A stretch of 64,000 nucleotides of DNA from Nitrosomonas sp. Is79A3 (lineage in GTDB: Bacteria > Pseudomonadota > Gammaproteobacteria > Burkholderiales > Nitrosomonadaceae), in assembly GCF_000219585.1 (NCBI RefSeq), contig NC_015731.1, forward strand, positions 62,001 through 126,000, read 5' to 3'. Position 1 is the stretch's first letter; the number at the start of each line of letters is the position of its first letter. Below the pieces are notes generated by a model. It had not been told where the DNA came from. It saw only the letters and a list, made by a program, of their open reading frames with translations, and searched no databases. A program made the position numbers and the translations under genes. This document shows, one piece after another, positions 1 to 64,000 of this stretch.

Positions 1-1
1 G

Positions 2-505
2 CTCGTCGGGCAGATTCAAATCGAAAGTGAAACGCATCGGGAAAAAGGTGAGTATGCGCAAGTTTACGTCTTCCATAACCGCCCGCAATCCGGTTCGCTC
101 TATGAACCGGTTAGCCTGCGCTTGTTGCCTTTAGACGCGCAATGGCAAAAAGGCCTGACTCATGTTCGTTGGCCGACCGGAAACTTGCCTGAGATCATGC
201 AAAGCGGTACCGCAACGCTGCGTGCACTCATTCGAGAATATCTTTTTATCTCGCTGTTCCGGGCTTGCGCCGAGTCACTGGCAAGCGAAAATGCCAGCCG
301 TCTGGCTGCGATGCAGCGGGCTGAAAAAAATATCAATGAACTACTTGAGAACATGCAACATACTTTTCATCGCCTGCGACAAGGTTCCATTGATGAGGAG
401 TTATTTGATGTTATCTCCGGTTTTGAAGCGTTATTCCTGGAAGCTGTTATAAAGAAACAGGAAGCAGCTGTCGAAGCAGGAAAAGCTGAACCGCAATTGC
501 GGTGA
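2..505 (+). CDS. atpG: Alternative (N-type) F1 ATPase gamma subunit, C-terminal part
   Basis: The frame is open from the window edge, so the true start lies upstream and only the last 167 residues are seen. The C-terminus carries the gamma-subunit helix that forms the rotor shaft: SENASRLAAMQRAEKNINEL followed by RQGSIDEELFDVISGFEAL. This matches the family pattern of an ENASRMAAM-like run, then RQ, an acidic stretch and E(I/V)xxGxxAL. Upstream residues are divergent from the ordinary housekeeping gamma subunit, which points to the N-ATPase type, where gamma is usually the last gene of the operon. The downstream gene galU is 100 bp away and unrelated, consistent with an operon end. The alternative reading as the housekeeping gamma subunit is less likely because the usual atpD and atpC do not follow. 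Confidence 0.72.
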   Translation, partial: LVGQIQIESETHREKGEYAQVYVFHNRPQSGSLYEPVSLRLLPLDAQWQKGLTHVRWPTGNLPEIMQSGTATLRALIREYLFISLFRACAESLASENASRLAAMQRAEKNINELLENMQHTFHRLRQGSIDEELFDVISGFEALFLEAVIKKQEAAVEAGKAEPQLR

Positions 506-609
506 TTGATTCAGCTTATAACCGCGGGAAATCCATACCAAACGGTATGACAAGATGTAATTTAATACGTTTATGGATGAGAACGCAATAACAATTTTTG
601 AGGTTTCCA

Positions 610-1488
610 ATGCATAACTATAATCAGCAAGTTGTCACCAAGGCAGTTTTTCCTGTCGCGGGCTTAGGAACACGGTTTTTACCAGCTACCAAGGCGTCAC
701 CCAAAGAAATGCTGGTCGTCGTTGATAAGCCGCTTATTCAATATGCGGTTGAAGAGGCCTATGCGGCGGGCATACGCGAAATGATTTTTGTAACCGGCCG
801 CAATAAACGGGCGATTGAAGATCATTTTGACACAGCTTATGAGTTGGAGGCCGAGCTGGCTGCCAATGGCAAAGATGCGCTCATTGCGATTGTCAACGCC
901 ATTAAACCGGATGACATGGAATGTGTCTACATTCGCCAGTCCAGGGCACTCGGCCTGGGACATGCAGTATTGTGCGCCGAACGCCTGGTTCGCGGCGAGC
1001 CTTTTGCGGTTTTCTTAGCCGATGATCTGATGGTGGGCGATCCACCCATCATGCAGCAAATGACCGATCTGTTCATGCAACATCAATGTAGCATCTTAGC
1101 GGTGCAGCAAGTACCGCAGGAGCAAACCGGTCGTTACGGTATCGTGCAAGGCGATATGCTGACGCCGGATCTTATCAACATCACCGGTTTGATTGAAAAA
1201 CCTCACCCGAGCGTCGCTCCCAGTAATCTTGCAGTCGCTGGGCGCTACATCTTGACCTCAGCCGTGTTCGAAGCCATTCGCGCGCAACCTCGTGGCGCGG
1301 GCGGCGAGATTCAGCTCACAGATGGTATTGCAGCCTTGCTTGATTCCGAGCAGGTGCTGGCTTATCGCTATCACGGCAAACGCTATGATTGCGGTAGCAG
1401 ACTGGGTTTACTGCAAGCCAGTGTAGATATTGCATCCGCCCATCCCGAGTTGGGTAGCGAGTTCTCTGCCTGGTTGAAAGCGCGGTAG
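610..1488 (+). CDS. galU: UTP-glucose-1-phosphate uridylyltransferase
   Basis: Cytoplasmic enzyme that makes UDP-glucose from UTP and glucose-1-phosphate for envelope polysaccharides. The N-terminal nucleotide-binding loop [20 protein letters not shown] and the following [19 protein letters not shown] are diagnostic. Further signatures are [25 protein letters not shown] with the metal-binding acidic residues, GLIEKP, and [14 protein letters not shown] near the end. The length of 292 aa is normal. The frame also has a TTG at 598, but the ATG at 610 is preceded by GAGG at about 6 bp and gives the normal family N-terminus, so I take 610. It stands alone on its strand, with the convergent hydrolase gene 227 bp downstream. 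Confidence 0.95.
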
Positions 1489-1715
1489 GGGGTTAAAGCG
1501 CTAGGAATCCTTAAAAAATGGGATCTTGTTCCATCAGGTTGTTCAAATATTTGACTTGGTATATTTCCATAAAGCTAATCTTTCCCTCATAAATTCTTCT
1601 AAGTTGCGATAGAAAATGAAATTAAAATTATCCCTCAATCTAATAGACTTTGTGACAAAGCCGTTTTTCATCGCTTAAAGAGTTATGCAGTCTCACCGAT
1701 GTCAACCGCCAGAGC

Positions 1716-2339
1716 CTATTTGGCCTGGCTGCCAGCCGGTTTGTAGAAGATAAACTCGCCGATCTCGACGGTACTGATATATTCTTTGGACCAGTCGGGG
1801 ACTACTCTCCGATGGTGGAAGTACAAGGCACCACCGGTTCGGTCCTTAAGTTGACGATTGAGGGCTTTGCGGGCGATTTCCTTGGCGATCGCATAGGATT
1901 CATCCTCCTTTGCGTCATCCGAACGGCCATCGCACCACCACGAGAATTGGCAGGCTCCTTGCTCGTGGCCTTGCTTGACAACTCCGCAGATAGTGTTTGG
2001 AAAGCCCTCATGGCCGACCCGGTTCATAACGACATTGGCGACGGCTTCCATGCCGGTATCACCCTTCTTGCCCCTGGCCTCCCAATAGATACTGCGGGCA
2101 AGGCAAGTGATCGCACCATCCAACGGCTCTTCGCCGATCGGATCGACTGCTTGCACTTGGGGCTTAGAGATGAGTTGGGCTGGAGTCGGAGGCACTTTGC
2201 TGCCATCGGGTGCGGCCTTCTCCTCCAGTACCTCTGCCTTGCTATCGGCGATTTCTGCCTTCTGCGCTTGGTCAGCTGCGATCGCCTGGCCTAAGAAAAG
2301 GCTTATCGCGAGGCAGGTTGCAATCCCTATTTGACGCAT
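1716..2339 (-). CDS. Secreted cell-wall hydrolase, SleB type (Hydrolase_2)
   Basis: A 207-aa protein with an N-terminal signal peptide (hydrophobic residues about 5-21, ending AIAA) and a linker rich in Ala, Lys and Pro up to about residue 75. The C-terminal Hydrolase_2 domain opens with CLARSIYWEARG, where the Glu is the presumed catalytic acid of the SleB/CwlJ fold. It continues with GMEAVANVVMNRV, CQFSWWCDG and GALYFHH. Family members cleave peptidoglycan glycan strands. In non-sporulating proteobacteria their role is probably envelope remodelling. The ATG has no strong Shine-Dalgarno but gives a proper signal peptide. It is monocistronic. The domain call is firm; the biological role is inferred. 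Confidence 0.85.
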   Translation of the reverse strand: MRQIGIATCLAISLFLGQAIAADQAQKAEIADSKAEVLEEKAAPDGSKVPPTPAQLISKPQVQAVDPIGEEPLDGAITCLARSIYWEARGKKGDTGMEAVANVVMNRVGHEGFPNTICGVVKQGHEQGACQFSWWCDGRSDDAKEDESYAIAKEIARKALNRQLKDRTGGALYFHHRRVVPDWSKEYISTVEIGEFIFYKPAGSQAK

Positions 2340-2566
2340 GTTCGAATAACCTCGAAAAAATCAAAAAAAGCCCCATATCCGTGCATTACACCCGACGGCC
2401 TTCGTACCGAACAAGTAATTATGAAGTTTCCGTATATCTACCATACTCGATAATAAGAAACAATTTTTTTGTGATATTACAAAGATTTTCTCAACATTAG
2501 TGTGGAATCAACGTGCCTTTGATGACCAGATTGAGCGCCTTCATTGTATCCCTCCAACCCCACCAT

Positions 2567-4150
2567 CTACTCACATTCCTTCAACAATGCTTCAATATCC
2601 TCCGGTGCAAGCGGTAGCAATTCATCGATTCGGCTATTAGGCCAGGTGGGGAGTTTTTCGAGGGTGTCGGCTAGCCATTGTGCGGGGTTGAGGCCGTTGA
2701 GTTTTGCGGTGCCGAGTAGGGTTTGAATGGCGGCGGCACGTTTTCCGGCGCGTTCGGAGCCGGTGAACAGCCAGTTTTTCTTGCCGAGCGCGATGGGGCG
2801 AATAGTGTTTTCGACGGGGTTGTTGTCAATCGGCAGGTGTCCGCTGCTGGCGTAGCGGATTAGGCTTTGCCAGCGCTTCAAGGTGTAGTCGATGGCTTTG
2901 GCGGTGCCGCCGCCATTGGCAGTTTGGGCGCGAGTTTGCAGTAACCAGTCGTGCAACGATTGCAGGATCGGCAGGCTTTTTTCTGCACGTAGTATCTGCC
3001 GGGCTTCGGTCGATAAGTGCTTGCCTTCGGCTTCGACGGCGTAAAGTCCGCCTATGCGCTGCAACACCTCATACGCGACGGTGCTGGCATTGGCTTGGTG
3101 CAGGTCGAAGAATTTGCGGCGCGCGTGCGCCCAGCACCCTAATTCAGTGCAGGGTGATGCTGTTTTGGAGAATAAAGCCTTGTAACCGCCATAGTCGTCT
3201 ACCAGCAAGTGGCCTTGCCAGCTGTTGAGGAAGTTTTGCGCATGTTTGCCACTACGGCTGGTTTGGTAGTCGAATACGATGATGCGCGGCCCCAACTCAA
3301 AATCGTTACTGCGATACGCCCACAGATAGGCGCGTTGCGTTCTTCCGCTGCCGGGATCAAGTTGCGCCACCGGGGTTTCGTCGGCGTGTAACACAGAGCC
3401 ATGCAATAAGTGCAAAATCAGCCGGTCAACCAGCGGTTGTAGTGCCACGCCTACACGTCCGATCCATTCCGCCAACGTGGAAAGCGATAAAGTGACACCT
3501 TCCCGGGCGGCGATTTGTGCGATGCGATACAGCGGCAGGTGATCGAGGTATTTGCAGATCGTGATCCAAGCAAGCAGTCCGGGTGTTGCCATACTGCCGT
3601 CGATCACCGCGGGCGGAACCGGTTCCGCGACCACGGTTTCGCAAGCCCGGCAGGCGTATTGCGGGCGGATGTGACGGTGCACGAAGAATTCGGCGGGTTT
3701 GACGTCCAGTTGTTCGCTGACGTCTTCGCCGATTTTTACCAGATCGCTGCCGCACTGTTTGCATTGGCAAGATTCCGGTTCATGCCGGTGTTCGATGCGT
3801 GGCAGGTGATCCGGCAGAGGTTGGCGCCCAGCGCGTGCACGCTTGGGTTTTTGCGGAACCGGCAGCGGCAGTTGCTCGATTTCCGCTTCGATCGCCGCCG
3901 CATCAGTTTGCCAGTCTTCTTCGAACAGGCTGAATTGTGGCTGCGACAGTGCTTCGCTCTTCGCGCCGAAACGAATGCGGCGCAAATGTGCCAGTTCCAG
4001 CTTCAGTGCCTGATTCTTCGCTTCCAGCAGTTTGAGCTCGTTTTGTGCTTGCGTAAGCAGTGATTGAATAAGGTTCGATACCTCGGTTTTAGCTTCCGGC
4101 GTGAGGTTCAAATGATCTAATTCGATTGACTGTTTTGCGTGCGTTTTCAT
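2567..4150 (-). CDS. tnpC: IS66 transposase TnpC (DDE)
   Basis: A 527-aa transposase that catalyses cutting and joining of the IS66 ends. The N-terminal leucine-rich coiled region (about 10-60) is followed by the IS66 basic segment and the zinc-finger-like stretch with CQCKQCGSDL and later YACRACETVV. The DDE residues appear in HADETPV, LLVDDYGGYKAL and NNPVENTIRPIALGKKNWLF. The longer open frame begins at 4258. The ATG at 4150 (MKTHAKQSIELDHLN) gives the normal family N-terminus, while the extra 36 residues upstream lie in the tnpB-tnpC gap and do not look like family sequence. It is the third gene of the IS transcription unit and has no frameshift or missing catalytic residue. Confidence 0.93.
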   Translation of the reverse strand: MKTHAKQSIELDHLNLTPEAKTEVSNLIQSLLTQAQNELKLLEAKNQALKLELAHLRRIRFGAKSEALSQPQFSLFEEDWQTDAAAIEAEIEQLPLPVPQKPKRARAGRQPLPDHLPRIEHRHEPESCQCKQCGSDLVKIGEDVSEQLDVKPAEFFVHRHIRPQYACRACETVVAEPVPPAVIDGSMATPGLLAWITICKYLDHLPLYRIAQIAAREGVTLSLSTLAEWIGRVGVALQPLVDRLILHLLHGSVLHADETPVAQLDPGSGRTQRAYLWAYRSNDFELGPRIIVFDYQTSRSGKHAQNFLNSWQGHLLVDDYGGYKALFSKTASPCTELGCWAHARRKFFDLHQANASTVAYEVLQRIGGLYAVEAEGKHLSTEARQILRAEKSLPILQSLHDWLLQTRAQTANGGGTAKAIDYTLKRWQSLIRYASSGHLPIDNNPVENTIRPIALGKKNWLFTGSERAGKRAAAIQTLLGTAKLNGLNPAQWLADTLEKLPTWPNSRIDELLPLAPEDIEALLKECE

Positions 4151-4199
4151 GGCGTTATTATACTGCAAAACTTGCGCAAAGTGATTCCAGTATTGGCTT

Positions 4200-4547
4200 T
4201 CAGCTATATTTTCTTGCGCAGGATTGCAACCCCAAACGACACCAATCCACCCCGGCAATCAACCACTCCCATTGCAACGCAGTCAGTTCCATCCCGCCCG
4301 TATCCGAACGCCCCCAAACGAACCGTCCCTGATGCAAGCGCCGCTGGCACAACCACACGCCGGTGCCGTCCCACAGCAGCACTTTGATGCGATTGCCCGC
4401 GCGATTGCAAAACACAAACGCCGAACCCGCACAAGGCGAGCGCTGCAACGCCTGCTCCACCAATACCGACAATCCGTCAATGCCGCGACGCATATCCACC
4501 GGCTCAACCATCAACCAAATCTTCCCTGGATTCGCAATCAAAGACAC
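4200..4547 (-). CDS. tnpB: IS66 accessory protein TnpB
   Basis: A 115-aa protein, the usual TnpB length, when started at the GTG at 4547. It has the family core KIWLMVEPVDMRRGIDGLS, then FVFCNRAGNRIKVLLWDGTG and RRLHQGRFVW. Its exact biochemical role is not settled, but it is needed with TnpA for IS66 transposition. The GTG overlaps the last 10 bp of tnpA, an arrangement that suggests translational coupling. The open frame extends upstream to 4757, but that part is only the tnpA gene read in another frame. The 49-bp gap to tnpC is normal for the family. Confidence 0.88.
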   Translation of the reverse strand: MSLIANPGKIWLMVEPVDMRRGIDGLSVLVEQALQRSPCAGSAFVFCNRAGNRIKVLLWDGTGVWLCQRRLHQGRFVWGRSDTGGMELTALQWEWLIAGVDWCRLGLQSCARKYS

Positions 4548-4828
4548 TTCAACAACTCCCCCAGCCAATGCGGCGAAACCGTCGATGGCAGCTCCAACAC
4601 ATGATTGCCTTGACCGCGAAGACGTAGCGTGCTCGTCGGTGCAGGCATCGGTTTGATCGTGACCGGGACCAACGCAGGCGGCCGGATAACCTGACCGGCA
4701 CGATGCTTGCGAACCCAATTGCCAAACGTCTTGGTATTCAAACCATGTTCCCGGCAATAAGCCGCCTGAGACTTACCGCTGGTTTGCCATGCTTCGATAT
4801 GAATTCGTCGCGCTTCTGATGATGACAT
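4538..4828 (-). CDS. tnpA: IS66 accessory protein TnpA
   Basis: A 96-aa helix-turn-helix protein of the IS66 OrfA type and the first gene of the element. The recognisable part is the N-terminal HTH: HIEAWQTSGKSQAAYCREHG followed by LNTKTFGNWVRKHR, in which a helix-turn-helix ends in a tryptophan-containing recognition helix. The ATG at 4828 is preceded on its strand by an AGGAGG-like run (about 10 bp upstream), a good ribosome binding site. It lies 74 bp inside the right end of the IS, leaving room for a promoter. It is intact and overlaps tnpB by 10 bp. Confidence 0.88.
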   Translation of the reverse strand: MSSSEARRIHIEAWQTSGKSQAAYCREHGLNTKTFGNWVRKHRAGQVIRPPALVPVTIKPMPAPTSTLRLRGQGNHVLELPSTVSPHWLGELLKCL

Positions 4829-4952
4829 CGTCCCTCCTTGTAAAAGGTTTGAGGATAGCGATGACGTATCAGGGTGTTAATGTGGATGGATTGGAGGCTT
4901 ACCCTTCATTGGCAATGCATCGTTGACCACCTCGAACAAGCTCTTGTCAGGC

Positions 4953-4970
4953 GTAGCGTCCGGACGCTAC
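4953..4970. repeat. Perfect 18-bp palindrome beside the IS66 insertion
   Basis: GTAGCGTCCGGACGCTAC reads the same on both strands, 42 bp outside the right IS duplication. I see one copy in the window. It could be a REP-like element, a hairpin or an operator, and it has no T-tract. From 4990 to 5430 I see no convincing gene. Confidence 0.6.
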
Positions 4971-5431
4971 CGCGTTCCAGGAGTTTGTAAGAGGTCATCC
5001 AGTGACGGCTTCTGGTAATGGCACTGATCGCGCGTGTCACTCAACTTTCTGGAGAAATCAGACAGCCGCACAGTAGTTCGACAAAAGTGGCGCCCGCGCA
5101 ACGGCACGGCGGTGAGCAAATGGGTATCCAGATTGATAGGCAAAAACGGATAGTTTGAGGGTAGAACATAGAGCACCAACCACGCAAACCTTTCCTTCTA
5201 TCAAGTGATTTTTGCTCATTTTGTGAATATTTTTACGCTTCGATTCACTACTTTGCTTCTATCTTAATGGCCGCTTCTTTAATGCTGAATGTCTAAACAT
5301 GATTCTTGTTAACTACAAGAGGAACGGAATTCCAGGGATAGAATTGACAGGAAGAGTGCTGTGAGCTACCAGTTATACAATGCATCTTCGCATTTGCTGA
5401 TAGGAATACTTTTCATACTGAGTTTTGGAAA

Positions 5432-5469
5432 CAAAAAAGCCACAGAGAAAAAAACTCTTCTCTGTGGCT
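5432..5469 (-). terminator. Rho-independent terminator of the PEP-CTERM gene
   Basis: On the minus strand a 12-bp perfect stem (AGCCACAGAGAA with TTCTCTGTGGCT) is followed directly by TTTTTTG. It begins 18 bp past the stop codon of the PEP-CTERM gene. The loop is T-rich in this orientation. Confidence 0.92.
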
Positions 5470-5486
5470 ACTGTCTCAAGTACCGA

Positions 5487-6041
5487 TTAAGCTACTTTAC
5501 GACGGCGTGCTGAAAAACCGACCAAACCAAGGCCAGCCAGCAGCATAGCGTAGGTTTCTGGTTCTGGCACCGCACTAATTGCAACCGAATATTGTCCGAA
5601 AGAAGCTTCGGCACCGAGATTGCCGCTAATGTCTAAATGATACTGTCCATCAGGCAGTATGCCAAACGGAACGGTTACATTATTGCCTGAAAATGCTGTA
5701 AGCATAACAGTACCTAAGTCATGAACGTTATCCCATACCTCAACTGTCAAGCCATTGATCTGACTCACATTAGCACCGTTTAAGGTCAGCAAAAGAGAAT
5801 TCGCAGAACCACTCGCCTGGCCAAATCCAGAAATAGTAAAATCTGCGTACTCTTCAAAGAATGATGAGGGAGAACCGCTTACAATCGTAGAGAGTACCGT
5901 GGGAGTTGGAGTAATCACACCCATTTGATAAGCGTTTGCTTGCGAACCATCGCCAGGTACATTAGCAATTCCTGCATGAGCAACGCTACTTGCCATCAAT
6001 ACGGCCGCTGCCACTAAATTTAGTTTAAAGTTATTTATCAT
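5487..6041 (-). CDS. Secreted PEP-CTERM sorting-domain protein
   Basis: A 184-aa exported protein: signal peptide at the N-terminus (MINNFKLNLVAAAVLMASSV, cut near AHA), a beta-rich middle, and a C-terminal PEP-CTERM signal. That signal consists of VPEPETYAMLLAGLGLVGF and then the basic RRRK. Exosortase recognises this tail, cuts at it and releases or anchors the protein in the envelope or exopolysaccharide. The middle has an FxDFTISGFG-like bridge to a beta-sandwich seen in FxDxA-type family members. The frame has an upstream start at 6056, but the ATG at 6041 has GGGA about 9 bp before it and starts the hydrophobic signal cleanly. A conserved palindrome lies 106 bp upstream and a strong terminator follows. 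No exosortase gene is in the window. Confidence 0.85.
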   Translation of the reverse strand: MINNFKLNLVAAAVLMASSVAHAGIANVPGDGSQANAYQMGVITPTPTVLSTIVSGSPSSFFEEYADFTISGFGQASGSANSLLLTLNGANVSQINGLTVEVWDNVHDLGTVMLTAFSGNNVTVPFGILPDGQYHLDISGNLGAEASFGQYSVAISAVPEPETYAMLLAGLGLVGFSARRRKVA

Positions 6042-6121
6042 TTCAAATTTTCCCAAGTTAGTTTACAAAAACTTTTGAATTACCACTTTTAATCAAGTCA
6101 AAATACGCTTGACATTTAAAG

Positions 6122-6162
6122 CATATAGCCAAAATGCTACTACGTCTGTGCGACAACGCACA
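6122..6162 (-). promoter_or_regulatory. Crp/Fnr-type box a plus -10 of the PEP-CTERM gene
   Basis: The box TGTGCGACAACGCACA (6147-6162) is a near-perfect palindrome of the window-wide motif. On the minus strand TATATG (6122-6127) begins 19 bp after it, as in a class II activated promoter. The stretch TTGGCTATATGCTT around this -10 recurs exactly in the promoter at 31331. Confidence 0.7.
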
Positions 6163-6317
6163 AACATCTGATTTGTTAAAATATCTCCTTTTCTGCGATC
6201 GTTCCTTTTAACTTAATCGAAACTCTGATGCGCTGCGTTAATTGCTTTTGACATCGTGTTTAGATTCACATTTTTCCACTTCATTACACTATGCTGACCC
6301 CCGTATTTTATTTCTAA

Positions 6318-6457
6318 CAGGCCGTTGAAAAACTATCTGCGTTGCCGCTGCGGTGTTAAAAACAGACTCAAAATGCTCATTTACTAAGCATAAACTGCGC
6401 TTTTTCGCCTGTTTTTGCCTTGCATCGGCTGCCTCGAAAACGTTTTTCAACGGCCTG
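6318..6457. mobile_element. 140-bp MITE, copy 1
   Basis: Non-coding element with terminal inverted repeats CAGGCCGTTGAAAAAC and GTTTTTCAACGGCCTG. It is flanked by CTAA on both sides (6314-6317 and 6458-6461). A second copy in the opposite orientation lies at 12674-12813 and differs at about two positions. CTAA fits the YTAR target that I recall for the IS5 subgroup, so an IS5-type transposase elsewhere may move it. Confidence 0.88.
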
Positions 6458-6504
6458 CTAAGTGCAGCCGGAAGTAGAATTGTCTAGGAGGTGGTCAAAT
6501 TTGA

Positions 6505-7067
6505 TCAGGTGTTTTGCTTTCTGCGTCGCGATAGAAAACTGAGCAATCCCGGCTAGCAGCATGGCGTAGGTCTCTGGATCCGGGACTTGGGCAATCGGTG
6601 AAAGTAAGAATGCACGAGTCCCGTCACCCGGAAAATCCTTCAAGGACCCTCATCCAACGATCTGCCCACGACTGTTGATGGCAACTGCTGACAGCTCAAT
6701 CCATCCGGCGGTGACGACCGGCACAAGCAGCGAGAGATCGGTTATTATTTTGTCGCCATACAGAAAGAACTGTGCATGCAGTAGTCACAGAAACTATTTA
6801 ATCCCCCTACTTGCCCAAATCATTGATACTGTAAGCAATGCTGTAATCTCCATCCAAGATACCCCAGTCAATCATGCCCACGCCGTTTGCGCAGATAATG
6901 AAGGCCATCGCTTAACCGTAATTGTTGATAGCCTGGGTAACGCTGTTTGCTCCGCCTGAAGCGCCCAGTTCAACATTTAACCGGTCTGCACATGCAATTG
7001 CTGGAATCAAAACTATGAAAATTCCGGCGAGAAAGATTGCCGTGCATTTAAGTTTTGGAAGTTTCAT
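6505..7067 (-). pseudogene. Decayed HAF-repeat PEP-CTERM protein gene
   Basis: Read from the ATG at 7067, a signal peptide (MKLPKLKCTAIFLAG, ending ACA) leads into VELGASGGANSVTQAINNYG and then a stop. Further pieces in shifted frames are GDYSIAYSINDLGK, VVTAGWIELSAVAINSRG, GTRAFLLSPIAQVPDPETYA and finally GLLSFLSRRRKQNT before a TGA at 6505-6507. These are degenerate copies of the HAF repeat (LGTLGGxxSxAxAINxxGQVVG) plus a PEP-CTERM tail. At least two in-frame stops and two frameshifts break it. It lies just beside MITE copy 1. The ancestral protein was probably an exported HAF beta-propeller. No function remains. Confidence 0.8.
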
Positions 7068-7142
7068 GTTTATTACAACTTCCATTTAAATGGTTGATTA
7101 ACAAGTTAAATATAGATAGTTCGATAGATTCCCAGAACAATC

Positions 7143-8342
7143 TTAAAAAACTTCATTGCCGGTCGGTTCAGTGGGCATAACGGCATTCATGCTGCGCCTG
7201 AGATTGGCGGTGGATGTGTAAACCACTTTGCGAATTCGGTTGACCCCGCCGAGCGGACGATGTTCGAATACTGAGTGCCAAGGCGTGTATGAAAGATCCT
7301 CACAGAATTTGTGCTGCTCCGGTTTATCAAAATCCTGTTTGGGGATCGTGATCGTGGCGACTTTAAAAAAAGGCGCTATGCTTTCTTCCCATTCGTTTGT
7401 AGCCATCTCGACGCTAAGTGCTGTGCTTGCCGCTGTGCGGGTATCTCGCGTCTGAATCAGGAAATCGAAACAAGCATTATCTGCGTCGAGATGTTTTTTC
7501 ATCGCCGTGCGCAGGTAATTGGGATTCTGAAGTTGGTCTGCTTGCGGAGTGTTGTCCAATTGACCGCAAGGTTTCGCTGAAAATTTCATTGCGCGGCGGT
7601 TTGATCCGGTGCCGAGTTGATAAGGCACCATTGACCAGTAGCGCGTGTAAAGCGGGTTTCTGATTTTCTTACCATTGATTTTTGCCGCGATAATTGAGCC
7701 TTCGATCCCAAGTGAAAGGGGTGCGGACAATCTGGCCAACAGATTGGAACTGCTGAGCGACTCGATCAGACTCAGATATTTCTGCGGGTCGTTGATGAAA
7801 AACACAGGGTGATTGATCATCACGAAATCCTGAGTATGGCTCTCGTCGGGCAAGAGTTTTTCCCCGGGAACTCCCATCAGTTTGATTGCCATGCCGCGCC
7901 CGTCACCTTCTTTATCTTCGCGTGTTGGGTCGCTGTCACCGTTTGAAAAGCGAATCCAAGCCTTATAGTGCGCGCCGGGCTGGAATATGCCCTGCTGGTG
8001 TTCATCCGGCAGTGTCTTATTAACCTGGAAATCCGCGAGTACACAGCCATGCGCCTTAGAGTGAACATGGCGAAGCGCGGGTAGATCGTTCACATAGCGC
8101 GCATGGATTGTTTGCTGGATACTTTCCGCGATAGCCAAAGTTGTCGCTTCTTCTTCCGGCCAAGGCGATTCGCCGAGTTCTGCGTCAAATTCGATGTCAT
8201 TGGCTAACGTCAATTGATTGCCAGGTAGCTTTGTATTCGCAACCGCGCTGTCTTGTGGGGTACTGCAAGCGGTTACAAGGACTAAACTTAACAAAAGTAC
8301 TGCAAGAATCGGTAAAGTTAAGTAGGGGACTAATGGGTGCAT
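7143..8342 (-). CDS. Catalase-family (SrpA-like) lipoprotein
   Basis: A 399-aa protein with a lipoprotein signal (LSLVLVTACS, Cys 26) and a haem-catalase core. Diagnostic stretches are RHVHSKAHGCVLADFQV, which holds the catalytic His, then YKAWIRFSNGDSDPTREDKE, GRGMAIKLMGVPGE and TQDFVMINHPVFFIND. It lacks the full-length catalase C-terminal half and is of the compact catalase-related type that oxidises organic substrates or removes peroxide. Placement in the periplasm, probably on the outer membrane, is inferred from the lipobox. GAGGA stands 7 bp before the ATG. It follows the DUF1207 gene by 41 bp on the same strand, so the two probably share the promoter near 9700. The haem-ligating Tyr could not be placed by eye. 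Confidence 0.85.
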   Translation of the reverse strand: MHPLVPYLTLPILAVLLLSLVLVTACSTPQDSAVANTKLPGNQLTLANDIEFDAELGESPWPEEEATTLAIAESIQQTIHARYVNDLPALRHVHSKAHGCVLADFQVNKTLPDEHQQGIFQPGAHYKAWIRFSNGDSDPTREDKEGDGRGMAIKLMGVPGEKLLPDESHTQDFVMINHPVFFINDPQKYLSLIESLSSSNLLARLSAPLSLGIEGSIIAAKINGKKIRNPLYTRYWSMVPYQLGTGSNRRAMKFSAKPCGQLDNTPQADQLQNPNYLRTAMKKHLDADNACFDFLIQTRDTRTAASTALSVEMATNEWEESIAPFFKVATITIPKQDFDKPEQHKFCEDLSYTPWHSVFEHRPLGGVNRIRKVVYTSTANLRRSMNAVMPTEPTGNEVF

Positions 8343-8383
8343 GATAGTGTCCTCAGAGCAAAAGGGATGGGATTCAGGGTGGA

Positions 8384-9586
8384 CTAAAAATGGTAATGTA
8401 GCCCGAGGCCGATGTATTCAACTTTCTCCCTAAAGAACTGACCGGTAGGGGAATTGCCGTTGAAATACTCGGCAAGCACTTGAAATTTTCTGTTGAAGGC
8501 CTGGAAATTATCGAATTGAACGCCAGCCCGGGCGGATATGTCGGCGTTCCAATTGTTTTGCTCATGATTCTTGACGTCAACTGCCATAATTGGCCGCATT
8601 GCTGCGCTTTCTATACGCCATGGACTTCTGAATTCCAAGCCATATTGCACTGACCAGGGTTTGATGGTCGATGGTTCTTTATGAAAAATACCGCCGCCTC
8701 CGCCATAGACTCTTATCCCATAGGGAAGCTCATAAGAAAGCTTGAGATCGATGCCTTCATAGCTCAGATTGACACGCTCCAGGTTCGTCAGTTTTCTCAG
8801 TAAAAACTCATCGCCAAGATGAGAACTTTGATGATAGATACGGGCAAACGCCGATGCGTTATTCGCGCGCATACTGGAGTAGGCCGATGCAATAAAATCC
8901 GTGTTGATGAGATCGGATGAAGAAGCGCCCAGATTGAAATCACTGAAGACGGCGGCCTGAATACCTGTTTCCCATTGCACAATGGATTGCCCGATATTGG
9001 CGCGATAAAACGGTATCGTTTCACCAAAGCTAACCGAGCCATTGTTATTTCCATCAATGTTGTTGCCCACATAATTGCGATAAGCGGCTGAGAAATGAGC
9101 CCACCGCGGATCGGCGAGTAGCGGCTTAAACAAGTGGCCCTCGGGTAGCAGCCCGGTGGCTAGCATTGTTGAGCCTATTGCAGGCGTGCTTTTTTTAGGG
9201 AGAATTTCTTTATCCGGCACGGAAGCGGTCGCGACAGATCGCTGAACGGCGTGTTCTCCCATTTCCACTCTGGAGACTCCCGGTATCTCGGAAAGTATCT
9301 GCACAACTTTGGCGCGATCTCTTGCAGATATTTTATCGGCTGGTATCGTAATAGTCCCGTTACGTACAATTAATGCAGGAACATCAACTTTGAACTGATG
9401 TTTGAGAATTCCTGCGGCGTAACCAGCGATATAAGAATCATCAGGCATCGCAGCATTCACAGTGGATGACCCAAATAGCATGATCGCCATGATCAAAAGT
9501 AGCTGCGTTGTATTCCACCTTTTCTTATGGCTACGGCTTAAGCAAAACGCCGTCACGAGAGTATTCCGTATTTTGTATGTATTCAT
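8384..9586 (-). CDS. DUF1207 outer-membrane beta-barrel protein
   Basis: A 400-aa exported protein. After a long positively charged N-terminus and a hydrophobic stretch (about 29-45, ending VNA) comes a BON-like segment (NGTITIPADKISARDRAKVV), then the DUF1207 domain from about residue 125: LPEGHLFKPLLADPRWAHFS. It has the alternating strands of a barrel and ends in HYHF, a terminal aromatic typical of outer-membrane barrels. DUF1207 proteins have no established function. The true start could be the internal Met near residue 33 (MAIMLFGSSTVNA), which gives a standard signal peptide. It is the first gene of a two-gene unit with the catalase-related lipoprotein and has a regulatory box upstream. 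Confidence 0.82.
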   Translation of the reverse strand: MNTYKIRNTLVTAFCLSRSHKKRWNTTQLLLIMAIMLFGSSTVNAAMPDDSYIAGYAAGILKHQFKVDVPALIVRNGTITIPADKISARDRAKVVQILSEIPGVSRVEMGEHAVQRSVATASVPDKEILPKKSTPAIGSTMLATGLLPEGHLFKPLLADPRWAHFSAAYRNYVGNNIDGNNNGSVSFGETIPFYRANIGQSIVQWETGIQAAVFSDFNLGASSSDLINTDFIASAYSSMRANNASAFARIYHQSSHLGDEFLLRKLTNLERVNLSYEGIDLKLSYELPYGIRVYGGGGGIFHKEPSTIKPWSVQYGLEFRSPWRIESAAMRPIMAVDVKNHEQNNWNADISARAGVQFDNFQAFNRKFQVLAEYFNGNSPTGQFFREKVEYIGLGLHYHF

Positions 9587-9677
9587 CTATTTCCTAACTT
9601 GCTGGATTTATTAACCTGCAATCATCTAAGAACTGCGCATTGTCAGGGAGTGGAGAAAAGAATTTTTATCTCAACAA

Positions 9678-9720
9678 AGTATTGCAGCGATCGCGTATTG
9701 AGTATGTGCGCTGGCGCACA
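9678..9720 (-). promoter_or_regulatory. Crp/Fnr-type box b, DUF1207-catalase promoter
   Basis: TGTGCGCTGGCGCACA at 9705-9720 is a near-perfect palindrome. On the minus strand AATACT (9678-9683) starts 21 bp after it, 92 bp before the DUF1207 start. The box lies in the divergent region with box c. Confidence 0.65.
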
Positions 9721-9819
9721 AAATATGATTTTAAGGTTATCCAGAACTTGCGGTGCATAGCCCTGTTTGTAGCAGGCAAAGCCTCTGTTCGCCCGTTTCT
9801 GTCATCTTATTTTCATTTA

Positions 9820-9861
9820 TGTTCGCTATCGCACAGATTTTGATGGGTATTGCGATTATTA
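9820..9861 (+). promoter_or_regulatory. Crp/Fnr-type box c, Gly-zipper lipoprotein promoter
   Basis: TGTTCGCTATCGCACA at 9820-9835, followed 20 bp later by TTATTA (9856-9861). The gene starts at 9919, so a leader of about 50 nt is expected. Confidence 0.68.
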
Positions 9862-9918
9862 TTAATAATAAAATATAGGAATCTTCTTATATCTTGATGT
9901 TTACTAAAGAGGAATAGA

Positions 9919-10131
9919 ATGAAAACATTACTCACTACATTAGTTATCGCAGTGATACTCAGCTTAAATGGTTGTGCCGGAATGTCGGCGCGGGATAGGA
10001 ACACGGCGATCGGTGCGGGTGTTGGCGCTGTTGGCGGTGCAGCCCTTACCGGTGGAAGCGCGCTCGGAACGATCGGCGGTGCAGCGGTTGGCGGTGTTGT
10101 CGGTCACGAGGTCGGTAAAGGTAAAAAGTAG
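9919..10131 (+). CDS. Small glycine-zipper lipoprotein, OsmB-like
   Basis: A 70-aa protein with a lipoprotein signal (VILSLNGCAG, Cys 19) and then a Gly-zipper: AIGAGVGAVGGAALTGGSAL and IGGAAVGGVVGHEVGKGKK. The small-residue GxxxG spacing suits tight packing of membrane helices. It resembles OsmB and YMGG-type Gly-zipper proteins, which are stress-induced outer-membrane lipoproteins in enterics. AGAGGAA lies 8 bp before the ATG. It has its own box and -10 upstream and no downstream partner. The family name is by pattern; the role is inferred from OsmB. Confidence 0.82.
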   Translation: MKTLLTTLVIAVILSLNGCAGMSARDRNTAIGAGVGAVGGAALTGGSALGTIGGAAVGGVVGHEVGKGKK

Positions 10132-10278
10132 CATCAGTAGTTACACAAATCTGCTCTCGGTGATTAAATTCCACTTACCTTTTAATATTGTGCCTTTGCA
10201 ATGGGAGCATCTGGGTGGAAGTGGTCTCGCTTAGCTAAGTCAACGGATCACTCTACCCTTCCTTCGAGAAAAGATCAC

Positions 10279-12411
10279 ATGGCGAATCGGGTTTTGATTA
10301 TCACGAGCGATGCCATCGACGCCAAGTCGCTAGAGAACGTGCTCAGCCAAGCAGAAGATGGCGCATTCGACATTGAATGGGTTACGTGCCTTTCCGAAGG
10401 ACTTGCGCGGCTGCGGGCAGGAGATTTCGACGCTATTCTGGTGGATTTGTTTCTGCCCGACAGTCAAGGCATTGCAACATTTGATCAGCTGTTCGCGGTT
10501 GTGCCTCAAACGCCGATCTTGACGCTCCATGCGAAAGATAATCATATGCTTGCAAAGGAAGCAATGCAACGTGGCGCGCAAGGTCATTTGTCGAAAGATT
10601 ACTTTAGTAACAGTCTGGTACCACACTCGCTCCGCAATATCATCCAGCGCAAAGCCGTCGAGGAATCTCTCTTCATAGAAAAAACCCGCGCTGAAATTAC
10701 GCTCGACTCCATCAGCGACGCAGTCATTAGCACGGATATGGCAGGCAATGTCGATTATCTGAATACTGCAGCAGAGAGTTTGACCGGATGGTTGAAAGAA
10801 GAAGCGTGCGGGTATCCAATTCGCGAGGTGATGCGAATTATCGATGGTAATACTTGCAACACAGTGCCTAATCCGGTCGAGTTGGTGCTGCAGCAAGACA
10901 AACCGATGACATTGGCTGCGGATACGATTTTGATCCAGCGCGATGGAAACGAAGTGGCAATTGAAGACTCCACCGCACCGATCCATGATTCAAACGGGCG
11001 GATTCGTGGCGCAGTGATTGTGTTTCACGATGTCACGCCGGCGCGGGCGAGAGTCGCGAAAATGGCCTATTTGGCGCAGCACGATTCTCTGACTAATTTA
11101 CCGAACCGTGCGGTACTGAATGACCGTATCACCCAAGCCATCGAATTGGCAAAACGGCGTGGCACTTACCTGGCGCTGCTATTTCTGGATCTGGATAATT
11201 TCAAGCACATCAATGATTCGCTCGGACATTCAATCGGCGATAAGCTCCTGCAGTCCATCGCACAAGACCTGAGCACCTGTGTGCGCAGTTCCGACACGGT
11301 TAGCCGGTTGGGCGGGGACGAATTCGTGATACTACTGACACAGGACAAGCATGCACAAGACGCTGCCCTGACTGCCGACAAGATACTTACTGTGTTGGCA
11401 AAGCCACATGCCATTGCTGAGCATCATGTTCTGTATGTAACGACCAGCATCGGAATCAGTGTTTATCCCGCTGATGGCCAGGACCCGGAAACATTGATTA
11501 AGAATGCGGATATCGCGATGTATCACGCCAAGGAAAGAGGCCGGAACAATTACCAGTTCTTCAAGAATGCCATGAATCTTCGTGCGTTTGAGCGATTAGC
11601 CATTGAGACTCATCTCCGGTATGCATTGATGCGGCAGGAATTCGTCTTGTATTACCAGCCTAAGGTCAACCTGGATAGCGGGAAGATCACCGGTGCCGAG
11701 GCATTGTTGCGCTGGAAGCATCCGGAATGGGGTTTAGTACTGCCGGATCGCTTTGTGCAGATTGCAGAAGATTGCGGCTTGATCGTGCCGATCGGCCGCT
11801 GGGTGTTACGCGAAGCCTGCGCGCAAGCCAAGCGCTGGGAAGCAGCGGGATTGAAACTGGGATCAATCGCCGTGAATATCTCGGCGCTGGAATTTCGCTT
11901 CAAAGATTTCGTTGCGGGCGTGCAATTAATTTTGAACGAAACCGGGTTCGATCCCTGCCATCTGCAACTGGAAATTACCGAAAGCGTATTGATGCGCGAT
12001 GTCGAAACCAGCAACATGATACTTCAGCAACTTAAGGAGATGGGGATACAGCTGGCGGTGGATGATTTTGGCACAGGCTACTCCAGTTTGAGTTACCTGC
12101 ATCAATTTTCGATCGATATCCTCAAAATCGACCAGTCGTTTGTGCGGGATATCAGTTGTGATAACGGAATCATCGCGAGCGCTGTTATCGCCATGGGCGC
12201 CAGCCTTAAGCAACTGGTAATCGCCGAAGGTGTAGAGAAACAGGATCAGTTAGCCTTTCTGAAAACACAGCATTGCGAAGAAGGGCAAGGTTATTTTTTT
12301 AGCCGGCCAATTATCGCGGAGCAATTTGCACAACTGCTGGCAACAGGGCGATGCGATAAGCAAGAAAATCAGGGAAGTAATGATGAGTACCGTAGCGCAA
12401 CTATTGCGTAA
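10279..12411 (+). CDS. Response-regulator PAS-GGDEF-EAL protein (c-di-GMP turnover)
   Basis: A 710-aa cytoplasmic signalling protein. Order: receiver domain (about 1-120, with VDLFLPDSQG holding the presumed phospho-Asp), PAS (about 135-250, ITLDSISDAVISTDMAGNVD), GGDEF (about 260-430) and EAL (about 445-700). The cyclase motif SRLGGDEFVILL is intact, with an RSSD inhibitory I-site five residues before it. The EAL domain keeps AEALLRWKHPE, NISALEF, LEITESVLM, DDFGTGYSSL, KIDQSF and AEGVEK, so both activities are possible. I chose the ATG at 10279 (MANRVLIITSD) because it starts the receiver directly; the frame is open from 10201. No kinase gene is adjacent, so its input is unknown. No motif box precedes it. 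Confidence 0.9.
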   Translation: MANRVLIITSDAIDAKSLENVLSQAEDGAFDIEWVTCLSEGLARLRAGDFDAILVDLFLPDSQGIATFDQLFAVVPQTPILTLHAKDNHMLAKEAMQRGAQGHLSKDYFSNSLVPHSLRNIIQRKAVEESLFIEKTRAEITLDSISDAVISTDMAGNVDYLNTAAESLTGWLKEEACGYPIREVMRIIDGNTCNTVPNPVELVLQQDKPMTLAADTILIQRDGNEVAIEDSTAPIHDSNGRIRGAVIVFHDVTPARARVAKMAYLAQHDSLTNLPNRAVLNDRITQAIELAKRRGTYLALLFLDLDNFKHINDSLGHSIGDKLLQSIAQDLSTCVRSSDTVSRLGGDEFVILLTQDKHAQDAALTADKILTVLAKPHAIAEHHVLYVTTSIGISVYPADGQDPETLIKNADIAMYHAKERGRNNYQFFKNAMNLRAFERLAIETHLRYALMRQEFVLYYQPKVNLDSGKITGAEALLRWKHPEWGLVLPDRFVQIAEDCGLIVPIGRWVLREACAQAKRWEAAGLKLGSIAVNISALEFRFKDFVAGVQLILNETGFDPCHLQLEITESVLMRDVETSNMILQQLKEMGIQLAVDDFGTGYSSLSYLHQFSIDILKIDQSFVRDISCDNGIIASAVIAMGASLKQLVIAEGVEKQDQLAFLKTQHCEEGQGYFFSRPIIAEQFAQLLATGRCDKQENQGSNDEYRSATIA

Positions 12412-12673
12412 CACACCACAACTAACCACTAACTCTTCTCAATGACACTGATATTTTATCTACCGATGATCTCTTATAGCTGGCACCCCTGCTTTCCCGA
12501 TTGCCTCATCTATTTTTCTCCATCATCTTTGCCGAATGCTGCCTGCCGCAAGCGGGAAGTGCAATGATCTGCGAGGAAAATCATGAAAAATATTAATGTT
12601 ATAAATGTCTTAAAAAAAATCATTTGTATTTCTCCTTCAATTTGGCAGGCAGTCGAAAGTTCGTTCCATTTAG

Positions 12674-12813
12674 CAGGCCGTTGAAAAACGTTTTCAAGGC
12701 AGCCGATGCAAGGCAAAAACAGGCGAAAAAGCGCAGTTTATGCTTAATAAATGAGCATTTTGAGTCTGTTTTTAACACCGCAGCGGCAACGCAGATAGTT
12801 TTTCAACGGCCTG
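12674..12813. mobile_element. 140-bp MITE, copy 2 (inverted relative to copy 1)
   Basis: Same element as at 6318-6457 in reverse orientation, flanked by TTAG at 12670-12673 and 12814-12817, the reverse complement of the CTAA flanks of copy 1. It sits in the gene-poor stretch 12412-13607, which otherwise holds two gene remnants and one regulatory box. Confidence 0.88.
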
Positions 12814-12956
12814 TTAGAATTAATCGGCAATTCCGGCTATCCTATTTGCAGCCTACAGCACGATGCGGCCGTAGTCTGTTCGTTGCCGAACTGAGAATAA
12901 ACTTAGCGCAAACCAGAAGTGAATGAAGAACGGTTCTACCCGCGTAGCTATTATTT

Positions 12957-13112
12957 CTAAATGCTCAATCGTTGTTTGGCTGCGCGGATTACCCTTTGCC
13001 GCATTACCTTGCGCACATCCTGCCGGTCAAAAAATTCATCGAACTGCTGTTTTGTCTGACGGGCCAGCCGGTTACCAAATATGACCTCGGGAATTTCAGT
13101 AAATTCGATTTT
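12957..13112 (-). pseudogene. Unidentified C-terminal coding remnant
   Basis: A minus-strand frame with protein-like composition (EIPEVIFGNRLARQTKQQFD, then RKVMRQRVIRAAKQRL) ends in a TAG at 12957-12959. It is open back to a TGA near 13113, with no start codon or ribosome binding site. It looks like the tail of a lost gene. I do not recognise the family, and it could be chance. Confidence 0.3.
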
Positions 13113-13129
13113 TCAGTAATTTTTATTAG

Positions 13130-13145
13130 TGTACGCTAGCGTACA
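13130..13145. promoter_or_regulatory. Crp/Fnr-type box d, perfect palindrome
   Basis: TGTACGCTAGCGTACA is a perfect 16-bp palindrome of the motif. It lies 81 bp before the remnant of a BON-domain lipoprotein gene. I see no good -10 at the usual distance, which fits a decayed promoter. Confidence 0.62.
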
Positions 13146-13226
13146 GAGTGGGCACGACTAATCCGGGACAATTGCCATTGTGGAAAACATTATGAATGTT
13201 AATAATAAATTAACGGACTAACACTG

Positions 13227-13383
13227 ATGCTGATGGGCATTTTGTCAATCGTGGGTTGCGACATGATCGAAGGCAAAGCATCGCATCGCAATCTGATACC
13301 AAATGACGGTAGGAATAGAAGTGGATGACAGTGTCTCAACCACAGCAGTAAAGTCTGCTTTGCTTAAAGACACCGGTCTGTAA
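13227..13383 (+). pseudogene. Remnant of a BON-domain lipoprotein gene
   Basis: The first frame gives MLMGILSIVGCDMIEGKAS, like the end of a lipoprotein signal with its Cys, and stops soon after. A shifted frame then gives VDDSVSTTAVKSALLKDTGL before a TAA at 13381-13383, which matches the start of a BON domain (VDDxxITxxVKxALL). At least one frameshift and a premature end break it. BON proteins such as OsmY are stress-induced and exported. The box at 13130 probably served this gene. Confidence 0.55.
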
Positions 13384-13607
13384 TGAGCGTCGAGAAGTAA
13401 CAATGCGAAGTACTTTCATACCTTTAATGTATTCCACAGGCAAGTTAAGTGCTTGGTACAAATTAGTTTTCGTGCCAGCAGCGTATTTTTTAATTTGGAT
13501 CAAAAATGGCGCGCGATTTTAATATTCCACCGCTGAGTAAACTAATGCAAGAAGTCAAGCGCATTGTACAGATCCAAACTCAGCCTATTTATATACAGGT
13601 TATTCCC

Positions 13608-14381
13608 ATGCTTATTACAATTCCTGAATTTCAACGCTTTCAACAAGTTTTTACTACGCATATTCGCAATCCAAAGGTAAACACTCGACCGAATGGCTTT
13701 GAAGCGCGGCGAATGAGGATCTACAACGAACTTGTTTACAACAATACCGAAAGCGCGCTGCTAATCTGTTTTCCAGTATTGAAGAAGGCGTTAGGGAGAC
13801 GGCTCTGGGCACGGCTATTACGCGCCTTTATTGCCAAACATCGCTGTTACGCACCATTTTTTCGCCAGATACCCGACGAATTCATTCAGTTCCTGCAAAC
13901 GGAGTGGGCATCAACTTCAGATTATCCCAAATTCATACTGGAACTTTCACACTACGAATGGACAGAGTTGGCACTATCCATTTCAACCGTTACACCTGAC
14001 TGGGATAGAATTGATCGCGCCGGTGATTTATTTAAGCAACACCCTATTCTGAATCCAGTACTTGCGAATCTGCACTATAGCTGGCCGGTGCACCGAATCG
14101 GCCCGCGTATTCGGATAGCGCCCAAAGAAACCTTTTTATTGGTATTTCGCGATAGTTACTACCAGATTCAATTTGCTGAAATCAATGCCTTTACTTCACG
14201 TTTGTTGAATCTGCTGAAAACCGCAAGTTATACCGGTCAAGATGCACTCGAAAAGATCATTAAAGAAAGTTGCCATCCCGCACCAGAAGTCGTAATGCAA
14301 AGCGGATTAGCGATCATGTATGACCTGCGCGCACGCGGTGTACTGCTGGGTGCTAAGTGTGCGAATAGCGGGGGGTTATGA
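13608..14381 (+). CDS. DUF2063 putative DNA-binding protein (HvfC/BufC-like), orphan
   Basis: A 257-aa protein with the N-terminal DUF2063 domain: FQRFQQVFTTHIRNP, then EARRMRIYNELVYNNTESAL, CFPVLKKALGRRLW and HRCYAPFFRQIPDEFIQFLQ. The C-terminal half is the usual second HvfC/BufC domain. HvfC/BufC partners act with an MNIO (DUF692) enzyme that modifies small Cys-rich BufA-type peptides, but no DUF692 or BufA gene lies next to it here. The frame opens at 13506, but the ATG at 13608 gives the standard family N-terminus. The earlier ATG has no Shine-Dalgarno. Its role without partners is unknown; they may be elsewhere. Confidence 0.72.
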   Translation: MLITIPEFQRFQQVFTTHIRNPKVNTRPNGFEARRMRIYNELVYNNTESALLICFPVLKKALGRRLWARLLRAFIAKHRCYAPFFRQIPDEFIQFLQTEWASTSDYPKFILELSHYEWTELALSISTVTPDWDRIDRAGDLFKQHPILNPVLANLHYSWPVHRIGPRIRIAPKETFLLVFRDSYYQIQFAEINAFTSRLLNLLKTASYTGQDALEKIIKESCHPAPEVVMQSGLAIMYDLRARGVLLGAKCANSGGL

Positions 14382-14500
14382 AAAAAAGCACGATTTAGCC
14401 GCCTATCGTCAGCCAAATAGAGTTGAACGTTATTGATTACACATTATTTGAAAAGCGCATCTATTATTTTCCAGAATCGATTCATCAGCAAGGAATCAGT

Positions 14501-15541
14501 ATGTTTTTCTGCAAGCGCTCGCTGCAAGCTACGTTGTTCCTTTGCACACTATTCAATCAACTGTTACTGGCACAAAACGTGCCCAGCACGCAACAATTTC
14601 TGGAAAACTTCGGCATCAGCAGTGAGCAGATTAGCCAACTTGATCGCGGCGAAATTGTCACCTACGAAGTCAGTGAAACCAGCCAAAAAGAGGTGGCGAT
14701 TGGTGTTGTCATGTATATGCCGGTGCTGTTAACGCAAGTTCTCGAGTATCTGAAGCGCGGCAATCTGATAATACAGGACAGCAACATCACCGCTTCAGGG
14801 TTGATTCCGGACAATGCTGATATCAATACTTTCAGGAAATTTGCATTTGGCGAAAAACAGCTTGATGAAGCCAAAGCTTTTTTGAAAGCAGAAGCCGGGA
14901 ACAAATTCAACTTGTCGAAACAGGAAATCGAAGCGTTGCAGGCGTTACTGCCCAAGCCGGAAGATATCGATAAGACAATCCTGCTGAAAACCGCTTCGCA
15001 AAAGTATCGCGAGATCCTGTTGCAACGCTGGAAAGACTATCGCAAAAGCGGCTTGGCAGGGATCTCCGCCTATAGCCGCGACGGCAGCAATGCCGACCCG
15101 GCCACGGAATTGCGCACAGACGCGGTGAATAGCAAAACCTGGGTGCATTATTTTCCGCAACTGCAACAGGGCTGGCTGAATTACCCTGTAGGTTTGCCTA
15201 AGCCTGCAACCGAGCAGTTTTTCTGGATGAATCGCATCGTCGAGGATCGGCCCACTGCAATCTTAAGCCATCATGTCATCGCCGTGGGCAACGATGGCGG
15301 CATCATTCTGCACAGACAGTTTTACGTGGGTCATTCCTATAACTCCAGTCATGTTGTGGCAGGCGGCATACCCTATAAAGACGGCACGCTGATGTTTTAT
15401 TCGACCCGCAGCTCTACCGATCAGGTTAGCGGCATTGGCAGCAGTCTGAAACACGCAATAGGTCGCGAGCAAATGAAAAAGTTAATGATCAAAAACTTGC
15501 GGCAGTTGAACAAAAATTTGCAGAAAAAATCGAGTAAGTGA
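14501..15541 (+). CDS. Exported protein of unknown function
   Basis: A 346-aa protein with a clear signal peptide (hydrophobic CKRSLQATLFLCTLFNQLLLAQ). The mature part is mixed helical, with an amphipathic middle (IPDNADINTFRKFAFGEKQLDEAKAF shows such a pattern, about residues 105-130) and an aromatic C-terminal half. That half includes WVHYFPQLQQGWLNYPVGLP and RQFYVGHSYNSSHVVAGGIP. I do not recognise a family. AAGGA lies about 5 bp before the ATG at 14501. The open frame begins at 14423, but the residues before 14501 are not signal-like. It ends 122 bp before a strong terminator hairpin, so it is probably a single-gene unit. Confidence 0.7.
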   Translation: MFFCKRSLQATLFLCTLFNQLLLAQNVPSTQQFLENFGISSEQISQLDRGEIVTYEVSETSQKEVAIGVVMYMPVLLTQVLEYLKRGNLIIQDSNITASGLIPDNADINTFRKFAFGEKQLDEAKAFLKAEAGNKFNLSKQEIEALQALLPKPEDIDKTILLKTASQKYREILLQRWKDYRKSGLAGISAYSRDGSNADPATELRTDAVNSKTWVHYFPQLQQGWLNYPVGLPKPATEQFFWMNRIVEDRPTAILSHHVIAVGNDGGIILHRQFYVGHSYNSSHVVAGGIPYKDGTLMFYSTRSSTDQVSGIGSSLKHAIGREQMKKLMIKNLRQLNKNLQKKSSK

Positions 15542-15662
15542 GTCGAGGAACCAGTGTGTTTTTCTTTCCAAGCCAATGATTTATTTCCTGATGAAGGAGC
15601 GATCAGAGTTCTGGATGGGTGAGTCACCCGGATTCTTGGTTGTCTCAGGAGATTGCCTTGTT

Positions 15663-15698
15663 AAAAAGCCTGCTCAGTACAACTGAGCAGGCTTTTTA
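15663..15698. terminator. Bidirectional terminator
   Basis: An 11-bp stem, GCCTGCTCAGT with ACTGAGCAGGC, is flanked by AAAA and TTTTT on either side. It serves the exported-protein gene on the plus strand and the convergent OmpA-family gene on the minus strand. Confidence 0.92.
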
Positions 15699-15737
15699 AC
15701 AACATAACTATGCTATGACTCTTCTATATTGCGCCTC

Positions 15738-16598
15738 TTATCTTGTGGCTGTGTTTGCGATGATGATTTCAACGCGACGGTTTTGCTGACGACCGGATGC
15801 GGATTCATTGTCGTTGATTGGAAAGTTTTCACCTTTGCCATATGCCGCGAGCCGGTTAGAAGCGACACCCTGGTGGATCAGATAGGTCATCACCGAGTTT
15901 GCACGCCGTTGCGACAAGCCTAAGTTAAAGTCTTCGCTGCCGACATTATCAGTATGACCTTCTATCATCACCGTGCGATCCGGATACTGGTTCAGGAAAG
16001 CCGCAAGTTTGCCAAGATGGCTGGCTGCACCACCCTTGAGAGTCGCTTTGCCGGTATCAAACAGCAGATCGCCCAGCGTTACGACCAGACCGCGGTCTGT
16101 GGCTTTGGCATTCAACTCTGCAATCTGTTTTTGCAGATCCGCGGCTTGTTGCAGTGCTATCTCTGTGTCCATGTTGGCTAAATTCGCCTCTCTTCGCGCA
16201 GCAGTTGCCTCGCTGTGCGCTCTGTCGGCTTCGCGTGTGCGCGAATCAAGACGCGCGTTATCGCGTTGCTCGCTGAGCATTTTGCGCTGATCTTCTGATA
16301 AACGGCTTTGTGCCTGGAACGTGGCAATATCGATCTTGCGATCAGCCATAAACACCAGATGCTTGCCTAGACCTACATCTTCCTGCGGTACTTCTGCAGC
16401 ACGCACCGCAAGTTCAGCTTCCTGAATCGCAACCGGTGCGCGGCTGGCCAGTTGCGGATCAGATTGTAGTTGTATCAACTTGTTCCGGGCCATGTCGGCA
16501 CCTTCCGGTTTTATCGGCCCGGCCGAGCACGCGGCAAAAATAACGGGTGTTAGCGTGATGGCGATCAATTTTTTAAATCGATAGATTTGCGTGTTCAT
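15738..16598 (-). CDS. OmpA-family lipoprotein with DUF4398 region
   Basis: A 286-aa outer-membrane lipoprotein: signal with lipobox (TPVIFAACSA, Cys 23), a DUF4398-type helical region (about 25-95), a long Ala/Arg/Glu-rich coiled coil (about 95-165), and a C-terminal OmpA domain. The OmpA domain shows FDTGKATLKGGA, EGHTDNVGSEDFNLGLSQRR and GKGENFPINDNESASGRQQN with RRVEI. The OmpA domain binds peptidoglycan, so the protein ties the outer membrane to the wall. It overlaps the upstream DUF4398 gene by 4 bp (ATGA), so the two are translationally coupled and likely act together. Their shared promoter probably carries box e. Confidence 0.9.
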   Translation of the reverse strand: MNTQIYRFKKLIAITLTPVIFAACSAGPIKPEGADMARNKLIQLQSDPQLASRAPVAIQEAELAVRAAEVPQEDVGLGKHLVFMADRKIDIATFQAQSRLSEDQRKMLSEQRDNARLDSRTREADRAHSEATAARREANLANMDTEIALQQAADLQKQIAELNAKATDRGLVVTLGDLLFDTGKATLKGGAASHLGKLAAFLNQYPDRTVMIEGHTDNVGSEDFNLGLSQRRANSVMTYLIHQGVASNRLAAYGKGENFPINDNESASGRQQNRRVEIIIANTATR

Positions 16599-17011
16599 TG
16601 TTTGTCTCCCGTATTGCGTTGCATTTCTTGCTTCATGACGTCGGTACTTTTCAGCATTTCATCGTTGATTGCCTTGGCCTTGATTGCCTCAGCCTTGGCT
16701 AAAGCTAATTCGGCATCAACACGTGACTGTTCGGCAAGTTGCTGGGCCAAGATCATTTTCTCCTGCTGGACGGCAGCACGAGCTTCGGCAAGTTTTGTAC
16801 GCGCCTCATGCAGTTCAGCGGATGCATAGTCCACGGCGCGTGCTTGATCGGCACTGGTAATTGCCATTTCTGCGGCTGCTAGTTGCTGGTTTGGGGGCTG
16901 CGGAACTGTCGCACAAGCAGCGAGTGAGAACAGAATCGCAACGGCGGTTATAAGCTGCAACGGTGATTTGTGCGTGCCCATCACTTTCATTATTGTAGGT
17001 CTTTGAGTCAT
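16595..17011 (-). CDS. DUF4398 coiled-coil lipoprotein
   Basis: A 138-aa lipoprotein (signal ITAVAILFSLAACATVP, Cys near 30). It has a long helical DUF4398 domain of heptad-like Ala/Glu/Gln runs such as AELHEARTKLAEARAAVQQE. The frame is open from 17104, but AGGAGA stands 7 bp before the ATG at 17011 and decides the start. DUF4398 proteins are periplasmic and often encoded next to an OmpA-family lipoprotein, as here with a 4-bp overlap. The likely job is envelope structure or stress protection, which is inference. A Crp/Fnr-type box and -10 lie 50-90 bp upstream. Confidence 0.82.
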   Translation of the reverse strand: MTQRPTIMKVMGTHKSPLQLITAVAILFSLAACATVPQPPNQQLAAAEMAITSADQARAVDYASAELHEARTKLAEARAAVQQEKMILAQQLAEQSRVDAELALAKAEAIKAKAINDEMLKSTDVMKQEMQRNTGDKQ

Positions 17012-17061
17012 GTTGATTCTCCTGAATGGAATTTTCGGCGTAGCATTCAACCTTGTGATCA

Positions 17062-17103
17062 TTATCATCAGACTCAGTGAGCAATTCTGTGCGCTATCGT
17101 ACA
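17062..17103 (-). promoter_or_regulatory. Crp/Fnr-type box e, DUF4398-OmpA promoter
   Basis: TGTGCGCTATCGTACA at 17088-17103, one mismatch from a perfect palindrome. On the minus strand TGATAA (17062-17067) follows after 20 bp, and the coding start is at 17011. Confidence 0.7.
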
Positions 17104-17288
17104 TAGCCCTTATTTCTTAGTCAGGTCATTTCGGAGGTCAAACAAAGTCGATGCAAAACGAGAGGCTGTGCGTTATTCGTTCTGTTCACAAACTGAATTG
17201 TTGACGATATAGCGTATAAGTACGGATCAACGATCCGTTTTGTGCAACTGAGGCGTACTTGCCAGAATATGTCGAGCCCCCCTTTAAG

Positions 17289-17395
17289 AACCTCTGAATA
17301 ACTGTCATTTCGAGCAGAGCGAGAAATCTATACTGTTGATTGCCAAAGATTCCTCACTACGTTCGGAATGACAAAGGTGAGTTATTCAGAGATTC
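17289..17395. repeat. Interspersed repeat with inverted ends, copy 1
   Basis: About 107 bp. The ends TCTGAATAACTGTCATTTCGA and, inverted, TCTGAATAACT then GTCATTCCGA form an imperfect hairpin. A direct second copy lies at 34866-34976 with a few changes and a 3-bp insertion. It is non-coding and MITE- or REP-like. Confidence 0.8.
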
Positions 17396-17472
17396 CTTTA
17401 TCTAGCGCCGTGGCACTTTAGCTTTTGTCTCAGCGAACGTGAAACCAGCCAGCGGTGGTGGTTATGCTCATT

Positions 17473-18213
17473 TCAACCAGCGCTTGTTTCGTTTCCTGCA
17501 GCAATGGACTGAGGAAACAATCTGGCGTAATGATTGTTAAGTACGTTGTAACACGCGCAAGACGCCGCTTCGAGTTTCTTTCGATTAAGGATATTGATGT
17601 CGCCACGGATATAACTGATGAGTTTTTGCTGTTGCAGCTTACCTGCAGCGATGGTGATGCTACTTCTGCGTACGCCGAGCATGTCGGCAAGGTATTCTTG
17701 CGTGAGATGGAAATGATCAGCATGTGCGCGATCGTGCGTCATTAGCAACCAGCGCGCCAGCCGTGGTTCAATCTCATGAAAATGGGTACAGGCTGCAGTT
17801 TGCGACAGTTGCGTCACCAATACATACAGATAACGGTTGAGTGTGGATAGCATGCAAGGACTGTTATGCAACTCGCGCTGAAATTGTGCGGCTGTCATCC
17901 GTAGCGCACTGCCAGAACCTTGCACCACTGCCTTCAGTGGCGCATCTGCGACTTCCAGCGCGAGTGTTGCGCCAAGCATGCCTTCATTACCGATTAGTCC
18001 CACTTCCAGCGGTTGATGACCTTCCATTGCTATCACCAGCGAGATGAAACCGGTAAGGGGAAAGTATACATGCTGGATGGGCTGATCCGGTTTACACAAA
18101 ATATCGCCAAAAACCAGCTCTGTCGACTCGCAATGCTGCAAGAACCTGTTTCGTTCCTCGCGCGACAAATAGCTGATCAGGTGATTGGTCACTACAGGTA
18201 TTACTGCTGACAT
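17473..18213 (-). CDS. Crp/Fnr-family regulator, divergent recognition helix
   Basis: A 246-aa regulator with an N-terminal cyclic-nucleotide-like barrel (about 25-120: LCKPDQPIQHVYFPLTGFIS, GNEGMLGATLAL) and a C-terminal Crp-type winged helix (about 160-220). No Cys cluster for an FNR-type Fe-S centre is seen, and the CRP phosphate-binding Arg position holds Lys in this subfamily, so the ligand is unknown. The recognition helix reads LGVRRSSITIAAGKLQQQ: the Glu that CRP and the two other paralogues carry after RR is Ser. It may read a different or relaxed site. An imperfect box lies 102 bp before the start. It is separated by about 240 bp from the next paralogue on the same strand. Confidence 0.88.
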   Translation of the reverse strand: MSAVIPVVTNHLISYLSREERNRFLQHCESTELVFGDILCKPDQPIQHVYFPLTGFISLVIAMEGHQPLEVGLIGNEGMLGATLALEVADAPLKAVVQGSGSALRMTAAQFQRELHNSPCMLSTLNRYLYVLVTQLSQTAACTHFHEIEPRLARWLLMTHDRAHADHFHLTQEYLADMLGVRRSSITIAAGKLQQQKLISYIRGDINILNRKKLEAASCACYNVLNNHYARLFPQSIAAGNETSAG

Positions 18214-18314
18214 TTTTATTTATCCTATAGCATGAAAAAACCCGGCAGGATAATACGAGAAAAGTATAAAATAATTTACAAAATGTAGCTTAAACAATAG
18301 TTACACAATAAGTC

Positions 18315-18330
18315 TGTTCGCTACGACACA
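18315..18330 (-). promoter_or_regulatory. Imperfect Crp/Fnr-type box g
   Basis: TGTTCGCTACGACACA, with one good half site (TGTTCG) and a weaker second half. It lies 102 bp before the regulator that starts at 18213. No clear -10 appears at the standard distance. Confidence 0.45.
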
Positions 18331-18451
18331 CAAAAAATACACAACAGTACTTTAGTTTTGTTTGTAAAAACGGAGTTTCGCAAAAAAGAATTTTGCTAAT
18401 AAATCTGCAGTGTTCCCTGGTTGCCGCAAATTTTTCCGCATGTTATTGAAA

Positions 18452-19180
18452 CTAGCGCGGAGAAACATCGGGCAACAAGCGATCAGTTTCTCGTTTGACT
18501 ACGGAGTAACATTCGCAACACAGTTGCTCTAATTTGGGTCGATCCATTACTGTGATATGTCCGCGGTTGTATTCGATCACACCGAGTTTTTGCAACTTGC
18601 TGGCCGCATCGGTGACGCCTTCACGGCGCACGCCCAGCATGTTGGCGATCAGTTCCTGGGTCATGGTCAATTGGTTGTCCGGCAAACGATCCAGCGAAAG
18701 CAGCAGCCAGCGGCACAGTTGCTGATCAATGGAATGGTGACGATTGCATACCGCTGTCTGGGCCATTTGTGTAATCAAGGCCTGTGTATAGCGTAGCATC
18801 AGGAGTAAAAAACCAGTGTGGCGATTGAATTCTTCTTTGAGCCGCGATTCCAGCAACCGGTAGGCATGACCGGCACTTTGTACGACTCCCCGGCTCGGTG
18901 TGCTTTCACCTCCCATAAATAAAGCAACGCCGATGAGACCATCGTTACCTACCACAGAGATTTCTGCCGATGCACCGCTTTCCATCACGTAGAGCAGCGA
19001 TACGATAGAGTCGGTCGGAAAATAGACATGGCGCAAGATATCCCCGGGTTCATACAAAACCTTGCCAAGCGGCAGTGACACCAATTCAAGCGCGGGAAAC
19101 AAACGATTCTGAACTTCGGCTGGCAAGGCAGCCAAAAGATGATTCTGCTGCGGGGCGGGTAGGGTAGGTATCGTGGGCAT
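18452..19180 (-). CDS. Crp/Fnr-family regulator
   Basis: A 242-aa regulator with sensory barrel (VLYEPGDILRHVYFPTDSIV, GNDGLIGVALFMGGESTPSR) and a C-terminal winged helix. The recognition helix LGVRREGVTDAASKLQKLG keeps the RE pair that CRP uses to read the G:C-rich part of TGTGA. This would suit the TGTGC half site seen around it. There are no Fe-S ligand Cys in the N-terminus. It is very similar to the regulator at 36612. An imperfect box ends 54 bp before its start, suggesting autoregulation. That this protein binds the motif is inference. Confidence 0.9.
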   Translation of the reverse strand: MPTIPTLPAPQQNHLLAALPAEVQNRLFPALELVSLPLGKVLYEPGDILRHVYFPTDSIVSLLYVMESGASAEISVVGNDGLIGVALFMGGESTPSRGVVQSAGHAYRLLESRLKEEFNRHTGFLLLMLRYTQALITQMAQTAVCNRHHSIDQQLCRWLLLSLDRLPDNQLTMTQELIANMLGVRREGVTDAASKLQKLGVIEYNRGHITVMDRPKLEQLCCECYSVVKRETDRLLPDVSPR

Positions 19181-19209
19181 AATAGCCTCTATTCTGAGGA
19201 GGTGCTACT

Positions 19210-19249
19210 AGAGTAACCCAAATCAGCTTTTTTTGTTCGCTATCATGCA
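19210..19249 (-). promoter_or_regulatory. Crp/Fnr-type box h, regulator promoter
   Basis: TGTTCGCTATCATGCA at 19234-19249, one good half and one weak half. On the minus strand TACTCT (19210-19215) follows after 18 bp, and the regulator starts at 19180. Confidence 0.52.
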
Positions 19250-19338
19250 AATACACCCAGACTCTTCGGCGATGGATGTTTTAGGTTAACAGCAAAGGTT
19301 GCCAGCGCTCAATATAAAGATCAAAAAAAGATAGTTTT

Positions 19339-19379
19339 TGTGCGCTATCGCACAGATCCTTCCCGGTTTAATGTATTTA
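19339..19379 (+). promoter_or_regulatory. Crp/Fnr-type box i, matches the consensus exactly
   Basis: TGTGCGCTATCGCACA at 19339-19354. TATTTA (19374-19379) begins 19 bp after it. The first gene downstream starts at 19538, giving a leader of about 150 nt. Confidence 0.72.
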
Positions 19380-19537
19380 ATCTCGTCATAAGTAGATTTT
19401 CGAGTTTGTTAAAACGAGGTTTCGCGAATGAATCGATTGCGCGTCTCGATTGCAGTGCTTTCGGATCAAACGCCACGATGCATTTGCGAAGCATTGTTTT
19501 AACAAACTCTCTTTCAAATAATCACTGGAGACATACT

Positions 19538-19681
19538 ATGTTAGAAACCATTGCGTTAGTGTTAATCATTCTGTGGATACTCGGGCTTGTTTCGTCGACC
19601 ATGATGGGGGGATTCATTCATTTGCTCCTGGTCATAGCGCTTATTGTGATACTACTCCGGGTTATTCAGGGCCGCGGATAA
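19538..19681 (+). CDS. Small membrane protein, lmo0937 family
   Basis: A 47-aa protein made almost wholly of two hydrophobic helices: IALVLIILWILGLVSS and FIHLLLVIALIVILLRVIQG. This is the pattern of the lmo0937/DUF5670 family of tiny membrane proteins. The frame is open from 19340, but CTGGAG lies 9 bp before the ATG at 19538, and this start gives the standard family length. It is followed after 54 bp by another small membrane protein on the same strand. The function is unknown. Family members often sit among stress genes, as here. Confidence 0.8.
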   Translation: MLETIALVLIILWILGLVSSTMMGGFIHLLLVIALIVILLRVIQGRG

Positions 19682-19735
19682 TCTTCATGTCTGTTTTCAA
19701 AAACAATTTCGATATTACTTTGCGGAGAAAACAAA

Positions 19736-19954
19736 ATGGATTTAACAAGACTATTAGCCGCCATACTGATCATTGCAGGTGCCTTAGGTCTTGCGTATGG
19801 TGGTTTTAGCTATACCGAGGAAACTCACCAGGCCAATATCGGGGCACTCCACTGGCCGGTCGATGAGAAACAATATGTCAATATCTCTGTCTGGGCAGGT
19901 GTTAGTGCTATTCTGGCTGGTGAATTTCTTTTGGTTGTCGGCAGAAGGAACTAG
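19736..19954 (+). CDS. Small membrane protein of DUF3185 type
   Basis: A 72-aa protein with an N-terminal helix (LAAILIIAGALGLAYGGFSY) and a C-terminal helix (VWAGVSAILAGEFLLVVG) around a soluble middle (HWPVDEKQYVNI). This layout is like DUF3185 proteins. GGAG lies 9 bp before the ATG. It is probably co-transcribed with the lmo0937-type gene. Its stop codon abuts a MITE that begins at 19955. The function is unknown. Confidence 0.7.
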   Translation: MDLTRLLAAILIIAGALGLAYGGFSYTEETHQANIGALHWPVDEKQYVNISVWAGVSAILAGEFLLVVGRRN

Positions 19955-20111
19955 GAGGCTGTCCGAGAACAGTGATCGTGGCGAGGATAAGCCATTTGAG
20001 ACAGAATTTTCGACTATTTGAGGCGAATAATTGTTCTAATTAACGAAAATAATCGGGAAAATGACCAAAATAGCTTTTCCGCAGTAGATCGCTCTATTCT
20101 CGGGCAGCCTC
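19955..20111. mobile_element. MITE-like element abutting a stop codon
   Basis: About 157 bp with inverted ends GAGGCTGTCCGAGAA and TTCTCGGGCAGCCTC (one mismatch). The flanks are TAG and TAA, so only TA is shared. It begins immediately after the TAG stop of the gene at 19736. No coding capacity. The only copy in this window. Confidence 0.68.
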
Positions 20112-20128
20112 TAACAACCGAATCATTT

Positions 20129-20168
20129 TGTGCGGTATCGTACAGACGTTTCTTGGCGCTGGTAATAA
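20129..20168 (+). promoter_or_regulatory. Crp/Fnr-type box j, lipoprotein promoter
   Basis: TGTGCGGTATCGTACA at 20129-20144. TAATAA (20163-20168) begins 18 bp later. The coding start is at 20255. Confidence 0.7.
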
Positions 20169-20254
20169 AATTTATATAGCAGTTAGATAACTTATGTTTA
20201 GCGGCAATGGCGCGACGAATATCACCCAAACGAAAAAAATGGAGAACTGAAAAA

Positions 20255-20485
20255 ATGAAAATGAAATCTTATTACCTTCTTATACTGATAATAGGCGCAA
20301 CGCTTCTTACGTTACCTGCCTGCGATAACAAGCAAACAGGCAGCGAAAAGGTGATGAATAAAGTTGATGATGCCCTGGATCGTCGTCCCGGCGAGAAAAT
20401 TCGTGACGCAGCAGAAGATGTGGGTCATGAACTGGATGATGCCGCCAAAGCAATTAAAGAAAGCGCTAAAGATGCTGGCAGGTAG
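20255..20485 (+). CDS. Small lipoprotein with amphipathic helix
   Basis: A 76-aa protein with signal and lipobox (GATLLTLPACDN, Cys 23). The mature chain is charged and helical (VMNKVDDALDRRPGEKIRDA, then AKAIKESAKDA). The repeated D/E/K/A pattern recalls the LEA-like or CsbD/DUF883 type of stress proteins, but I cannot name a family. GGAGAA lies 9 bp before the ATG at 20255; the longer frame from 20207 is not signal-like. It has box j upstream, and an sll1863-type gene follows 66 bp downstream, likely in one transcript. Confidence 0.75.
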   Translation: MKMKSYYLLILIIGATLLTLPACDNKQTGSEKVMNKVDDALDRRPGEKIRDAAEDVGHELDDAAKAIKESAKDAGR

Positions 20486-20551
20486 TATGCATACGTATCA
20501 TGAAGCTTGAAAGCCGGTTTTAAATTAATTAACCAGGGAAATAATATTATT

Positions 20552-20854
20552 ATGAGTACGAAAAAAGCATACCAACAAAAGATAGAAGCTGAGGTGGAGT
20601 TGGCACAAGCCAAATTGGACGAATTAAGAGCCGAAGCCAAAAGTTCTGCAGCGGATGTGCGAATTAAATATGAAAATTGTGCAGAAGAGCTTGAGCAAAA
20701 AATTAATGCCACGCAGACCAAGCTGCAAGAGCTGCACAAAGCTAATGAGGATGCTTGGGAACATCTAAAGGACAATGCAGAGATTACTTGGAATACACTC
20801 AGTAGTGCTGTTCAAGATACAGCCGCCAAATTGAAAGCGCAGTTTAAAGATTGA
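20552..20854 (+). CDS. Coiled-coil stress protein, sll1863 type
   Basis: A 100-aa soluble protein formed of a long coiled coil: EAEVELAQAKLDELRAEAKS and EELEQKINATQTKLQELHKA. The tail EDAWEHLKDNAEITWNTLSS is the sll1863-family signature (EDAWE-L-x9-W). There is no signal peptide. The ATG at 20552 is preceded by AGGGA at about 13 bp, and the frame opens at 20507. Family members are described as stress-response proteins with unknown biochemistry. It is the last gene of the box j unit and is followed by a hairpin at 20874. Confidence 0.78.
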   Translation: MSTKKAYQQKIEAEVELAQAKLDELRAEAKSSAADVRIKYENCAEELEQKINATQTKLQELHKANEDAWEHLKDNAEITWNTLSSAVQDTAAKLKAQFKD

Positions 20855-20873
20855 AATGCATCACTTGTTAAAC

Positions 20874-20909
20874 TTTTCACACTAATGCACATACCGACTA
20901 GTGTGAAAA
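20874..20909 (+). terminator. Hairpin after the sll1863-type gene
   Basis: A perfect 11-bp stem, TTTTCACACTA with TAGTGTGAAAA, and a 14-nt loop, 20 bp past the stop. No T-tract follows, so it may be a weak or factor-dependent terminator, or it may protect the 3' end. Confidence 0.5.
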
Positions 20910-21068
20910 TACCTACTATGCTATCCGGCAGAATTTGAATATCATTTAAATCGGCAGTAATAGATCGCAGATTCATTCGTTCATCAGTTCAGACAGCCTA
21001 TGCCGGGATGGCTGCTAAAATTGGCTAAAGTTTTTTGTTACTCAGGAAATGTTATAAGGATCAAAGAA

Positions 21069-22265
21069 ATGAAAAGACTTAATATCAAGAGCAAAACAAA
21101 TCAGTTGATGCTGTTTGTTTGTATATTTCTAAATATTTATTTTAGTAATATTGTCTCTGCAAATACTTTAGAGGACTCTGATAGAGTTTTTGATTGGGCA
21201 GAAAATTTTTATCCCGATATCTTCCCGTCTCATCAGACGACACAAAGTTCTGATCCTTGGTTATACCGGTATTATCCGGAGACAGGCATTTATGTGGGGA
21301 CCAACACAAATGACAGCAGCATTTATGTTCTGGGGGGGCCTTGGGGCGTCTTAAATCCAACGTACATTGATAGCTTAGCTAGTTTACTCAAGGTGGCGGA
21401 AAGTGGTGGAAGTGCGACCTCTGAGTTATCCTCCATAACCTTACCCGGTTTCCCTCATCAAATTGATATCTATGGCACAGCAGGTGCCACTAAGGCAGTC
21501 GTGTTTTTGCATGGTGGTGGAGGGCAAAATTATCAGTTTGCTTTTAATTTGGGAATCAACTTGGTTGATGGACAGCCAGCTACTGATACAGTCAACTGGA
21601 CATGGCTAGAAAATGAAAAAATTCTTGCCATATTTCCCCAAGGTCAAGCTATCTCAGGAGTTGGATATACGTGGAATAACCACGTTACAGATTCAGGGCA
21701 AAATGATGTTGCATTTCTTCAGAAGCTAGCAACTTATATCAAGGATCGTTTTGATATTTCTACTATCTATCTCGCCGGTCATTCGAATGGCGGCATGATG
21801 GCTAACAGAATGTGGTGCGAATCGGCAAAAACTTACAATGGCTATGTTGCACTTTCGGGTCCTATGTCAAGTTATTATCTATCGAATCCCTGCGAGCCTT
21901 CAGTCTTCCAGCCCTACTATGGCATTGCGGGTGAAATGGATACTGTCCTTGGTGTTAAAGGAAATTGGAATGCACCGCTATGGGAATTGAATCCGTTCTT
22001 AGTTGCAACTGTTGCAGAACATTTGGTGAATTCAACCCTCATCGGGGAGTGGAGCAGCTACCAAACCCGTGTACAGCTTGCTTGTGACGAGGTTCCTGCT
22101 GATGCCGACAAGATTAGTGATGGAATGGTAGAAACCTGGAATAATTGCGCAGGACAATTTAAGTTGCAGCACGTGCTTTCCGGTTCACATAGTGTCGATT
22201 CACTTGAAGAAGCTTCAGGTTCAAAGATAATCGATCTCATTGCCACATTTCTTAGTAAAATTTAA
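21069..22265 (+). CDS. Secreted PHB-depolymerase-like esterase
   Basis: A 398-aa exported protein. After a signal peptide (LMLFVCIFLNIYFSNIVSA) comes a 90-aa domain with VFDWAENFYPDIFP and YYPETGIYVGTN, a unit found in front of several exported hydrolases. The alpha/beta-hydrolase domain (about 125-398) follows: VVFLHGGGGQNYQF (oxyanion loop), LAGHSNGGMM (nucleophile Ser), GEMDTVLG (probable Asp) and LSGSHSVDS (probable His). The GHSNGG elbow and overall layout match LpqC/PHB depolymerase-type esterases. The substrate is unknown. The ATG at 21069 has AAGGA 9 bp upstream; the frame from 21000 adds no signal. It has no motif box and lies between two box-controlled groups. Confidence 0.82.
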   Translation: MKRLNIKSKTNQLMLFVCIFLNIYFSNIVSANTLEDSDRVFDWAENFYPDIFPSHQTTQSSDPWLYRYYPETGIYVGTNTNDSSIYVLGGPWGVLNPTYIDSLASLLKVAESGGSATSELSSITLPGFPHQIDIYGTAGATKAVVFLHGGGGQNYQFAFNLGINLVDGQPATDTVNWTWLENEKILAIFPQGQAISGVGYTWNNHVTDSGQNDVAFLQKLATYIKDRFDISTIYLAGHSNGGMMANRMWCESAKTYNGYVALSGPMSSYYLSNPCEPSVFQPYYGIAGEMDTVLGVKGNWNAPLWELNPFLVATVAEHLVNSTLIGEWSSYQTRVQLACDEVPADADKISDGMVETWNNCAGQFKLQHVLSGSHSVDSLEEASGSKIIDLIATFLSKI

Positions 22266-22535
22266 AGTTAAACTCTCCCGAGCAAAGTCAGAGGCTTATC
22301 ACAGGAGTTTCGCAATGGGGCTTTTGTGAGCCGCTATAAAGGGCAAGTGCGATCTGGAAGCGGCTATTTTGGTTGTGATCCATTAGTAATCCCCATTTAG
22401 CCGTAGGTTGGAACCGTGAGAGCACATTGCTCGTAGTATCCCGCAGTCAGTCCCCCTTTTTGCAACTCTCGATGCGGACGAGAAGCAGTGCATCTACACC
22501 GCTAAAAACCGGCAAGTACACACGCAAGGAGCGCT

Positions 22536-23642
22536 ATGGACGTTAGCCAAGAAGAAGCAAAGAAGAGCATGGAAGAACGTATTCTGCAATTCATCCAGCT
22601 TGCTGTAATCGCTATCGTTTTCATTAGCTGTTACCTGGTTATCCATCCGTTTATACCTGCGATCCTGTTCGCAATGGTGGTGTGCATTTCGACTTGGCCG
22701 CTTTATCTGCGCTTACGCAGCGTGTTATGGGAAAAACCTACTTTGGCGTCGTTACTGATGGTAATGCTGCTGATTATGTTAGTAATTATTCCCTCTGCGT
22801 TGCTTGCTGTCAGTTTGGCTGACAATGTGACCGCTACTTTTGACACAGTCAAAGTATTTCTGGAACACGGTCCGATTGAGCCGCCTCTATGGCTTAAAGA
22901 GATACCCCTGTTCGGTGAGCGACTCAATAGTTATTGGCAGGGACTTGCTTCTGGCGGGAAGGAAGCGGTGATGCTATTCAAAGAACTGCTCGAGCCGGTC
23001 AGAAATTTTCTTCTTAACTTGGGCAATGTAATTGGTCAAAGCTTGTTGCAGATGGTGTTCGCCGCATTCATTGGTTTCTTTTTTTACCGAGATGGCGAAG
23101 CCCTGATACAGGCACTGCGAAATGGGATGGCGAAGCTTCTTGCCGGTAGTCTCGGCGCAGACCCTCTGGCATTGATCCATGATACCGTGACCGGTGTTGT
23201 GCATGGTATTTTCGGCGCGGCATTAGCGCAGGCGATCGCCGCCACCATCGGTTTTTTCATTGCCGGAGTGCCGGGTGCTTTCTTGCTCGGTGCCGCCACT
23301 TTCTTTCTAGCCATGATTCCAATGGGACCAACCTTATTATGGGGCGGCGCCAGTGTTTGGTTTCTTTATCAGGAATCCTACGGCTGGGCAATTTTCATGG
23401 TGTTGTGGGGCGTATTAGTGATCAGCAGCATCGACAACTTTGTCCGACCCTATCTCATTAGCCGCGGCAGTAGCCTGTCCTTTCTGCTGATTTTTCTGGG
23501 TGTGTCTGGCGGCATCGTTGCCTATGGCTTTATCGGTATTTTCATCGGTCCTCCGATCCTGGCGATAGGCATTACCCTGGTCCAGCTATGGACGGAATAT
23601 CCGGCGACGAAATCAGAGAATCTCCCCGAAGCACTCAGCTGA
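22536..23642 (+). CDS. AI-2E family membrane transporter (PerM/UPF0118)
   Basis: A 368-aa inner-membrane protein with about eight helices in the AI-2E layout: two near the N-terminus, a soluble segment about 110-150, then a cluster to the C-terminus. The C-terminal part SSIDNFVRPYLISRGSSLSF and GFIGIFIGPPILAIGITLVQ is the most conserved family region. Members have been linked to export of small molecules or to Na+/H+ exchange; the substrate here is not known. AAGGAG is close to the ATG. A decayed second copy of its 3' end lies at 32805-32936. The 270 bp upstream (22266-22535) hold no box or gene that I can support. Confidence 0.88.
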   Translation: MDVSQEEAKKSMEERILQFIQLAVIAIVFISCYLVIHPFIPAILFAMVVCISTWPLYLRLRSVLWEKPTLASLLMVMLLIMLVIIPSALLAVSLADNVTATFDTVKVFLEHGPIEPPLWLKEIPLFGERLNSYWQGLASGGKEAVMLFKELLEPVRNFLLNLGNVIGQSLLQMVFAAFIGFFFYRDGEALIQALRNGMAKLLAGSLGADPLALIHDTVTGVVHGIFGAALAQAIAATIGFFIAGVPGAFLLGAATFFLAMIPMGPTLLWGGASVWFLYQESYGWAIFMVLWGVLVISSIDNFVRPYLISRGSSLSFLLIFLGVSGGIVAYGFIGIFIGPPILAIGITLVQLWTEYPATKSENLPEALS

Positions 23643-23672
23643 GTACAATTATCGGTGCCCATCGGTATCTTT

Positions 23673-23713
23673 TGTGCGGCACCGTACATACGGCAGCCGA
23701 TTCGTACTGTAAT
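23673..23713 (+). promoter_or_regulatory. Crp/Fnr-type box k, DUF883-YqjE unit
   Basis: TGTGCGGCACCGTACA at 23673-23688. TGTAAT (23708-23713) begins 19 bp later. The region after the box is homologous to that after box p (33097), part of an old duplication. Confidence 0.7.
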
Positions 23714-23890
23714 TTATATAAAGTATGGCAATGTGATTTGTATGACACGATCGAGCCGGGTTTTAGATCCCCACTCAGATTCGTATTCGCGGCACGTTCG
23801 TGAAAGTCTTACACATTGCTGCACAATTGCTCAATCGGCGACGTATTGAGTTAACAAATCAGTAATCTTAATTCTGCAAAGGAGACTCAA

Positions 23891-23968
23891 ATGGGTAAAT
23901 ATTTTTTAGGGTGGTTGCTCGGGGTGCCGGTATTCGTATTGGTTATCATTTATGTGCTTAACAACTAA
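23891..23968 (+). CDS. 25-aa single-helix membrane peptide
   Basis: MGKYFLGWLLGVPVFVLV continues with five more hydrophobic residues and ends LNN. It is one transmembrane helix with a short cytoplasmic start. AAAGGAGA stands 6 bp before the ATG, the best ribosome binding site in this area, which makes translation likely despite the size. Very similar short peptides occur near stress genes in other betaproteobacteria, as far as I recall. It lies in the box k unit ahead of the DUF883 gene. The function is unknown, perhaps a small regulator of a membrane protein. Confidence 0.68.
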   Translation: MGKYFLGWLLGVPVFVLVIIYVLNN

Positions 23969-24164
23969 GAGAAACGCTGAGCGTATCGATTGAATCGATG
24001 GCATTGTTGGAAAGCAGGATGATTTTGTACGATTTTGTGCTTCGTATCGCGGGAAGGTATTTTATTCAGTGCAGAGTGCAACATTTGAACAGAATTGACA
24101 AAGCAATCTATTAAGCTTTTTGAATAGTTAAGAAATTATCGAATTTTTTAAACGGAGAACAACC

Positions 24165-24452
24165 ATGGCAACAACAGATGAATTTAGTAAAGAGATGGAA
24201 CAGTTAAAAAAGGATTTGAACAGTCTGCGGTCAGACATTGGATCGTTGGTGACTTCAGTGAAGGATTTGGCGGGAAAGCAAAGTGACAGGGTTGTCGATC
24301 TGGCTCATGATGCGGAAAAGCAGGTGCGCGACCAGACTAAAGCGGCCGGAGAAAGTGTGGAAAAGTATATCGAAGAACGTCCGCTTACCAGTGCGCTTGT
24401 CGCTTTCGGCAGCGGTTTCGTGATCGGTATGCTACTGAGTAATAAACGTTAA
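24165..24452 (+). CDS. DUF883 (ElaB/YqjD-like) protein, copy 1
   Basis: A 95-aa tail-anchored protein: charged helical part (FSKEMEQLKKDLNSLRSDIG), then a C-terminal hydrophobic anchor (SALVAFGSGFVIGMLLSNKR). This is the ElaB/YqjD/DUF883 layout. Enteric members are inner-membrane proteins that bind ribosomes in stationary phase under RpoS. GGAGAA lies 8 bp before the ATG. A closely related paralogue lies at 33252, with the last 26 residues identical. It is followed after 13 bp by a YqjE-like gene, the same order as yqjD-yqjE in enterics. Confidence 0.88.
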   Translation: MATTDEFSKEMEQLKKDLNSLRSDIGSLVTSVKDLAGKQSDRVVDLAHDAEKQVRDQTKAAGESVEKYIEERPLTSALVAFGSGFVIGMLLSNKR

Positions 24453-24465
24453 ACGGCTGACATAA

Positions 24466-24945
24466 GTGTTGCCCAAATTGCTTGCAGAGATAGTCGCTGC
24501 GGAACAGGCCAAACTGTGGCGAAGCTCGGTTAAATTAGCCATCATGATGTCGTTGTTGGGATTGGCCGTGATGGCCGTAGTAGTTGGCATGGTTTTTATG
24601 CTTTATGGCTTGTACATGTCGTTAACGGAGGCATTTCCACCCTGGCAAGCCGGTGTGATTGTGGGTGGTGTCGTGGTGTTCTTTGCGGTAATCTTGTTAA
24701 TGGTTATTGCACAACAAAGCCGCGCAGCGCCGCTCAAAAGCAACAATCCCCCCGAACAGGCTGCCGATGATCCCACCGCTCAGTTGGGATCCGTAATCGG
24801 CGATATCGTTGCTAAGTCCAATGTTAAAAGCAGTGACTTTGTGCTGACGGCATTGATCGCTGGAATAGTGCTCGGCGCTAGTCCGAGTCTGCGGCAACGG
24901 ATATTAACTACGCTGTCAGACATGACGAAATCAACCGATAAATAA
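24466..24945 (+). CDS. YqjE-like (Phage_holin_3_6) membrane protein
   Basis: A 159-aa inner-membrane protein with a basic, helical N-terminus (LPKLLAEIVAAEQAKLWRSS). Two transmembrane helices follow (IMMSLLGLAVMAVVVGMVFM and GVIVGGVVVFFAVILLMVIA), then a soluble tail. The pattern is Phage_holin_3_6, which includes YqjE. Translation starts at GTG 24466; no ATG fits. It follows DUF883 after 13 bp and is probably coupled. The tail of about 70 residues is longer than in enteric YqjE and ends in a third hydrophobic stretch (FVLTALIAGIVLGA). A truncated remnant of its 5' end follows the second DUF883 copy. Confidence 0.78.
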   Translation: MLPKLLAEIVAAEQAKLWRSSVKLAIMMSLLGLAVMAVVVGMVFMLYGLYMSLTEAFPPWQAGVIVGGVVVFFAVILLMVIAQQSRAAPLKSNNPPEQAADDPTAQLGSVIGDIVAKSNVKSSDFVLTALIAGIVLGASPSLRQRILTTLSDMTKSTDK

Positions 24946-25053
24946 CTCAGTGAGGTATTTGTCGAGTATCCCTATGACTATATTTTGGCCGGGGCTAATT
25001 CCATGGAGCCTGCATTGCTGTTTAACTCGATCAATTTCTCCGATTTCTAGATA

Positions 25054-26076
25054 ATGCCCCAATTGCTCAACAAACCGATTCATATTTTGGGTGTAGGCGG
25101 TATTGGCGCAGCGCTTGGATGGGCTTTGGTCCAAGGCGGTTATTCCGTGGTCCTGATTGACAATCATCCCGGCAAAATCGCACAAGGTAGAAAAAACGGG
25201 ATAACGGTGGTTGGATTGGGAACGCAACAGATACCCATCGAGGCTTTTGATGATTGGGTTCCGCCGGATGAGGGTTTTATTCTACTTTGCACTAAAACTT
25301 ATGATAATCCAGCGGTACTTGCCCGTTTGCCGGGCGATGCATTCTTGGTACCGATTCAGAATGGTTTTGATCCGGAACTGGAGCAACGCGATCACGCGTG
25401 CGAGGGTATTGCTTCTTTTGTATCGGAATGCCAACGCGATCTTCCCGTAACACGAATCACGCGACCGGGTAGCCTGCATATCGGTGCACGCCGATCTATC
25501 ACTGCCAATGAACAGGCGGAAATAATGTCGCTGGCTATTGCATTGGGAAAAGCCAAGTTGTTTCCTGTCGAACTTGTTCCGGATATCCGGCCTTATAAAG
25601 CAACCAAGCTTATGTACAATGCCGCCATCTCACCACTTGCGGCGATGGCGGGTGTGGATAATGGGGAGTTATTGACCGGCCAACTGGCAAAAAAACTCTT
25701 TTTTGCCTTGCTTCTTGAAAATTATGCGATTCTCCAACATGCGAAAATTCCGCTTGCGCGTATCGGGCCGTTTCATCCCGATACAGTATCCCTGATTCTA
25801 CGCACACCCTGGCTACCGGCGCTGATGGCTATGTTTTTCCGTCCATCGTTACGCGGGACGTATTGTTCCATGGCTCCCGATATTCACGCCGAGCATGCTC
25901 GCACAGAAATCGATGCTTATACCGGCCATCTCATTCGGCTTGCTGGAAAGTTTTCTTGTCCTTTGAATCGCGCCACGTTTGCGTTCATTGAGAAAATAAC
26001 CTCTGAAGGTTTGAAACCTCAATATCAACATTTGCAGGATTTGGCAGATCATTTGCCGGAAGGAATTCTATCTTGA
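25054..26076 (+). CDS. Ketopantoate reductase-family oxidoreductase
   Basis: A 340-aa NAD(P)-dependent oxidoreductase. The Rossmann motif is at the start (IHILGVGGIGAALGWALVQG), then FILLCTKTYDN and VPIQNGFDPE, and later YKATKLMYNAAISPLAAMAG with the catalytic-type Lys. ApbA/PanE enzymes reduce 2-dehydropantoate to pantoate, but many family members reduce other 2-oxo or sugar compounds, and this one is longer than typical PanE. The next gene starts at a TTG that overlaps its stop by 3 bp, which couples it to an epimerase/dehydratase. The shared pair suggests a joint pathway rather than pantothenate synthesis. The substrate is unknown. Confidence 0.78.
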   Translation: MPQLLNKPIHILGVGGIGAALGWALVQGGYSVVLIDNHPGKIAQGRKNGITVVGLGTQQIPIEAFDDWVPPDEGFILLCTKTYDNPAVLARLPGDAFLVPIQNGFDPELEQRDHACEGIASFVSECQRDLPVTRITRPGSLHIGARRSITANEQAEIMSLAIALGKAKLFPVELVPDIRPYKATKLMYNAAISPLAAMAGVDNGELLTGQLAKKLFFALLLENYAILQHAKIPLARIGPFHPDTVSLILRTPWLPALMAMFFRPSLRGTYCSMAPDIHAEHARTEIDAYTGHLIRLAGKFSCPLNRATFAFIEKITSEGLKPQYQHLQDLADHLPEGILS

Positions 26077-27059
26077 TTCTGGTCACTGGCGGCGCTGGTT
26101 TCCTGGGTTCGCATCTGGTGACGCAGTTACTGGATACGAATGAATCTGTTCGTGTGCTGGAACGGCCAGGCGCTTCTGTCGGCCACTTGCCACTGGATAG
26201 AATTGAGCTGGTGAGGGCTGACATTCGGGATGAGCCATCCGTCCGGAAAGCCACACAAGATTGCGAATATGTCTATCACCTTGCTGCCGATCCTAATCTT
26301 TGGTGCCGTGACCGCCGGGAATTCGATAAGATTAACCATCTCGGCACCGTCCATGTCATGCGTGCTGCCCTTGACAGTGGTGCTAAGCGGATATTGTACA
26401 CAAGTACTGAGAGCATCCTGTCATCCCATAATGCGGAAGAACGTTTCGTTGAGAAACTTCGCCTCAAAGCAAGTGATATGGTGGGCCCATACTGCCTGAG
26501 CAAGTTTCACGCGGAAAAAGAAGTTTTCCGTATGGTTAGGGAAGAAGGCGCTCCCATTATTGTAGTTAGTCCTACCTTGCCAATAGGTCCCGGAGATCGA
26601 TTGCAAACGCCGCCTACTCGTTTGTCGTTAGCTTTTTGTAGAGGTGAACTACCTGGGTATTTGGAGTGTAACTTCAATCTCATTGATGCGAGAGATGTGG
26701 CGGCAGGCATGATCCTGGCGATGAAGAAGGGAAGAACAGGAATTCGTTATCTACTGGGAGGAGAGAATCTTCGTCTTTCGGATTGGTTAAATATTCTGAG
26801 TGAGGAAACAAAACAACCTTTACCGCGTTGGAAAGTTCCTTATTCACTTGCTTTGCTTGTGGGTTGGTTCAGTGAACTGTGGGCAGACCATGTGAGTGGA
26901 AAAATTCCGATAGCTACGGTAACTGGGGTACGTCTAACCCGTCGTAATATGTTTTTTGATTCCTCTGCTAGCTCGAAAGAACTTGGATTGCATCCCCGTC
27001 CAATACGTGAAGCCGCGCGAGATGCCATAGCCTGGTACCGAGCGCAGGGTTGGCTCTAG
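26073..27059 (+). CDS. NAD-dependent epimerase/dehydratase (HpnA-like)
   Basis: A 328-aa extended short-chain dehydrogenase. TTG start at 26073 overlaps the reductase stop. The cofactor motif VTGGAGFLGSHLVTQLL is at the extreme N-terminus, followed by VRADIRD, YVYHLAADPNLW, LYTSTESIL and YCLSKFHAEKEVF with the catalytic Tyr-x3-Lys (Y at about 143). The sequence resembles the HpnA-type sugar epimerases linked to hopanoid synthesis and dihydroflavonol reductase-like proteins, but no hopanoid genes are near. It is coupled to the ketopantoate-reductase-like gene. A bidirectional terminator follows. Confidence 0.82.
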   Translation: MILVTGGAGFLGSHLVTQLLDTNESVRVLERPGASVGHLPLDRIELVRADIRDEPSVRKATQDCEYVYHLAADPNLWCRDRREFDKINHLGTVHVMRAALDSGAKRILYTSTESILSSHNAEERFVEKLRLKASDMVGPYCLSKFHAEKEVFRMVREEGAPIIVVSPTLPIGPGDRLQTPPTRLSLAFCRGELPGYLECNFNLIDARDVAAGMILAMKKGRTGIRYLLGGENLRLSDWLNILSEETKQPLPRWKVPYSLALLVGWFSELWADHVSGKIPIATVTGVRLTRRNMFFDSSASSKELGLHPRPIREAARDAIAWYRAQGWL

Positions 27060-27068
27060 GTTGCAATT

Positions 27069-27088
27069 AAAAATGCTGTTGCATTTTT
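27069..27088. terminator. Bidirectional terminator between convergent genes
   Basis: Perfect stem AAAAATGC with GCATTTTT and a 4-nt loop, between the epimerase (plus) and speA (minus). The A and T runs form part of the stem, so it works in both directions but is short. Confidence 0.68.
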
Positions 27089-27096
27089 CCATCTGA

Positions 27097-29052
27097 CTAT
27101 GACGGTTCACTGGAGCCGACATCACAATATGTAGTATCTCCCAGACGCTGGGTATAATTATTAAGAATTCGTGTTCCTTCTGCAGGTTTGACACGCCCCG
27201 CGTTTATCTGCCGGCGAATAAATTCCGACATGCGCCGACCCAGGTCATTGGGGAAATATTGCACTTGGCTCAGCATTTCCTTGACACTAATTCCCTTCAG
27301 CAATTCTTCTATCCAGAAACCGTTCGCTTCTTCTGCTTTTGCATAAACGTGCACTTCATCCACGCGTCCGAATAGATTGTGCGCGTCCCCCAGTATCTCC
27401 TGATAAGCTCCGACGAGAAAAATACCCAAATAGTAGGATTCATCCTGACGAAAATCATGCAGGGGCAGGCAATCACTGGTGCCGGACGATGACACATACT
27501 GACTCACCTTACCATCCGAATCACAAGTCAGATCCACCAACTGACCGCGCCGCACAGGTTTTTCCTGCAATCGATGCAGGGGCATCACCGGGAAAATCTG
27601 TCCGATGGCCCAGTGGTCGATAATTGAATGAAAAACTGAGAAATCTCCCAGATACATGTCCGTGAGCTGCTTTTCCAGCTCCATCTGCTCGGCCGAGACC
27701 GGGGCCGACTCAGTCGCCGTTAACTTGTGCAGCACTTCGCGACAAATACTCCAGTACAAACTGTCCGATTGCGCCATATGTTCAACAGACAGGTAACCCA
27801 AACGCGCCATCTGCTCGGTTTCCCGGCGGATTTCCTGTGCATCGTGATAGCATTCCAGCAATACACTGCTTTTCACTGCAGATTGTGCATCGTTGTATAC
27901 CGTCGCCATGCGTAACACCGTGGCAGGCAGATGAGCCGGAAAATCAGACATCGGCGGACTATCCGGCCTATGCACACCCAACACAGGTACCACCAGCACG
28001 GAATGATGCGCAACGAGGGCGCGGCCACTTTCTGACAAGAGATTCGGCATCGGTACCTGTCGCTCATCACAGATTTCTTTAACCGTATACACCACCACAT
28101 TGGCATATTCACGCAGTCCGTAATTAATGGATAATTCCGGATTGTCAGAGTCACCCCCGTAATTCACCCCAAGTCCGCCACCGACATCCAGATATTTGAT
28201 CTGCAAGCCTCGCAACATCAAATCCGCATAAATCTGCATGATTTCTTTGACTGCACTCCGCAGCACCTGAATATCAGCAATTTGACTCCCCAGATGGAAA
28301 TGCAGCAATTCCAGCTGCCCCGCCATTTCCCGGTTTTCCAGTGTTTGTATCAGTTTTACCAGCTCTGGAATAGTCAATCCAAACTTGGAACTGGCTCCGC
28401 CGGACTCAAACCAACGCCCCGATCCCTTCGTGTTCAGTTTCAAACGCACCCCTAACCGCGGTTTCATCTGGCGTGCTTCGGCCAGATTCATCAGCTGCTC
28501 AAACTCCGAATATTTTTCAATAATCGGCACCACTTGCTGTCCAAGCTGCTGTGCATTTAACATTAGGGTCAGCATTGTGCAGTCCTTGACACCATTGCAA
28601 AGCAACAGTGTCTCATCGGCAATCAGTGGCAGCACGGCCAACAACTCGGCTTTGGAGCCACATTCCAGTCCAATACTAAATTCTTTGCCGGCTTCCAGGA
28701 TTTCCGCCACCACCTCCTGCAACTGATTAACTTTAATCGGATAAATACTGCGATAGGTTCCTTCGTAGCCGCTGTCCTGAATCGCCATCTGAAACTTTTC
28801 ATTTAGGCGCCGCACGCGCGAATTGATCACATCCTGAAAACGAATCAGCATGGGCAGGGAAGCACCTTCAGAGCGAGCTGCGCGAATTACATCCATGACA
28901 TCTATGTGCAGTGCCTGGCCTTCTATAGGGCGAACCGAGACATGGCCACGCTCATTCACCGAATAAAAGCCATCTGCCCACTTTTCCATAGCATACAGTG
29001 CCTGCGAATCGGCGCAGGACCAGTCAGGCCGTGTTACTGCAGCACTTATCAT
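27097..29052 (-). CDS. speA: Biosynthetic arginine decarboxylase
   Basis: A 651-aa PLP enzyme that turns arginine into agmatine, the first step of putrescine synthesis. N-terminal YPIKVNQLQEVVAEILEAGK carries the PLP Lys. Then come GLECGSKAELLAVLPLIADE, VPIIEKYSEFEQL, RLGVRLKLNTKGSGRW, LLHFHLGSQI (His) and YLDVGGGLGVNYGG, and the C-terminal region LLSESGRALVAHH and QIFPVMPLHRL. Length is normal. Its ATG overlaps the stop of the agmatinase gene by 4 bp, so speB and speA form a coupled operon (agmatinase first) that gives a complete route from arginine to putrescine. No regulatory box of the window motif is present. Confidence 0.95.
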   Translation of the reverse strand: MISAAVTRPDWSCADSQALYAMEKWADGFYSVNERGHVSVRPIEGQALHIDVMDVIRAARSEGASLPMLIRFQDVINSRVRRLNEKFQMAIQDSGYEGTYRSIYPIKVNQLQEVVAEILEAGKEFSIGLECGSKAELLAVLPLIADETLLLCNGVKDCTMLTLMLNAQQLGQQVVPIIEKYSEFEQLMNLAEARQMKPRLGVRLKLNTKGSGRWFESGGASSKFGLTIPELVKLIQTLENREMAGQLELLHFHLGSQIADIQVLRSAVKEIMQIYADLMLRGLQIKYLDVGGGLGVNYGGDSDNPELSINYGLREYANVVVYTVKEICDERQVPMPNLLSESGRALVAHHSVLVVPVLGVHRPDSPPMSDFPAHLPATVLRMATVYNDAQSAVKSSVLLECYHDAQEIRRETEQMARLGYLSVEHMAQSDSLYWSICREVLHKLTATESAPVSAEQMELEKQLTDMYLGDFSVFHSIIDHWAIGQIFPVMPLHRLQEKPVRRGQLVDLTCDSDGKVSQYVSSSGTSDCLPLHDFRQDESYYLGIFLVGAYQEILGDAHNLFGRVDEVHVYAKAEEANGFWIEELLKGISVKEMLSQVQYFPNDLGRRMSEFIRRQINAGRVKPAEGTRILNNYTQRLGDTTYCDVGSSEPS

Positions 29053-30002
29053 CGGGATTTTTTTCGCTGTGTGTGACTTTCAGCGTAAAGACATAACAAC
29101 TCAATAGCGATCTGCGCGGCCGCAAGTGCAGTAATTTCAGCATGATCATAAGCGGGTGCAACCTCGACAACATCCATACCCACCAGATTGATGCCTTTGA
29201 GTTCACGAATAATGTTCAACGCCTGAAAGGTTGATAATCCACCCGGTACCGGCGTGCCAGTGCCAGGTGCAAAAGCCGGATCCAGGCAATCTATGTCAAA
29301 GGTGATATACACAGGCGAATTTCCTACCCGCTCACGTATTTGCCGAGCTATGTCGCGACCGGACGTCTCATGCACATCTGCCGCGGAAACAATATGGAAA
29401 CCCATCGTGTCTTCATTAGTGGTCCGGATACCAATTTGTGTGGACGATGCGGCTTCTATAATCTTTTCCAGCGCAGCCTGGTGAAACATGGTGCCGTGAT
29501 TTATGCCATTGCCGGAGTAAGGCCATGTATCGGTATGGGCATCAAAATGAATCAGACTAATAGGACCATACGCGGCGGCATGAGCCCGCAAGCTAGGATA
29601 AGCGACAAAATGATCTCCGCCGAGTACCAGCGCTGCTGTCCCCGAGGTGACAATATTGGCGATATGTTTTTCGATATGGGACACGCTCAACAAATCCCCG
29701 TCAACGGGCTCGCAGTCACCGTAATCAATCACACGTAGTGCAGTCATCGCATCCGTTTGCCATGGCCACGGGCGTTCCCACGCCAGCGACAACGACGCAT
29801 TACGGATGGCGCGAGGCCCCAGTCGCGCACCGGACCGATTGGTGGTAGCAATGTCCATCGGTACTCCGATTACAGCCACATCAACCCCTGTCAGATCTGT
29901 TTGGTAAGGCACACGAAAAAAACTGGCTGCTCCCCCGAAACTTAAGGTATGCGACATGCCCTGTCCCGGTTTACCCCGAAACCCATTATCCCAAGTATGC
30001 AT
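29049..30002 (-). CDS. speB: Agmatinase
   Basis: A 317-aa ureohydrolase that splits agmatine into putrescine and urea with two Mn ions. The metal ligands are visible: LVLGGDHFVAYP (His), LIHFDAHTDTWPYSG (Asp-x-His-x-Asp) and YITFDIDCLDPAFAPGTGTP (DIDCLDP). The substrate loop SGARLGPRAIRNAS is also present. The protein is of the usual agmatinase length. It is the first gene of the coupled speBA operon. An ammonia oxidiser could also use the released urea, but that is speculation. It has no motif box. Confidence 0.93.
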   Translation of the reverse strand: MHTWDNGFRGKPGQGMSHTLSFGGAASFFRVPYQTDLTGVDVAVIGVPMDIATTNRSGARLGPRAIRNASLSLAWERPWPWQTDAMTALRVIDYGDCEPVDGDLLSVSHIEKHIANIVTSGTAALVLGGDHFVAYPSLRAHAAAYGPISLIHFDAHTDTWPYSGNGINHGTMFHQAALEKIIEAASSTQIGIRTTNEDTMGFHIVSAADVHETSGRDIARQIRERVGNSPVYITFDIDCLDPAFAPGTGTPVPGGLSTFQALNIIRELKGINLVGMDVVEVAPAYDHAEITALAAAQIAIELLCLYAESHTQRKKSR

Positions 30003-30293
30003 AAATACTCCTCACTGTAGCATTATAAATAAGCGCTTTTTTTCTCAGTTCAATATACGTAAAGCCTCCCAGTGTCTTCAATTCTCTTTGCGCGCTAGCT
30101 CCAGAAATATGCGTTAATCCAGTTGGCTGGCTGGTGTGAAATATTTTGTTTCCAATGCCGATGACAAAACGAATGCATTGTTCAAAAAAACAATGGATAA
30201 AATAAATTATATGCTGATTTCTTGGCAAGATGATACTTAGGCTTTTGACTGAGACAAGCTAATGGGAGAATGTATGATTTTGTAATTTCAGCC

Positions 30294-30758
30294 TCATTGG
30301 ACTGATAACCAAAGCCAACGTATCACCAGAAAACCTAATAAACCAATAAAAGCCACTAGACCGAATACTAAAAGACCTAAGATCCCAACAAATAAACGAC
30401 TATGAATTACAGTTTCTTCCGGTTGGTTAAGGTAATCATTTAGCAATTGGACATTCCGTTGATTGGCCTTCCAGACGATATCTGATACATCTCCAATGAC
30501 GGGAACAATGCCCAGAATTGCATCAAATCCAATATTGAATGCCATTTTCAGAAGAATAGACTTTGGAACACCCATCTGAGCTGCTTGTGTCAGGATGTGA
30601 CTTGAGATAACTGCTCCTAACGCGTCTCCGAATCCGGGGATCAATCCAATTAGACCATCCAGACCAAAACGTATCTGCGTACCTGGAATCCGAAAGTAGC
30701 TATCCATTAACCATGCTAATTGATTTAATTTATCTTGTTTAATTTGTGCTTTGTCCAT
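30294..30758 (-). CDS. DUF4112 membrane protein
   Basis: A 154-aa inner-membrane protein. The DUF4112 core reads MDSYFRIPGTQIRFGLDGLI, then GLIPGFGDALGAVISSHILT and ILGIVPVIGDVSDIVWKANQ, with two membrane-associated helices containing PGFGD and PVIGD. A further helix is near the C-terminus (GILGLLVFGLVAFIGLLGFL). The function is unknown. GAGG is 10 bp before the ATG. The intergenic stretch 30759-31399 behind it holds two motif boxes for the next gene. Confidence 0.84.
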   Translation of the reverse strand: MDKAQIKQDKLNQLAWLMDSYFRIPGTQIRFGLDGLIGLIPGFGDALGAVISSHILTQAAQMGVPKSILLKMAFNIGFDAILGIVPVIGDVSDIVWKANQRNVQLLNDYLNQPEETVIHSRLFVGILGLLVFGLVAFIGLLGFLVIRWLWLSVQ

Positions 30759-31176
30759 GCTTAACCTCTTTCAGATTTAATTCCAGCTACCTTGCGGTGG
30801 CATGCGGTATTTAGCGTACTCAATGATGATCCTCGTTTCAAACAATGTAGGAAATACAAACATACTTTTTCATCAAATAACTAAGCCTTGCAGATCATCC
30901 CACCGAGATCTCGGCGCTTATCCTTAATTCGGGGTTGTGGGTGCTGTTTGGTGTACTGATTGATGAGTTCATTATCGGCTAGCTGGTTCATGGGGTATGC
31001 GGTATTTCATTGTGGCTTATACTATTTTTGCTGACACTGACTTAATTTGGGGTGTTTTCCACCATGCGAGCCATTTTTTTGCCACTATCGTGTTGCTGAA
31101 CCACTCAACTTATAGTTAATTCGAAAAATTTCAAAATAATAATGTTTTTATATTGGCAATCAATATGCTTAGTGTC

Positions 31177-31192
31177 CGTGCGTTGCCGCACT
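31177..31192 (+). promoter_or_regulatory. Crp/Fnr-type box m (no clear -10)
   Basis: CGTGCGTTGCCGCACT, core GTGCG-N4-CGCAC palindrome. It lies 110 bp before box n and 208 bp before the gene at 31400. No -10 is seen at the usual distance, so it may be an upstream second site. Confidence 0.5.
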
Positions 31193-31301
31193 TAGTTGTC
31201 TAATAATTCCCATTTCAAAAAGTGGTGCACATATTCTTATTTAGCTTATGCGTAGTTCAAACTCAATCAGTGGATATTCTCAATTGATTTAATTCCCCAT
31301 T

Positions 31302-31342
31302 CGTACGGTATCACACAGACGCATCAGCACCTTGGCTATATG
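31302..31342 (+). promoter_or_regulatory. Crp/Fnr-type box n, Cys-repeat protein promoter
   Basis: CGTACGGTATCACACA at 31302-31317. TATATG (31337-31342) begins 19 bp later. The stretch TTGGCTATATGCTT is identical to that in the box a promoter. Confidence 0.68.
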
Positions 31343-31399
31343 CTTAAACAAATCAGGTACATTACTGCCTGATTTGTTTAATAATTTCAAGGAGTTAAA

Positions 31400-31813
31400 A
31401 TGAATAAATTCAATATCGGTTCGATCCTGGTAGCGCTTGGCCTTGCATTTGGCGGAAGTGCCATTGCGCAAAATATATCCAAAGATGAACACGAAGCAGC
31501 GGAAAAAAGTATCGTAGCCCAGTATAAATTGGACAAGGAAAAATGCGAATCCCTGACTGGCAATGCAGAAGACATCTGCGTGGCCGAAGCGAAGGGAAAG
31601 GAAAAAGTAGCAAAAGCAGAGCTTGAAGCTAAATTCAAACCTTCCAAAGAAGCCGCCTATAAAGTAAGTGTTGCCAAAGCAGAAGCGAATTACGATGTGT
31701 CCAAAGAAAAATGTGATGACATAGCAGGCAATGAGAAGGACGTGTGCGAAAAAGCCGCGAAAGCCATATTAGAGCAAGCCAAATCTGAAGCTAAAGCGAA
31801 GCAGCACCATTGA
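31400..31813 (+). CDS. Exported Cys-repeat, Lys/Ala/Glu-rich protein
   Basis: A 137-aa periplasmic protein with a signal peptide (ILVALGLAFGGSAIAQ). The mature part holds two similar segments (about residues 43-70 and 96-122). The first has YKLDKEKCESLTGNAEDICV, the second YDVSKEKCDDIAGNEKDVCE. Each segment has two Cys spaced by ten residues, C-x9-10-C, which could form a disulfide hairpin or bind metal. The linker is long and helical. I have seen similar C-x-GN-x-DVC proteins in betaproteobacteria but know no function. AAGGAG is 7 bp before the ATG. Two boxes stand upstream and a strong terminator follows. Confidence 0.76.
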   Translation: MNKFNIGSILVALGLAFGGSAIAQNISKDEHEAAEKSIVAQYKLDKEKCESLTGNAEDICVAEAKGKEKVAKAELEAKFKPSKEAAYKVSVAKAEANYDVSKEKCDDIAGNEKDVCEKAAKAILEQAKSEAKAKQHH

Positions 31814-31883
31814 GAAGCCAGAATCAATCAAGCTGCAAGTTAATTAGGACTGCTTCAACGTGTCTGTGAAGCTGGAATAAAAC

Positions 31884-31925
31884 GGGACTGCCATCAAACT
31901 CAAAGATGGCAGTCCCGCCGTTTTT
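31884..31925 (+). terminator. Rho-independent terminator
   Basis: A 12-bp stem, GGGACTGCCATC with GATGGCAGTCCC, with TTTTT shortly after it. It lies 70 bp past the Cys-repeat gene. Confidence 0.9.
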
Positions 31926-32015
31926 ATGCTTTCTAATTCGACATTGTTAATGGCTCCTTATGATTTTATTAAGAATTACCGAATTTCTACTCTGTGCCGG
32001 ATTGCTTATTTGTTA

Positions 32016-32056
32016 TGTGTACTAACGTACATACCTGCACAGAATTTGCCTATATC
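32016..32056 (+). promoter_or_regulatory. Crp/Fnr-type box o, PRC-barrel unit
   Basis: TGTGTACTAACGTACA at 32016-32031. TATATC (32051-32056) begins 19 bp later. The next start codon is at 32137. Confidence 0.65.
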
Positions 32057-32136
32057 GTTGCTAAACCGTAACGATGCACTAGAAGTTTAGTGTGACAGTC
32101 CGGTTAAATGTCGAAGTGATTTACTAGAAGATCGTC

Positions 32137-32226
32137 ATGAGCAAAGATCAAGCCAGGATCGAGAAAACCTTCGGCAAAACCCAAGCTAACGTTGGCTTAA
32201 AAAATGACCACAAGAAAGCGCATTAA
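32137..32226 (+). CDS. 29-aa peptide resembling a shortened CsbD protein
   Basis: MSKDQARIEKTFGKTQANVG is followed by a short basic tail. The Q-A-x-x-E/K-x-x-G-K-x-Q-A-x-x-G spacing resembles one repeat of CsbD-family stress proteins, which are normally 55-70 aa. AGAAG is the only weak ribosome binding signal. It lies in the box o unit 24 bp before the PRC-barrel gene. It may be a real mini-protein or a remnant of a CsbD gene after an internal deletion. Confidence 0.42.
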   Translation: MSKDQARIEKTFGKTQANVGLKNDHKKAH

Positions 32227-32250
32227 CTTTAATTTTAACAGGAGATAAAC

Positions 32251-32670
32251 ATGAGCTACGAAGATCGCGATACCTACGGTATGTACAAAAACACTAACGA
32301 AAGTGGACCCGGACCTGCCCTTATGGGCGCAGACACCCTGATTGGAAATGATGTCCATAATCATAAAGGGGAAGATTTGGGTGACATCAAAGAAATTATG
32401 TTAGACACGAAAAGCGGGAAAGTATGCTACGCCGTGCTGTCCTTCGGTGGTTTCTTAACGATAGGGGAAAAACTTTTTGCAGTGCCGTGGGATGCGTTGA
32501 CACTCGATACGGAGCACAAGTGTTTTGTATTAAATGAAGAGAAAGATCGACTCAAAGCAGCGCCAGGATTCGATAAGGATAACTGGCCCGATATGGCCGA
32601 CGAAACATGGGCGAAAAGTATCCATTCCTATTATGGGACGGAATCAAACACGCCTGAAACGCGTATTTAA
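32251..32670 (+). CDS. PRC-barrel domain protein
   Basis: A 139-aa soluble protein. The PRC-barrel lies at about 25-105: LMGADTLIGNDVHNHKGEDL, GDIKEIMLDTKSGKVCYAVL, SFGGFLTIGEKLFAVPWDAL. The tail has a W-x-D-M-A-D-E-x-W run. PRC-barrels occur in photosynthetic reaction centres and RimM, and stand-alone bacterial ones are often stress-induced. The exact role is unknown. AGGAG lies 8 bp before the ATG. It belongs to the box o unit and is followed by a terminator. Confidence 0.86.
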   Translation: MSYEDRDTYGMYKNTNESGPGPALMGADTLIGNDVHNHKGEDLGDIKEIMLDTKSGKVCYAVLSFGGFLTIGEKLFAVPWDALTLDTEHKCFVLNEEKDRLKAAPGFDKDNWPDMADETWAKSIHSYYGTESNTPETRI

Positions 32671-32719
32671 CGGTTCCGATTATTTCCTCTCCTTCTCGCT
32701 GTTTCAGCTTGCGTGGATT

Positions 32720-32752
32720 AGCCCTCTTAGTTTTTAAGAGGGCTTTTATTTT
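32720..32752 (+). terminator. Rho-independent terminator of the PRC-barrel gene
   Basis: Stem GCCCTCTTA with TAAGAGGGC and then TTTTATTTT, about 50 bp past the stop. Confidence 0.9.
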
Positions 32753-32804
32753 CACCGGATTTTTATTCGGCGGGATAGCTTATCCGAATCGCAATCCTGA
32801 ATAT

Positions 32805-32936
32805 ATTTGTGGTAGCCGCATTGACTACTTTTTCAAGCCTTATCTGTTCAATCGCGGAAGTAATTTTTCTCTTCTCCTATCGGTATTTTCATTGACCCTT
32901 ATCAAGGCCGTGAGCATTACCTTCGTACAGTTTTAG
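32805..32936 (+). pseudogene. Remnant of a duplicated AI-2E transporter 3' end
   Basis: The frame reads IDYFFKPYLFNRGSNFSLLL, then VSITFVQF. This matches IDNFVRPYLISRGSSLSFLL and ITLVQLW of the intact transporter (22536-23642). About 14 codons in the middle are missing and the end has a new stop. Nucleotide identity continues along the GGTATTTTCAT and GCATTACC stretches. It is the left part of a decayed duplication that includes box p and the second DUF883 copy. Confidence 0.72.
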
Positions 32937-33096
32937 ACAGTAGCAATGGCTGCGGAAACAGAGAATATTCTGCAAAATAAACAGTGACATCTGATCATGC
33001 AGAGTGGGTACCAATGAATTGCTACTCACCGGGACCAATTTACCATTTGATCGAAGCATGCACCTTGAATAATTATCCGTACTCATCCGCATCCTT

Positions 33097-33139
33097 TGTG
33101 TGTCACCGTACATACCGCAGACAATTGGTGCGGTATTGT
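33097..33139 (+). promoter_or_regulatory. Crp/Fnr-type box p, second DUF883 promoter
   Basis: TGTGTGTCACCGTACA at 33097-33112. TATTGT (33134-33139) begins 21 bp later. The sequence around it is homologous to that of box k. Confidence 0.6.
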
Positions 33140-33251
33140 GTGGTTGCGTGGTAGTGTGATTTACATCTACTAGCGGGTCGAGTTTTAGTCCCACAATTCG
33201 TATCTGGGTTAATCAATAATCGAATTTATTCGTTCAAAAGGAGAACAAACC

Positions 33252-33539
33252 ATGGCATCAGCAGATGAGTTTAGCAAAGAAATGGATCAACTCAGAAAGG
33301 AATTCACCACCCTTCGGAATGAACTAGGATCGTTGATGACGTCAGTGAAGGATCAGGCAGGCAAGCAAGGTGAGAAGGTTGTCGACTTGGCTCAAGGCAC
33401 TGGAAAAGCTGTACGCAATCAGGCTAAGGCGGCCGGGAAAAGTATCGAGAAAACTATCGAAGAACGCCCGCTTACCAGCGCGCTTGTTGCCTTCGGCAGT
33501 GGTTTTGTGATTGGTATGCTACTGAGTAATAAACGCTAA
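33252..33539 (+). CDS. DUF883 (ElaB/YqjD-like) protein, copy 2
   Basis: A 95-aa tail-anchored protein, paralogue of the one at 24165. The charged helix differs (MASADEFSKEMDQLRKEF), while the last 26 residues are the same (IEERPLTSALVAFGSGF and the anchor). AGGAGAA lies 8 bp before the ATG. Unlike copy 1 it is followed by a dead YqjE fragment, so it now acts without that partner. The conserved reading frame against a decayed surround suggests that selection kept the DUF883 gene. Confidence 0.87.
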   Translation: MASADEFSKEMDQLRKEFTTLRNELGSLMTSVKDQAGKQGEKVVDLAQGTGKAVRNQAKAAGKSIEKTIEERPLTSALVAFGSGFVIGMLLSNKR

Positions 33540-33552
33540 ACGGTCGGCATAA

Positions 33553-33650
33553 ATGCTGCCCAAATTGCTTGCAGAGGCCGGTCAGGTTAGCTATCTTGTC
33601 AGGCAGGAGTGATTGTGGGTGGCGCGCGGAGTGATGTTTCTTACCGCATG
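33553..33650 (+). pseudogene. Truncated remnant of a YqjE-like gene
   Basis: It opens MLPKLLAEAGQVSYLVRQ and then a stop; the first 24 bp match the YqjE gene at 24466 almost exactly. After an internal deletion the sequence resumes as GTGATTGTGGGTGG, which matches the second membrane segment of the intact gene. It marks the right end of the duplication. Confidence 0.72.
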
Positions 33651-33797
33651 TGTAAAATGGGCATATTGCGAGGGCATGGCAGTGCGATGCCGTTTCTACG
33701 GCAGCGAATGCTAACCTCGTCCTGATCAAAGTTATCGATAAAGGATTCAAAGGGGGTAAAAGCCCGATTGATCAGGCTGCCTGAGAGTTACAAATTT

Positions 33798-34691
33798 TTA
33801 AACTTTACAGTAGGAAGGAATCCAGCTTTTTTCGATAATGTAATCAGGCAAGTGGTTAAAATCAAACGCTTCGCCGTCTTTAATCATCTGTTTGACGTCA
33901 AATAGTTTGGCAACTTCCGGGATATCGTTAAAGAACAAGGTGTAAAACGGTTTTACTAGCCATTTGGAGATCCGTATCCCGATAGGGCCGATGAAGTTTC
34001 TGCGTTGTCCGACATGGGCGACTTCATCAATGGTAATTTCATCGAGCAGCTCTTTTAAACGCTTTTGTACTTCTGGTTCATCAACCAATAATTCGTCGAT
34101 CAGACGATTTAGATGGCAATAGTAAGTAACGCCCATCAGTTCCGTCACAAAAGCGGGCGAATCCATTAGAAATCCTGGAAATTTAGGAAATTGTTCGTAG
34201 ATTTTTTCTTTAATTGGACTTAACGGTACCCACTCCACTTCATCCAGACCGCAAGTACGCAGCATTTCATCGAACAAGCGGACATGGCAAAATTCTTCCG
34301 CCAAGTGAACACGGCTGATTTTGTCTTCAACCGAGTGCGAATTGGCCATATTGGGTACCACATCCCAGGCGCCCTTGATGCCAACCCACTCATGGCGAGC
34401 GAATTTATACATACCCGTCAACATGAGTGTCATGCGATCCAATGTTTGGGGATCATCCTGCATGACAATATAGTTGCGATAGAAAGCTTCGGGATTGACA
34501 AGCGGTATGCGTAACTGAACGGGATTGTCTTGAAAGTACTGAAACTTGGCACGTTTTTTTACTAAATCTTTGTCATCTTCAAGCAGCTCTCCACTGTGAT
34601 GCTGAGTAAAGAGCCAATAATTTTCAAAATTTTTAGTGCGTTCTTGTTTGGATGCGGATGTGAAAATAGAGCGAAATTTTGGTATTGTCAT
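33798..34691 (-). CDS. Ferritin-like diiron protein
   Basis: A 297-aa soluble protein of helical type. Two metal-binding motifs can be seen: HLAEEFCHVRLFDEML (E-E-x-x-H, about 130) and EITIDEVAHVGQRRNF (E-x-x-H with acidic residue, about 218). This is the pattern of a four-helix-bundle diiron carboxylate protein. Such proteins include AurF-like oxygenases and acyl desaturase-like enzymes. The substrate is unknown. No signal peptide is present. The minus-strand gene has box q with a CATATT -10 upstream, and it lies close to a membrane desaturase with the same promoter type. The two may modify lipids under the same condition; this is inference. Confidence 0.74.
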   Translation of the reverse strand: MTIPKFRSIFTSASKQERTKNFENYWLFTQHHSGELLEDDKDLVKKRAKFQYFQDNPVQLRIPLVNPEAFYRNYIVMQDDPQTLDRMTLMLTGMYKFARHEWVGIKGAWDVVPNMANSHSVEDKISRVHLAEEFCHVRLFDEMLRTCGLDEVEWVPLSPIKEKIYEQFPKFPGFLMDSPAFVTELMGVTYYCHLNRLIDELLVDEPEVQKRLKELLDEITIDEVAHVGQRRNFIGPIGIRISKWLVKPFYTLFFNDIPEVAKLFDVKQMIKDGEAFDFNHLPDYIIEKSWIPSYCKV

Positions 34692-34790
34692 TGGCGAGAT
34701 CTCCCGGCTGATATTATTTGTCCAATTTAGAAGGATGGATGTGTTGCCACATGCTGTGACTGCTATTTACTTGCTTACATAAGGTGATGA

Positions 34791-34830
34791 AATATGCAAA
34801 CACAGGGTTAGTTCTGTGCATTAAAGCACA
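34791..34830 (-). promoter_or_regulatory. Crp/Fnr-type box q, diiron protein promoter
   Basis: TGTGCATTAAAGCACA at 34815-34830, a palindrome that keeps TGTGC and GCACA but differs in the centre. On the minus strand CATATT (34791-34796) begins 18 bp after it. The gene starts at 34691. Confidence 0.55.
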
Positions 34831-34865
34831 GAACGCCTATGTGTGATACCACTCATACTTTAATG

Positions 34866-34976
34866 AACCTCTGAATAACTGTCATTTCGAGCACTACAGC
34901 GAGAAATCTATACTGTTGATTGCCAAAGATTCCTCACTCCGTTCGGAATGACAAAGGTGAGTTACTCAGAGACTCC
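34866..34976. repeat. Interspersed repeat with inverted ends, copy 2
   Basis: Same sequence and orientation as 17289-17395, with a 3-bp insertion (CACTACAGCG for CAGAGCG) and a few substitutions. It ends 46 bp before the stop codon of the small DUF3309 gene. Confidence 0.8.
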
Positions 34977-35021
34977 TGAATGCTATGCTTTTTGCGTACT
35001 CATCCAATGCCAATGATGGCG

Positions 35022-35180
35022 CTATATTCGGCCCATCAGCAACAGAATGAGCAAGATCAGCACCACTGTTCCAAGGATACCGCTGGGGAAATAACCCCAC
35101 TCCCTGCTATGTGGCCACGTGGGAATCGCGCCAATTAGCATCAGAATCAGAATGATTAAAAGTATTGTTCCTACCGACAT
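35022..35180 (-). CDS. Small membrane protein, DUF3309 family
   Basis: A 52-aa protein (MSVGTILLIILILMLIGAIP, then WPHSREWGYFPSGILG and a second helix VVLILLILLLMGRI). Two hydrophobic helices around a W-P-H-S-x-x-W-G-Y-x-P-S-G loop are the DUF3309 signature. AGGAG lies 9 bp before the ATG at 35180. It follows the desaturase gene by 21 bp on the same strand, so it is probably co-transcribed from box r. The function is unknown; DUF3309 genes often sit with stress genes. Confidence 0.86.
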   Translation of the reverse strand: MSVGTILLIILILMLIGAIPTWPHSREWGYFPSGILGTVVLILLILLLMGRI

Positions 35181-35201
35181 TTTATTTCTCCTTCCTAACG
35201 A

Positions 35202-36392
35202 TTAGTCGTAACAACGTAGTTTTTGGGAGAATTCTTGTAATGCACTGATGTCGCTCTCCTCGGCACGCCGGCACCAGTTTTCCAGTTGCTTTACCAGCTG
35301 CTCTTTGGAGGTCGTGGAACTGCTCCATAAGGCGGCCAGATCTTGTCGCATTGAGTAGATCGTACTTAGTTTCTGACTGGAATGGAGCGCCTGGTCCAAG
35401 GCCACCCGTTCTTTTTCCGCTATCTTACTGATATCATTTTGCAGCCAATGCCTGACTGCCTCGAGGGCCTGTGCATCTTGCAGACCCGGAATAGCTTGCG
35501 CACGCAGATTGCGAATCTCGGATATTGTGGGCTGCTTCAGGTATTTTGCAAACTTGGCCAGCACGTCGAAGCGGTGGGTGATCACGGCCTGCAAAGTTCC
35601 CTCGTCGCAGGGCGTCTTAGGCAGACTAAAGCGAACCTTAGGTGCCACCTTACATACCGTGGCCAAGCCCAGCATTTCCAGAATGCGAATGTACATCCAG
35701 CCGATATCAAATTCCCACCATTTGCTGGACAACTTGGCGGAAGTCACGTAGGCATGGTGATTGTTGTGCAGTTCTTCGCCGCCGATCAAAATGCCCCATG
35801 GCAGGATGTTCGTGGAAGTGTCATTCGGTGAGAAATTGCGATACCCGTAATAGTGCCCTACACCGTTGATGACGCCGGCGGCGAAGAGTGGAATCCACAG
35901 CATCTGCACGCCCCATACGATGAATCCGACCGGACCGAATAGCACCAGATCAATCGCCAACATGATGCCGATACCCAGTGCCGGATGCGGCGAGTATACA
36001 TGGCGCTCGACCCAGTCATCGGGAGTGCCATGGCCGTATTTATCGAGCGTTGCGGTATTCTTAGCTTCGATACAATAAAGCTTAGTGCCTTCGAACAACA
36101 CTTTGCCGATGCCATGAATCTGCGGGCTGTGCGGATCTTCGACGGTTTCGCACTTGGCATGGTGCTTCCGATGAATAGCTACCCATTCTTTGGTGATCAT
36201 TCCGGTGGTAAGCCATAGCCAAAAGCGGAAGCAGTGGCTCACAATGGGATGCAGCGTTAGCGCATGGTGCGCCTGGTGCCGGTGGAGGAAAATCGTCACG
36301 GAAGCGATGGTCATGTGTGTCATGATTAGCGTAACCAACGCATAACCCCACCACGGAAGTTCAAATAAGCCAAGTTGCATAAATTGTTGCAT
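35202..36392 (-). CDS. Membrane fatty-acid desaturase (delta-9 type)
   Basis: A 396-aa inner-membrane diiron enzyme that puts a double bond into acyl chains. The three histidine boxes are visible: HRHQAHH (about 38), HRKHH (about 75) and HNNHH (about 208), with hydrophobic helices between. About 120 residues beyond the domain form a helical C-terminal extension without a known motif. Desaturation keeps membranes fluid, for example in cold or stress. The minus-strand gene has box r with a CATATT -10 upstream and leads a small unit with the DUF3309 gene. It is divergent from a Crp/Fnr gene. Confidence 0.9.
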   Translation of the reverse strand: MQQFMQLGLFELPWWGYALVTLIMTHMTIASVTIFLHRHQAHHALTLHPIVSHCFRFWLWLTTGMITKEWVAIHRKHHAKCETVEDPHSPQIHGIGKVLFEGTKLYCIEAKNTATLDKYGHGTPDDWVERHVYSPHPALGIGIMLAIDLVLFGPVGFIVWGVQMLWIPLFAAGVINGVGHYYGYRNFSPNDTSTNILPWGILIGGEELHNNHHAYVTSAKLSSKWWEFDIGWMYIRILEMLGLATVCKVAPKVRFSLPKTPCDEGTLQAVITHRFDVLAKFAKYLKQPTISEIRNLRAQAIPGLQDAQALEAVRHWLQNDISKIAEKERVALDQALHSSQKLSTIYSMRQDLAALWSSSTTSKEQLVKQLENWCRRAEESDISALQEFSQKLRCYD

Positions 36393-36482
36393 AAATAATT
36401 AGATCCTTCATTTAAATGAATCCAGGCAAAACGCTAACGGATTAATCAGCCATTGCAGCTATCGCCGATGGACATATATAAA

Positions 36483-36523
36483 AATATGCCAAATCTGCTG
36501 TCATTTCTGTGCGCTATCACACA
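36483..36523 (-). promoter_or_regulatory. Crp/Fnr-type box r between desaturase and regulator
   Basis: TGTGCGCTATCACACA at 36508-36523. On the minus strand CATATT (36483-36488) begins 19 bp later, matching the desaturase. On the plus strand TATGAA begins at 17 bp, a weaker fit to the regulator at 36612. The single box could serve both genes. Confidence 0.66.
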
Positions 36524-36611
36524 AACTGATTTTGGTGTATTATGAAAGTGATGTGGCAGTTTAGTTAAGTTATTATGTTTACTCAGTTTTTCCTACCAAA
36601 GGAGAAAGATA

Positions 36612-37355
36612 ATGCTTACAGTGCACCCGCATATTTCCCATAGCTTCGACGTCCTAAGCCAGAACCATCTTCTTGCAACCCTGCCTGTGGATGAATTGGA
36701 GCGGCTCCAACACCATCTGGAACTGGTGCCGCTCCCGCTCGGCGAAGTGATTTACGAGTCTGGCACCAAGCCGAGACACGTTTATTTCCCCACCACTGCG
36801 ATCATATCCCTGCTTTTTGTTACGGAGGATGGCGCATCGGCTGAAATCTCGATAGTCGGCAATGAGGGAGTAATCGGGGTGGCCATCTTTATGGGCGGAG
36901 ATAGCATGCCGAATATGGCTGTGGTGCAGAGCGCGGGCTACGCTTACCGGCTGAAAGCGCAACTGCTGCTGCAGGAATTCGATCGCTCCCCGGCTCTGCG
37001 GCACTTGTTTCTACGTTATACCCAGGCGCTTCTCACGCAAATGGCGCAAACGGCGGTATGCAATCGGCATCATTCGATCGAACAGCAACTCTGCCGCTGG
37101 TTGTTGTTAAGTTTCGATCGTTTGCCCTCAGACGAGTTGATCATGACGCAAGAATTGATCAGCAATATGCTCGGCGTTCGCCGCGAGGGCATCACTGATG
37201 CGGCCCGTAAATTACAAAGCGCCGGTCTGATCGAATACCACCGCGGCCACATTACGCTGCTGGATCGGCAGGGATTGGAGGATAATGTCTGCGAGTGTTA
37301 CAGTGTAGTCAAGAAAGAATACGATCGCTTGCTGCCCGACCGGATCGCAACGTAA
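36612..37355 (+). CDS. Crp/Fnr-family regulator
   Basis: A 247-aa regulator. Sensory barrel: VIYESGTKPRHVYFPTTAII, GNEGVIGVAIFMGGDSMPNM. C-terminal winged helix with recognition segment LGVRREGITDAARKLQSAG, which keeps RE as in the regulator at 18452. The position of the CRP cAMP-phosphate Arg holds Met, and no N-terminal Cys cluster is seen, so it probably does not bind cAMP or an Fe-S cluster. The ligand is unknown. AAAGGAGA lies 7 bp before the ATG. It is divergent from the desaturase and shares a box with it. It is the likely reader of the window motif, along with the paralogue at 18452. Confidence 0.9.
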   Translation: MLTVHPHISHSFDVLSQNHLLATLPVDELERLQHHLELVPLPLGEVIYESGTKPRHVYFPTTAIISLLFVTEDGASAEISIVGNEGVIGVAIFMGGDSMPNMAVVQSAGYAYRLKAQLLLQEFDRSPALRHLFLRYTQALLTQMAQTAVCNRHHSIEQQLCRWLLLSFDRLPSDELIMTQELISNMLGVRREGITDAARKLQSAGLIEYHRGHITLLDRQGLEDNVCECYSVVKKEYDRLLPDRIAT

Positions 37356-37430
37356 TCGGCTTTTTCACGCTGATTGTGTCAATGGCTATCCTGCCGCAGC
37401 TCTGCGCCTTAATTCGAACAAATCGCCCAG

Positions 37431-38108
37431 TCATACTTTCTTGATCACCCCATCTTCCAGTTCCACAACCCGGTCCGCAATGTCCAGAATGCGGTAGTCA
37501 TGCGTGACCAGAAGAATGGTGGTTTGCGATTCTTTGGCTAATCGTTTCAGAAGACTGACCGCTTCGTAACCGCTTTGTTTATCCAACGAGGCAGTCGGTT
37601 CATCAGCCAAGACGATTTTAGGTTGCCCGACCAAAGCACGGGCAATGGAAACACGCTGGCGCTGCCCAGCCGATAGTTGATCCGGTTTGTAATCGAGCCG
37701 GTCACCTAAACCCACAGCAACGAGCATTTCTGCCGAACGTTCGAGTCTCTGCTGCTCAGTCATCGTGTTGCTCATTTCTAATGTCATGCTAACGTTCTGC
37801 AATGCGGTAAGCGATTTAAGCAAATTATGTTGCTGGAAAATATACCCAATTTGCTTTCTGATTTTGATTTTAGCTTGTTCATCACTGTTAATCAGTTGTT
37901 GATCAAGCACGATAACGCTGCCGTGGAAAGCCTGACGCAGGCCGCCGATAATAGTCAGGAAAGTTGTTTTGCCGGAACCGGAAGGTCCGGTTATCAGCAC
38001 GATCTCACCTTGCTGAATCGTAATGGTGGCATTCTTTAAAACGGGTTGCGTTAACACCCCGCTTCCAAAGCTAAAATTCAGGCGATCGACATTGATAGCG
38101 ATTGACAT
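37431..38108 (-). CDS. devA: ABC transporter ATPase, DevA type
   Basis: A 225-aa ATPase with Walker A (GPSGSGKTTF), Q-loop (YIFQQHNLLKSLTAL), ABC signature LSAGQRQRVSIARAL, Walker B (ILADEPTASLD-like, seen as VLADEPTASLD) and H-loop (LLVTHDY). The type is MacB/LolD/DevA. With the next two genes it forms a DevBCA-type exporter, which in cyanobacteria sends glycolipids across the envelope. The substrate here is unknown. It lies 10 bp after devC on the same strand and is the last gene of the operon. Confidence 0.9.
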   Translation of the reverse strand: MSIAINVDRLNFSFGSGVLTQPVLKNATITIQQGEIVLITGPSGSGKTTFLTIIGGLRQAFHGSVIVLDQQLINSDEQAKIKIRKQIGYIFQQHNLLKSLTALQNVSMTLEMSNTMTEQQRLERSAEMLVAVGLGDRLDYKPDQLSAGQRQRVSIARALVGQPKIVLADEPTASLDKQSGYEAVSLLKRLAKESQTTILLVTHDYRILDIADRVVELEDGVIKKV

Positions 38109-38118
38109 CAGGTGCCCA

Positions 38119-39282
38119 TCAGAACATATCAGCCGGATTGGCGGCTTTCAATTTGCGAATCGCTAAAAACCCGGCCACTGCGCACATGGTAAGAATAAAC
38201 GTGAATACGTTGACGGCTTTGCTCAAAGTCATTGGCATCGGCATGAATATTTGCGACTCAGCAAGTTGGTATAACCCAACGGCAAGAATATAACCAGGAA
38301 TAAAGCCCAGTACCGCCAAGAAGAACGCCGAAGCAAATACCACGCGAATAAAATAGCCATGTTCATAACCCATAGCCTTTAACGTAGCATACTCATTACG
38401 TAGATTGACAATATCAGTAAACAGAATCTGATAAACGATCACCAGACCCACCACCCACCCCATCACCGTACCAAAACCAAAAATAAACCCAATCGGTGCC
38501 ATATTTGCCCAGTAATTCTTCTCATGCTGCAGCAATTCCTCATAGGTAAAAATATTAATGAACGCATTCAGCTGGCCGGTAAGCTCGGTCTGGGCCTGTT
38601 TGATCGATGCGTCAGGGTGAAGCTTGATGACACCCATATCAATATCACTGCGATTTCTTTTTGGGAAAATACGCATAAAATTTAATTCGCTGGTGACCAC
38701 ATTGCCATCGGCAGCAAAAGACACTCCCAAAGGGAATAACCCGACGATGCTAATCTTATAATCATTAATTTCTGTCACATTTTGGCTCGTTTTGAGCAGT
38801 TGGCGAATGGGGCCGAATTCAGGGCGGGAATATTCATCGAAAAGCACGGTATCTTTAAGCAGCAGCGCAGCGCGCTGGTTTTGAATGGCTTCTACATTGA
38901 ATATCAGGGAATCCGGATCAAATCCATACACCATCAATGTGCGTTTAACCTGTGTTTGGATATTTTTGAAAGGCGCTAACCCGAGATACAGCGGATAAAC
39001 TTCGGCAACCGCCGGATTTCCCAAAGTACGCATCAACTCGCTGCGCTTAAATTGAACCGGCCGCCACATGGCTTCACTTTGCTTGTGCATCAGAAATAAA
39101 TCGCCATTTAATTTTAGCGGCGCAGAGGTTGCACTGGCATACAATGAATCCCTGAAACCCAATTGCATGAACACCAACACACAAGCAAACAGCACGCCGC
39201 AAATCGCAGCAGCCAATTTGGTTCGATCAAAGACTAACTGCCGCCAAGCCAGTCGCGCAGGAAAATAAAACCAGGCAATCAT
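38119..39282 (-). CDS. devC: ABC transporter permease, DevC type
   Basis: A 387-aa inner-membrane permease with the MacB/DevC layout. It has one N-terminal helix (LAAAICGVLFACVLVFMQLG), a large periplasmic domain (about 45-255) and three C-terminal helices. The last two are in FASAFFLAVLGFIPGYILAV and FTFILTMCAVAGFLAI. The N-terminal LAWRQL and C-terminal EYATLKAMGYEHGYFIRVV are typical of DevC. It follows devB by 2 bp and precedes devA by 10 bp, so the three are translated together. Confidence 0.88.
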   Translation of the reverse strand: MIAWFYFPARLAWRQLVFDRTKLAAAICGVLFACVLVFMQLGFRDSLYASATSAPLKLNGDLFLMHKQSEAMWRPVQFKRSELMRTLGNPAVAEVYPLYLGLAPFKNIQTQVKRTLMVYGFDPDSLIFNVEAIQNQRAALLLKDTVLFDEYSRPEFGPIRQLLKTSQNVTEINDYKISIVGLFPLGVSFAADGNVVTSELNFMRIFPKRNRSDIDMGVIKLHPDASIKQAQTELTGQLNAFINIFTYEELLQHEKNYWANMAPIGFIFGFGTVMGWVVGLVIVYQILFTDIVNLRNEYATLKAMGYEHGYFIRVVFASAFFLAVLGFIPGYILAVGLYQLAESQIFMPMPMTLSKAVNVFTFILTMCAVAGFLAIRKLKAANPADMF

Positions 39283-39284
39283 TA

Positions 39285-40181
39285 TTACGGTGCAATACGT
39301 ACATTAACTTGCCGGAAAATCTGGTGCCGCAAATCCGTAACGGCTTCCGGCTCAAGGGTAAGGCGCACTTCAATGATGCGATTATCCCGGTCTGCTAAGG
39401 GGTCGGTGTCGTTCATATCATTTTTCCGGACCAGAAATCCTAATTCTCTGACCTGCGCACGATAGCTCCGTTTGAAACCGGACGCCGTGATACACCCGCT
39501 TTGCCCCACTTTGACCTGAGGTAATTCCGATTCGTAGACTTCCGCCACGACATCCAGCTGCAACAAATCGGCGATTTGTAACAACCCATTGTCGCCGATC
39601 CGTTCCCCCGGGCGGGAGAAGATTTTCACGATCGTGCCGGTGATCGGTGCGGTGATCAGCGTATTGTCCAGCTCGGCTTCCGTAATTTTCTGTTCGGCTT
39701 GTGCACGCACGATCTCAGCCGACAAGCGTTTCAGATCCGCCAGGGATTGCTCATACGCCAGTCGTTTTGCATCTATCAGTGAAATGCTGACCGCGCCCGG
39801 TTCAAGCGATTGGTGGCGCAGGTGTTCGCTCTTGTTAAAAGTGAGTGCGGCCTGCTCAACAGCGCGCTGTGCTTCCAGTACCTTGATGCGCGTTCCGGCT
39901 GCTTGCACCTCAGCTTTTCTTTTGACATGATCCGAGAGTACCGCCAGCTTCTCCCCGGCTTGGACGGAATCGGCTTCCTGAAAAAATAGTTGCGCGACAC
40001 GCGCCCCTTCAGGCCCTGCATTATGCGACACTTTGATCACCCGGGAACGCGGTTCAATGCGACCCAGCGCCCCGATTCCCTGCTTGGTATCCAACCGGCA
40101 TTGCGTCTCGGCGAATACGCTGGTGCTCGTGAAAACACAGCTTGCGATGAGGTAGAAAAGATATTTTTTGCTAAAGTGCAT
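39285..40181 (-). CDS. devB: Periplasmic adaptor (HlyD family), DevB type
   Basis: A 298-aa membrane-fusion protein with a signal peptide (LFYLIASCVFTSTSVFA). A lipoyl half-motif follows (GIGALGRIEPRSRVIKVSHN), then a helical hairpin (about 90-165), and the second lipoyl half with GTIVKIFSRPGERIG. It links the inner-membrane permease to an outer-membrane channel. It is the first gene of devBCA. No outer-membrane factor is encoded beside it, so a TolC-type protein must come from elsewhere. There is no motif box upstream. Confidence 0.87.
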   Translation of the reverse strand: MHFSKKYLFYLIASCVFTSTSVFAETQCRLDTKQGIGALGRIEPRSRVIKVSHNAGPEGARVAQLFFQEADSVQAGEKLAVLSDHVKRKAEVQAAGTRIKVLEAQRAVEQAALTFNKSEHLRHQSLEPGAVSISLIDAKRLAYEQSLADLKRLSAEIVRAQAEQKITEAELDNTLITAPITGTIVKIFSRPGERIGDNGLLQIADLLQLDVVAEVYESELPQVKVGQSGCITASGFKRSYRAQVRELGFLVRKNDMNDTDPLADRDNRIIEVRLTLEPEAVTDLRHQIFRQVNVRIAP

Positions 40182-40270
40182 CAGTCATTTCTCAAAAAAA
40201 CGCGGCGCCGCTACGCGGCTCTCTGTGAACAGCAAACCAGTGCATCAGCGATCAGCGCGCCAGTGATCCG

Positions 40271-43200
40271 CTATTCGATGGGGGACGAACACAATACCCG
40301 GAAACCGACAGCATCAGGGCGATCACTTGGATGGTAGCCGCAACGTACCGACGCGCGCACCTCGTCCGGATTAAAGATCCAGGAGCCACCGCGCAGCACG
40401 CGGGGCCATTCCGCCTCCGCGCCTTCGCGCCCGTCATCGGGTTGATAGGGATAGGGGATACTGTGACTGCTAGTCCATTCACTCACATTGCCCGTCATAT
40501 CCGACAGCGACTCAGCGCATTTCAATTCACCTTGCGCCGAGGCAGGCGTATCGCCTTCCATAAAAATACCGATCGGCGTAATACGACGTAGTTTCGTATC
40601 CAGTGCATTACTGTGGGTCGCGCCGTAATCGTTACCCCACGCATAACGCCTGCCTTCCAATCCACGCGCGGCCGCCTCCCATTCCACCTCGGTCGGCAAG
40701 CGAAAGAGTTGGCCGGTTTGGGCGGCTAACCAGAGGCAATAAGCGCGCGCTTCAAACCAGCATACTCCGATGACCGGCTGACTGGGTGCGTTGAAGGCCG
40801 GATTATTCCAGAACCTGGGTAAGGTGAATTGCTGATTCGGCCATAGATTCACCAGTATCGTCTCGAACGTTTCATCTGTTATGGTGCAATAAAATTGCCA
40901 CCTCCAAAATCGCTTTTCCGGCCAGAGCTGTTCTTCAGCGCTACGATACAGTAAGCTTGGATCACTTCGGTATCGATGGCGCCAATGGCGCCAGTTTGTT
41001 CTGCAACCTTCACCGGAGCCTTCCCCTCGTTGCCAGCAACGTGCGGCCGGGGTATCCCACCAGCGTGCATCCTGATAACCACCCGCGTCGATAAAGCAAC
41101 GGAATTCGGCGTTAGTCACCGGGAATTGGCCGAGCCAGAAAGGTTTCAAAGAGACTGAATGCTGTGGTGCTTCATTTTCGTAAATTCCTTCGTCACTGCC
41201 GATGGCATAAATCCCGCCCGTGATCGCCATCATTGGCGGCAACAGGAATGCGCCCAAAGGGCCTTGTCGGCGTTCAAAGCGCGGATCGCCCAATGGGCCA
41301 AGCGCAAGGCCGGCATTGATGCGCGCACGCAAATCGGTGGCCGGATCGCGGCTACGGGTGACCAATGCGTGTTGCAGTTCCGCGCGCAAACCATCTGATA
41401 CCGCCACGTCGGGTTGCGCGGCGCAACGGCCCGCCAACGGTAAATTGGAATCTGCCAGCGTACGCAAAAATTTATCCGGTTCGTTCACCATGGCAGCGGC
41501 CAGCATGAACGTCTCCTCCCAGCCGGTGGTCGGCAGATCCGGTAGCGTCCCCGACTTGGGCAATGTTTGCAATAATTCTCGCACGCTGGGTGAAATCTCC
41601 GCTGCCAGCCATTTGACCGCCGCCAGACTGCATAATGCAACTAACGCATTGGGATCATCCGCCGTATGGACACATTCAGCCAGATGGCGCGCCGCAAAAT
41701 ATTCCTGCAACAACTGATGCACGAACAACACATCTTTACCGGGCAGATCTAATATTTGAAGGTCAGTGGCAGCCTTCAGCAGTTTTGTGACCTCCTTCCC
41801 ATTGGAGGATCCGATTGAATCAGATAGAAAGGTAATAGCTTCGTTGCGTTTGATCCGTACCTGAGATTTATCCCCGGAGTTACGTCGATCCTGCAATCCA
41901 TAAGCAAATGCAGCTAGTGTTTTAAACAGCAACCCTTCTGAAGGTAAATCAAAATTTGTCTCATATTTTCCGGCAGTATCAAGATCAAATTCTGTAAGCA
42001 ATAAACTTTCTTTAAAGCGCAGATTACCCCCAGCAATTTCACGCTTGAGCATAGTACGCACGTAGCCGGTGAAAAGACTGGTGCGGCCTACTGGAATATG
42101 ACCGTCGCTGGCTTGTTCAATCAGCAACGTGAGGTAATACGGCGATCGATACAAATCAAACTGCGACGACCCGTCCAATTGATTCCATAATGCAGTCGCA
42201 TGCTGCGGACTGTAGATCTCCAAAAACTGTTTGACCTGCACCGGGGTCAGCGGGGTGACTTCCACCTGTGGTACGCGCGGCAAATCCTTGGTGGTGAGTT
42301 GGCTGCCGTAATCCAGCGTGCGGCAACTGAATACCACGCGAACCTTGGGATGATTGCGCACTAACCGGTCGAGAAACACTTTCCAGACCGCCAGCCGGTT
42401 ATCATAATCATCGCGGCTGCCGTGCGGCATTTCATTGAGTCCATCCAACAGCAGAACAAACGGGCGGCCCAGCAACGCAGAAAAATCGGGCAGGCCATCG
42501 GTCATTTCAGTCCACTGCTGGGCGATCCAGGCAGCGGGTTCAGGAATCGTGCTGCCGCGTTGACCAAACGCATTGAGCGGCAGAAACAGCGTTAACGGAT
42601 CGTCCGGATTATCCGAGCGCAATGCGGCACTGGCCAGATCCAGTTCCAGGCGGCGCAGCAAAGTGCTCTTGCCGCTGCCGGGCGCACCCGTTACCACCAA
42701 AACTCGATCCTGAGTCTGACCGATAGCCGTTAACACATCGCGCAGATCGTTGAATTCGCGATCCTTCTGATAGCGCTCCCCTGGACTGTCCTCCCCCTGA
42801 TCCAGCAACAACGTCAGCGGGGTAAATTGCTTGTCAATCGCATAACGCGCCTGTGACCAGCGCGCAATGCAATGCGCGCGGTAAGCTCCCAGACTGCGCG
42901 GCTTATGTGTCAGTACTTGCTCGAATTCTTCCCGGGCCAGATGCTCGACTAGCTGTTGATACTGCGCGGTGATGGCTTCCTCGGTTGAGATTGGGTTGGT
43001 TCGGGCGGTTGTTTCGATAATTTGAAGAATGCATGTTGTCTGATCTTCAATCCGCTTCTGTCCTTGCAGCAATTCGGACAGCGTCTGCTTCAAATAAGCA
43101 TCGACGCCCGACAGAAAAACCTGCAAGGCATCCCCTTTATCGATCAGATTGTCGAGTGTGTTATCAATGCCTTTGATTTGATCGAGAATGGTTTGCGACA

Positions 43201-43876
43201 GTTTGCGCGCGGCATCCTGCATGGCAATGTTGAATGCCGCGGCAGCTTCCGGGTAGATCTTCGGGTTTTTCAGCAATTCTGCAAAAGCTGCGAACACCAG
43301 CTCGCCAAAATTGCGCCTTGCACCGTCATCCAGGGTTGGCAAACCATCGCGCGCAATCTGCTCAAAAATGGCAGGGATTTCATGCACAGGCCATCCCGTG
43401 AGTGCCGCCAGCGTTGTATTAAATTCCTGCGTTAGCGTTTGATCCAGCGTGTGAATCTCACCCGGCGCAACGTGTTCCGAGGAGCCTTGCATAATGCGCT
43501 GGATGTGGCGATCGATTGGGCTGTTTCCAGGATCGGTACGCCGATCCCATGCATCAGACTGGATTTCTTTTAGTTTCTCACGTGCAAGCGCTTCAAAGCG
43601 CACAATAGCCGATTGATTAAATTCGCCGCGCGCTGCTGCAGGCAATGCTTCAGCACTTTTTCTACCCGCCTCCAGCACATCGAATGCAGCGCGTACCCAT
43701 GCCAGGCGTGCGGCACGCAGCAGATCATGATTGCCCGCAATGACGTTGTATGGATTAAAGCCACCCAATCGTTCGCGCACGCGCCGCCGCCAATGCTCAG
43801 GTAGTGCGCCGCCCAATGTACCGGCCAATCCACCCAGCACCAAATCGCCTAATTTTTCCTGCCAATCCATATTCAT
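40271..43876 (-). CDS. NACHT-SUMF1 fusion protein (NLR-like ATPase)
   Basis: A 1201-aa protein. The N-terminal 360 residues are helical with no named domain; they open with GGLAGTLGGALPEHWRRRVR. A NACHT NTPase domain follows: Walker A GAPGSGKSTLLRRLE (about 395) and Walker B FVLLLDGLNEMPHGSRDDYD (about 478). A winged-helix or helical region (about 600-760) with FVHQLLQEYFAARHLAECV is typical of NACHT/NLR proteins. The last 310 residues are a formylglycine-generating-enzyme (SUMF1) fold: FWLGQFPVTNAEF, PVIGVCWFEARAYCLW, RLPTEVEWEAAARG, DMTGNVSEWTSS and VLRGGSWIFNPDEVRASVRC. NACHT ATPases with fused sensors or effectors often serve phage defence. SUMF1 may be a sensor, modifier or ligand-binding part. 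No defence partner gene is seen. A palindrome lies before the start. Confidence 0.88.
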   Translation of the reverse strand: MNMDWQEKLGDLVLGGLAGTLGGALPEHWRRRVRERLGGFNPYNVIAGNHDLLRAARLAWVRAAFDVLEAGRKSAEALPAAARGEFNQSAIVRFEALAREKLKEIQSDAWDRRTDPGNSPIDRHIQRIMQGSSEHVAPGEIHTLDQTLTQEFNTTLAALTGWPVHEIPAIFEQIARDGLPTLDDGARRNFGELVFAAFAELLKNPKIYPEAAAAFNIAMQDAARKLSQTILDQIKGIDNTLDNLIDKGDALQVFLSGVDAYLKQTLSELLQGQKRIEDQTTCILQIIETTARTNPISTEEAITAQYQQLVEHLAREEFEQVLTHKPRSLGAYRAHCIARWSQARYAIDKQFTPLTLLLDQGEDSPGERYQKDREFNDLRDVLTAIGQTQDRVLVVTGAPGSGKSTLLRRLELDLASAALRSDNPDDPLTLFLPLNAFGQRGSTIPEPAAWIAQQWTEMTDGLPDFSALLGRPFVLLLDGLNEMPHGSRDDYDNRLAVWKVFLDRLVRNHPKVRVVFSCRTLDYGSQLTTKDLPRVPQVEVTPLTPVQVKQFLEIYSPQHATALWNQLDGSSQFDLYRSPYYLTLLIEQASDGHIPVGRTSLFTGYVRTMLKREIAGGNLRFKESLLLTEFDLDTAGKYETNFDLPSEGLLFKTLAAFAYGLQDRRNSGDKSQVRIKRNEAITFLSDSIGSSNGKEVTKLLKAATDLQILDLPGKDVLFVHQLLQEYFAARHLAECVHTADDPNALVALCSLAAVKWLAAEISPSVRELLQTLPKSGTLPDLPTTGWEETFMLAAAMVNEPDKFLRTLADSNLPLAGRCAAQPDVAVSDGLRAELQHALVTRSRDPATDLRARINAGLALGPLGDPRFERRQGPLGAFLLPPMMAITGGIYAIGSDEGIYENEAPQHSVSLKPFWLGQFPVTNAEFRCFIDAGGYQDARWWDTPAARCWQRGEGSGEGCRTNWRHWRHRYRSDPSLLYRSAEEQLWPEKRFWRWQFYCTITDETFETILVNLWPNQQFTLPRFWNNPAFNAPSQPVIGVCWFEARAYCLWLAAQTGQLFRLPTEVEWEAAARGLEGRRYAWGNDYGATHSNALDTKLRRITPIGIFMEGDTPASAQGELKCAESLSDMTGNVSEWTSSHSIPYPYQPDDGREGAEAEWPRVLRGGSWIFNPDEVRASVRCGYHPSDRPDAVGFRVLCSSPIE

Positions 43877-43886
43877 TGATGTGATG

Positions 43887-43903
43887 TGTGTCTAGTAGAC
43901 ACA
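43887..43903. promoter_or_regulatory. Perfect 17-bp palindrome before the NACHT gene
   Basis: TGTGTCTAGTAGACACA is a perfect palindrome around one central base, ending 10 bp before the ATG of the NACHT-SUMF1 gene. It is unlike the Crp/Fnr-type motif. It looks like an operator or a hairpin that hides the start; no Shine-Dalgarno is seen for the gene. The function is inferred from position only. Confidence 0.55.
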
Positions 43904-44073
43904 GATTATGCACGAATAGGCATTGATCGTCATTGCGTGCAGTGATCCGGGAAGTTTACGAAAAGTTGACTGGGGTAATCTATTTTGAGCACGCCCAAAT
44001 ATTTCAGATCAAAACAGTGCTATTCTGTTTTGCGATTAAAAGCCAAAAAATGTCTTTTTACAGGTTCATCCAC

Positions 44074-44099
44074 AACCCATGTTTTGGGTTTTTTCTTTT
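44074..44099 (+). terminator. Rho-independent terminator with no known gene upstream
   Basis: A stem AACCCA with TGGGTT is followed by TTTTCTTTT. It reads on the plus strand, 22 bp before the MazG-like start, and nothing in 43904-44073 is annotated. A TTGACT is at 43966. It could end a small RNA or be an attenuator for the next gene. Confidence 0.6.
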
Positions 44100-44121
44100 C
44101 AACGATTGAAGCTTACTCAAA

Positions 44122-44451
44122 GTGGACGACATTAAGGAAATTACCGGAGTTTTGCTCAAATTCCGTGATGAGCGGGATTGGGCGCAGTTCCACACTGCCA
44201 AGGATCTTGCGCTGGCGCTGAATATTGAAGCGGGCGAGCTGCTCGAAGCTTTTCTGTGGAAATCTTCTGAACAAGCGGATATCGACAAGGTGAAAGAGGA
44301 ACTTGCCGATGTATTTGCGTTTGCTTTTCTGCTCGCTGAAAAATACGATTTGGATGTGAAACAGATTGTGCTGGAAAAGATGGAACAGAACGCGCTGAAG
44401 TATCCGGTGGAAAAAGCCCGAGGGGTTGCCAAAAAATATACCGAGTTATAA
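44122..44451 (+). CDS. MazG-like nucleotide pyrophosphohydrolase
   Basis: A 109-aa all-helical protein. The MazG E-x-x-E...E-x-x-D metal motif is visible: NIEAGELLEAFLWKS and DKVKEELADVFAFAFLLAEK. It is of the single-domain type (about 100 aa) that hydrolyses NTPs or dNTPs, including damaged ones, to NMP and pyrophosphate. The first in-frame start after an upstream stop is GTG at 44122, with no clear ribosome binding site. A terminator stands just before it, so expression may be controlled by attenuation. It is divergent from the NACHT gene, 245 bp away. It could be a partner in defence or simple nucleotide housekeeping. Confidence 0.84.
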   Translation: MDDIKEITGVLLKFRDERDWAQFHTAKDLALALNIEAGELLEAFLWKSSEQADIDKVKEELADVFAFAFLLAEKYDLDVKQIVLEKMEQNALKYPVEKARGVAKKYTEL

Positions 44452-44477
44452 GGATACTTTGTAGAGAACACACCCGG

Positions 44478-45626
44478 TTATTTGACTGTCAGCCGCCATA
44501 GGGTGGTGAGTTCCGCTTGGCGTGCAGTGTGAAGCGGATCGCTGGTATCCGAGACACGCGGATGATGCGGTTTGATATTTGCTTGACGCAATACTTTTAG
44601 GCCTGCTGCATCAATCATTTCCAGCAATTCCACGCGTGTCCGCAATCCCAAGTGCTCGGCAAAATCAGACAAAATCAGCCAGCCTTCACCGCCGGGCGCC
44701 AGGTGGCACTTAAGGCCATGCAAAAATCCGCGCAGCATACGGCTATCCGGATCGAAGATCGCATTTTCCAGCGGCGAGCTGGGCCGGGCTGGAATCCACG
44801 GCGGGTTGCATACGATCAGTGCGGCTTGTCCTTCGGGGAAGAGGTCTGCCTGCACCACTTCAACCTGGGTTGCGAGATCCAGGCGTGCCAAATTTTCGCG
44901 CGCGCAATCCAATGCGCGCAAATCCTGATCCGTCGCGATGACGCGCTGGATGCCCCGGCGTGCCAGCACGGCAGCCAGCACACCGGTCCCGGTACCAATA
45001 TCGAATGCGAGCGATTGTGTTGCAATAAGCGCGGGTAGCGGAGCTGCTGCGACCAATTCCACGTATTCGCTGCGGATTGGTGCGAAAACACCGTAATGTG
45101 GATGAATGCGCGCATGCAATGCGGGAATCTCTATGCCTTTTTTACGCCATTCATAGGCGCCGATCAGCCCCTGTAATTCGCGCAACGAAGCGATGTAATC
45201 TTCTGTGCGTGGCCCATACGCTTCCAGACAAGCCGAACGCACATCGGGCGCGCGGCGTAATGGAATACTATGATCTGCATTGAAAGGAATCAGCAACTGA
45301 CCCAGGGTGCGAGCGCGTTGTGATTGCATCTGGCGGTGCAGATGAAAGGTTTCAGCGGGAGCTAGAGCCGTTTCTTGGCTTTTACGTTCCGTCCGCTTTT
45401 TGTCTATGCGCCGTGCCAGAGCTTGCAGCAATTGACGCGCATTCTGGAAATCACCCCGCCACAGCAATCCGCTGCCTTCACAAGCGAGACGGTAAGCCGT
45501 ATCGGCTGTCATGCGATCATCGATGACTTGTACACGCTTGGGCGGCGGCAGATTTTTTTCCGAACACCAGCGTGCTGATTTTTCTTCGTCCGCTTCAAGC
45601 CAGTGAATGACGGGATAATCACACAT
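44478..45626 (-). CDS. Class I SAM-dependent methyltransferase, NPPW type
   Basis: A 382-aa protein. The C-terminal half (about 180-375) is a Rossmann methyltransferase: AFDIGTGTGVLAAVLARRG (motif I), ATDQDLRALDCARENLARLD, QADLFPEGQ, and VCNPPWIPARPSSPLE, the N-P-P-W catalytic motif of N6-adenine, N5-glutamine and RlmG/RsmC-like enzymes. The N-terminal half (about 1-170) is a helical domain with no named motif. The likely substrate is rRNA or a protein glutamine, which I cannot decide by eye. It is convergent with the MazG-like gene and divergent from the helicase gene. Confidence 0.82.
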   Translation of the reverse strand: MCDYPVIHWLEADEEKSARWCSEKNLPPPKRVQVIDDRMTADTAYRLACEGSGLLWRGDFQNARQLLQALARRIDKKRTERKSQETALAPAETFHLHRQMQSQRARTLGQLLIPFNADHSIPLRRAPDVRSACLEAYGPRTEDYIASLRELQGLIGAYEWRKKGIEIPALHARIHPHYGVFAPIRSEYVELVAAAPLPALIATQSLAFDIGTGTGVLAAVLARRGIQRVIATDQDLRALDCARENLARLDLATQVEVVQADLFPEGQAALIVCNPPWIPARPSSPLENAIFDPDSRMLRGFLHGLKCHLAPGGEGWLILSDFAEHLGLRTRVELLEMIDAAGLKVLRQANIKPHHPRVSDTSDPLHTARQAELTTLWRLTVK

Positions 45627-45842
45627 TGTGAGAATTGTGGCAGGATAATAGGGCTACGGAATAGAAGTATAAATGCATGGGATATATGAGAAATTTATTG
45701 ATTATAGTTGAGATTTTAAGTTCAACCCATATTATACTCTTCATAAGTTTAAGTTCTGGATTTATGGCAGTACCCTTCATCCGCTTACCTTGATTGTCAT
45801 GCGATAACCGCTATGACCGACCGTTAACCCTCCTGGAGTTTT

Positions 45843-47180
45843 ATGTCTTTTTCTACTTTCGGCTTGTCCGATGAAATTATCCGTGCCGTCACTGAACGCG
45901 GCTATACGGTTCCTACCCCCATACAAACACAAGCCATTCCAGCCGTATTGGCTGGCGGCGATTTATTGGCCGGGGCACAAACCGGCACCGGCAAAACCGC
46001 TGGTTTCACTTTACCTATTTTGCATCGTCTTTCCGACAAAAGTATCAAAGGACCGTCCAGCGGGCGGCCGCCGATACGAGCACTGATTCTTGTGCCGACG
46101 CGTGAACTCGCCGCGCAGGTGGAAGAGAGCGTGCGTGATTATGGCAAATACCTGAAATTAAGCTCAATGATTATGATCGGCGGTGTGAATATCAATCCGC
46201 AAATCACCCGCCTGAAAAGCCGCGTGGATATTTTGGTCGCGACGCCGGGCCGGTTACTCGATCATGTGCAGCAAAAAACGCTGAGTCTGTCGCACATTGA
46301 GATTCTCGTGCTGGACGAAGCCGATCGCATGCTGGACATGGGATTTATCCGCGATATTAAAAAAATTCTCGCGTTACTGCCCAAACAGCGGCAGAATTTA
46401 TTATTCTCGGCCACTTTCTCGGACGAAATCCAGGCGCTGGCGGATAATTTACTCAACAAGCCGGTAATGATCGAGGTTGCACGCCGTAATGCGACTGCTG
46501 ACAAGGTAACGCATGTGGTGCATCCAGTTGATCGTGATCGCAAAAAAGAGCTGCTTGCGCATTTGATTAAGCAACACCGTTGGTCACAGGTATTGGTGTT
46601 TACTCGTACCAAACATGGTGCCAATAAGCTGGCTGAGTTTTTGTTGGCAAACGGTATTCCTGCATTGGCCATCCACGGGAATAAAAGTCAGTCGGCACGC
46701 ACTCAGGCACTGGCAAAATTCAAGGCAGGCGATCTGCAAGTGCTGGTGGCAACCGATATTGCCGCACGCGGTATTGATATCAGTGAACTGCCGCATGTTG
46801 TTAACTTTGAACTGCCCAATGTGGCTGAGGATTATGTTCACCGCATTGGCCGCACAGGCCGTGCCGGTTCAGAAGGAGACGCGGTATCGCTGGTTTGTGT
46901 CGATGAAACCAAGCTGCTGACAGCGATCGAGAAACTCATTAAGCGCGAAATACCCAGTCAGGTAATTGCCGGTTTTGAACCGGATCCGCGCATCAAAGCC
47001 GAACCGATAAAAAATGGCCGTGGCGGCGAACCCCGTGGTGCAACACATTCACGCAATCCGCCCAAAAACCAAACCAGCAAAAAACCGGCCACAAAGAAAC
47101 CTGCTGGCGCTGGCTTTGCGCGTCCAGCGGCGCATCACTTCGCTGAGCCACGCCGTGCTGGGGGACGGGGGGGGCGCTGA
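45843..47180 (+). CDS. rhlE: DEAD-box RNA helicase, RhlE type
   Basis: A 445-aa ATP-dependent RNA helicase. The Q motif [20 protein letters not shown] and [10 protein letters not shown], Walker [48 protein letters not shown] and [10 protein letters not shown] are all present in order. The C-terminal tail (about 395-445) is basic and Gly-rich ([16 protein letters not shown]), as in RhlE. RhlE helps ribosome assembly and RNA turnover. GGAG is about 7 bp before the ATG. It stands alone. Confidence 0.9.
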
Positions 47181-47215
47181 CACGGTATCTGCAAAGCAAG
47201 GAAGGTTCTGCGAAA

Positions 47216-47740
47216 TTATTGTGCAATGGCCGGTGTGAGTGGAATCCCGCGTAGTTTGAAGCCAGACTTCAAACCGCGTTTTTCAAACCAACCCTGATTC
47301 ATCTCCAGTGCGTAGCGTACTGGTTTAACAGCACAGTGCGACTTCTCGGTCTCAGGCTGCATGTCTTTAAGGTTCACGATGCTGCCGTCGTCGGCGATGA
47401 AGGCGATCGTCAGTGGCAATAGCGTGTTACGCATCCAGAAGCAGCGTATCTGAGGATTGTCGTATATGAACAGCATGCCTTCGTTGACGCCCATAGTCCG
47501 GCGGTACATTAATCCCATGCTTTGCTCGTTCATGGTCTGCGCCACTTCGGCTTGGATGACATACATACCTGCCGTTAACTCGATCACCGGCAAGCGCGGT
47601 TGCGGGCCGTTCTGAGCCATCACGCTGACGGCAGTCAATAGACCCAGAAGCGCCATTATGAATCGTTGCAGTAAAGCTTTTGTTTGGTCATAGCTCATAG
47701 TTTGTTTCGATGTTTCGCGCCTAATTAAAAAGAAACTCAT
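47216..47740 (-). CDS. DUF192 exported protein
   Basis: A 174-aa protein with a signal (FIMALLGLLTAVSVMAQ) and a DUF192 domain: VAQTMNEQSMGLMYRRTMGV, GMLFIYDNPQIRCFWMRNTL, LPLTIAFIADDGSIVNLKDM, and MNQGWFEKRGLKSG. DUF192 proteins are small, exported and of unknown function. AGGAG stands 12 bp before the ATG at 47740; a second Met lies at 47698. It follows the RND pump gene by 9 bp, so it is probably the last gene of the efflux operon, an unusual place for this family. It is convergent with rhlE. Confidence 0.85.
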   Translation of the reverse strand: MSFFLIRRETSKQTMSYDQTKALLQRFIMALLGLLTAVSVMAQNGPQPRLPVIELTAGMYVIQAEVAQTMNEQSMGLMYRRTMGVNEGMLFIYDNPQIRCFWMRNTLLPLTIAFIADDGSIVNLKDMQPETEKSHCAVKPVRYALEMNQGWFEKRGLKSGFKLRGIPLTPAIAQ

Positions 47741-47749
47741 CTTTATTAT

Positions 47750-50700
47750 TTACTCCTGATCGCTGCCTTTTGGATGGGTCGCCTGATCTTCCTTTTGCGG
47801 CGCAGCGTTTTTTGCTTCAATTTGTTTGGCTTCAGTGGCCGGAGATTTTGCGCGTCGTCCGATCTTACCAATCACGACGAAAAACAGCGGGACAAAAAAG
47901 ATGGCCAGGAATGTAGCCGCCAGCATGCCGCCGAATACGCCGGTGCCGATCGAGTGCCGGCTGGCAGCGCCGGCGCCTGATGCAATGACTAGCGGAAAAA
48001 CACCCAGAATAAAAGCCAAGGACGTCATGATGATCGGCCGGAAGCGCAGCTGTGCTGCTTCCAATGCAGCATCAGTGAGGGATACGCCCGCGGCATAACG
48101 CTGATTGGCAAACTCGACGATCAGAATCGCATTCTTAGCGGCTAGCCCGATCAAAGTAACCAAGCCGATCTGGAAATATATGTCGTTGCTTAAATCCCGC
48201 GTCCAGATTGCCAGCAATGCCCCCAGGATCCCGAAAGGAATCGCAAGAATCACAGCAAATGGAATCGACCAGCTTTCGTATAAGGCTGCCAGCACCAGAA
48301 ACACCATCAGAATAGCAAACGAAAATACCAGCACGGATTGCCCGCCCGCCTTACGTTCCTGAAACGATATGCCGCTCCAGTCGAGTGTATAGCCACGCGG
48401 CAGCAGAATCTCATTGGCCACTTGTTCCAGCGCATCCAGTGCTTGTCCCGAACTATATCCCGGTGCCGCGCCGCCCAGCACGAGCGCGGAATTGAAACCG
48501 TTAAAGTGCGTAACCGGATCGGGTCCGCTGTTAAATTCAGTGGTCACGACAGAGTCCAGCGGGATCATGGTCGATGTGGTTCCGGTTTGGGCGCGCACAT
48601 AGATTTTGCTGATATCATCCGGTTTCGATCGATATTCGGGTAACGCCTCAGTTTGTACGCGATAGATGCGGCCAAATTTTACAAAATCGTTGATATACAG
48701 ATTACCGAAATACGCCTGCATGGTATCGAAGATTTCTGAAATCGGCACACCCAATGCTTTGGCGCGTTCGCGGTCTACCGTGGCGAACAAGCGTGGCGCG
48801 CTGATGCGGAAATTGGTATTGGCTATTGCAATCGCCGGGTGCTCGGTGGCTTTGACGGTAAATTCCTGCGCTACCGCAGCAAATTCGGCGAAGTCACCGC
48901 CGCTGGGATCTTGTATTTGTACCGAGAAACCGCCGGTAGAACCGAGACCGCTGATCGAAGGCGCATTGAAAGCCAAAATCAGCGCTTCAGGGATTTTGGC
49001 AAATTCCTGAAAAGCTGCTGCAATCAGACCATGAACTTGCTCGCTGGCATTTTTGCGCGTATCCCAATGATGCAGCGGAACGAACATCGTGGCCTGATTC
49101 GTTCCCCGAGTGCCGAAAACAAAATTCTGTCCGGCCAGCACGTCCGTTGAATGTACGGCTGGATTCGATTGATAATATTGTTCTACCTTACTCAAGACTT
49201 CCGTGGTGCGCTTCATCGAAGCGCCGTCCGGTAATTGGACCACGGTTATGAAATACCCTTGGTCTTCTTCCGGTAGAAAACTTCCCGGTATAATTTTAAA
49301 TAAACCCAGAATGACGGCTATCAGAACGACAAACAGGGTTAGCGCGATCGCCGAGCGCTTCAGGATCATCCCGACGCTTCCGGTATAGCGGGCTTGCACC
49401 CAATCAAACGATCGATTAAATAGCTTCCAGAACCCTTTGGGCGCCTCGTGGCTCGGCTTGAGAACCAAAGCGCATAACGCCGGACTGAGGGTCAGTGCTA
49501 CGAATCCGGATATGGCGACAGACAAGGCGATGGTGATGGCAAATTGTTGATACAGCTCACCGGTAATGCCGCCTAAAAAGGCAACCGGCACAAATACCGC
49601 AGCCAATACCAGCACGATGGCAATCACTGGCCCGGTCACTTCATCCATCGCTTTTTTTGCAGCATCTCGAGGCGATAAGCCGCCTTTGGTCATGTGCCGC
49701 TCGACATTTTCCACCACCACAATGGCATCGTCGACGACGATACCGATTGCCAGAACCATCCCGAACAGGGTCAAGGTATTGATGGAAAATCCCAGTGCTT
49801 CCATCCCGGCCAGCGTGCCAATCAGCGAGACAGGTACGGCCACGGCGGGAATCAGAGTGGCGCGCCAGCTCTGCAGGAAAAGAAAAACGACCAGAATCAC
49901 CAGCAGCGTCGCTTCAATCAGTGTTTTTAACACCTCTTTGATAGAAACCTCAATAAAACTGGTGGTGTCATAGGGAATATCGTGTGACACGCCGGCCGGG
50001 AAGCCTTTGGCCAATTTGTCCATTTCCTGACGCACGCGCTGTACGGTTTCGAGCGCATTGGCTCCGGGAGACAGAAAAGTCAACAGAAACGTATTGGGCT
50101 TGCCATTCCAGCGTCCTTGCAGGTCATATGATTGCGCACCCAGTTCAATCCGTGCCACATCCCGCAGCCGTACCATCGAGCCATCCGGATAAGCGCGCAC
50201 GATCATGTCCTCGAATTCCTTGACCTCGCTCATACGTCCGCGCGTAATCACCGGGATCGTCAGCTCTGTTCCGTGTGGGGTCGGTTCGCGACCGATTCTA
50301 CCAGCCGGAAAATCACGATTTTGCTCGCGCACCATTGCGGCAATCTCGGTTGGCGTCACATTGAGTTGCGCCATGCGAACCGGATCAAGAATGAGCCGCA
50401 TCGAATAATTCTGTCCGCCGAAAATGGTGGCATCGCCGACGCCGGGAAGCCGCTTGACATTATCGAGAATGCGCAGCAATGCGTAGTTCGACAGATACAC
50501 GTTGTCATGCTTGGGATCGGTGGAACTCAACGCAATCACGGCGAGTAAATCGGGTGAAGTTTTTTTCACCGTTACGCCCTGCCGCACCACTTCGTCCGGT
50601 AATTGCGGTTCGGCCAAACGTTGCCGGTTCTGTGTTTGAACCTGTGCGATATCGATATCCGTGCCGATCTCGAATGTCAGCCGCAACATCATGTGGCCGT

Positions 50701-50956
50701 CGTTGGTACTGACCGATTCGTAGTACAGCAGATTATCGATGCCGGGCAACTGCACTTCAATCGGACGCGCCACCGCTTCCGCCACCACTTCCGCGCTGGC
50801 GCCGGGGTAATCAGCATCGATCTGTACCATCGGTGGCGTGATTTGCGGAAATTGCGCGATCGGCAATTTCTGTAAAGCGACCAAGCCTAATACAACAATG
50901 ATGATCGACAGCACCGATGCGAAAATAGGCCGGTCGATAAAGAAATGCGATTTCAT
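47750..50956 (-). CDS. RND efflux pump inner-membrane subunit (HAE1/AcrB type)
   Basis: A 1068-aa proton-driven exporter with 12 membrane helices and two periplasmic loops. The proton-relay Asp pair lies in the fourth helix: GIVVDDAIVVVENVERHM (about 410). Other marks are FFIDRPIFASVLSIIIVVLG at the N-terminus, LPGVGDATIFGGQNYSMRLI, PEEDQGYFITVVQLPDGASM and, near the end, GLAAKNAILIVEFANQ. It handles hydrophobic drugs or solvents; the specificity is unknown. Its ATG overlaps the adaptor stop by 4 bp. The order outer-membrane factor, adaptor, pump, DUF192 forms one operon on the minus strand. Confidence 0.93.
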   Translation of the reverse strand: MKSHFFIDRPIFASVLSIIIVVLGLVALQKLPIAQFPQITPPMVQIDADYPGASAEVVAEAVARPIEVQLPGIDNLLYYESVSTNDGHMMLRLTFEIGTDIDIAQVQTQNRQRLAEPQLPDEVVRQGVTVKKTSPDLLAVIALSSTDPKHDNVYLSNYALLRILDNVKRLPGVGDATIFGGQNYSMRLILDPVRMAQLNVTPTEIAAMVREQNRDFPAGRIGREPTPHGTELTIPVITRGRMSEVKEFEDMIVRAYPDGSMVRLRDVARIELGAQSYDLQGRWNGKPNTFLLTFLSPGANALETVQRVRQEMDKLAKGFPAGVSHDIPYDTTSFIEVSIKEVLKTLIEATLLVILVVFLFLQSWRATLIPAVAVPVSLIGTLAGMEALGFSINTLTLFGMVLAIGIVVDDAIVVVENVERHMTKGGLSPRDAAKKAMDEVTGPVIAIVLVLAAVFVPVAFLGGITGELYQQFAITIALSVAISGFVALTLSPALCALVLKPSHEAPKGFWKLFNRSFDWVQARYTGSVGMILKRSAIALTLFVVLIAVILGLFKIIPGSFLPEEDQGYFITVVQLPDGASMKRTTEVLSKVEQYYQSNPAVHSTDVLAGQNFVFGTRGTNQATMFVPLHHWDTRKNASEQVHGLIAAAFQEFAKIPEALILAFNAPSISGLGSTGGFSVQIQDPSGGDFAEFAAVAQEFTVKATEHPAIAIANTNFRISAPRLFATVDRERAKALGVPISEIFDTMQAYFGNLYINDFVKFGRIYRVQTEALPEYRSKPDDISKIYVRAQTGTTSTMIPLDSVVTTEFNSGPDPVTHFNGFNSALVLGGAAPGYSSGQALDALEQVANEILLPRGYTLDWSGISFQERKAGGQSVLVFSFAILMVFLVLAALYESWSIPFAVILAIPFGILGALLAIWTRDLSNDIYFQIGLVTLIGLAAKNAILIVEFANQRYAAGVSLTDAALEAAQLRFRPIIMTSLAFILGVFPLVIASGAGAASRHSIGTGVFGGMLAATFLAIFFVPLFFVVIGKIGRRAKSPATEAKQIEAKNAAPQKEDQATHPKGSDQE

Positions 50957-52194
50957 GGTGCAACCTGCTCAGAGGATTCCTCGGAATGAGGCTTGGATGC
51001 TGTTGCTTCTGACTTATGCGGAATCGCATGGACTTTGCTTCCTGGCAGGATACGATAGAACCCTTCCACCACGATGCGTTCCCCGGATTGCAAGCCATTT
51101 TCGATCAACCATTCTTTGCCACGCCACGTGCTGGCTTGAACCGGACGAAGCTGTGCTTGCTCTGCGGCGTCGATCACATACACAAAAGAACCGTTGGGTC
51201 CTTGTTGAACGGCGCGCTGTGGAACCAAAACGGCATTGTTGCGGATATAGCCCTTGATGCGAATTCTGACAAACTGGCCGGGATAAAAATAGGATTGTCC
51301 CGGCGCCATACTGCCTTCCGGATTGGGAAATTTAAACCGCCCCTGCAATGTGCCCGTTTCCGGCCGTATCGCCACATCGGCGAAATCCAGTACGCCCTCC
51401 TGTGGATACACGCTGCCATCGGTAAACGTCATGACGCCGCGTAATTTGAAGATATCCGGTCTCTCTACCTTTTGTTCGACCAGTTCGCGGCGGCGGCGCA
51501 GCAGATAACTTTCGGGCACACTGACATTGACGTACATGGGATCGAGTTGATCGATCGTAGTCAACAACGTCTCTTGTGCAGAAACCAGTCGGCCTTCATA
51601 AAAATGGCTGCGGCCGATCCGGCCATTCACGGGTGCGGTAATCAACGTATTGTCCAGATCGAATTTTGCCTTGATTAGATCATTTTGCGCCGCTTCCAGC
51701 GCTGCCTTGACAGCCAGCACTTCGGATTCGGCGTCATCGACGTTTTTCTTGCTGACAGCCTGTTTCTCCAGCAGCGGTTTTACCCGTGCCAGATCTTGCT
51801 TGGCTTGATTCAAGCGCGCCTGCATTTGCGCCACTTTGGCTTTGCTGCTGAGATAAATGGCCTTGAATGGCACCGGATCAATCAGATACAGCCGGTCGCC
51901 TTTTTTGGTATTGCGCCCTTCGGTGAAATAAACCTGTTTGATAATTCCGCTCACCTGCGGGCGAATTTCCACCGGGCGGAAAGCTTCCGTTTGTCCGATG
52001 AATTCCGGTTCGTCCTCGATCATTTGCGTGGTCACGGTGATCACCTGTACTTGCGGCAGCGGCGGGGCGGCGTTTTCCGGCTGCTGCGGTGAGCAGGCGG
52101 TGAGCAGAATCAATAACAATCCAGCCCCTGCGTTGATCATGGCAGATCCGGTTTGCGTCACCGGTGTGGCGATCCATAGAGATGTTCGTTGCAT
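50953..52194 (-). CDS. RND efflux periplasmic adaptor (AcrA/MexE type)
   Basis: A 413-aa lipoprotein adaptor. The signal and lipobox (LLLILLTACSPQ, Cys about 33) are followed by the lipoyl halves and a helical hairpin (about 105-175, KAIYLSSKAKVAQMQARLNQ). The second half reads APVNGRIGRSHFYEGRLVS, and the beta-barrel and membrane-proximal domains end with GLQSGERIVVEGFYRILPGS. It links pump and channel. A GTG at 52200 is an alternative start, but the ATG at 52194 has AAGGG 11 bp upstream. It is coupled to the pump gene. Confidence 0.9.
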   Translation of the reverse strand: MQRTSLWIATPVTQTGSAMINAGAGLLLILLTACSPQQPENAAPPLPQVQVITVTTQMIEDEPEFIGQTEAFRPVEIRPQVSGIIKQVYFTEGRNTKKGDRLYLIDPVPFKAIYLSSKAKVAQMQARLNQAKQDLARVKPLLEKQAVSKKNVDDAESEVLAVKAALEAAQNDLIKAKFDLDNTLITAPVNGRIGRSHFYEGRLVSAQETLLTTIDQLDPMYVNVSVPESYLLRRRRELVEQKVERPDIFKLRGVMTFTDGSVYPQEGVLDFADVAIRPETGTLQGRFKFPNPEGSMAPGQSYFYPGQFVRIRIKGYIRNNAVLVPQRAVQQGPNGSFVYVIDAAEQAQLRPVQASTWRGKEWLIENGLQSGERIVVEGFYRILPGSKVHAIPHKSEATASKPHSEESSEQVAP

Positions 52195-52343
52195 AGGCAC
52201 GACCCTTGGGTATTCTTATTAAAAGGCGGATAGATCCAAACGAAATTAATGTGATAAGCGTAACGCGTGATAAGTTCCAACCGCGTATCCTGTCCTGATT
52301 CAATTTGTGCAAGCGATTTCCAGCGTTGGTACAACATCGCTCT

Positions 52344-53738
52344 TTACAACATCCAGCCGCCGCCGAGAGCTTTATAGAGTTGCACGATCGATACCAGATG
52401 CAAACGGTGTGTCGCCATCAGCGCAAATTCGGCATCGAACAAATTGCGCTTGGCCAGCAATACATCGACATAGCTTGTGATACCGCCCTGGTAACGCAAA
52501 TCCGCTACCTGCAAAGCGGAGCGCAGAGCTTCGACCTGCATTTGTTGCGCTTTGCGTTGATCATTGGCGGTGCGTACCGCCACCAGCGCATCTTCAACTT
52601 CCTTGAATGCTACCAGAATGGTTTGCTCGTATTGCGCCAAGGCTTGCCGTGCCTGCGCTTCCGCCGCACGTTGTTCGAAACCCAGGCTTTGCGCGTTCAG
52701 CAACGGCCCGGCCAAACCGAATCCTCCAGCACCGAATTCACTACCGGAAAGCAGCAGGTTGGACAGAGCCGGACTGGCGACACCAAGGAAACCGGTGATT
52801 GAAAACTTGGGAAACCGCGCCGCTTTAGTCACCCCGATTTTTGCAGTAGCTGCCGCTAGTGTTTGTTCGGAACGAAGAATATCGGGCCGCCGCTGTAATA
52901 GTTCGGAAGGTAAACCCGCAGGTACTTCCGGGGGCATCAATTGCTCGGTTAGCACATGCCCCCGGTCAATCGGTGCCGGATTTTTCCCCAGCAGTACGTT
53001 GAGTTCGTTCTCCTTTTGCCGCATTTGCCGTTCCAGCTCGGCAACCCGGGCCGCGGCATTGGCGCGCTCGGACTCGAATTGATCAAGATCGAGGCGGGAA
53101 GTGACGCCGCCCTGCAACTGCGCCTGCGCAATGGCAACCGATTCTTCCCACGAAATCATGGCACGATGCGCGATATCCTGCTGCATGTCCAATTGCAACA
53201 AATCAAAATAGGACTGTGCCACCGCGCTGACCAGCGTCAGTATGACGGCATGCCGATTTTCCTCACGTGCCAGCAAATCGGCCCGTGCCGCTTCGTTGGA
53301 GCGGCGGATTCTACCCCAGATGTCCAACTCCCAATTCAAAGTTGTCTGGCCGTAGTAATTGAATGGTGTGGCAAACCCAGGACGCAGAAAACCGCCGAGC
53401 GTGCCGAAAGCCGGTGCATTGGCATCAATGTTCATATTGGGAATAAACCCCATGCGTGCGGTGTACAAGCGCGCCTCAAACTCCTCTACGCTAGCCACGG
53501 CTTGTTTGAGATCTTTGTTTTTCTGCAACGCCTGCCGGATCAAGTGCTGCAACGTTTCATCGCGCAACAGCTCCCACCAGCGCAAATTGGCAACCGATTC
53601 ACCCTCCATCGCCTCCATGCGAAACTTCCCGGCGACATCAACCTGCGGGCGAATATAGTCCGGGCCCATTGCGCAAGCCGTTAGCAGCAAACCGGGAAGC
53701 ACTAATAGTATTCGAAGCCAGTGGCGGTAACGTTTCAT
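52344..53738 (-). CDS. Outer-membrane efflux channel lipoprotein (NodT/OprM type)
   Basis: A 464-aa lipoprotein. The lipobox LLTACAMGPDYIRPQ is typical of the NodT class (C-x-x-G-P-D/N-Y-x-x-P). Each half of the chain carries a long coiled coil and the S/T-R-x-D-L motif (TSRLDLDQFESERANAAARV). The C-terminal half shows QGGITSYVDVLLAKRNLFDA. Three such subunits form a tunnel through the outer membrane. It is the first gene of the efflux operon and lies 149 bp before the adaptor gene. The gap may hold a secondary promoter. Confidence 0.92.
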   Translation of the reverse strand: MKRYRHWLRILLVLPGLLLTACAMGPDYIRPQVDVAGKFRMEAMEGESVANLRWWELLRDETLQHLIRQALQKNKDLKQAVASVEEFEARLYTARMGFIPNMNIDANAPAFGTLGGFLRPGFATPFNYYGQTTLNWELDIWGRIRRSNEAARADLLAREENRHAVILTLVSAVAQSYFDLLQLDMQQDIAHRAMISWEESVAIAQAQLQGGVTSRLDLDQFESERANAAARVAELERQMRQKENELNVLLGKNPAPIDRGHVLTEQLMPPEVPAGLPSELLQRRPDILRSEQTLAAATAKIGVTKAARFPKFSITGFLGVASPALSNLLLSGSEFGAGGFGLAGPLLNAQSLGFEQRAAEAQARQALAQYEQTILVAFKEVEDALVAVRTANDQRKAQQMQVEALRSALQVADLRYQGGITSYVDVLLAKRNLFDAEFALMATHRLHLVSIVQLYKALGGGWML

Positions 53739-54031
53739 TTGAGTAAGGGAAATAGAAGTGTTTTCCTTATTGAACAGGAATAGAGTGAGAATTCCATATA
53801 TCTCGTATTGATGTCAAACACGCCGGCAAAATGCGATGAAAGCCCTCATGATGTTTGAATTGAGAAGTGATTATATTGCAGATTAAGCCGATCGGCGCCT
53901 AACCACCAGTCACACCAAATTCTTGGGTTTACAATCAGCTATAAGGTATTCTGCGAAGTGCCGATAAGTATACCAAGCTAACATTAATTGTTGTACTCTA
54001 AACTAGAATATGTTTAATAAGAAAGTTTGTC

Positions 54032-55834
54032 ATGCAAAAAGATTTTTCCAATGAATTAGTTCGGTTAAAAAAACTCTACGAGTTGAGCATGACTATCTCG
54101 GGCGATCCGGTTGAAGTGTTCAGGCATATTGCAAAAATCATTGGTGAACTCTTCGAACTAAAAATTGTATGCCTTTCAAAAATAAACGGTGATAGGCTCG
54201 ATTTTCTGGCGATTTACCATGAGGGGCAGATTTTCACTGATGCTGGTTCGTGCGAACTTGCTGTTACACCGTGTGCAACAGTGGAAATAGCCCAAGATGT
54301 GAGGATATATGATCATGTTAAGGAGCGGTTTCCCGATGCGCTATTCCTTCAACAACACAATGCCCATTCTTATTGCGGTTTTCCTTGCTTGGGAAATGAT
54401 GGAAAAGTCAAAGCGGTAACGTGTCTCCTTGACGATAAATCCCGTGAGTACACCGAAGAGGATATAGAAATACTTAGAATATTTGGTCAGCGCATTGGTA
54501 TGGAGATTGAGCGCCAAGAGCATATTCAATCCGTTAAAGCATCTCAGCAACGGATTGAATTCCTGGCGCACCATGATATTCTGACTGAATTACCTAATCG
54601 CATTCTACTGATTGAGCGTTTTAACTTAGCGGTTGCACCGGTTCAACGGGAAGAGATCGCGGTCAGTTTGATATCCCTTGATCTGGATCACTTCAAGGTA
54701 ATCAACGATTCTTTTGGTTACCACGCGGGTGATTTCCTGCTCAAAGAAGTTGCTGTCCGGCTTAAAACCTGTGTCCGCGATACGGATACAATCAGCCGCC
54801 AGGGTGGTGATCAATTTATTATTCTCTTGTCAGACATTCACGAAGCGAATGATGTGGCCATTGTTGCTCAAAAGATTCTGGAAATATTTAAGGATCCATT
54901 TTTGATGGATGGCGATAGTATCAAGATATCTGCAAGCTTAGGCATTGTACTATTTCCAAAAGACGGCAATGATCTTAGCCAGCTTCTGCACTATGCAGAT
55001 ACTGCGATGTATCATGCAAAAGATTCTGGCGGGAATGGTTACCAATTTTTTAACGAAGAGATGGCAGCCAGCTCTAAAGAACGATTACATATACTGAATC
55101 ACATTCGCCAGGCCCTTGAATTCAATCAATTCAAACTTCATTACCAATCACAAATTGATACGATAACCAGGAAAATCATAGCTTGCGAGGCTCTGATACG
55201 CTGGGAAACACCGGATCGCTTTATTCCTCCTGGAAAATTTATTCCAGTTGCTGAGAATTCCGGGATCATCCTTGATATCGATGCATGGGTTGTTGACGCA
55301 GCTTGCCGTCAAGCTAAAATCTGGCAAGATGCGGGGATGCCCTTAGTGGTCGCTGTCAATATATCCGCATCGCAATTTAAACGAGGAAATATTATTGATC
55401 TTGTCTCAACAGCGCTTGATCGGCATCAATTAGATCCCGGTTTATTAGAAATTGAACTAACTGAGTCGATACTCATTCACGATACCGAGATCATACGGCA
55501 AGTACTTTTTCAACTAAAACAACTGGGTATAAAGCTTTCTATCGATGATTTCGGTACTGGCTATTCTAATTTATCCTATCTGCGCATGCTGCATTTAGAT
55601 AAGATCAAAATTGATCAATCCTTCATCAAGCATATGGCTATCAACGAAAATGACAAAGTTATTGTGCGTTCGACTATTGATCTGGCGCATAACCTTGGTC
55701 TTAAAGTTATTGCGGAGGGTGTAGAAACAGCCAGTGCAGTTGAGTTGCTAGAAGAATTTGATTGCGATCAATTGCAGGGTTATCACTTTGGAAAACCAAT
55801 GCCGCCAGAATTGTTTGTGAGCTGTATCAAGTAG
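54032..55834 (+). CDS. GAF-GGDEF-EAL protein with altered GGDQF motif
   Basis: A 600-aa protein. GAF domain (about 1-165) with AAIxGE-like start IAKIIGELFELKIVCLSKIN and CxxxCGFPCLG near 115. GGDEF domain (about 185-350), where the cyclase motif is GGDQF (SRQGGDQFIILL): Glu to Gln at the catalytic place, which probably abolishes cyclase activity. An RDTD stretch at the I-site place is seen before it. EAL domain (about 360-595) keeps CEALIRWETPD, NISASQFK, LEIELTESILIHD, DDFGTGYSNLSYL, KIDQSFI and AEGVET, so phosphodiesterase activity is likely. The protein may be a PDE with an allosteric GTP-binding GGDEF. It stands alone before the parS region. Confidence 0.9.
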   Translation: MQKDFSNELVRLKKLYELSMTISGDPVEVFRHIAKIIGELFELKIVCLSKINGDRLDFLAIYHEGQIFTDAGSCELAVTPCATVEIAQDVRIYDHVKERFPDALFLQQHNAHSYCGFPCLGNDGKVKAVTCLLDDKSREYTEEDIEILRIFGQRIGMEIERQEHIQSVKASQQRIEFLAHHDILTELPNRILLIERFNLAVAPVQREEIAVSLISLDLDHFKVINDSFGYHAGDFLLKEVAVRLKTCVRDTDTISRQGGDQFIILLSDIHEANDVAIVAQKILEIFKDPFLMDGDSIKISASLGIVLFPKDGNDLSQLLHYADTAMYHAKDSGGNGYQFFNEEMAASSKERLHILNHIRQALEFNQFKLHYQSQIDTITRKIIACEALIRWETPDRFIPPGKFIPVAENSGIILDIDAWVVDAACRQAKIWQDAGMPLVVAVNISASQFKRGNIIDLVSTALDRHQLDPGLLEIELTESILIHDTEIIRQVLFQLKQLGIKLSIDDFGTGYSNLSYLRMLHLDKIKIDQSFIKHMAINENDKVIVRSTIDLAHNLGLKVIAEGVETASAVELLEEFDCDQLQGYHFGKPMPPELFVSCIK

Positions 55835-56050
55835 TTGAAGTTTAAATTCTTCACCCTTCATTGGATTTGCAAGCACAGAGCTGTCTTTGCTTACTTCTTG
55901 CTTCCCAGTTCAGATGATTTGCCTCTGGTTGTTGCTGGCGACTGATCAAAAAGATTTCTGAAATGACAAAACATAAACTTGCGTTCATCAATCAGCTACA
56001 CCTATAATCGCACTCTGGAAATCACACCTTTTCAGCGAATGCAGCAAAAA

Positions 56051-56066
56051 GGTTTCACGTGAAACA
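56051..56066. promoter_or_regulatory. parS centromere site
   Basis: GGTTTCACGTGAAACA agrees with the well-known parS consensus TGTTTCACGTGAAACA in 15 of 16 positions. The inner 14 bp are a perfect palindrome. It lies 71 bp before mnmG and 2.7 kb from parA, and is the site at which ParB loads. Such sites cluster near the replication origin. Confidence 0.9.
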
Positions 56067-56136
56067 TCTCTGATAAAACCCTCTCGCATTACCTAGAAAT
56101 TTAGTAACGCTTACAATATCGCAGGCTTTTTGTACT

Positions 56137-58035
56137 ATGAGCAATCACACAGATTTTGAGATTATCGTTGTTGGTGGCGGCCATGCCGGAACTGAAGCGG
56201 CATTGGCGGCTGCGCGCATGGGGCACAAAACATTGTTGCTGACGCACAATATCGAAACGATTGGTCAGATGTCGTGTAATCCGTCGATTGGCGGCATCGG
56301 CAAGAGTCATTTGGTCAAGGAAATCGATGCTTTGGGCGGCGCAATGAGTTTGGCGGCGGATGAAGCCGGGATTCAGTTCCGGGTGTTGAATTCGAGCAAA
56401 GGCCCGGCGGTCAGAGCGACGCGCGCGCAGGCTGATCGGGCATTGTATCGTCAGGCTATCCGGGGCCGCATCGAGAATCAGCCGAATCTGCGGGTGATGC
56501 AGCAGGCGGTGGATGATCTGATTCTTGAACAGGATCGCGTGATCGGTGTCGTTACGCAGCTTCAAATTAAGATTTATGCGCGCGCAGTGATATTGACGGT
56601 CGGTACATTCCTGGGAGGATTGGCGCATATCGGTAAAACCCATTTTAAGGCGGGACGGGCGGGTGATCCGCCGTCGCTGTCGCTGGCACAACGATTGCGC
56701 GAAATGGAATTTCCCGCGGGACGGTTGAAAACCGGTACGCCGCCGCGCATCGACGGCCGCACCTTGGATTATGCCAAGCTGCTGGAGCAGCCAGGCGATC
56801 AGCCGGTGCCGTCGTTTTCGCTGATCGATACCGGCATTCGGCATCCGCGCCAGATTTCGTGCTGGATCACCCATACCAATGCGCTGACGCACGGCATCAT
56901 CCGCGACGGTTTGGTCGATTCGCCGTTGTTTACCGGAAAAATCGAAGGCGTCGGCCCGCGCTACTGTCCGTCTATTGAGGATAAAGTGGTGCGTTTTTCC
57001 GCGCGCGAGTCGCATCAGATTTTTCTCGAACCGGAAGGCTTGGGCACACACGAAATTTATCCGAATGGCATTTCAACCAGCCTGTCGTTTGAAGTACAGG
57101 TGAAATTGATCCATTCCATCGCCGGATTGGAAAATGCGCATATAACACGGCCTGGTTATGCCATCGAATACGATTACTTCGATCCGCGCAATTTAAAGCG
57201 CTCGCTTGAAACCAAAACCATCGGAAATCTGTTTTTTGCCGGGCAAATCAACGGCACAACCGGCTATGAAGAAGCTGCCGCGCAAGGTTTATTGGCCGGC
57301 ATTAATGCCGCACTGAAAATTCAGGAAAAAGAATCGTGGCTGCCGCAACGCAACGAAGCCTATTTGGGTGTTCTGGTTGATGATTTGATCACTTCCGGAG
57401 TGACCGAGCCTTACCGGATGTTTACCAGCCGCGCGGAATATCGCTTGCAACTGCGCGAAGACAACGCCGATCTGCGCTTGACTGAAATGGGCAGAAAGCT
57501 TGGTTTGATCGATGATCAGCGCTGGGCTGCCTTTACTGATAAGCAGGAAGCGATTGAGAAAGAGCAGCAAAGGCTTAATTCAGTACGCTTGCTGCCCGGC
57601 ACATTGCCGGAAGACGAGGCCATGCGCGTTCTCGGAAAAGGGATAGAGCGGGAATATACGTTAATGGAGCTGTTAAAACGACCTGATGTGACCTATGCTG
57701 CGTTGATGACGCTACCCGGTGCGGGCGAACCGGTAAACAATGTGCAAGTGGCTGAGCAAGTTGAAATACAGACTAAGTATCACGGTTATATCCAGCGGCA
57801 GCAGGAAGAAGTGTCGCGTCAGGCGCAATATGAAAATACTTTACTGCCAAAAGATATCGACTATAAGGTAGTTAAAGGACTTTCCAATGAAGTGCAACAA
57901 AAACTGAATCAGCATAAACCGGAAACCATTGGACAGGCTTCGCGGATTTCCGGCGTGACACCGGCTGCGATCTCTTTATTATTGGTGCATTTAAAGCGCG
58001 GATTCGGGATTGTTGAGAAGAAGCAAAGTGCATGA
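56137..58035 (+). CDS. mnmG: tRNA uridine 5-carboxymethylaminomethyl modification enzyme
   Basis: A 632-aa FAD enzyme that with MnmE modifies U34 of some tRNAs. The N-terminal FAD fingerprint [20 protein letters not shown] is followed by [56 protein letters not shown] with [11 protein letters not shown], and C-terminal [18 protein letters not shown] and [20 protein letters not shown]. The length is normal. It is the first gene of mnmG-rsmG-parA-parB, a classic origin-proximal order. Its stop overlaps the rsmG start by 4 bp. Confidence 0.96.
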
Positions 58036-58670
58036 GTTTGTTGCAGCAGATTACACTAGGGCTACAGGCGCTCAATTATGATTTTGCAGTGCAGGAAAAG
58101 CCGCTGCCCGGACTCATCGAGCGCTATTTATTGCTGATCGAGAAATGGAACAAAATACATAATTTAACCGCTATCCGGAATCTGCAAGACATGCTTTATC
58201 AGCATGTCTTGGATAGCCTGGCCGTGCTGCCGCATATCAACGGTCCGCAGATTGTCGATGTCGGCAGCGGCGCCGGTCTGCCGGGTATCCCGATTGCACT
58301 GGCAAGACCGGATTGGCAGGTATTGCTGGTTGAAAGCAATCAAAAGAAAGCGTCTTTTTTGAAGCAGGTTAAGATTGAATTGGCACTGCAGAATGTTGCA
58401 GTTATCGGGCAACGCATCGAAGATATTCATTCGGATAAAAAAGTGAATACCATTATTACGCGTGCATTTTCCGAGTTGGGTGAATTTGTTAATTTAACCC
58501 GGCAATTGGCTGCGGAAAATGATGCAAATTGCCGCTGGGTCGCGATGAAGGCAAATTGTTCCAATAGTGAACTGAAGCAAATTCAAGCCCCTTTCTGCAT
58601 TGAAAAAAGCATATCGCTGGCCGTGCCTGGGCTGGATGCAGCCAGGCAGCTGATTATCATAAAAAAATAA
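58032..58670 (+). CDS. rsmG: 16S rRNA (guanine527-N7)-methyltransferase
   Basis: A 212-aa SAM-dependent methyltransferase that methylates G527 of 16S rRNA. Motifs: [20 protein letters not shown] with [28 protein letters not shown] (SAM motif I), [14 protein letters not shown] and [14 protein letters not shown]. The ATG overlaps the mnmG stop (ATGA), so it is coupled. The length is normal for the family. Confidence 0.95.
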
Positions 58671-58729
58671 CTCCGGATTAAAATACTTTGCGGCTTTGAT
58701 TCAACCTAATGAATGCAGGAGCTAAACCC

Positions 58730-59488
58730 GTGACGAAAATTCTCGCCATTACCAATCAAAAAGGCGGCGTTGGAAAAACCACGACCAGCGTGAATCTGGC
58801 TGCAAGTCTGGCCGCGTCGGGAAAACGTATTTTATTGGTCGATCTCGATCCGCAAGCCAATGCCACAATGGGCAGCGGCACCAACAAACAAACGGTAAAA
58901 ACCACGATTTATCATGTTTTGCTTGGCGATGCGGCGGTACAAGCGGCGCGTATTACCGGCACGCAAGGCAAATATGACTTGATTCCAGCCAACCGCGACT
59001 TGGCGGGCGCAGAAGTTGAAATGGTGGATTTGCCCCAGCGGGAAGCGCGCCTGAAAACGGCACTCGAAGCTATCGAATTCGACTATGATTACATTCTGAT
59101 CGATTGCCCGCCCGCTTTAAACTTGCTGACACTCAATGGCTTATGCGCGGCGCACGCAGTGATGATCCCGATGCAGTGCGAATATTACGCGCTGGAAGGA
59201 CTCAGTGATCTGGTCAATACGATTAAGCGCGTGCGTAATAATTTTAACCCCACGTTGCGGATTGAAGGTCTGCTGCGAACCATGTTTGATCCACGCAACA
59301 TATTGGCGCAGCAGGTTTCCGACCAATTGCAAAAACACTTTGGTGATAAAGTCTACCGCACCGTGATTCCGCGCAATATCCGCCTGGCCGAAGCGCCCGG
59401 TTTTGGTTTGCCCGTTTTGTATCACGATGGGCAATCAAAAGGCGCGTTGGCTTATCTTGAGCTCGCGAAAGAAATACTTGACGCATGA
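58730..59488 (+). CDS. parA: Chromosome partition ATPase ParA (Soj)
   Basis: A 252-aa Walker-type ATPase that moves ParB-parS complexes. The deviant Walker A KGGVGKTT, DLDPQANATMG, and the later DYDYILIDCPPALNLLTLNG are seen. The frame also has an ATG at 58709, but AGGAG (58717-58721) stands 8 bp before the GTG at 58730, and this start puts KILAITNQKGG right at the N-terminus as in the family. I take GTG 58730. It precedes parB by 24 bp, forming parAB next to parS. Confidence 0.94.
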   Translation: MTKILAITNQKGGVGKTTTSVNLAASLAASGKRILLVDLDPQANATMGSGTNKQTVKTTIYHVLLGDAAVQAARITGTQGKYDLIPANRDLAGAEVEMVDLPQREARLKTALEAIEFDYDYILIDCPPALNLLTLNGLCAAHAVMIPMQCEYYALEGLSDLVNTIKRVRNNFNPTLRIEGLLRTMFDPRNILAQQVSDQLQKHFGDKVYRTVIPRNIRLAEAPGFGLPVLYHDGQSKGALAYLELAKEILDA

Positions 59489-59512
59489 CCGCAAAAATAA
59501 GGAATCGGTAAA

Positions 59513-60352
59513 ATGACAAAACAAAAAGGACTGGGAAGAGGTTTGGATGCCTTATTGTCGGGCAATGGGAATGCCGATTTTGCGGAAGAATCGCTACAAA
59601 GCCTTGAAATAACCAAGCTTCAACCCGGAAAATACCAACCCAGAACCAATATGGATCAGGTGGCTTTGGCAGAGCTAGCCGAGTCGATCAAAGCGCAAGG
59701 TGTCATGCAGCCGATTCTGGTGCGGCCCATCAGTGCGGACCGCTTTGAGATCATCGCGGGCGAACGCAGATGGCGTGCAGCCCAATTAGCGGGATTGACC
59801 GAAGTGCCGGCGCTGATACGAAAAGTAGCCGATGAATCGGCGCTCGCCATGTCGTTGATTGAAAACATCCAGCGTGAGAATCTGAATCCATTGGAAGAAG
59901 CCATGGGCATTCAGCGTCTGATTAATGAATTTGGTATGACGCATCAAACGGCAGGTGAAGCGCTAGGCAATTCACGCAGCACGATTTCCAACCTGTTGCG
60001 TTTGCTCAATTTGTCTGCACCGGTACAGGAATTGATGATGCAGGGTAAAATTGATATGGGACATGGGCGTGCGCTGTTGTCATTAGCGTCTGTGCAACAA
60101 ATTAAAATTGCCAATGTGATCGTGCAAAAACAGCTTTCAGTGCGCGAAACGGAGAAAATCGTCAATCAGATTGAACACCCTGCACTTAAAAAGGTAAAAA
60201 AACCCGATAGAGATCTGTTGCGATTACAGGAAGATGTTTCCGAGCGTCTTGGTGCGCAGGTGGCGATCAAGCCGAAGAGGAATGGCCAAGGCAATATTGT
60301 CATTCACTATACCAGTTTGGACCAATTGGATGATATTCTCAGTAAGTTATAA
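59513..60352 (+). CDS. parB: Chromosome partition protein ParB (Spo0J)
   Basis: A 279-aa parS-binding CTPase. Signs are KLQPGKYQPRTNMD, the CTP-binding boxes GERRWRAAQLAG and LIENIQRENLNPLEEA, the HTH TAGEALGNSRSTISNLLRLL, and HGRALLSL. The C-terminal dimerisation domain is present. AGGAA is 9 bp before the ATG. The parS at 56051 is its probable loading site. Confidence 0.95.
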   Translation: MTKQKGLGRGLDALLSGNGNADFAEESLQSLEITKLQPGKYQPRTNMDQVALAELAESIKAQGVMQPILVRPISADRFEIIAGERRWRAAQLAGLTEVPALIRKVADESALAMSLIENIQRENLNPLEEAMGIQRLINEFGMTHQTAGEALGNSRSTISNLLRLLNLSAPVQELMMQGKIDMGHGRALLSLASVQQIKIANVIVQKQLSVRETEKIVNQIEHPALKKVKKPDRDLLRLQEDVSERLGAQVAIKPKRNGQGNIVIHYTSLDQLDDILSKL

Positions 60353-60392
60353 AATAATCCATCAACGTTAATGAGTGTAAACAAGGAAAATT

Positions 60393-60575
60393 ATGGATGC
60401 AAGATTGCTGGATATTTTGGTATGTCCCCTCTGTAAAGGGCCGCTGATTTACAAAAAAGAAGACAAGGAACTGATCTGCAAGCCTGACCGGCTCGCATTT
60501 GCGATCAAAGACGGTATTCCAATCATGCTGGCAGAGGAAGCGCGCAGGATACCGGACGAAGTTGAAATTAAATAA
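60393..60575 (+). CDS. Trm112 family protein (YcaR-like)
   Basis: A 60-aa protein: [14 protein letters not shown], then [20 protein letters not shown] and MLAEEAR. The C-x-x-C knuckle with the later C and the I-x-D-G-I-P-I-M-L run are the YcaR/Trm112 signature. Eukaryotic Trm112 activates methyltransferases; the bacterial role is unsettled. AAGGAA lies 7 bp before the ATG. It is 40 bp after parB and may share its transcript. Confidence 0.88.
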
Positions 60576-60596
60576 ATCCCAATTTTATACAATACG

Positions 60597-61565
60597 ATGA
60601 ATTCAAGTATTCGGCTTGAGCCCCGTGTGGCGGCTATTTTGGGTGCATTGATTGCAGATTCCGCGGCATTGGGTCTGCATTGGCTTTATGATCCCGAGCG
60701 CATTGCACAGATCGAAAAAATTAAAGGGCTGGTTTTTTTGGAACCCGATGCAAACGATTACGCAGATACCAGCGGATACTTTGCGCATGGCAATAAATCA
60801 GCGGGCGATTCATCCGGATATGGTGAGATATGCCTGCTGATGTTGCGGCATTTTGCACAGCATGGCCAATTTGATCGCGTTGCATACCAGACGGAATACC
60901 GCAGTCATTTTGGTCCGGGCGGCGCTTATATCGGTTATGTCGATTCGCCCACACGCCAAACCCTGCAAACATTATTACCACTCAAACCCGAAGAATTTCC
61001 GGAAAACTCCGGCGCCGATGATGATCAGTTTGCCGCGCTGGCAGCGATACCGGCCGTAGTAGCCGCGCATACCGGGCCGCAAGCAGCATTGAAAGCTAAA
61101 GTAGATCAGATCGTACGTCTGACCAATCATAACGGCACGGCTGTTGCAGCAGCGCAGTATGCGGGCTACGTTTTGCTGGAAGTATTGAACGGACAATCCA
61201 TCACTCAAGCGCTCACGAATGCACTGCCGTACGCAGGAGAGAAGCTGACGCCCCTGCTTGAAGAAGTTATGCAAATCCCCAGGCTCGATAGTACAAGAGT
61301 GACTAAACGCTTTGGCTCAGCCTGTCACGTATTGGAAGGATTGCCGGTACTTGCGCATATTGCTCAACATGCGCCCGATTACCGCACGGCCATTGAAGAA
61401 AATATCCGCATCGGCGGCGACAGTTGCGGCCGTGCCATCATGCTCGGAGCCATCATGGCGGCTTATACAGCGCAGCACAGTGAACAGCATTCCGCTATTC
61501 CGCTTGAGTGGGCTGCCCGCTATCTAAAGTTACCTATCGCTACGAATGCTTGCGCACAACTCTGA
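60597..61565 (+). CDS. ADP-ribosylglycohydrolase-family protein
   Basis: A 322-aa protein of helical type. VAAILGALIADSAALGLHWL at the N-terminus and IGGDSCGRAIMLGAIMAAY at the C-terminus correspond to the two conserved halves of the ADP-ribosylglycohydrolase/J1-crystallin fold. The usual metal-binding G-G-D-T-D-T reads GGDSCG here, so two of the Mg ligands in the canonical enzyme may be missing. It could be a crystallin-like or altered hydrolase rather than a standard ADP-ribose remover. It lies 21 bp after the Trm112 gene. The 275 bp that follow hold no gene I can support. Confidence 0.8.
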   Translation: MNSSIRLEPRVAAILGALIADSAALGLHWLYDPERIAQIEKIKGLVFLEPDANDYADTSGYFAHGNKSAGDSSGYGEICLLMLRHFAQHGQFDRVAYQTEYRSHFGPGGAYIGYVDSPTRQTLQTLLPLKPEEFPENSGADDDQFAALAAIPAVVAAHTGPQAALKAKVDQIVRLTNHNGTAVAAAQYAGYVLLEVLNGQSITQALTNALPYAGEKLTPLLEEVMQIPRLDSTRVTKRFGSACHVLEGLPVLAHIAQHAPDYRTAIEENIRIGGDSCGRAIMLGAIMAAYTAQHSEQHSAIPLEWAARYLKLPIATNACAQL

Positions 61566-61839
61566 CTGTCAGTAGATAAATTCCCTGAGAATGGATATAA
61601 TTTACTGAATAATTAGTCAGTCTTTAAAATACGAAGCAAAAAAACAATCATTCTAACTAACCGCTCACTTCATCAAGATTACCTGCGTTGCAAAATCACG
61701 AACTAAAGAATGCCTTAATTCCATGCCTGCTACAGAAGCAGATCGGGTGAGATGGCACTAAAAAAACAAATAGCGCATCCGGCATGTTCGTCTATTGGCC
61801 TTTTCATTACTATAAATATTTATTAATTCTGGAGGAAAA

Positions 61840-62790
61840 ATGAGTCACACGCTATACGAAACCACTATTCAGCGGGTACAACGCTGCGAATTAGCAGTTC
61901 CAGGTTCCAGCCCGGGGATGTTTGAGAAAGCACTCATTAGCGGCGTAGACTTTGTTTTCCTCGATCTGGAAGATGCCGTAGCGCCCGATGACAAAGTACA
62001 AGCACGCAAGAATGTCATCCAGGCGCTCAACGATCTGGATTGGAAAGGTCATGGCATCACGGTTTCAGTACGTATCAACGGTCTGGATACCCAGTATATG
62101 GTGCGCGATGTCGTTGATCTGGTGGAACAGGCCGGGCATAAGATCGATACACTGCTAATCCCGAAAGCCGGAGTGTATGCAGATATTTATATGGTTCAAG
62201 CGATGATAACCCAGCTTGAAATGCAGCAAGGCCTGAAAAACAGAATCGGCCTGGAAGCACTGATTGAAACAGCACTGGGTATGGCGAATGTGGAAGACAT
62301 TGCACGCAATGGCGCAGCAGGACGGCTGGAAGCATTGCACTTTGGTGTTGCCGATTATGCCGCCAGTAACCGTGCCAGAACCACCAACATCGGCGGTCTG
62401 AATCCGGATTATCCAGGCGATCAGTGGCATTTTGCCATCAGCCGCATGATCGTGGCGTGCCGTGCCTATGGCTTACGTCCTATCGATGGTCCTTTTGGCG
62501 ATATCAAGGATCCGGATGGTTATGTATTGGCCGCTAAACGTGCGGCGGCATTGGGCTGTGAAGGAAAATGGGCGATTCATCCCACGCAAATCGAATTGGC
62601 GAATGACGTATTTACGCCACCAGCCCGCGAAATTGAAAAAGCAAAACGTATTCTGGCCGCGCTCAAAGAGGCTGCTGCGCAAGGTAAAGGCGCTGCTGCG
62701 CTGGATGGCCGCTTAATCGACGCGGCTTCTGAAAGAATGGCCAATAATGTGGTGAAAGTCGCTGAAGCGATTGCAGCAAAAAACGGATAA
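61840..62790 (+). CDS. mcl: HpcH/HpaI-family CoA-ester lyase, probable malyl-CoA lyase
   Basis: A 316-aa TIM-barrel lyase. Metal and CoA motifs: CELAVPGSSPGMFEKAL, VFLDLEDAVAPDDKV, VRINGLDT, IGLEALIETALGMANVEDIA and LEALHFGVADYAAS. This set fits malyl-CoA/beta-methylmalyl-CoA lyase better than citrate lyase CitE. It splits malyl-CoA into acetyl-CoA and glyoxylate, or the reverse. GGAGG lies 6 bp before the ATG. It is followed by an acid-CoA ligase beta gene, as in serine-cycle and related pathways, where malate is first activated and then cleaved. In an ammonia oxidiser this could handle glyoxylate; that is inference. Confidence 0.88.
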   Translation: MSHTLYETTIQRVQRCELAVPGSSPGMFEKALISGVDFVFLDLEDAVAPDDKVQARKNVIQALNDLDWKGHGITVSVRINGLDTQYMVRDVVDLVEQAGHKIDTLLIPKAGVYADIYMVQAMITQLEMQQGLKNRIGLEALIETALGMANVEDIARNGAAGRLEALHFGVADYAASNRARTTNIGGLNPDYPGDQWHFAISRMIVACRAYGLRPIDGPFGDIKDPDGYVLAAKRAAALGCEGKWAIHPTQIELANDVFTPPAREIEKAKRILAALKEAAAQGKGAAALDGRLIDAASERMANNVVKVAEAIAAKNG

Positions 62791-62815
62791 GGCCGCACTG
62801 AGCGGCCTTAATCTT
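62789..62815 (+). terminator. Hairpin after the lyase gene
   Basis: An 8-bp stem AAGGCCGC with GCGGCCTT begins within the stop codon of the lyase gene. The following AATCTTTAT is a weak T-tract. It is a possible leaky terminator before the ligase gene. Confidence 0.6.
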
Positions 62816-62844
62816 TATGGCCCGGTGTATTGCGGAAAAATAAA

Positions 62845-62985
62845 GGGCACTTCTAAAAATTCAAAGTTCTAAACAAAACGAGGCGCGAGCAAAAAATGGT
62901 GACGCAGCATATAACTGATATGTAAGGAAACATTTTTTGTGAGCAACAAAGTGTTGTGACGAAATTTGGATTTTTAGAGGTGCCC
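62845..62985. mobile_element. MITE-like element of 141 bp
   Basis: Inverted ends GGGCACTTCTAAAAATTCAAA and, reversed, GGGCACCTCTAAAAATCCAA match at about 18 of 20 positions. The flanks are TAAA on both sides (62841-62844 and 62986-62989). It sits between the lyase and ligase genes and so splits a likely operon. Unlike the CTAA-flanked family. No coding capacity. Confidence 0.82.
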
Positions 62986-63030
62986 TAAAATTATCGAATT
63001 GAATTTAATGCGATTATTGAGGAAATTGAA

Positions 63031-64000
63031 GTGAATATTCACGAATATCAAGCAAAAGAAATTTTGGCTGAATACGGCGTCAAAATTGCTGAAGGCGGTT
63101 TAGCCTATAGTGCAGTGGAAGCCGTACAACGTGCCAGAGAAATTGATGGCGACGTTTGGGTTGTCAAAGCACAGATTCATTCCGGGGCGCGCGGTAAAGC
63201 GGGCGGAATCAAGGTTTGCAGAACACATGCTGAGGTGGAGCAAGCAGCCGAAGCATTGCTGGGAAAGAATCTGGTTACGCATCAAACCGGACCTGCCGGA
63301 AAAATCTGTTCCAGGCTATATATTGAAGCAGGAACCAGTATCGCCAAGGAAATGTATTTGTCATTCATGATTGACCGCAGCAGCGAGCGCGTCATCATGG
63401 TCGGTTCAGCGCAAGGCGGCATGGAAATTGAGAAACTGGCTGAAACCAATCCGGAAGCGATTATCAAGATTTATATCGAACCGGCAGTCGGATTGCAGGA
63501 TTTCCAGGCGAGAAAAATGGCTTTTGCCTTGAATATCGACAGTGCGCAACTGAATCACGCGGTTAAAACGATCAAAGGCTGCTACCGTGCCTTGCGCGAT
63601 CTGGATGCCAACGTGCTGGAAATCAATCCATTGGTGTTAACCACCAACAACGAAATCGTTGCACTCGATGCCAAAATGGCTTTTGACGAGAACGCATTGT
63701 TCCGCCGCCACAAGATTGCAGAGTTGCGTGACAACACGCAAGTAGACAATCGTGAAGTCGCTGCCGCGGAAGCAGGCTTGAGCTATGTCGGTCTGGACGG
63801 GGATATCGGCTGTATGATTAATGGCGCAGGGCTGGCGATGGCGACCATGGATATGATTAAACTGGCTGGCGGCGAGCCTGCCAACTTTCTCGACGTCGGC
63901 GGCGGTGCGTCGGCTGAGCGTACAGAAAAAGCTTTTCGTTTGGTGTTGGCAGATGCCGGCGTTAAAGCGATGCTGGTGAATATTTTTGCCGGTATCAACC
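63031..64000 (+). CDS. Malate/succinate-CoA ligase beta subunit, N-terminal part
   Basis: The frame runs off the window end, with 323 residues seen. The ATP-grasp N-terminus [20 protein letters not shown] is followed by [40 protein letters not shown] with [12 protein letters not shown], and [19 protein letters not shown]. The fold is that of SucC/MtkA. Succinyl-CoA synthetase and malate thiokinase cannot be told apart by eye, but the upstream malyl-CoA lyase favours malate-CoA ligase. Translation starts at GTG 63031 with GAGGAAA 6-7 bp upstream. The partner alpha subunit should follow outside the window. Confidence 0.88.

Follow-up and report, generated by a model that had tools for sequence, protein, structure and literature searches.

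Palindromic boxes in the window

The locus raises the question of which protein reads a 16-bp palindrome, TGTNCG-N4-CGNACA, that recurs ahead of genes in a single island of the Nitrosomonas sp. Is79A3 chromosome, and what is controlled through it. Crp/Fnr proteins are very common and, to our knowledge, neither a site nor a signal is known for many of their subfamilies. The answer favoured here, which we consider very probable from comparison of sequences, is that the palindrome is the predicted operator of an island-encoded Crp/Fnr-type activator running envelope and stress genes together with its own gene.

About sixteen copies of the box had been reported in a preliminary description of the window (the whole 64,000-nucleotide stretch that was analysed), and the exact 16-mer was present at 16/16 of the positions concerned (Table 1). 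Searching the window for the strict consensus with up to three mismatches recovered eight of these positions, that is 16 matches over both strands, against 0.86 expected and a maximum of 4 in 100 shuffles. A matrix was then built from the 16 sites. At a score of 14 or more it matched 16 places between 5 and 37 kb, comprising 15 of the listed sites plus position 29898, the site at 31177 falling out of the set because it scores 13.4. One further place (3516) was matched in the first 5 kb, and both extra matches, which lie inside long open frames, are probably due to chance. The described absence of the box from 37–64 kb was borne out, the scan there being empty even at 12 or more. The total of 17 places in the window compares with a mean of 0.47 and a maximum of 6 for 200 column-permuted palindromic matrices at the same threshold, which agrees with the claim of an excess over chance, and the matrix scan that had been proposed returned scores of 14 or more at 2 places in 400 kb of evenly spaced sequence from the same chromosome.

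Leave-one-out scoring revealed that, for 12 of the 16 sites, no more than one place in the 400 kb sample reaches the same score. The sites at 18315 (2 places) and at 19234 and 34815 (5 places each) are marginal, and that at 31177, with a score of 10.3 that is equalled at 13 places in that sample, has no support by itself. In the matrix columns of the window half-sites, C5 is present in 26/32 and G6 in 28/32. One correction to the description concerns the site placed before 13506, which really heads a decayed BON-lipoprotein gene. No Rfam match at gathering score was found between 5 and 38 kb, and an RNA element was rejected on that basis.

Table 1. Boxes, predicted regulators and selected genes of the island, with coordinates in the window
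Feature	Coordinates	Strand	Context	Remarks
Box TGTGCGACAACGCACA	6147..6162		before PEP-CTERM protein 5487-6056(-)	-10 TATGCT at 21 nt
Box	9705..9720		before DUF1207 gene 8384-9586(-) and catalase-like 7143-8342(-)	
Box	9820..9835		before 9968 and receiver-PAS-GGDEF-EAL gene 10201-12411(+)	-10 TATTAT at 21 nt
Box	13130..13145		before decayed BON-lipoprotein gene	intact copy at L039:17010-17345
Box	17088..17103		before DUF4398 gene (frame 16595-17104) and OmpA/DUF4398 gene 15738-16598(-)	-10 GATAAT at 21 nt; DUF4398 gene probably starts further in than its frame
Regulator P0002	17473..18213	-	third Crp/Fnr-type regulator	36% identical to P0001; recognition helix differs
Marginal box	18315..18330		before P0002	
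Regulator P0001	18452..19180	-	Crp/Fnr-type, predicted box binder	242 aa; Pfam and fold model
Marginal second box	19234..19249		before P0001	
Perfect-consensus box	19339..19354		between P0001 (-) and DUF5670 gene (+)	
Box	20129..20144		before 92-aa lipoprotein-like gene 20207-20485(+)	-10 TAAAAT at 21 nt
Box	23673..23688		~480 bp before first DUF883-type gene	
DUF883-type protein	24165..24452	+		weak DUF883 and DUF883_C matches, below cut-off
Weak box	31177..31192			unsupported alone
Box	31302..31317		before 137-aa secreted-looking protein 31400-31813(+)	-10 TATGCT at 21 nt
Box	32016..32031		before PRC-barrel gene	-10 TATCGT at 21 nt
PRC-barrel protein	32251..32670	+		
Box	33097..33112		before second DUF883-type gene 33252-33539(+)	-10 TATTGT at 21 nt
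Marginal box	34815..34830		before 33798-34691(-)	gene without Pfam match
DUF3309-like	35022-35180		behind the desaturase	
Fatty acid desaturase	35202..36392	-		
Box	36508..36523		between desaturase (-) and P0003 (+)	
Regulator P0003	36612..37355	+	second Crp/Fnr-type regulator	65% identical to P0001; near-identical recognition helix

Sites beyond the window were sought with TGTGCGN4CGCACA, allowing one mismatch at most, which occurs at 23 places genome-wide against 5 for the control. Eight of the 23 fall in the window; the regulon therefore extends to other loci. Seven of the 15 outside places were judged intergenic before genes (28725, 1328924, 1645368, 2276720, 2279353, 2439419 and 2827520), by a call that ignored overlapping frames of less than 150 aa, and those inside long open frames (12257, 1657621, 2392050 and 2614907) are taken as chance. 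Gene context thus covers 11 of the 15 places, the remaining four being 791850, 1269303, 1692037 and 1755695.

The predicted regulators and their relatives

P0001 combines an N-terminal cyclic-nucleotide-type domain (PF00027 cNMP_binding, 29.6 bits, cut-off 27.5) with a Crp-type helix-turn-helix (PF13545 HTH_Crp_2, 57.3 bits, cut-off 27), the arrangement that defines the CRP/FNR superfamily. Its model adopts the CRP fold with a pLDDT of 85.7, structure searches being topped by CRP/FNR folds, and model confidence over the nucleotide-cassette stretch (about residues 71–100) is 63–81 by block. The cNMP_binding match of P0002 is slightly under the cut-off. A further paralogue in the same genome (C1:3233303) has a box 78 nt ahead of its open frame. 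In the favoured scheme a dimer of P0001, or of its sister P0003, would bind the box, centred about -41.5, and so switch on the predicted envelope and stress genes of the island as well as the regulator's own gene. The signal for this may be a stress, of the envelope or osmotic, and neither cAMP nor oxygen.

The effect of moving to other species was examined with the best 80 of at least 561 relatives of P0001; the subfamily is hosted, among the matches listed, by Pseudomonas, Nevskia, Colwellia, Nitrosomonas, a Desulfovibrionaceae MAG and plasmids. A check of orthologue promoters had been suggested, and a box scoring 12 or more was indeed present within 300 bp upstream in 55/80 of these best relatives and absent in 25/80. 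With three Nitrosomonas loci removed from the 80, the remaining 77 gave 240 boxes per 100 kb over the 300 bp upstream, none within the gene and 6.5–18 elsewhere in the loci, and the 700 bases that begin at the regulator start held no box of 14 or more. Counting symmetric half-sites in the 77 upstream regions without any matrix placed TGT.CG-N4-CG.ACA first, at 27/77, the runner-up arm reaching 4/77. Boxes of 14 or more in the 80 loci numbered 194, against a mean of 8.9 and a maximum of 31 for 40 column-permuted matrices. G6 is found in 182/194 of them, which were themselves picked with the window matrix, and the matrix-free count gives G6 too. Across the 80 loci, greedy open frames take up 91% of the sequence, yet hold 107/194 boxes (55%); little weight is given to this depletion (p 1e-40, neighbouring boxes not being independent) because greedy frame starts are not trusted.

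Relatives within the genus and order carry a box of 14 or more within 420 bp in 13/20 cases and none in 7/20. A Nitrosomonas MAG has exactly the same box before the regulator, N. nitrosa Nm90 has it with two changes and Nitrosomonas sp. Nm132 with one, while the flanks diverge. Neither pKLC102 nor a Burkholderia multivorans plasmid has a box before the regulator (best scores 6.3, 4.0 and 1.6); both plasmids encode a desaturase within 5 kb of the regulator, and that of pKLC102 is preceded by a box scoring 14.4. Across several genera the same site stands before the regulator and its neighbours, the pattern of a self-regulated local regulon. L108, one of the 25 orthologues that lack the box, has just 87 bp upstream.

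Co-occurrence was scored in 61 genomes, a regulator being counted where the match had an E-value below 1e-40, so that the partial match of G046 was not included. Box and regulator occurred together in 20, the regulator only in 3 (G005, G021 and G057), the strict box only in 4 (G009, G020, G022 and G023) and neither in 34. Fisher's test gave p 2e-9, a value that is optimistic because the genomes are related, compared with p 0.34 for the reversed pattern. Orthologue boxes, spacing (see below) and co-occurrence, all assessed in species that had played no part in the preliminary description, support its reading of a Crp/Fnr regulon, binding being predicted. Strict boxes are few in 20 genomes from named relatives, of which 19 are non-Nitrosomonas: 22 were counted, compared with 8 matches to the reversed pattern. 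That every host has a large global regulon was accordingly rejected.

Which of the paralogues reads the box is a separate matter. It is quite possible, if not what we would favour, that the box belongs to P0003 or P0002, or is shared with cross-talk, rather than being specific to P0001. P0003 has its own box at 36508, and its recognition helix is so nearly identical that the two sisters are indistinguishable as binders; boxes are also found in genomes with only the 38–57% identical type of regulator (e.g. G013 and G030). Against this, P0002 differs in its recognition helix and its box is marginal, and the orthologues on which the upstream test was made (the best 80 of at least 561) are 76–93% identical to P0001. 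The sites may be shared by one or both of the sisters.

Promoter geometry

A -10-like hexamer had been described 18–21 bp past thirteen of the boxes, and a scan of offsets 10–31 at all 16 sites placed the best gene-side -10 in that interval in 13/16, with 21 nt the most frequent spacing; the exceptions were 18315, 19339 and 31177. In 52 autoregulatory sites from outside Nitrosomonas (box of 12 or more), a -10 lies 20 or 21 nt past the box in 63%, compared with a mean of 5.1% and a maximum of 15.4% at other spacings. The flanks of 254 other boxes peak at 21 nt also (z 9.7). For the comparison with relatives, 31177 was dropped, and 19339 and 36508 were oriented toward their minus-strand genes. 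A TTGACA-like hexamer (at least 4/6) occupies the -35 place in 4/52 of the relatives' sites, compared with 12.4% of 1040 places drawn at random, and in 0/16 window sites. With the 20–21 nt spacing and no -35 above background, the box would be centred at -40.5/-41.5, consistent with the class II position near -40 proposed earlier. A site near -41.5, a -10 and no -35 are the features of a class II Crp-dependent promoter, read here from sequence with predicted starts.

Activation is inferred because the box occupies the place of the -35 element. Crp-type proteins can repress, and the box overlaps the promoter region, so the regulator could conceivably bind and act by covering the promoter; this we regard as unlikely, since an exact spacing of 20–21 nt without a -35 is the pattern of a class II activator, whereas a repressor needs no fixed phase.

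Comparison with known systems

The favoured circuit resembles CRP/CAP in the 16-bp register, the TGT/ACA arms, the class II position and the CRP fold, and differs in that A5 of the CRP site is replaced by C5-G6. TGTGA-N6-TCACA, which would be expected of a cAMP-CRP type system before the regulon and its own gene, has 12 places in the chromosome and none in the window, and for that reason the CRP and box specificities are considered separate. The CRP, FNR and CooA consensus sequences each occur in 0/77 upstream regions, as would follow from the earlier statement that the box is neither an FNR nor a CRP site, and an NtcA-like GTA-N8-TAC occurs in 6/77.

In FNR-type proteins, cysteines, N-terminal ones included, hold a 4Fe-4S cluster, and promoters of this type carry TTGAT-N4-ATCAA. 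P0001 differs on both counts, having no cysteine before residue 145, and across 30 regulator sequences the only invariant cysteines are 145, 222 and 224. At least four cysteines are named for the FNR cluster in the accessible part of one account (PMC8510549). An ordinary low-oxygen FNR/ANR-type locus is nevertheless worth weighing, since the lxa locus of Burkholderia cenocepacia is, from the accessible text, a 50-gene stress cluster that includes a BON protein (PMC6127331) and is induced at low oxygen through a regulator of FNR/ANR type (PMC3759415, PMC6127331). That the island is such a locus is very improbable, given the absence of the FNR consensus from the 77 upstream regions and the late first cysteine.

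Clr of Sinorhizobium meliloti (Crp cluster G) is described, in the portion of the paper available, as recognizing HGTYHC-N4-GRWACA with cAMP/cGMP as effectors (PMC10127613). Its core, GTNNC-N4-GNNAC, has C at position 6, where the island box instead conserves C5 and G6 and so lacks the cluster G core. The consensus TGTNCG-N4-CGNACA was not found in the literature searched, which lay mostly outside subscription journals and was accessible in part; in these texts TGTNCG appears in a primate rhadinovirus paper and, as a degenerate primer, in a Vibrio paper. One Crp/Fnr subfamily would gain a specific, testable DNA code and target list, and the matrix can be run on any genome.

Predicted targets

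The genes downstream of the box are mostly predicted envelope or stress types, and loci share target types; the stress genes under the predicted control would be those for CsbD, BON, DUF883, PRC-barrel, desaturase and glucan enzyme. Target families were named only where a cluster was present in at least two loci, one representative per cluster being searched against Pfam, and 104 singleton candidate frames were left out of the scan. Some of the clusters probably do not represent genes; one of 97 aa, found in 15 loci, has a representative that is antisense to the regulator and gave no Pfam match.

CsbD, DUF883 and BON (OsmY-like) proteins are members of stress regulons elsewhere, and the DUF883-type protein at 24165 is presumably YqjD/ElaB-like. 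The set resembles RpoS-type general stress regulons in its CsbD, DUF883 and BON members, and differs from them in being controlled through a predicted Crp-type operator. Nothing in this genome exceeds the curated cut-off for RpoS (best 274.4 bits, cut-off 378.7). We would tentatively suggest, as an idea that is open to considerable doubt, a mobile stress island with a private Crp/Fnr circuit, whose operator is distinct from the CRP/FNR codes of its hosts and which drives an RpoS-like envelope-stress programme in several phyla, including hosts that lack RpoS. Such a circuit would offer a system of stress-gene control in an ammonia oxidiser showing no RpoS.

Finally, it is scarcely credible that the boxes are a small spreading repeat or leftovers of gene duplication, with no regulator involved: two boxes do lie in an inverted 49-nt pair (6116-6164 and 31300-31348) that is 78% alike, and the two DUF883-type genes represent a duplication, but the flanks of most other window boxes look unrelated, the -10 spacing is fixed, and a spreading repeat was rejected because the matrix-free count puts the same half-site first in other genera.

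Distribution of the box

All sixteen copies of the palindrome TGTNCG-N4-CGNACA that the preliminary description had placed between 6147 and 36508 were found at their coordinates. A palindromic matrix built from them scored at least 14 at 16 places in the 5-37 kb island (15 of those sites plus 29898, which falls within an arginase-family frame), compared with 2 in a 400-kb sample taken at even intervals along the same chromosome (one contig of 3,783,444 bases), and 200 column-permuted matrices averaged 0.47 such places across the window. The absence of the box from 37-64 kb also held, with no matrix score of 14 or more. The strict consensus, with up to three mismatches, recovered 8 of the positions where fewer than one match was expected. 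As a guard against circularity, each site was scored against a matrix of the other fifteen; for 12 of the 16, the 400-kb sample had no more than one place scoring as high, whereas 31177 was left unsupported and 18315, 19234 and 34815 were marginal.

Chromosome-wide, TGTGCGN4CGCACA with at most one mismatch occurs at 23 places, 8 of them inside the window, against 5 for the reversed control. Eleven of the 15 outside places were examined, 7 being judged intergenic before genes and 4 lying inside long frames. The classical CRP site, TGTGA-N6-TCACA, has 12 perfect places on the chromosome against 0 for the control, none within the window, and marks a separate classical CRP-like regulon.

Promoter geometry

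The box and its spacing to a -10 hexamer are observed features of these promoters. The hexamers described previously were reproduced, the best one starting 18-21 nt after the box at 13 of 16 window sites. Of 15 oriented window sites, 7 score at least 2.5 for a -10 hexamer at a distance of precisely 21 nt, compared with 2.8% at other offsets. Among 52 autoregulatory sites from other genera such a hexamer lies at 20 or 21 nt in 63%, against 5.1% (maximum 15.4%) for other adjacent offset pairs, and the flanks of other boxes (254, pooled from both sides) peak only at 21 nt (z 9.7). A -35-like hexamer (at least four of six bases of TTGACA, spacer 16-18) was seen at none of the 16 window sites and at 4 of the 52 autoregulatory sites, whereas its frequency at 1040 random places is 12.4%. 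If the hexamer occupies -12 to -7, a distance of 21 nt centres the box at -41.5, where CRP and FNR sit at class II promoters; this agrees with the proposed class II geometry.

Association with a Crp/Fnr regulator

The island encodes three Crp/Fnr regulators. Of these, 18452 and 36612 are 65% identical and have the helix NMLGVRREG[VI]TDAA in common; 17473 (36% identity) has a different helix. In 18452 no cysteine precedes the one at residue 145, and the N-terminal cysteines of FNR are therefore absent. Its AlphaFold2 model predicts a CRP fold (pLDDT 85.7, pTM 0.84), and the structures closest to it include FNR, mycobacterial CRP, GlxR and NtcA; sequence searches against solved structures agree, placing 18452 in the same superfamily.

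Orthologue promoters were compared in the best 80 of at least 561 relatives from a genome-contig scan (many genera, 76-93% identity as best-segment values). In these loci 194 boxes score at least 14 with the window matrix; 40 permuted matrices averaged 8.9 and never gave more than 31. A box scoring at least 12 lies within 300 bp upstream of the regulator in 55 of these best 80 and is lacking there in 25; among genus and order relatives, 13 of 20 have one scoring at least 14 within 420 bp upstream and 7 do not, and plasmid orthologues have none before the regulator. With Nitrosomonas loci left out, box density per 100 kb is 240 in the 300 bp upstream of the regulator, 6.5-18 elsewhere within 10 kb and 0 in the 700 bases that follow the gene start. 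A matrix-free count in the upstream regions of 77 non-Nitrosomonas loci, which required all five arm positions to be perfectly symmetric and covered spacers of 0-12, ranked TGT.CG with four bases between the arms first; it occurred in 27 regions and the second-ranked arm in 4. The box upstream of 18452 is identical in a Nitrosomonas MAG and is preserved with one change in Nitrosomonas sp. Nm132 and two in N. nitrosa Nm90, while the surrounding bases diverge; in genome G001 a box, TGTACGATACCGTACA, stands at the aligned place, but at a greater distance from the gene.

Across 61 genus and order genomes, the regulator (E below 1e-40) is present in 23 and the strict box TGTNCGNTANCGNACA in 24: 20 have both, 3 the regulator only, 4 the box only and 34 neither (Fisher 2e-9; reversed pattern 0.34). 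The Fisher p-value is optimistic, since the set contains the window's own genome and its members are related to one another. Strict places summed over the 61 number 58 against 13 reversed; 20 genomes of named relatives hold 22 against 8.

Taken together, these data strongly suggest that 18452 and/or 36612 bind the box. The class II phase suggests that the regulator would act as an activator, and the conserved upstream boxes that it would control its own gene. The motif TGTNCG-N4-CGNACA was not found in print among the matches listed from open-licence literature. Among the sites known to us, the architecture most like it is that of Clr of S. meliloti, HGTYHC-N4-GRWACA (PMC10127613), but the conserved base at position 6 differs.

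Candidate targets

Frames beginning within 350 bp of a box in the 80 loci (best of at least 561) were clustered; since the longest frame was taken on both sides of every box, the list includes some off-target frames. The names below are for clusters present in two or more loci, beside which stand 104 singleton frames. The regulator itself forms a cluster in 53 loci and a very long protein one in 20. We read the latter as the family of the genes near the regulator annotated as glycoside hydrolase family 94 on pKLC102 and as glucoamylase family on a B. multivorans plasmid. Both plasmids also carry a desaturase less than 5 kb from the regulator, which speaks for transfer of a gene set. PRC-barrel and BON clusters occur in 9 loci each, an ATP synthase alpha/beta-type subunit in 6, and CsbD, DUF883, DUF3309, DUF5670, DUF4398, desaturase, cyclopropane synthase, glucoamylase and phosphoglucomutase in 2-3 each.

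The window has the same target types: PRC-barrel, DUF4398/OmpA, DUF5670, desaturase, two DUF883-type genes matching below cut-off, a DUF3309-like frame behind the desaturase (named by likeness to the match in locus L056), GGDEF-EAL, DUF1207 and PEP-CTERM proteins, and a BON gene. The BON-lipoprotein gene, of which locus L039 has an intact copy, has decayed through stops and frame changes, yet its box is intact. Examples of genes behind outside boxes, found by strict or matrix search, are listed in the table.

These target types point, with moderate confidence, to a function in envelope or osmotic stress. No RpoS exceeded the curated cut-off in this genome (best 274.4 of 378.7 bits), and we therefore hypothesise that the Crp-type circuit could take over some of the RpoS role.

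Coordinates of regulators, candidate targets and repeats (window positions inside the window, chromosome positions outside it, the contig's or locus's own positions for G016 and L075)
Feature	Position	Location	Basis or remark
Regulator 18452	18452..19180 (-)	window	
Regulator 36612	36612..37355 (+)	window	sister of 18452
Regulator 17473	17473..18213 (-)	window	
Regulator match	32318-33040	same-genus genome G016	
Crp/Fnr paralogue	box 3233167	outside window	
Further Crp/Fnr paralogue of the family	3762827-3763436	outside window	two separate matching pieces; probably broken
BON-like lipoproteins	boxes 24566, 28725	outside window	sequence likeness
CsbD-like proteins	boxes 3236128, 2827520	outside window	sequence likeness
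PAS-type signalling gene	box 940539	outside window	sequence likeness
Small SmbP-like protein	box 2276392	outside window	sequence likeness
Second small cluster of the regulon	2276392-2280763	outside window	four boxes in 4.4 kb
Decayed BON-lipoprotein gene	13146-13500	window	
Desaturase	35202-36392	window	ISL3 model, 43.5 bits
Desaturase	10690-11895	relative L075	ISL3 model, 36.7 bits
Inverted repeat	6308-6464 / 12667-12823	window	157 nt, 97% alike
Direct repeat	17318-17397 / 34898-34977	window	80 nt, 96% alike
Inverted pair	6116-6164 / 31300-31348	window	78% over 49 nt

The second cluster precedes small proteins that look periplasmic and a frame resembling outer-membrane efflux proteins. In both tabulated desaturases the C-terminal part matches the ISL3 transposase model over cut-off, reflecting either a fusion or an ill-drawn Pfam model.

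Repeats within the island

The 157-nt inverted repeat, with one further match in L039, is possibly a small mobile repeat inside the island, and the direct repeat lies between island genes. The members of the inverted pair precede unrelated genes, each with a box and the -10 hexamer TATGCT, and seem to be a duplicated whole promoter.
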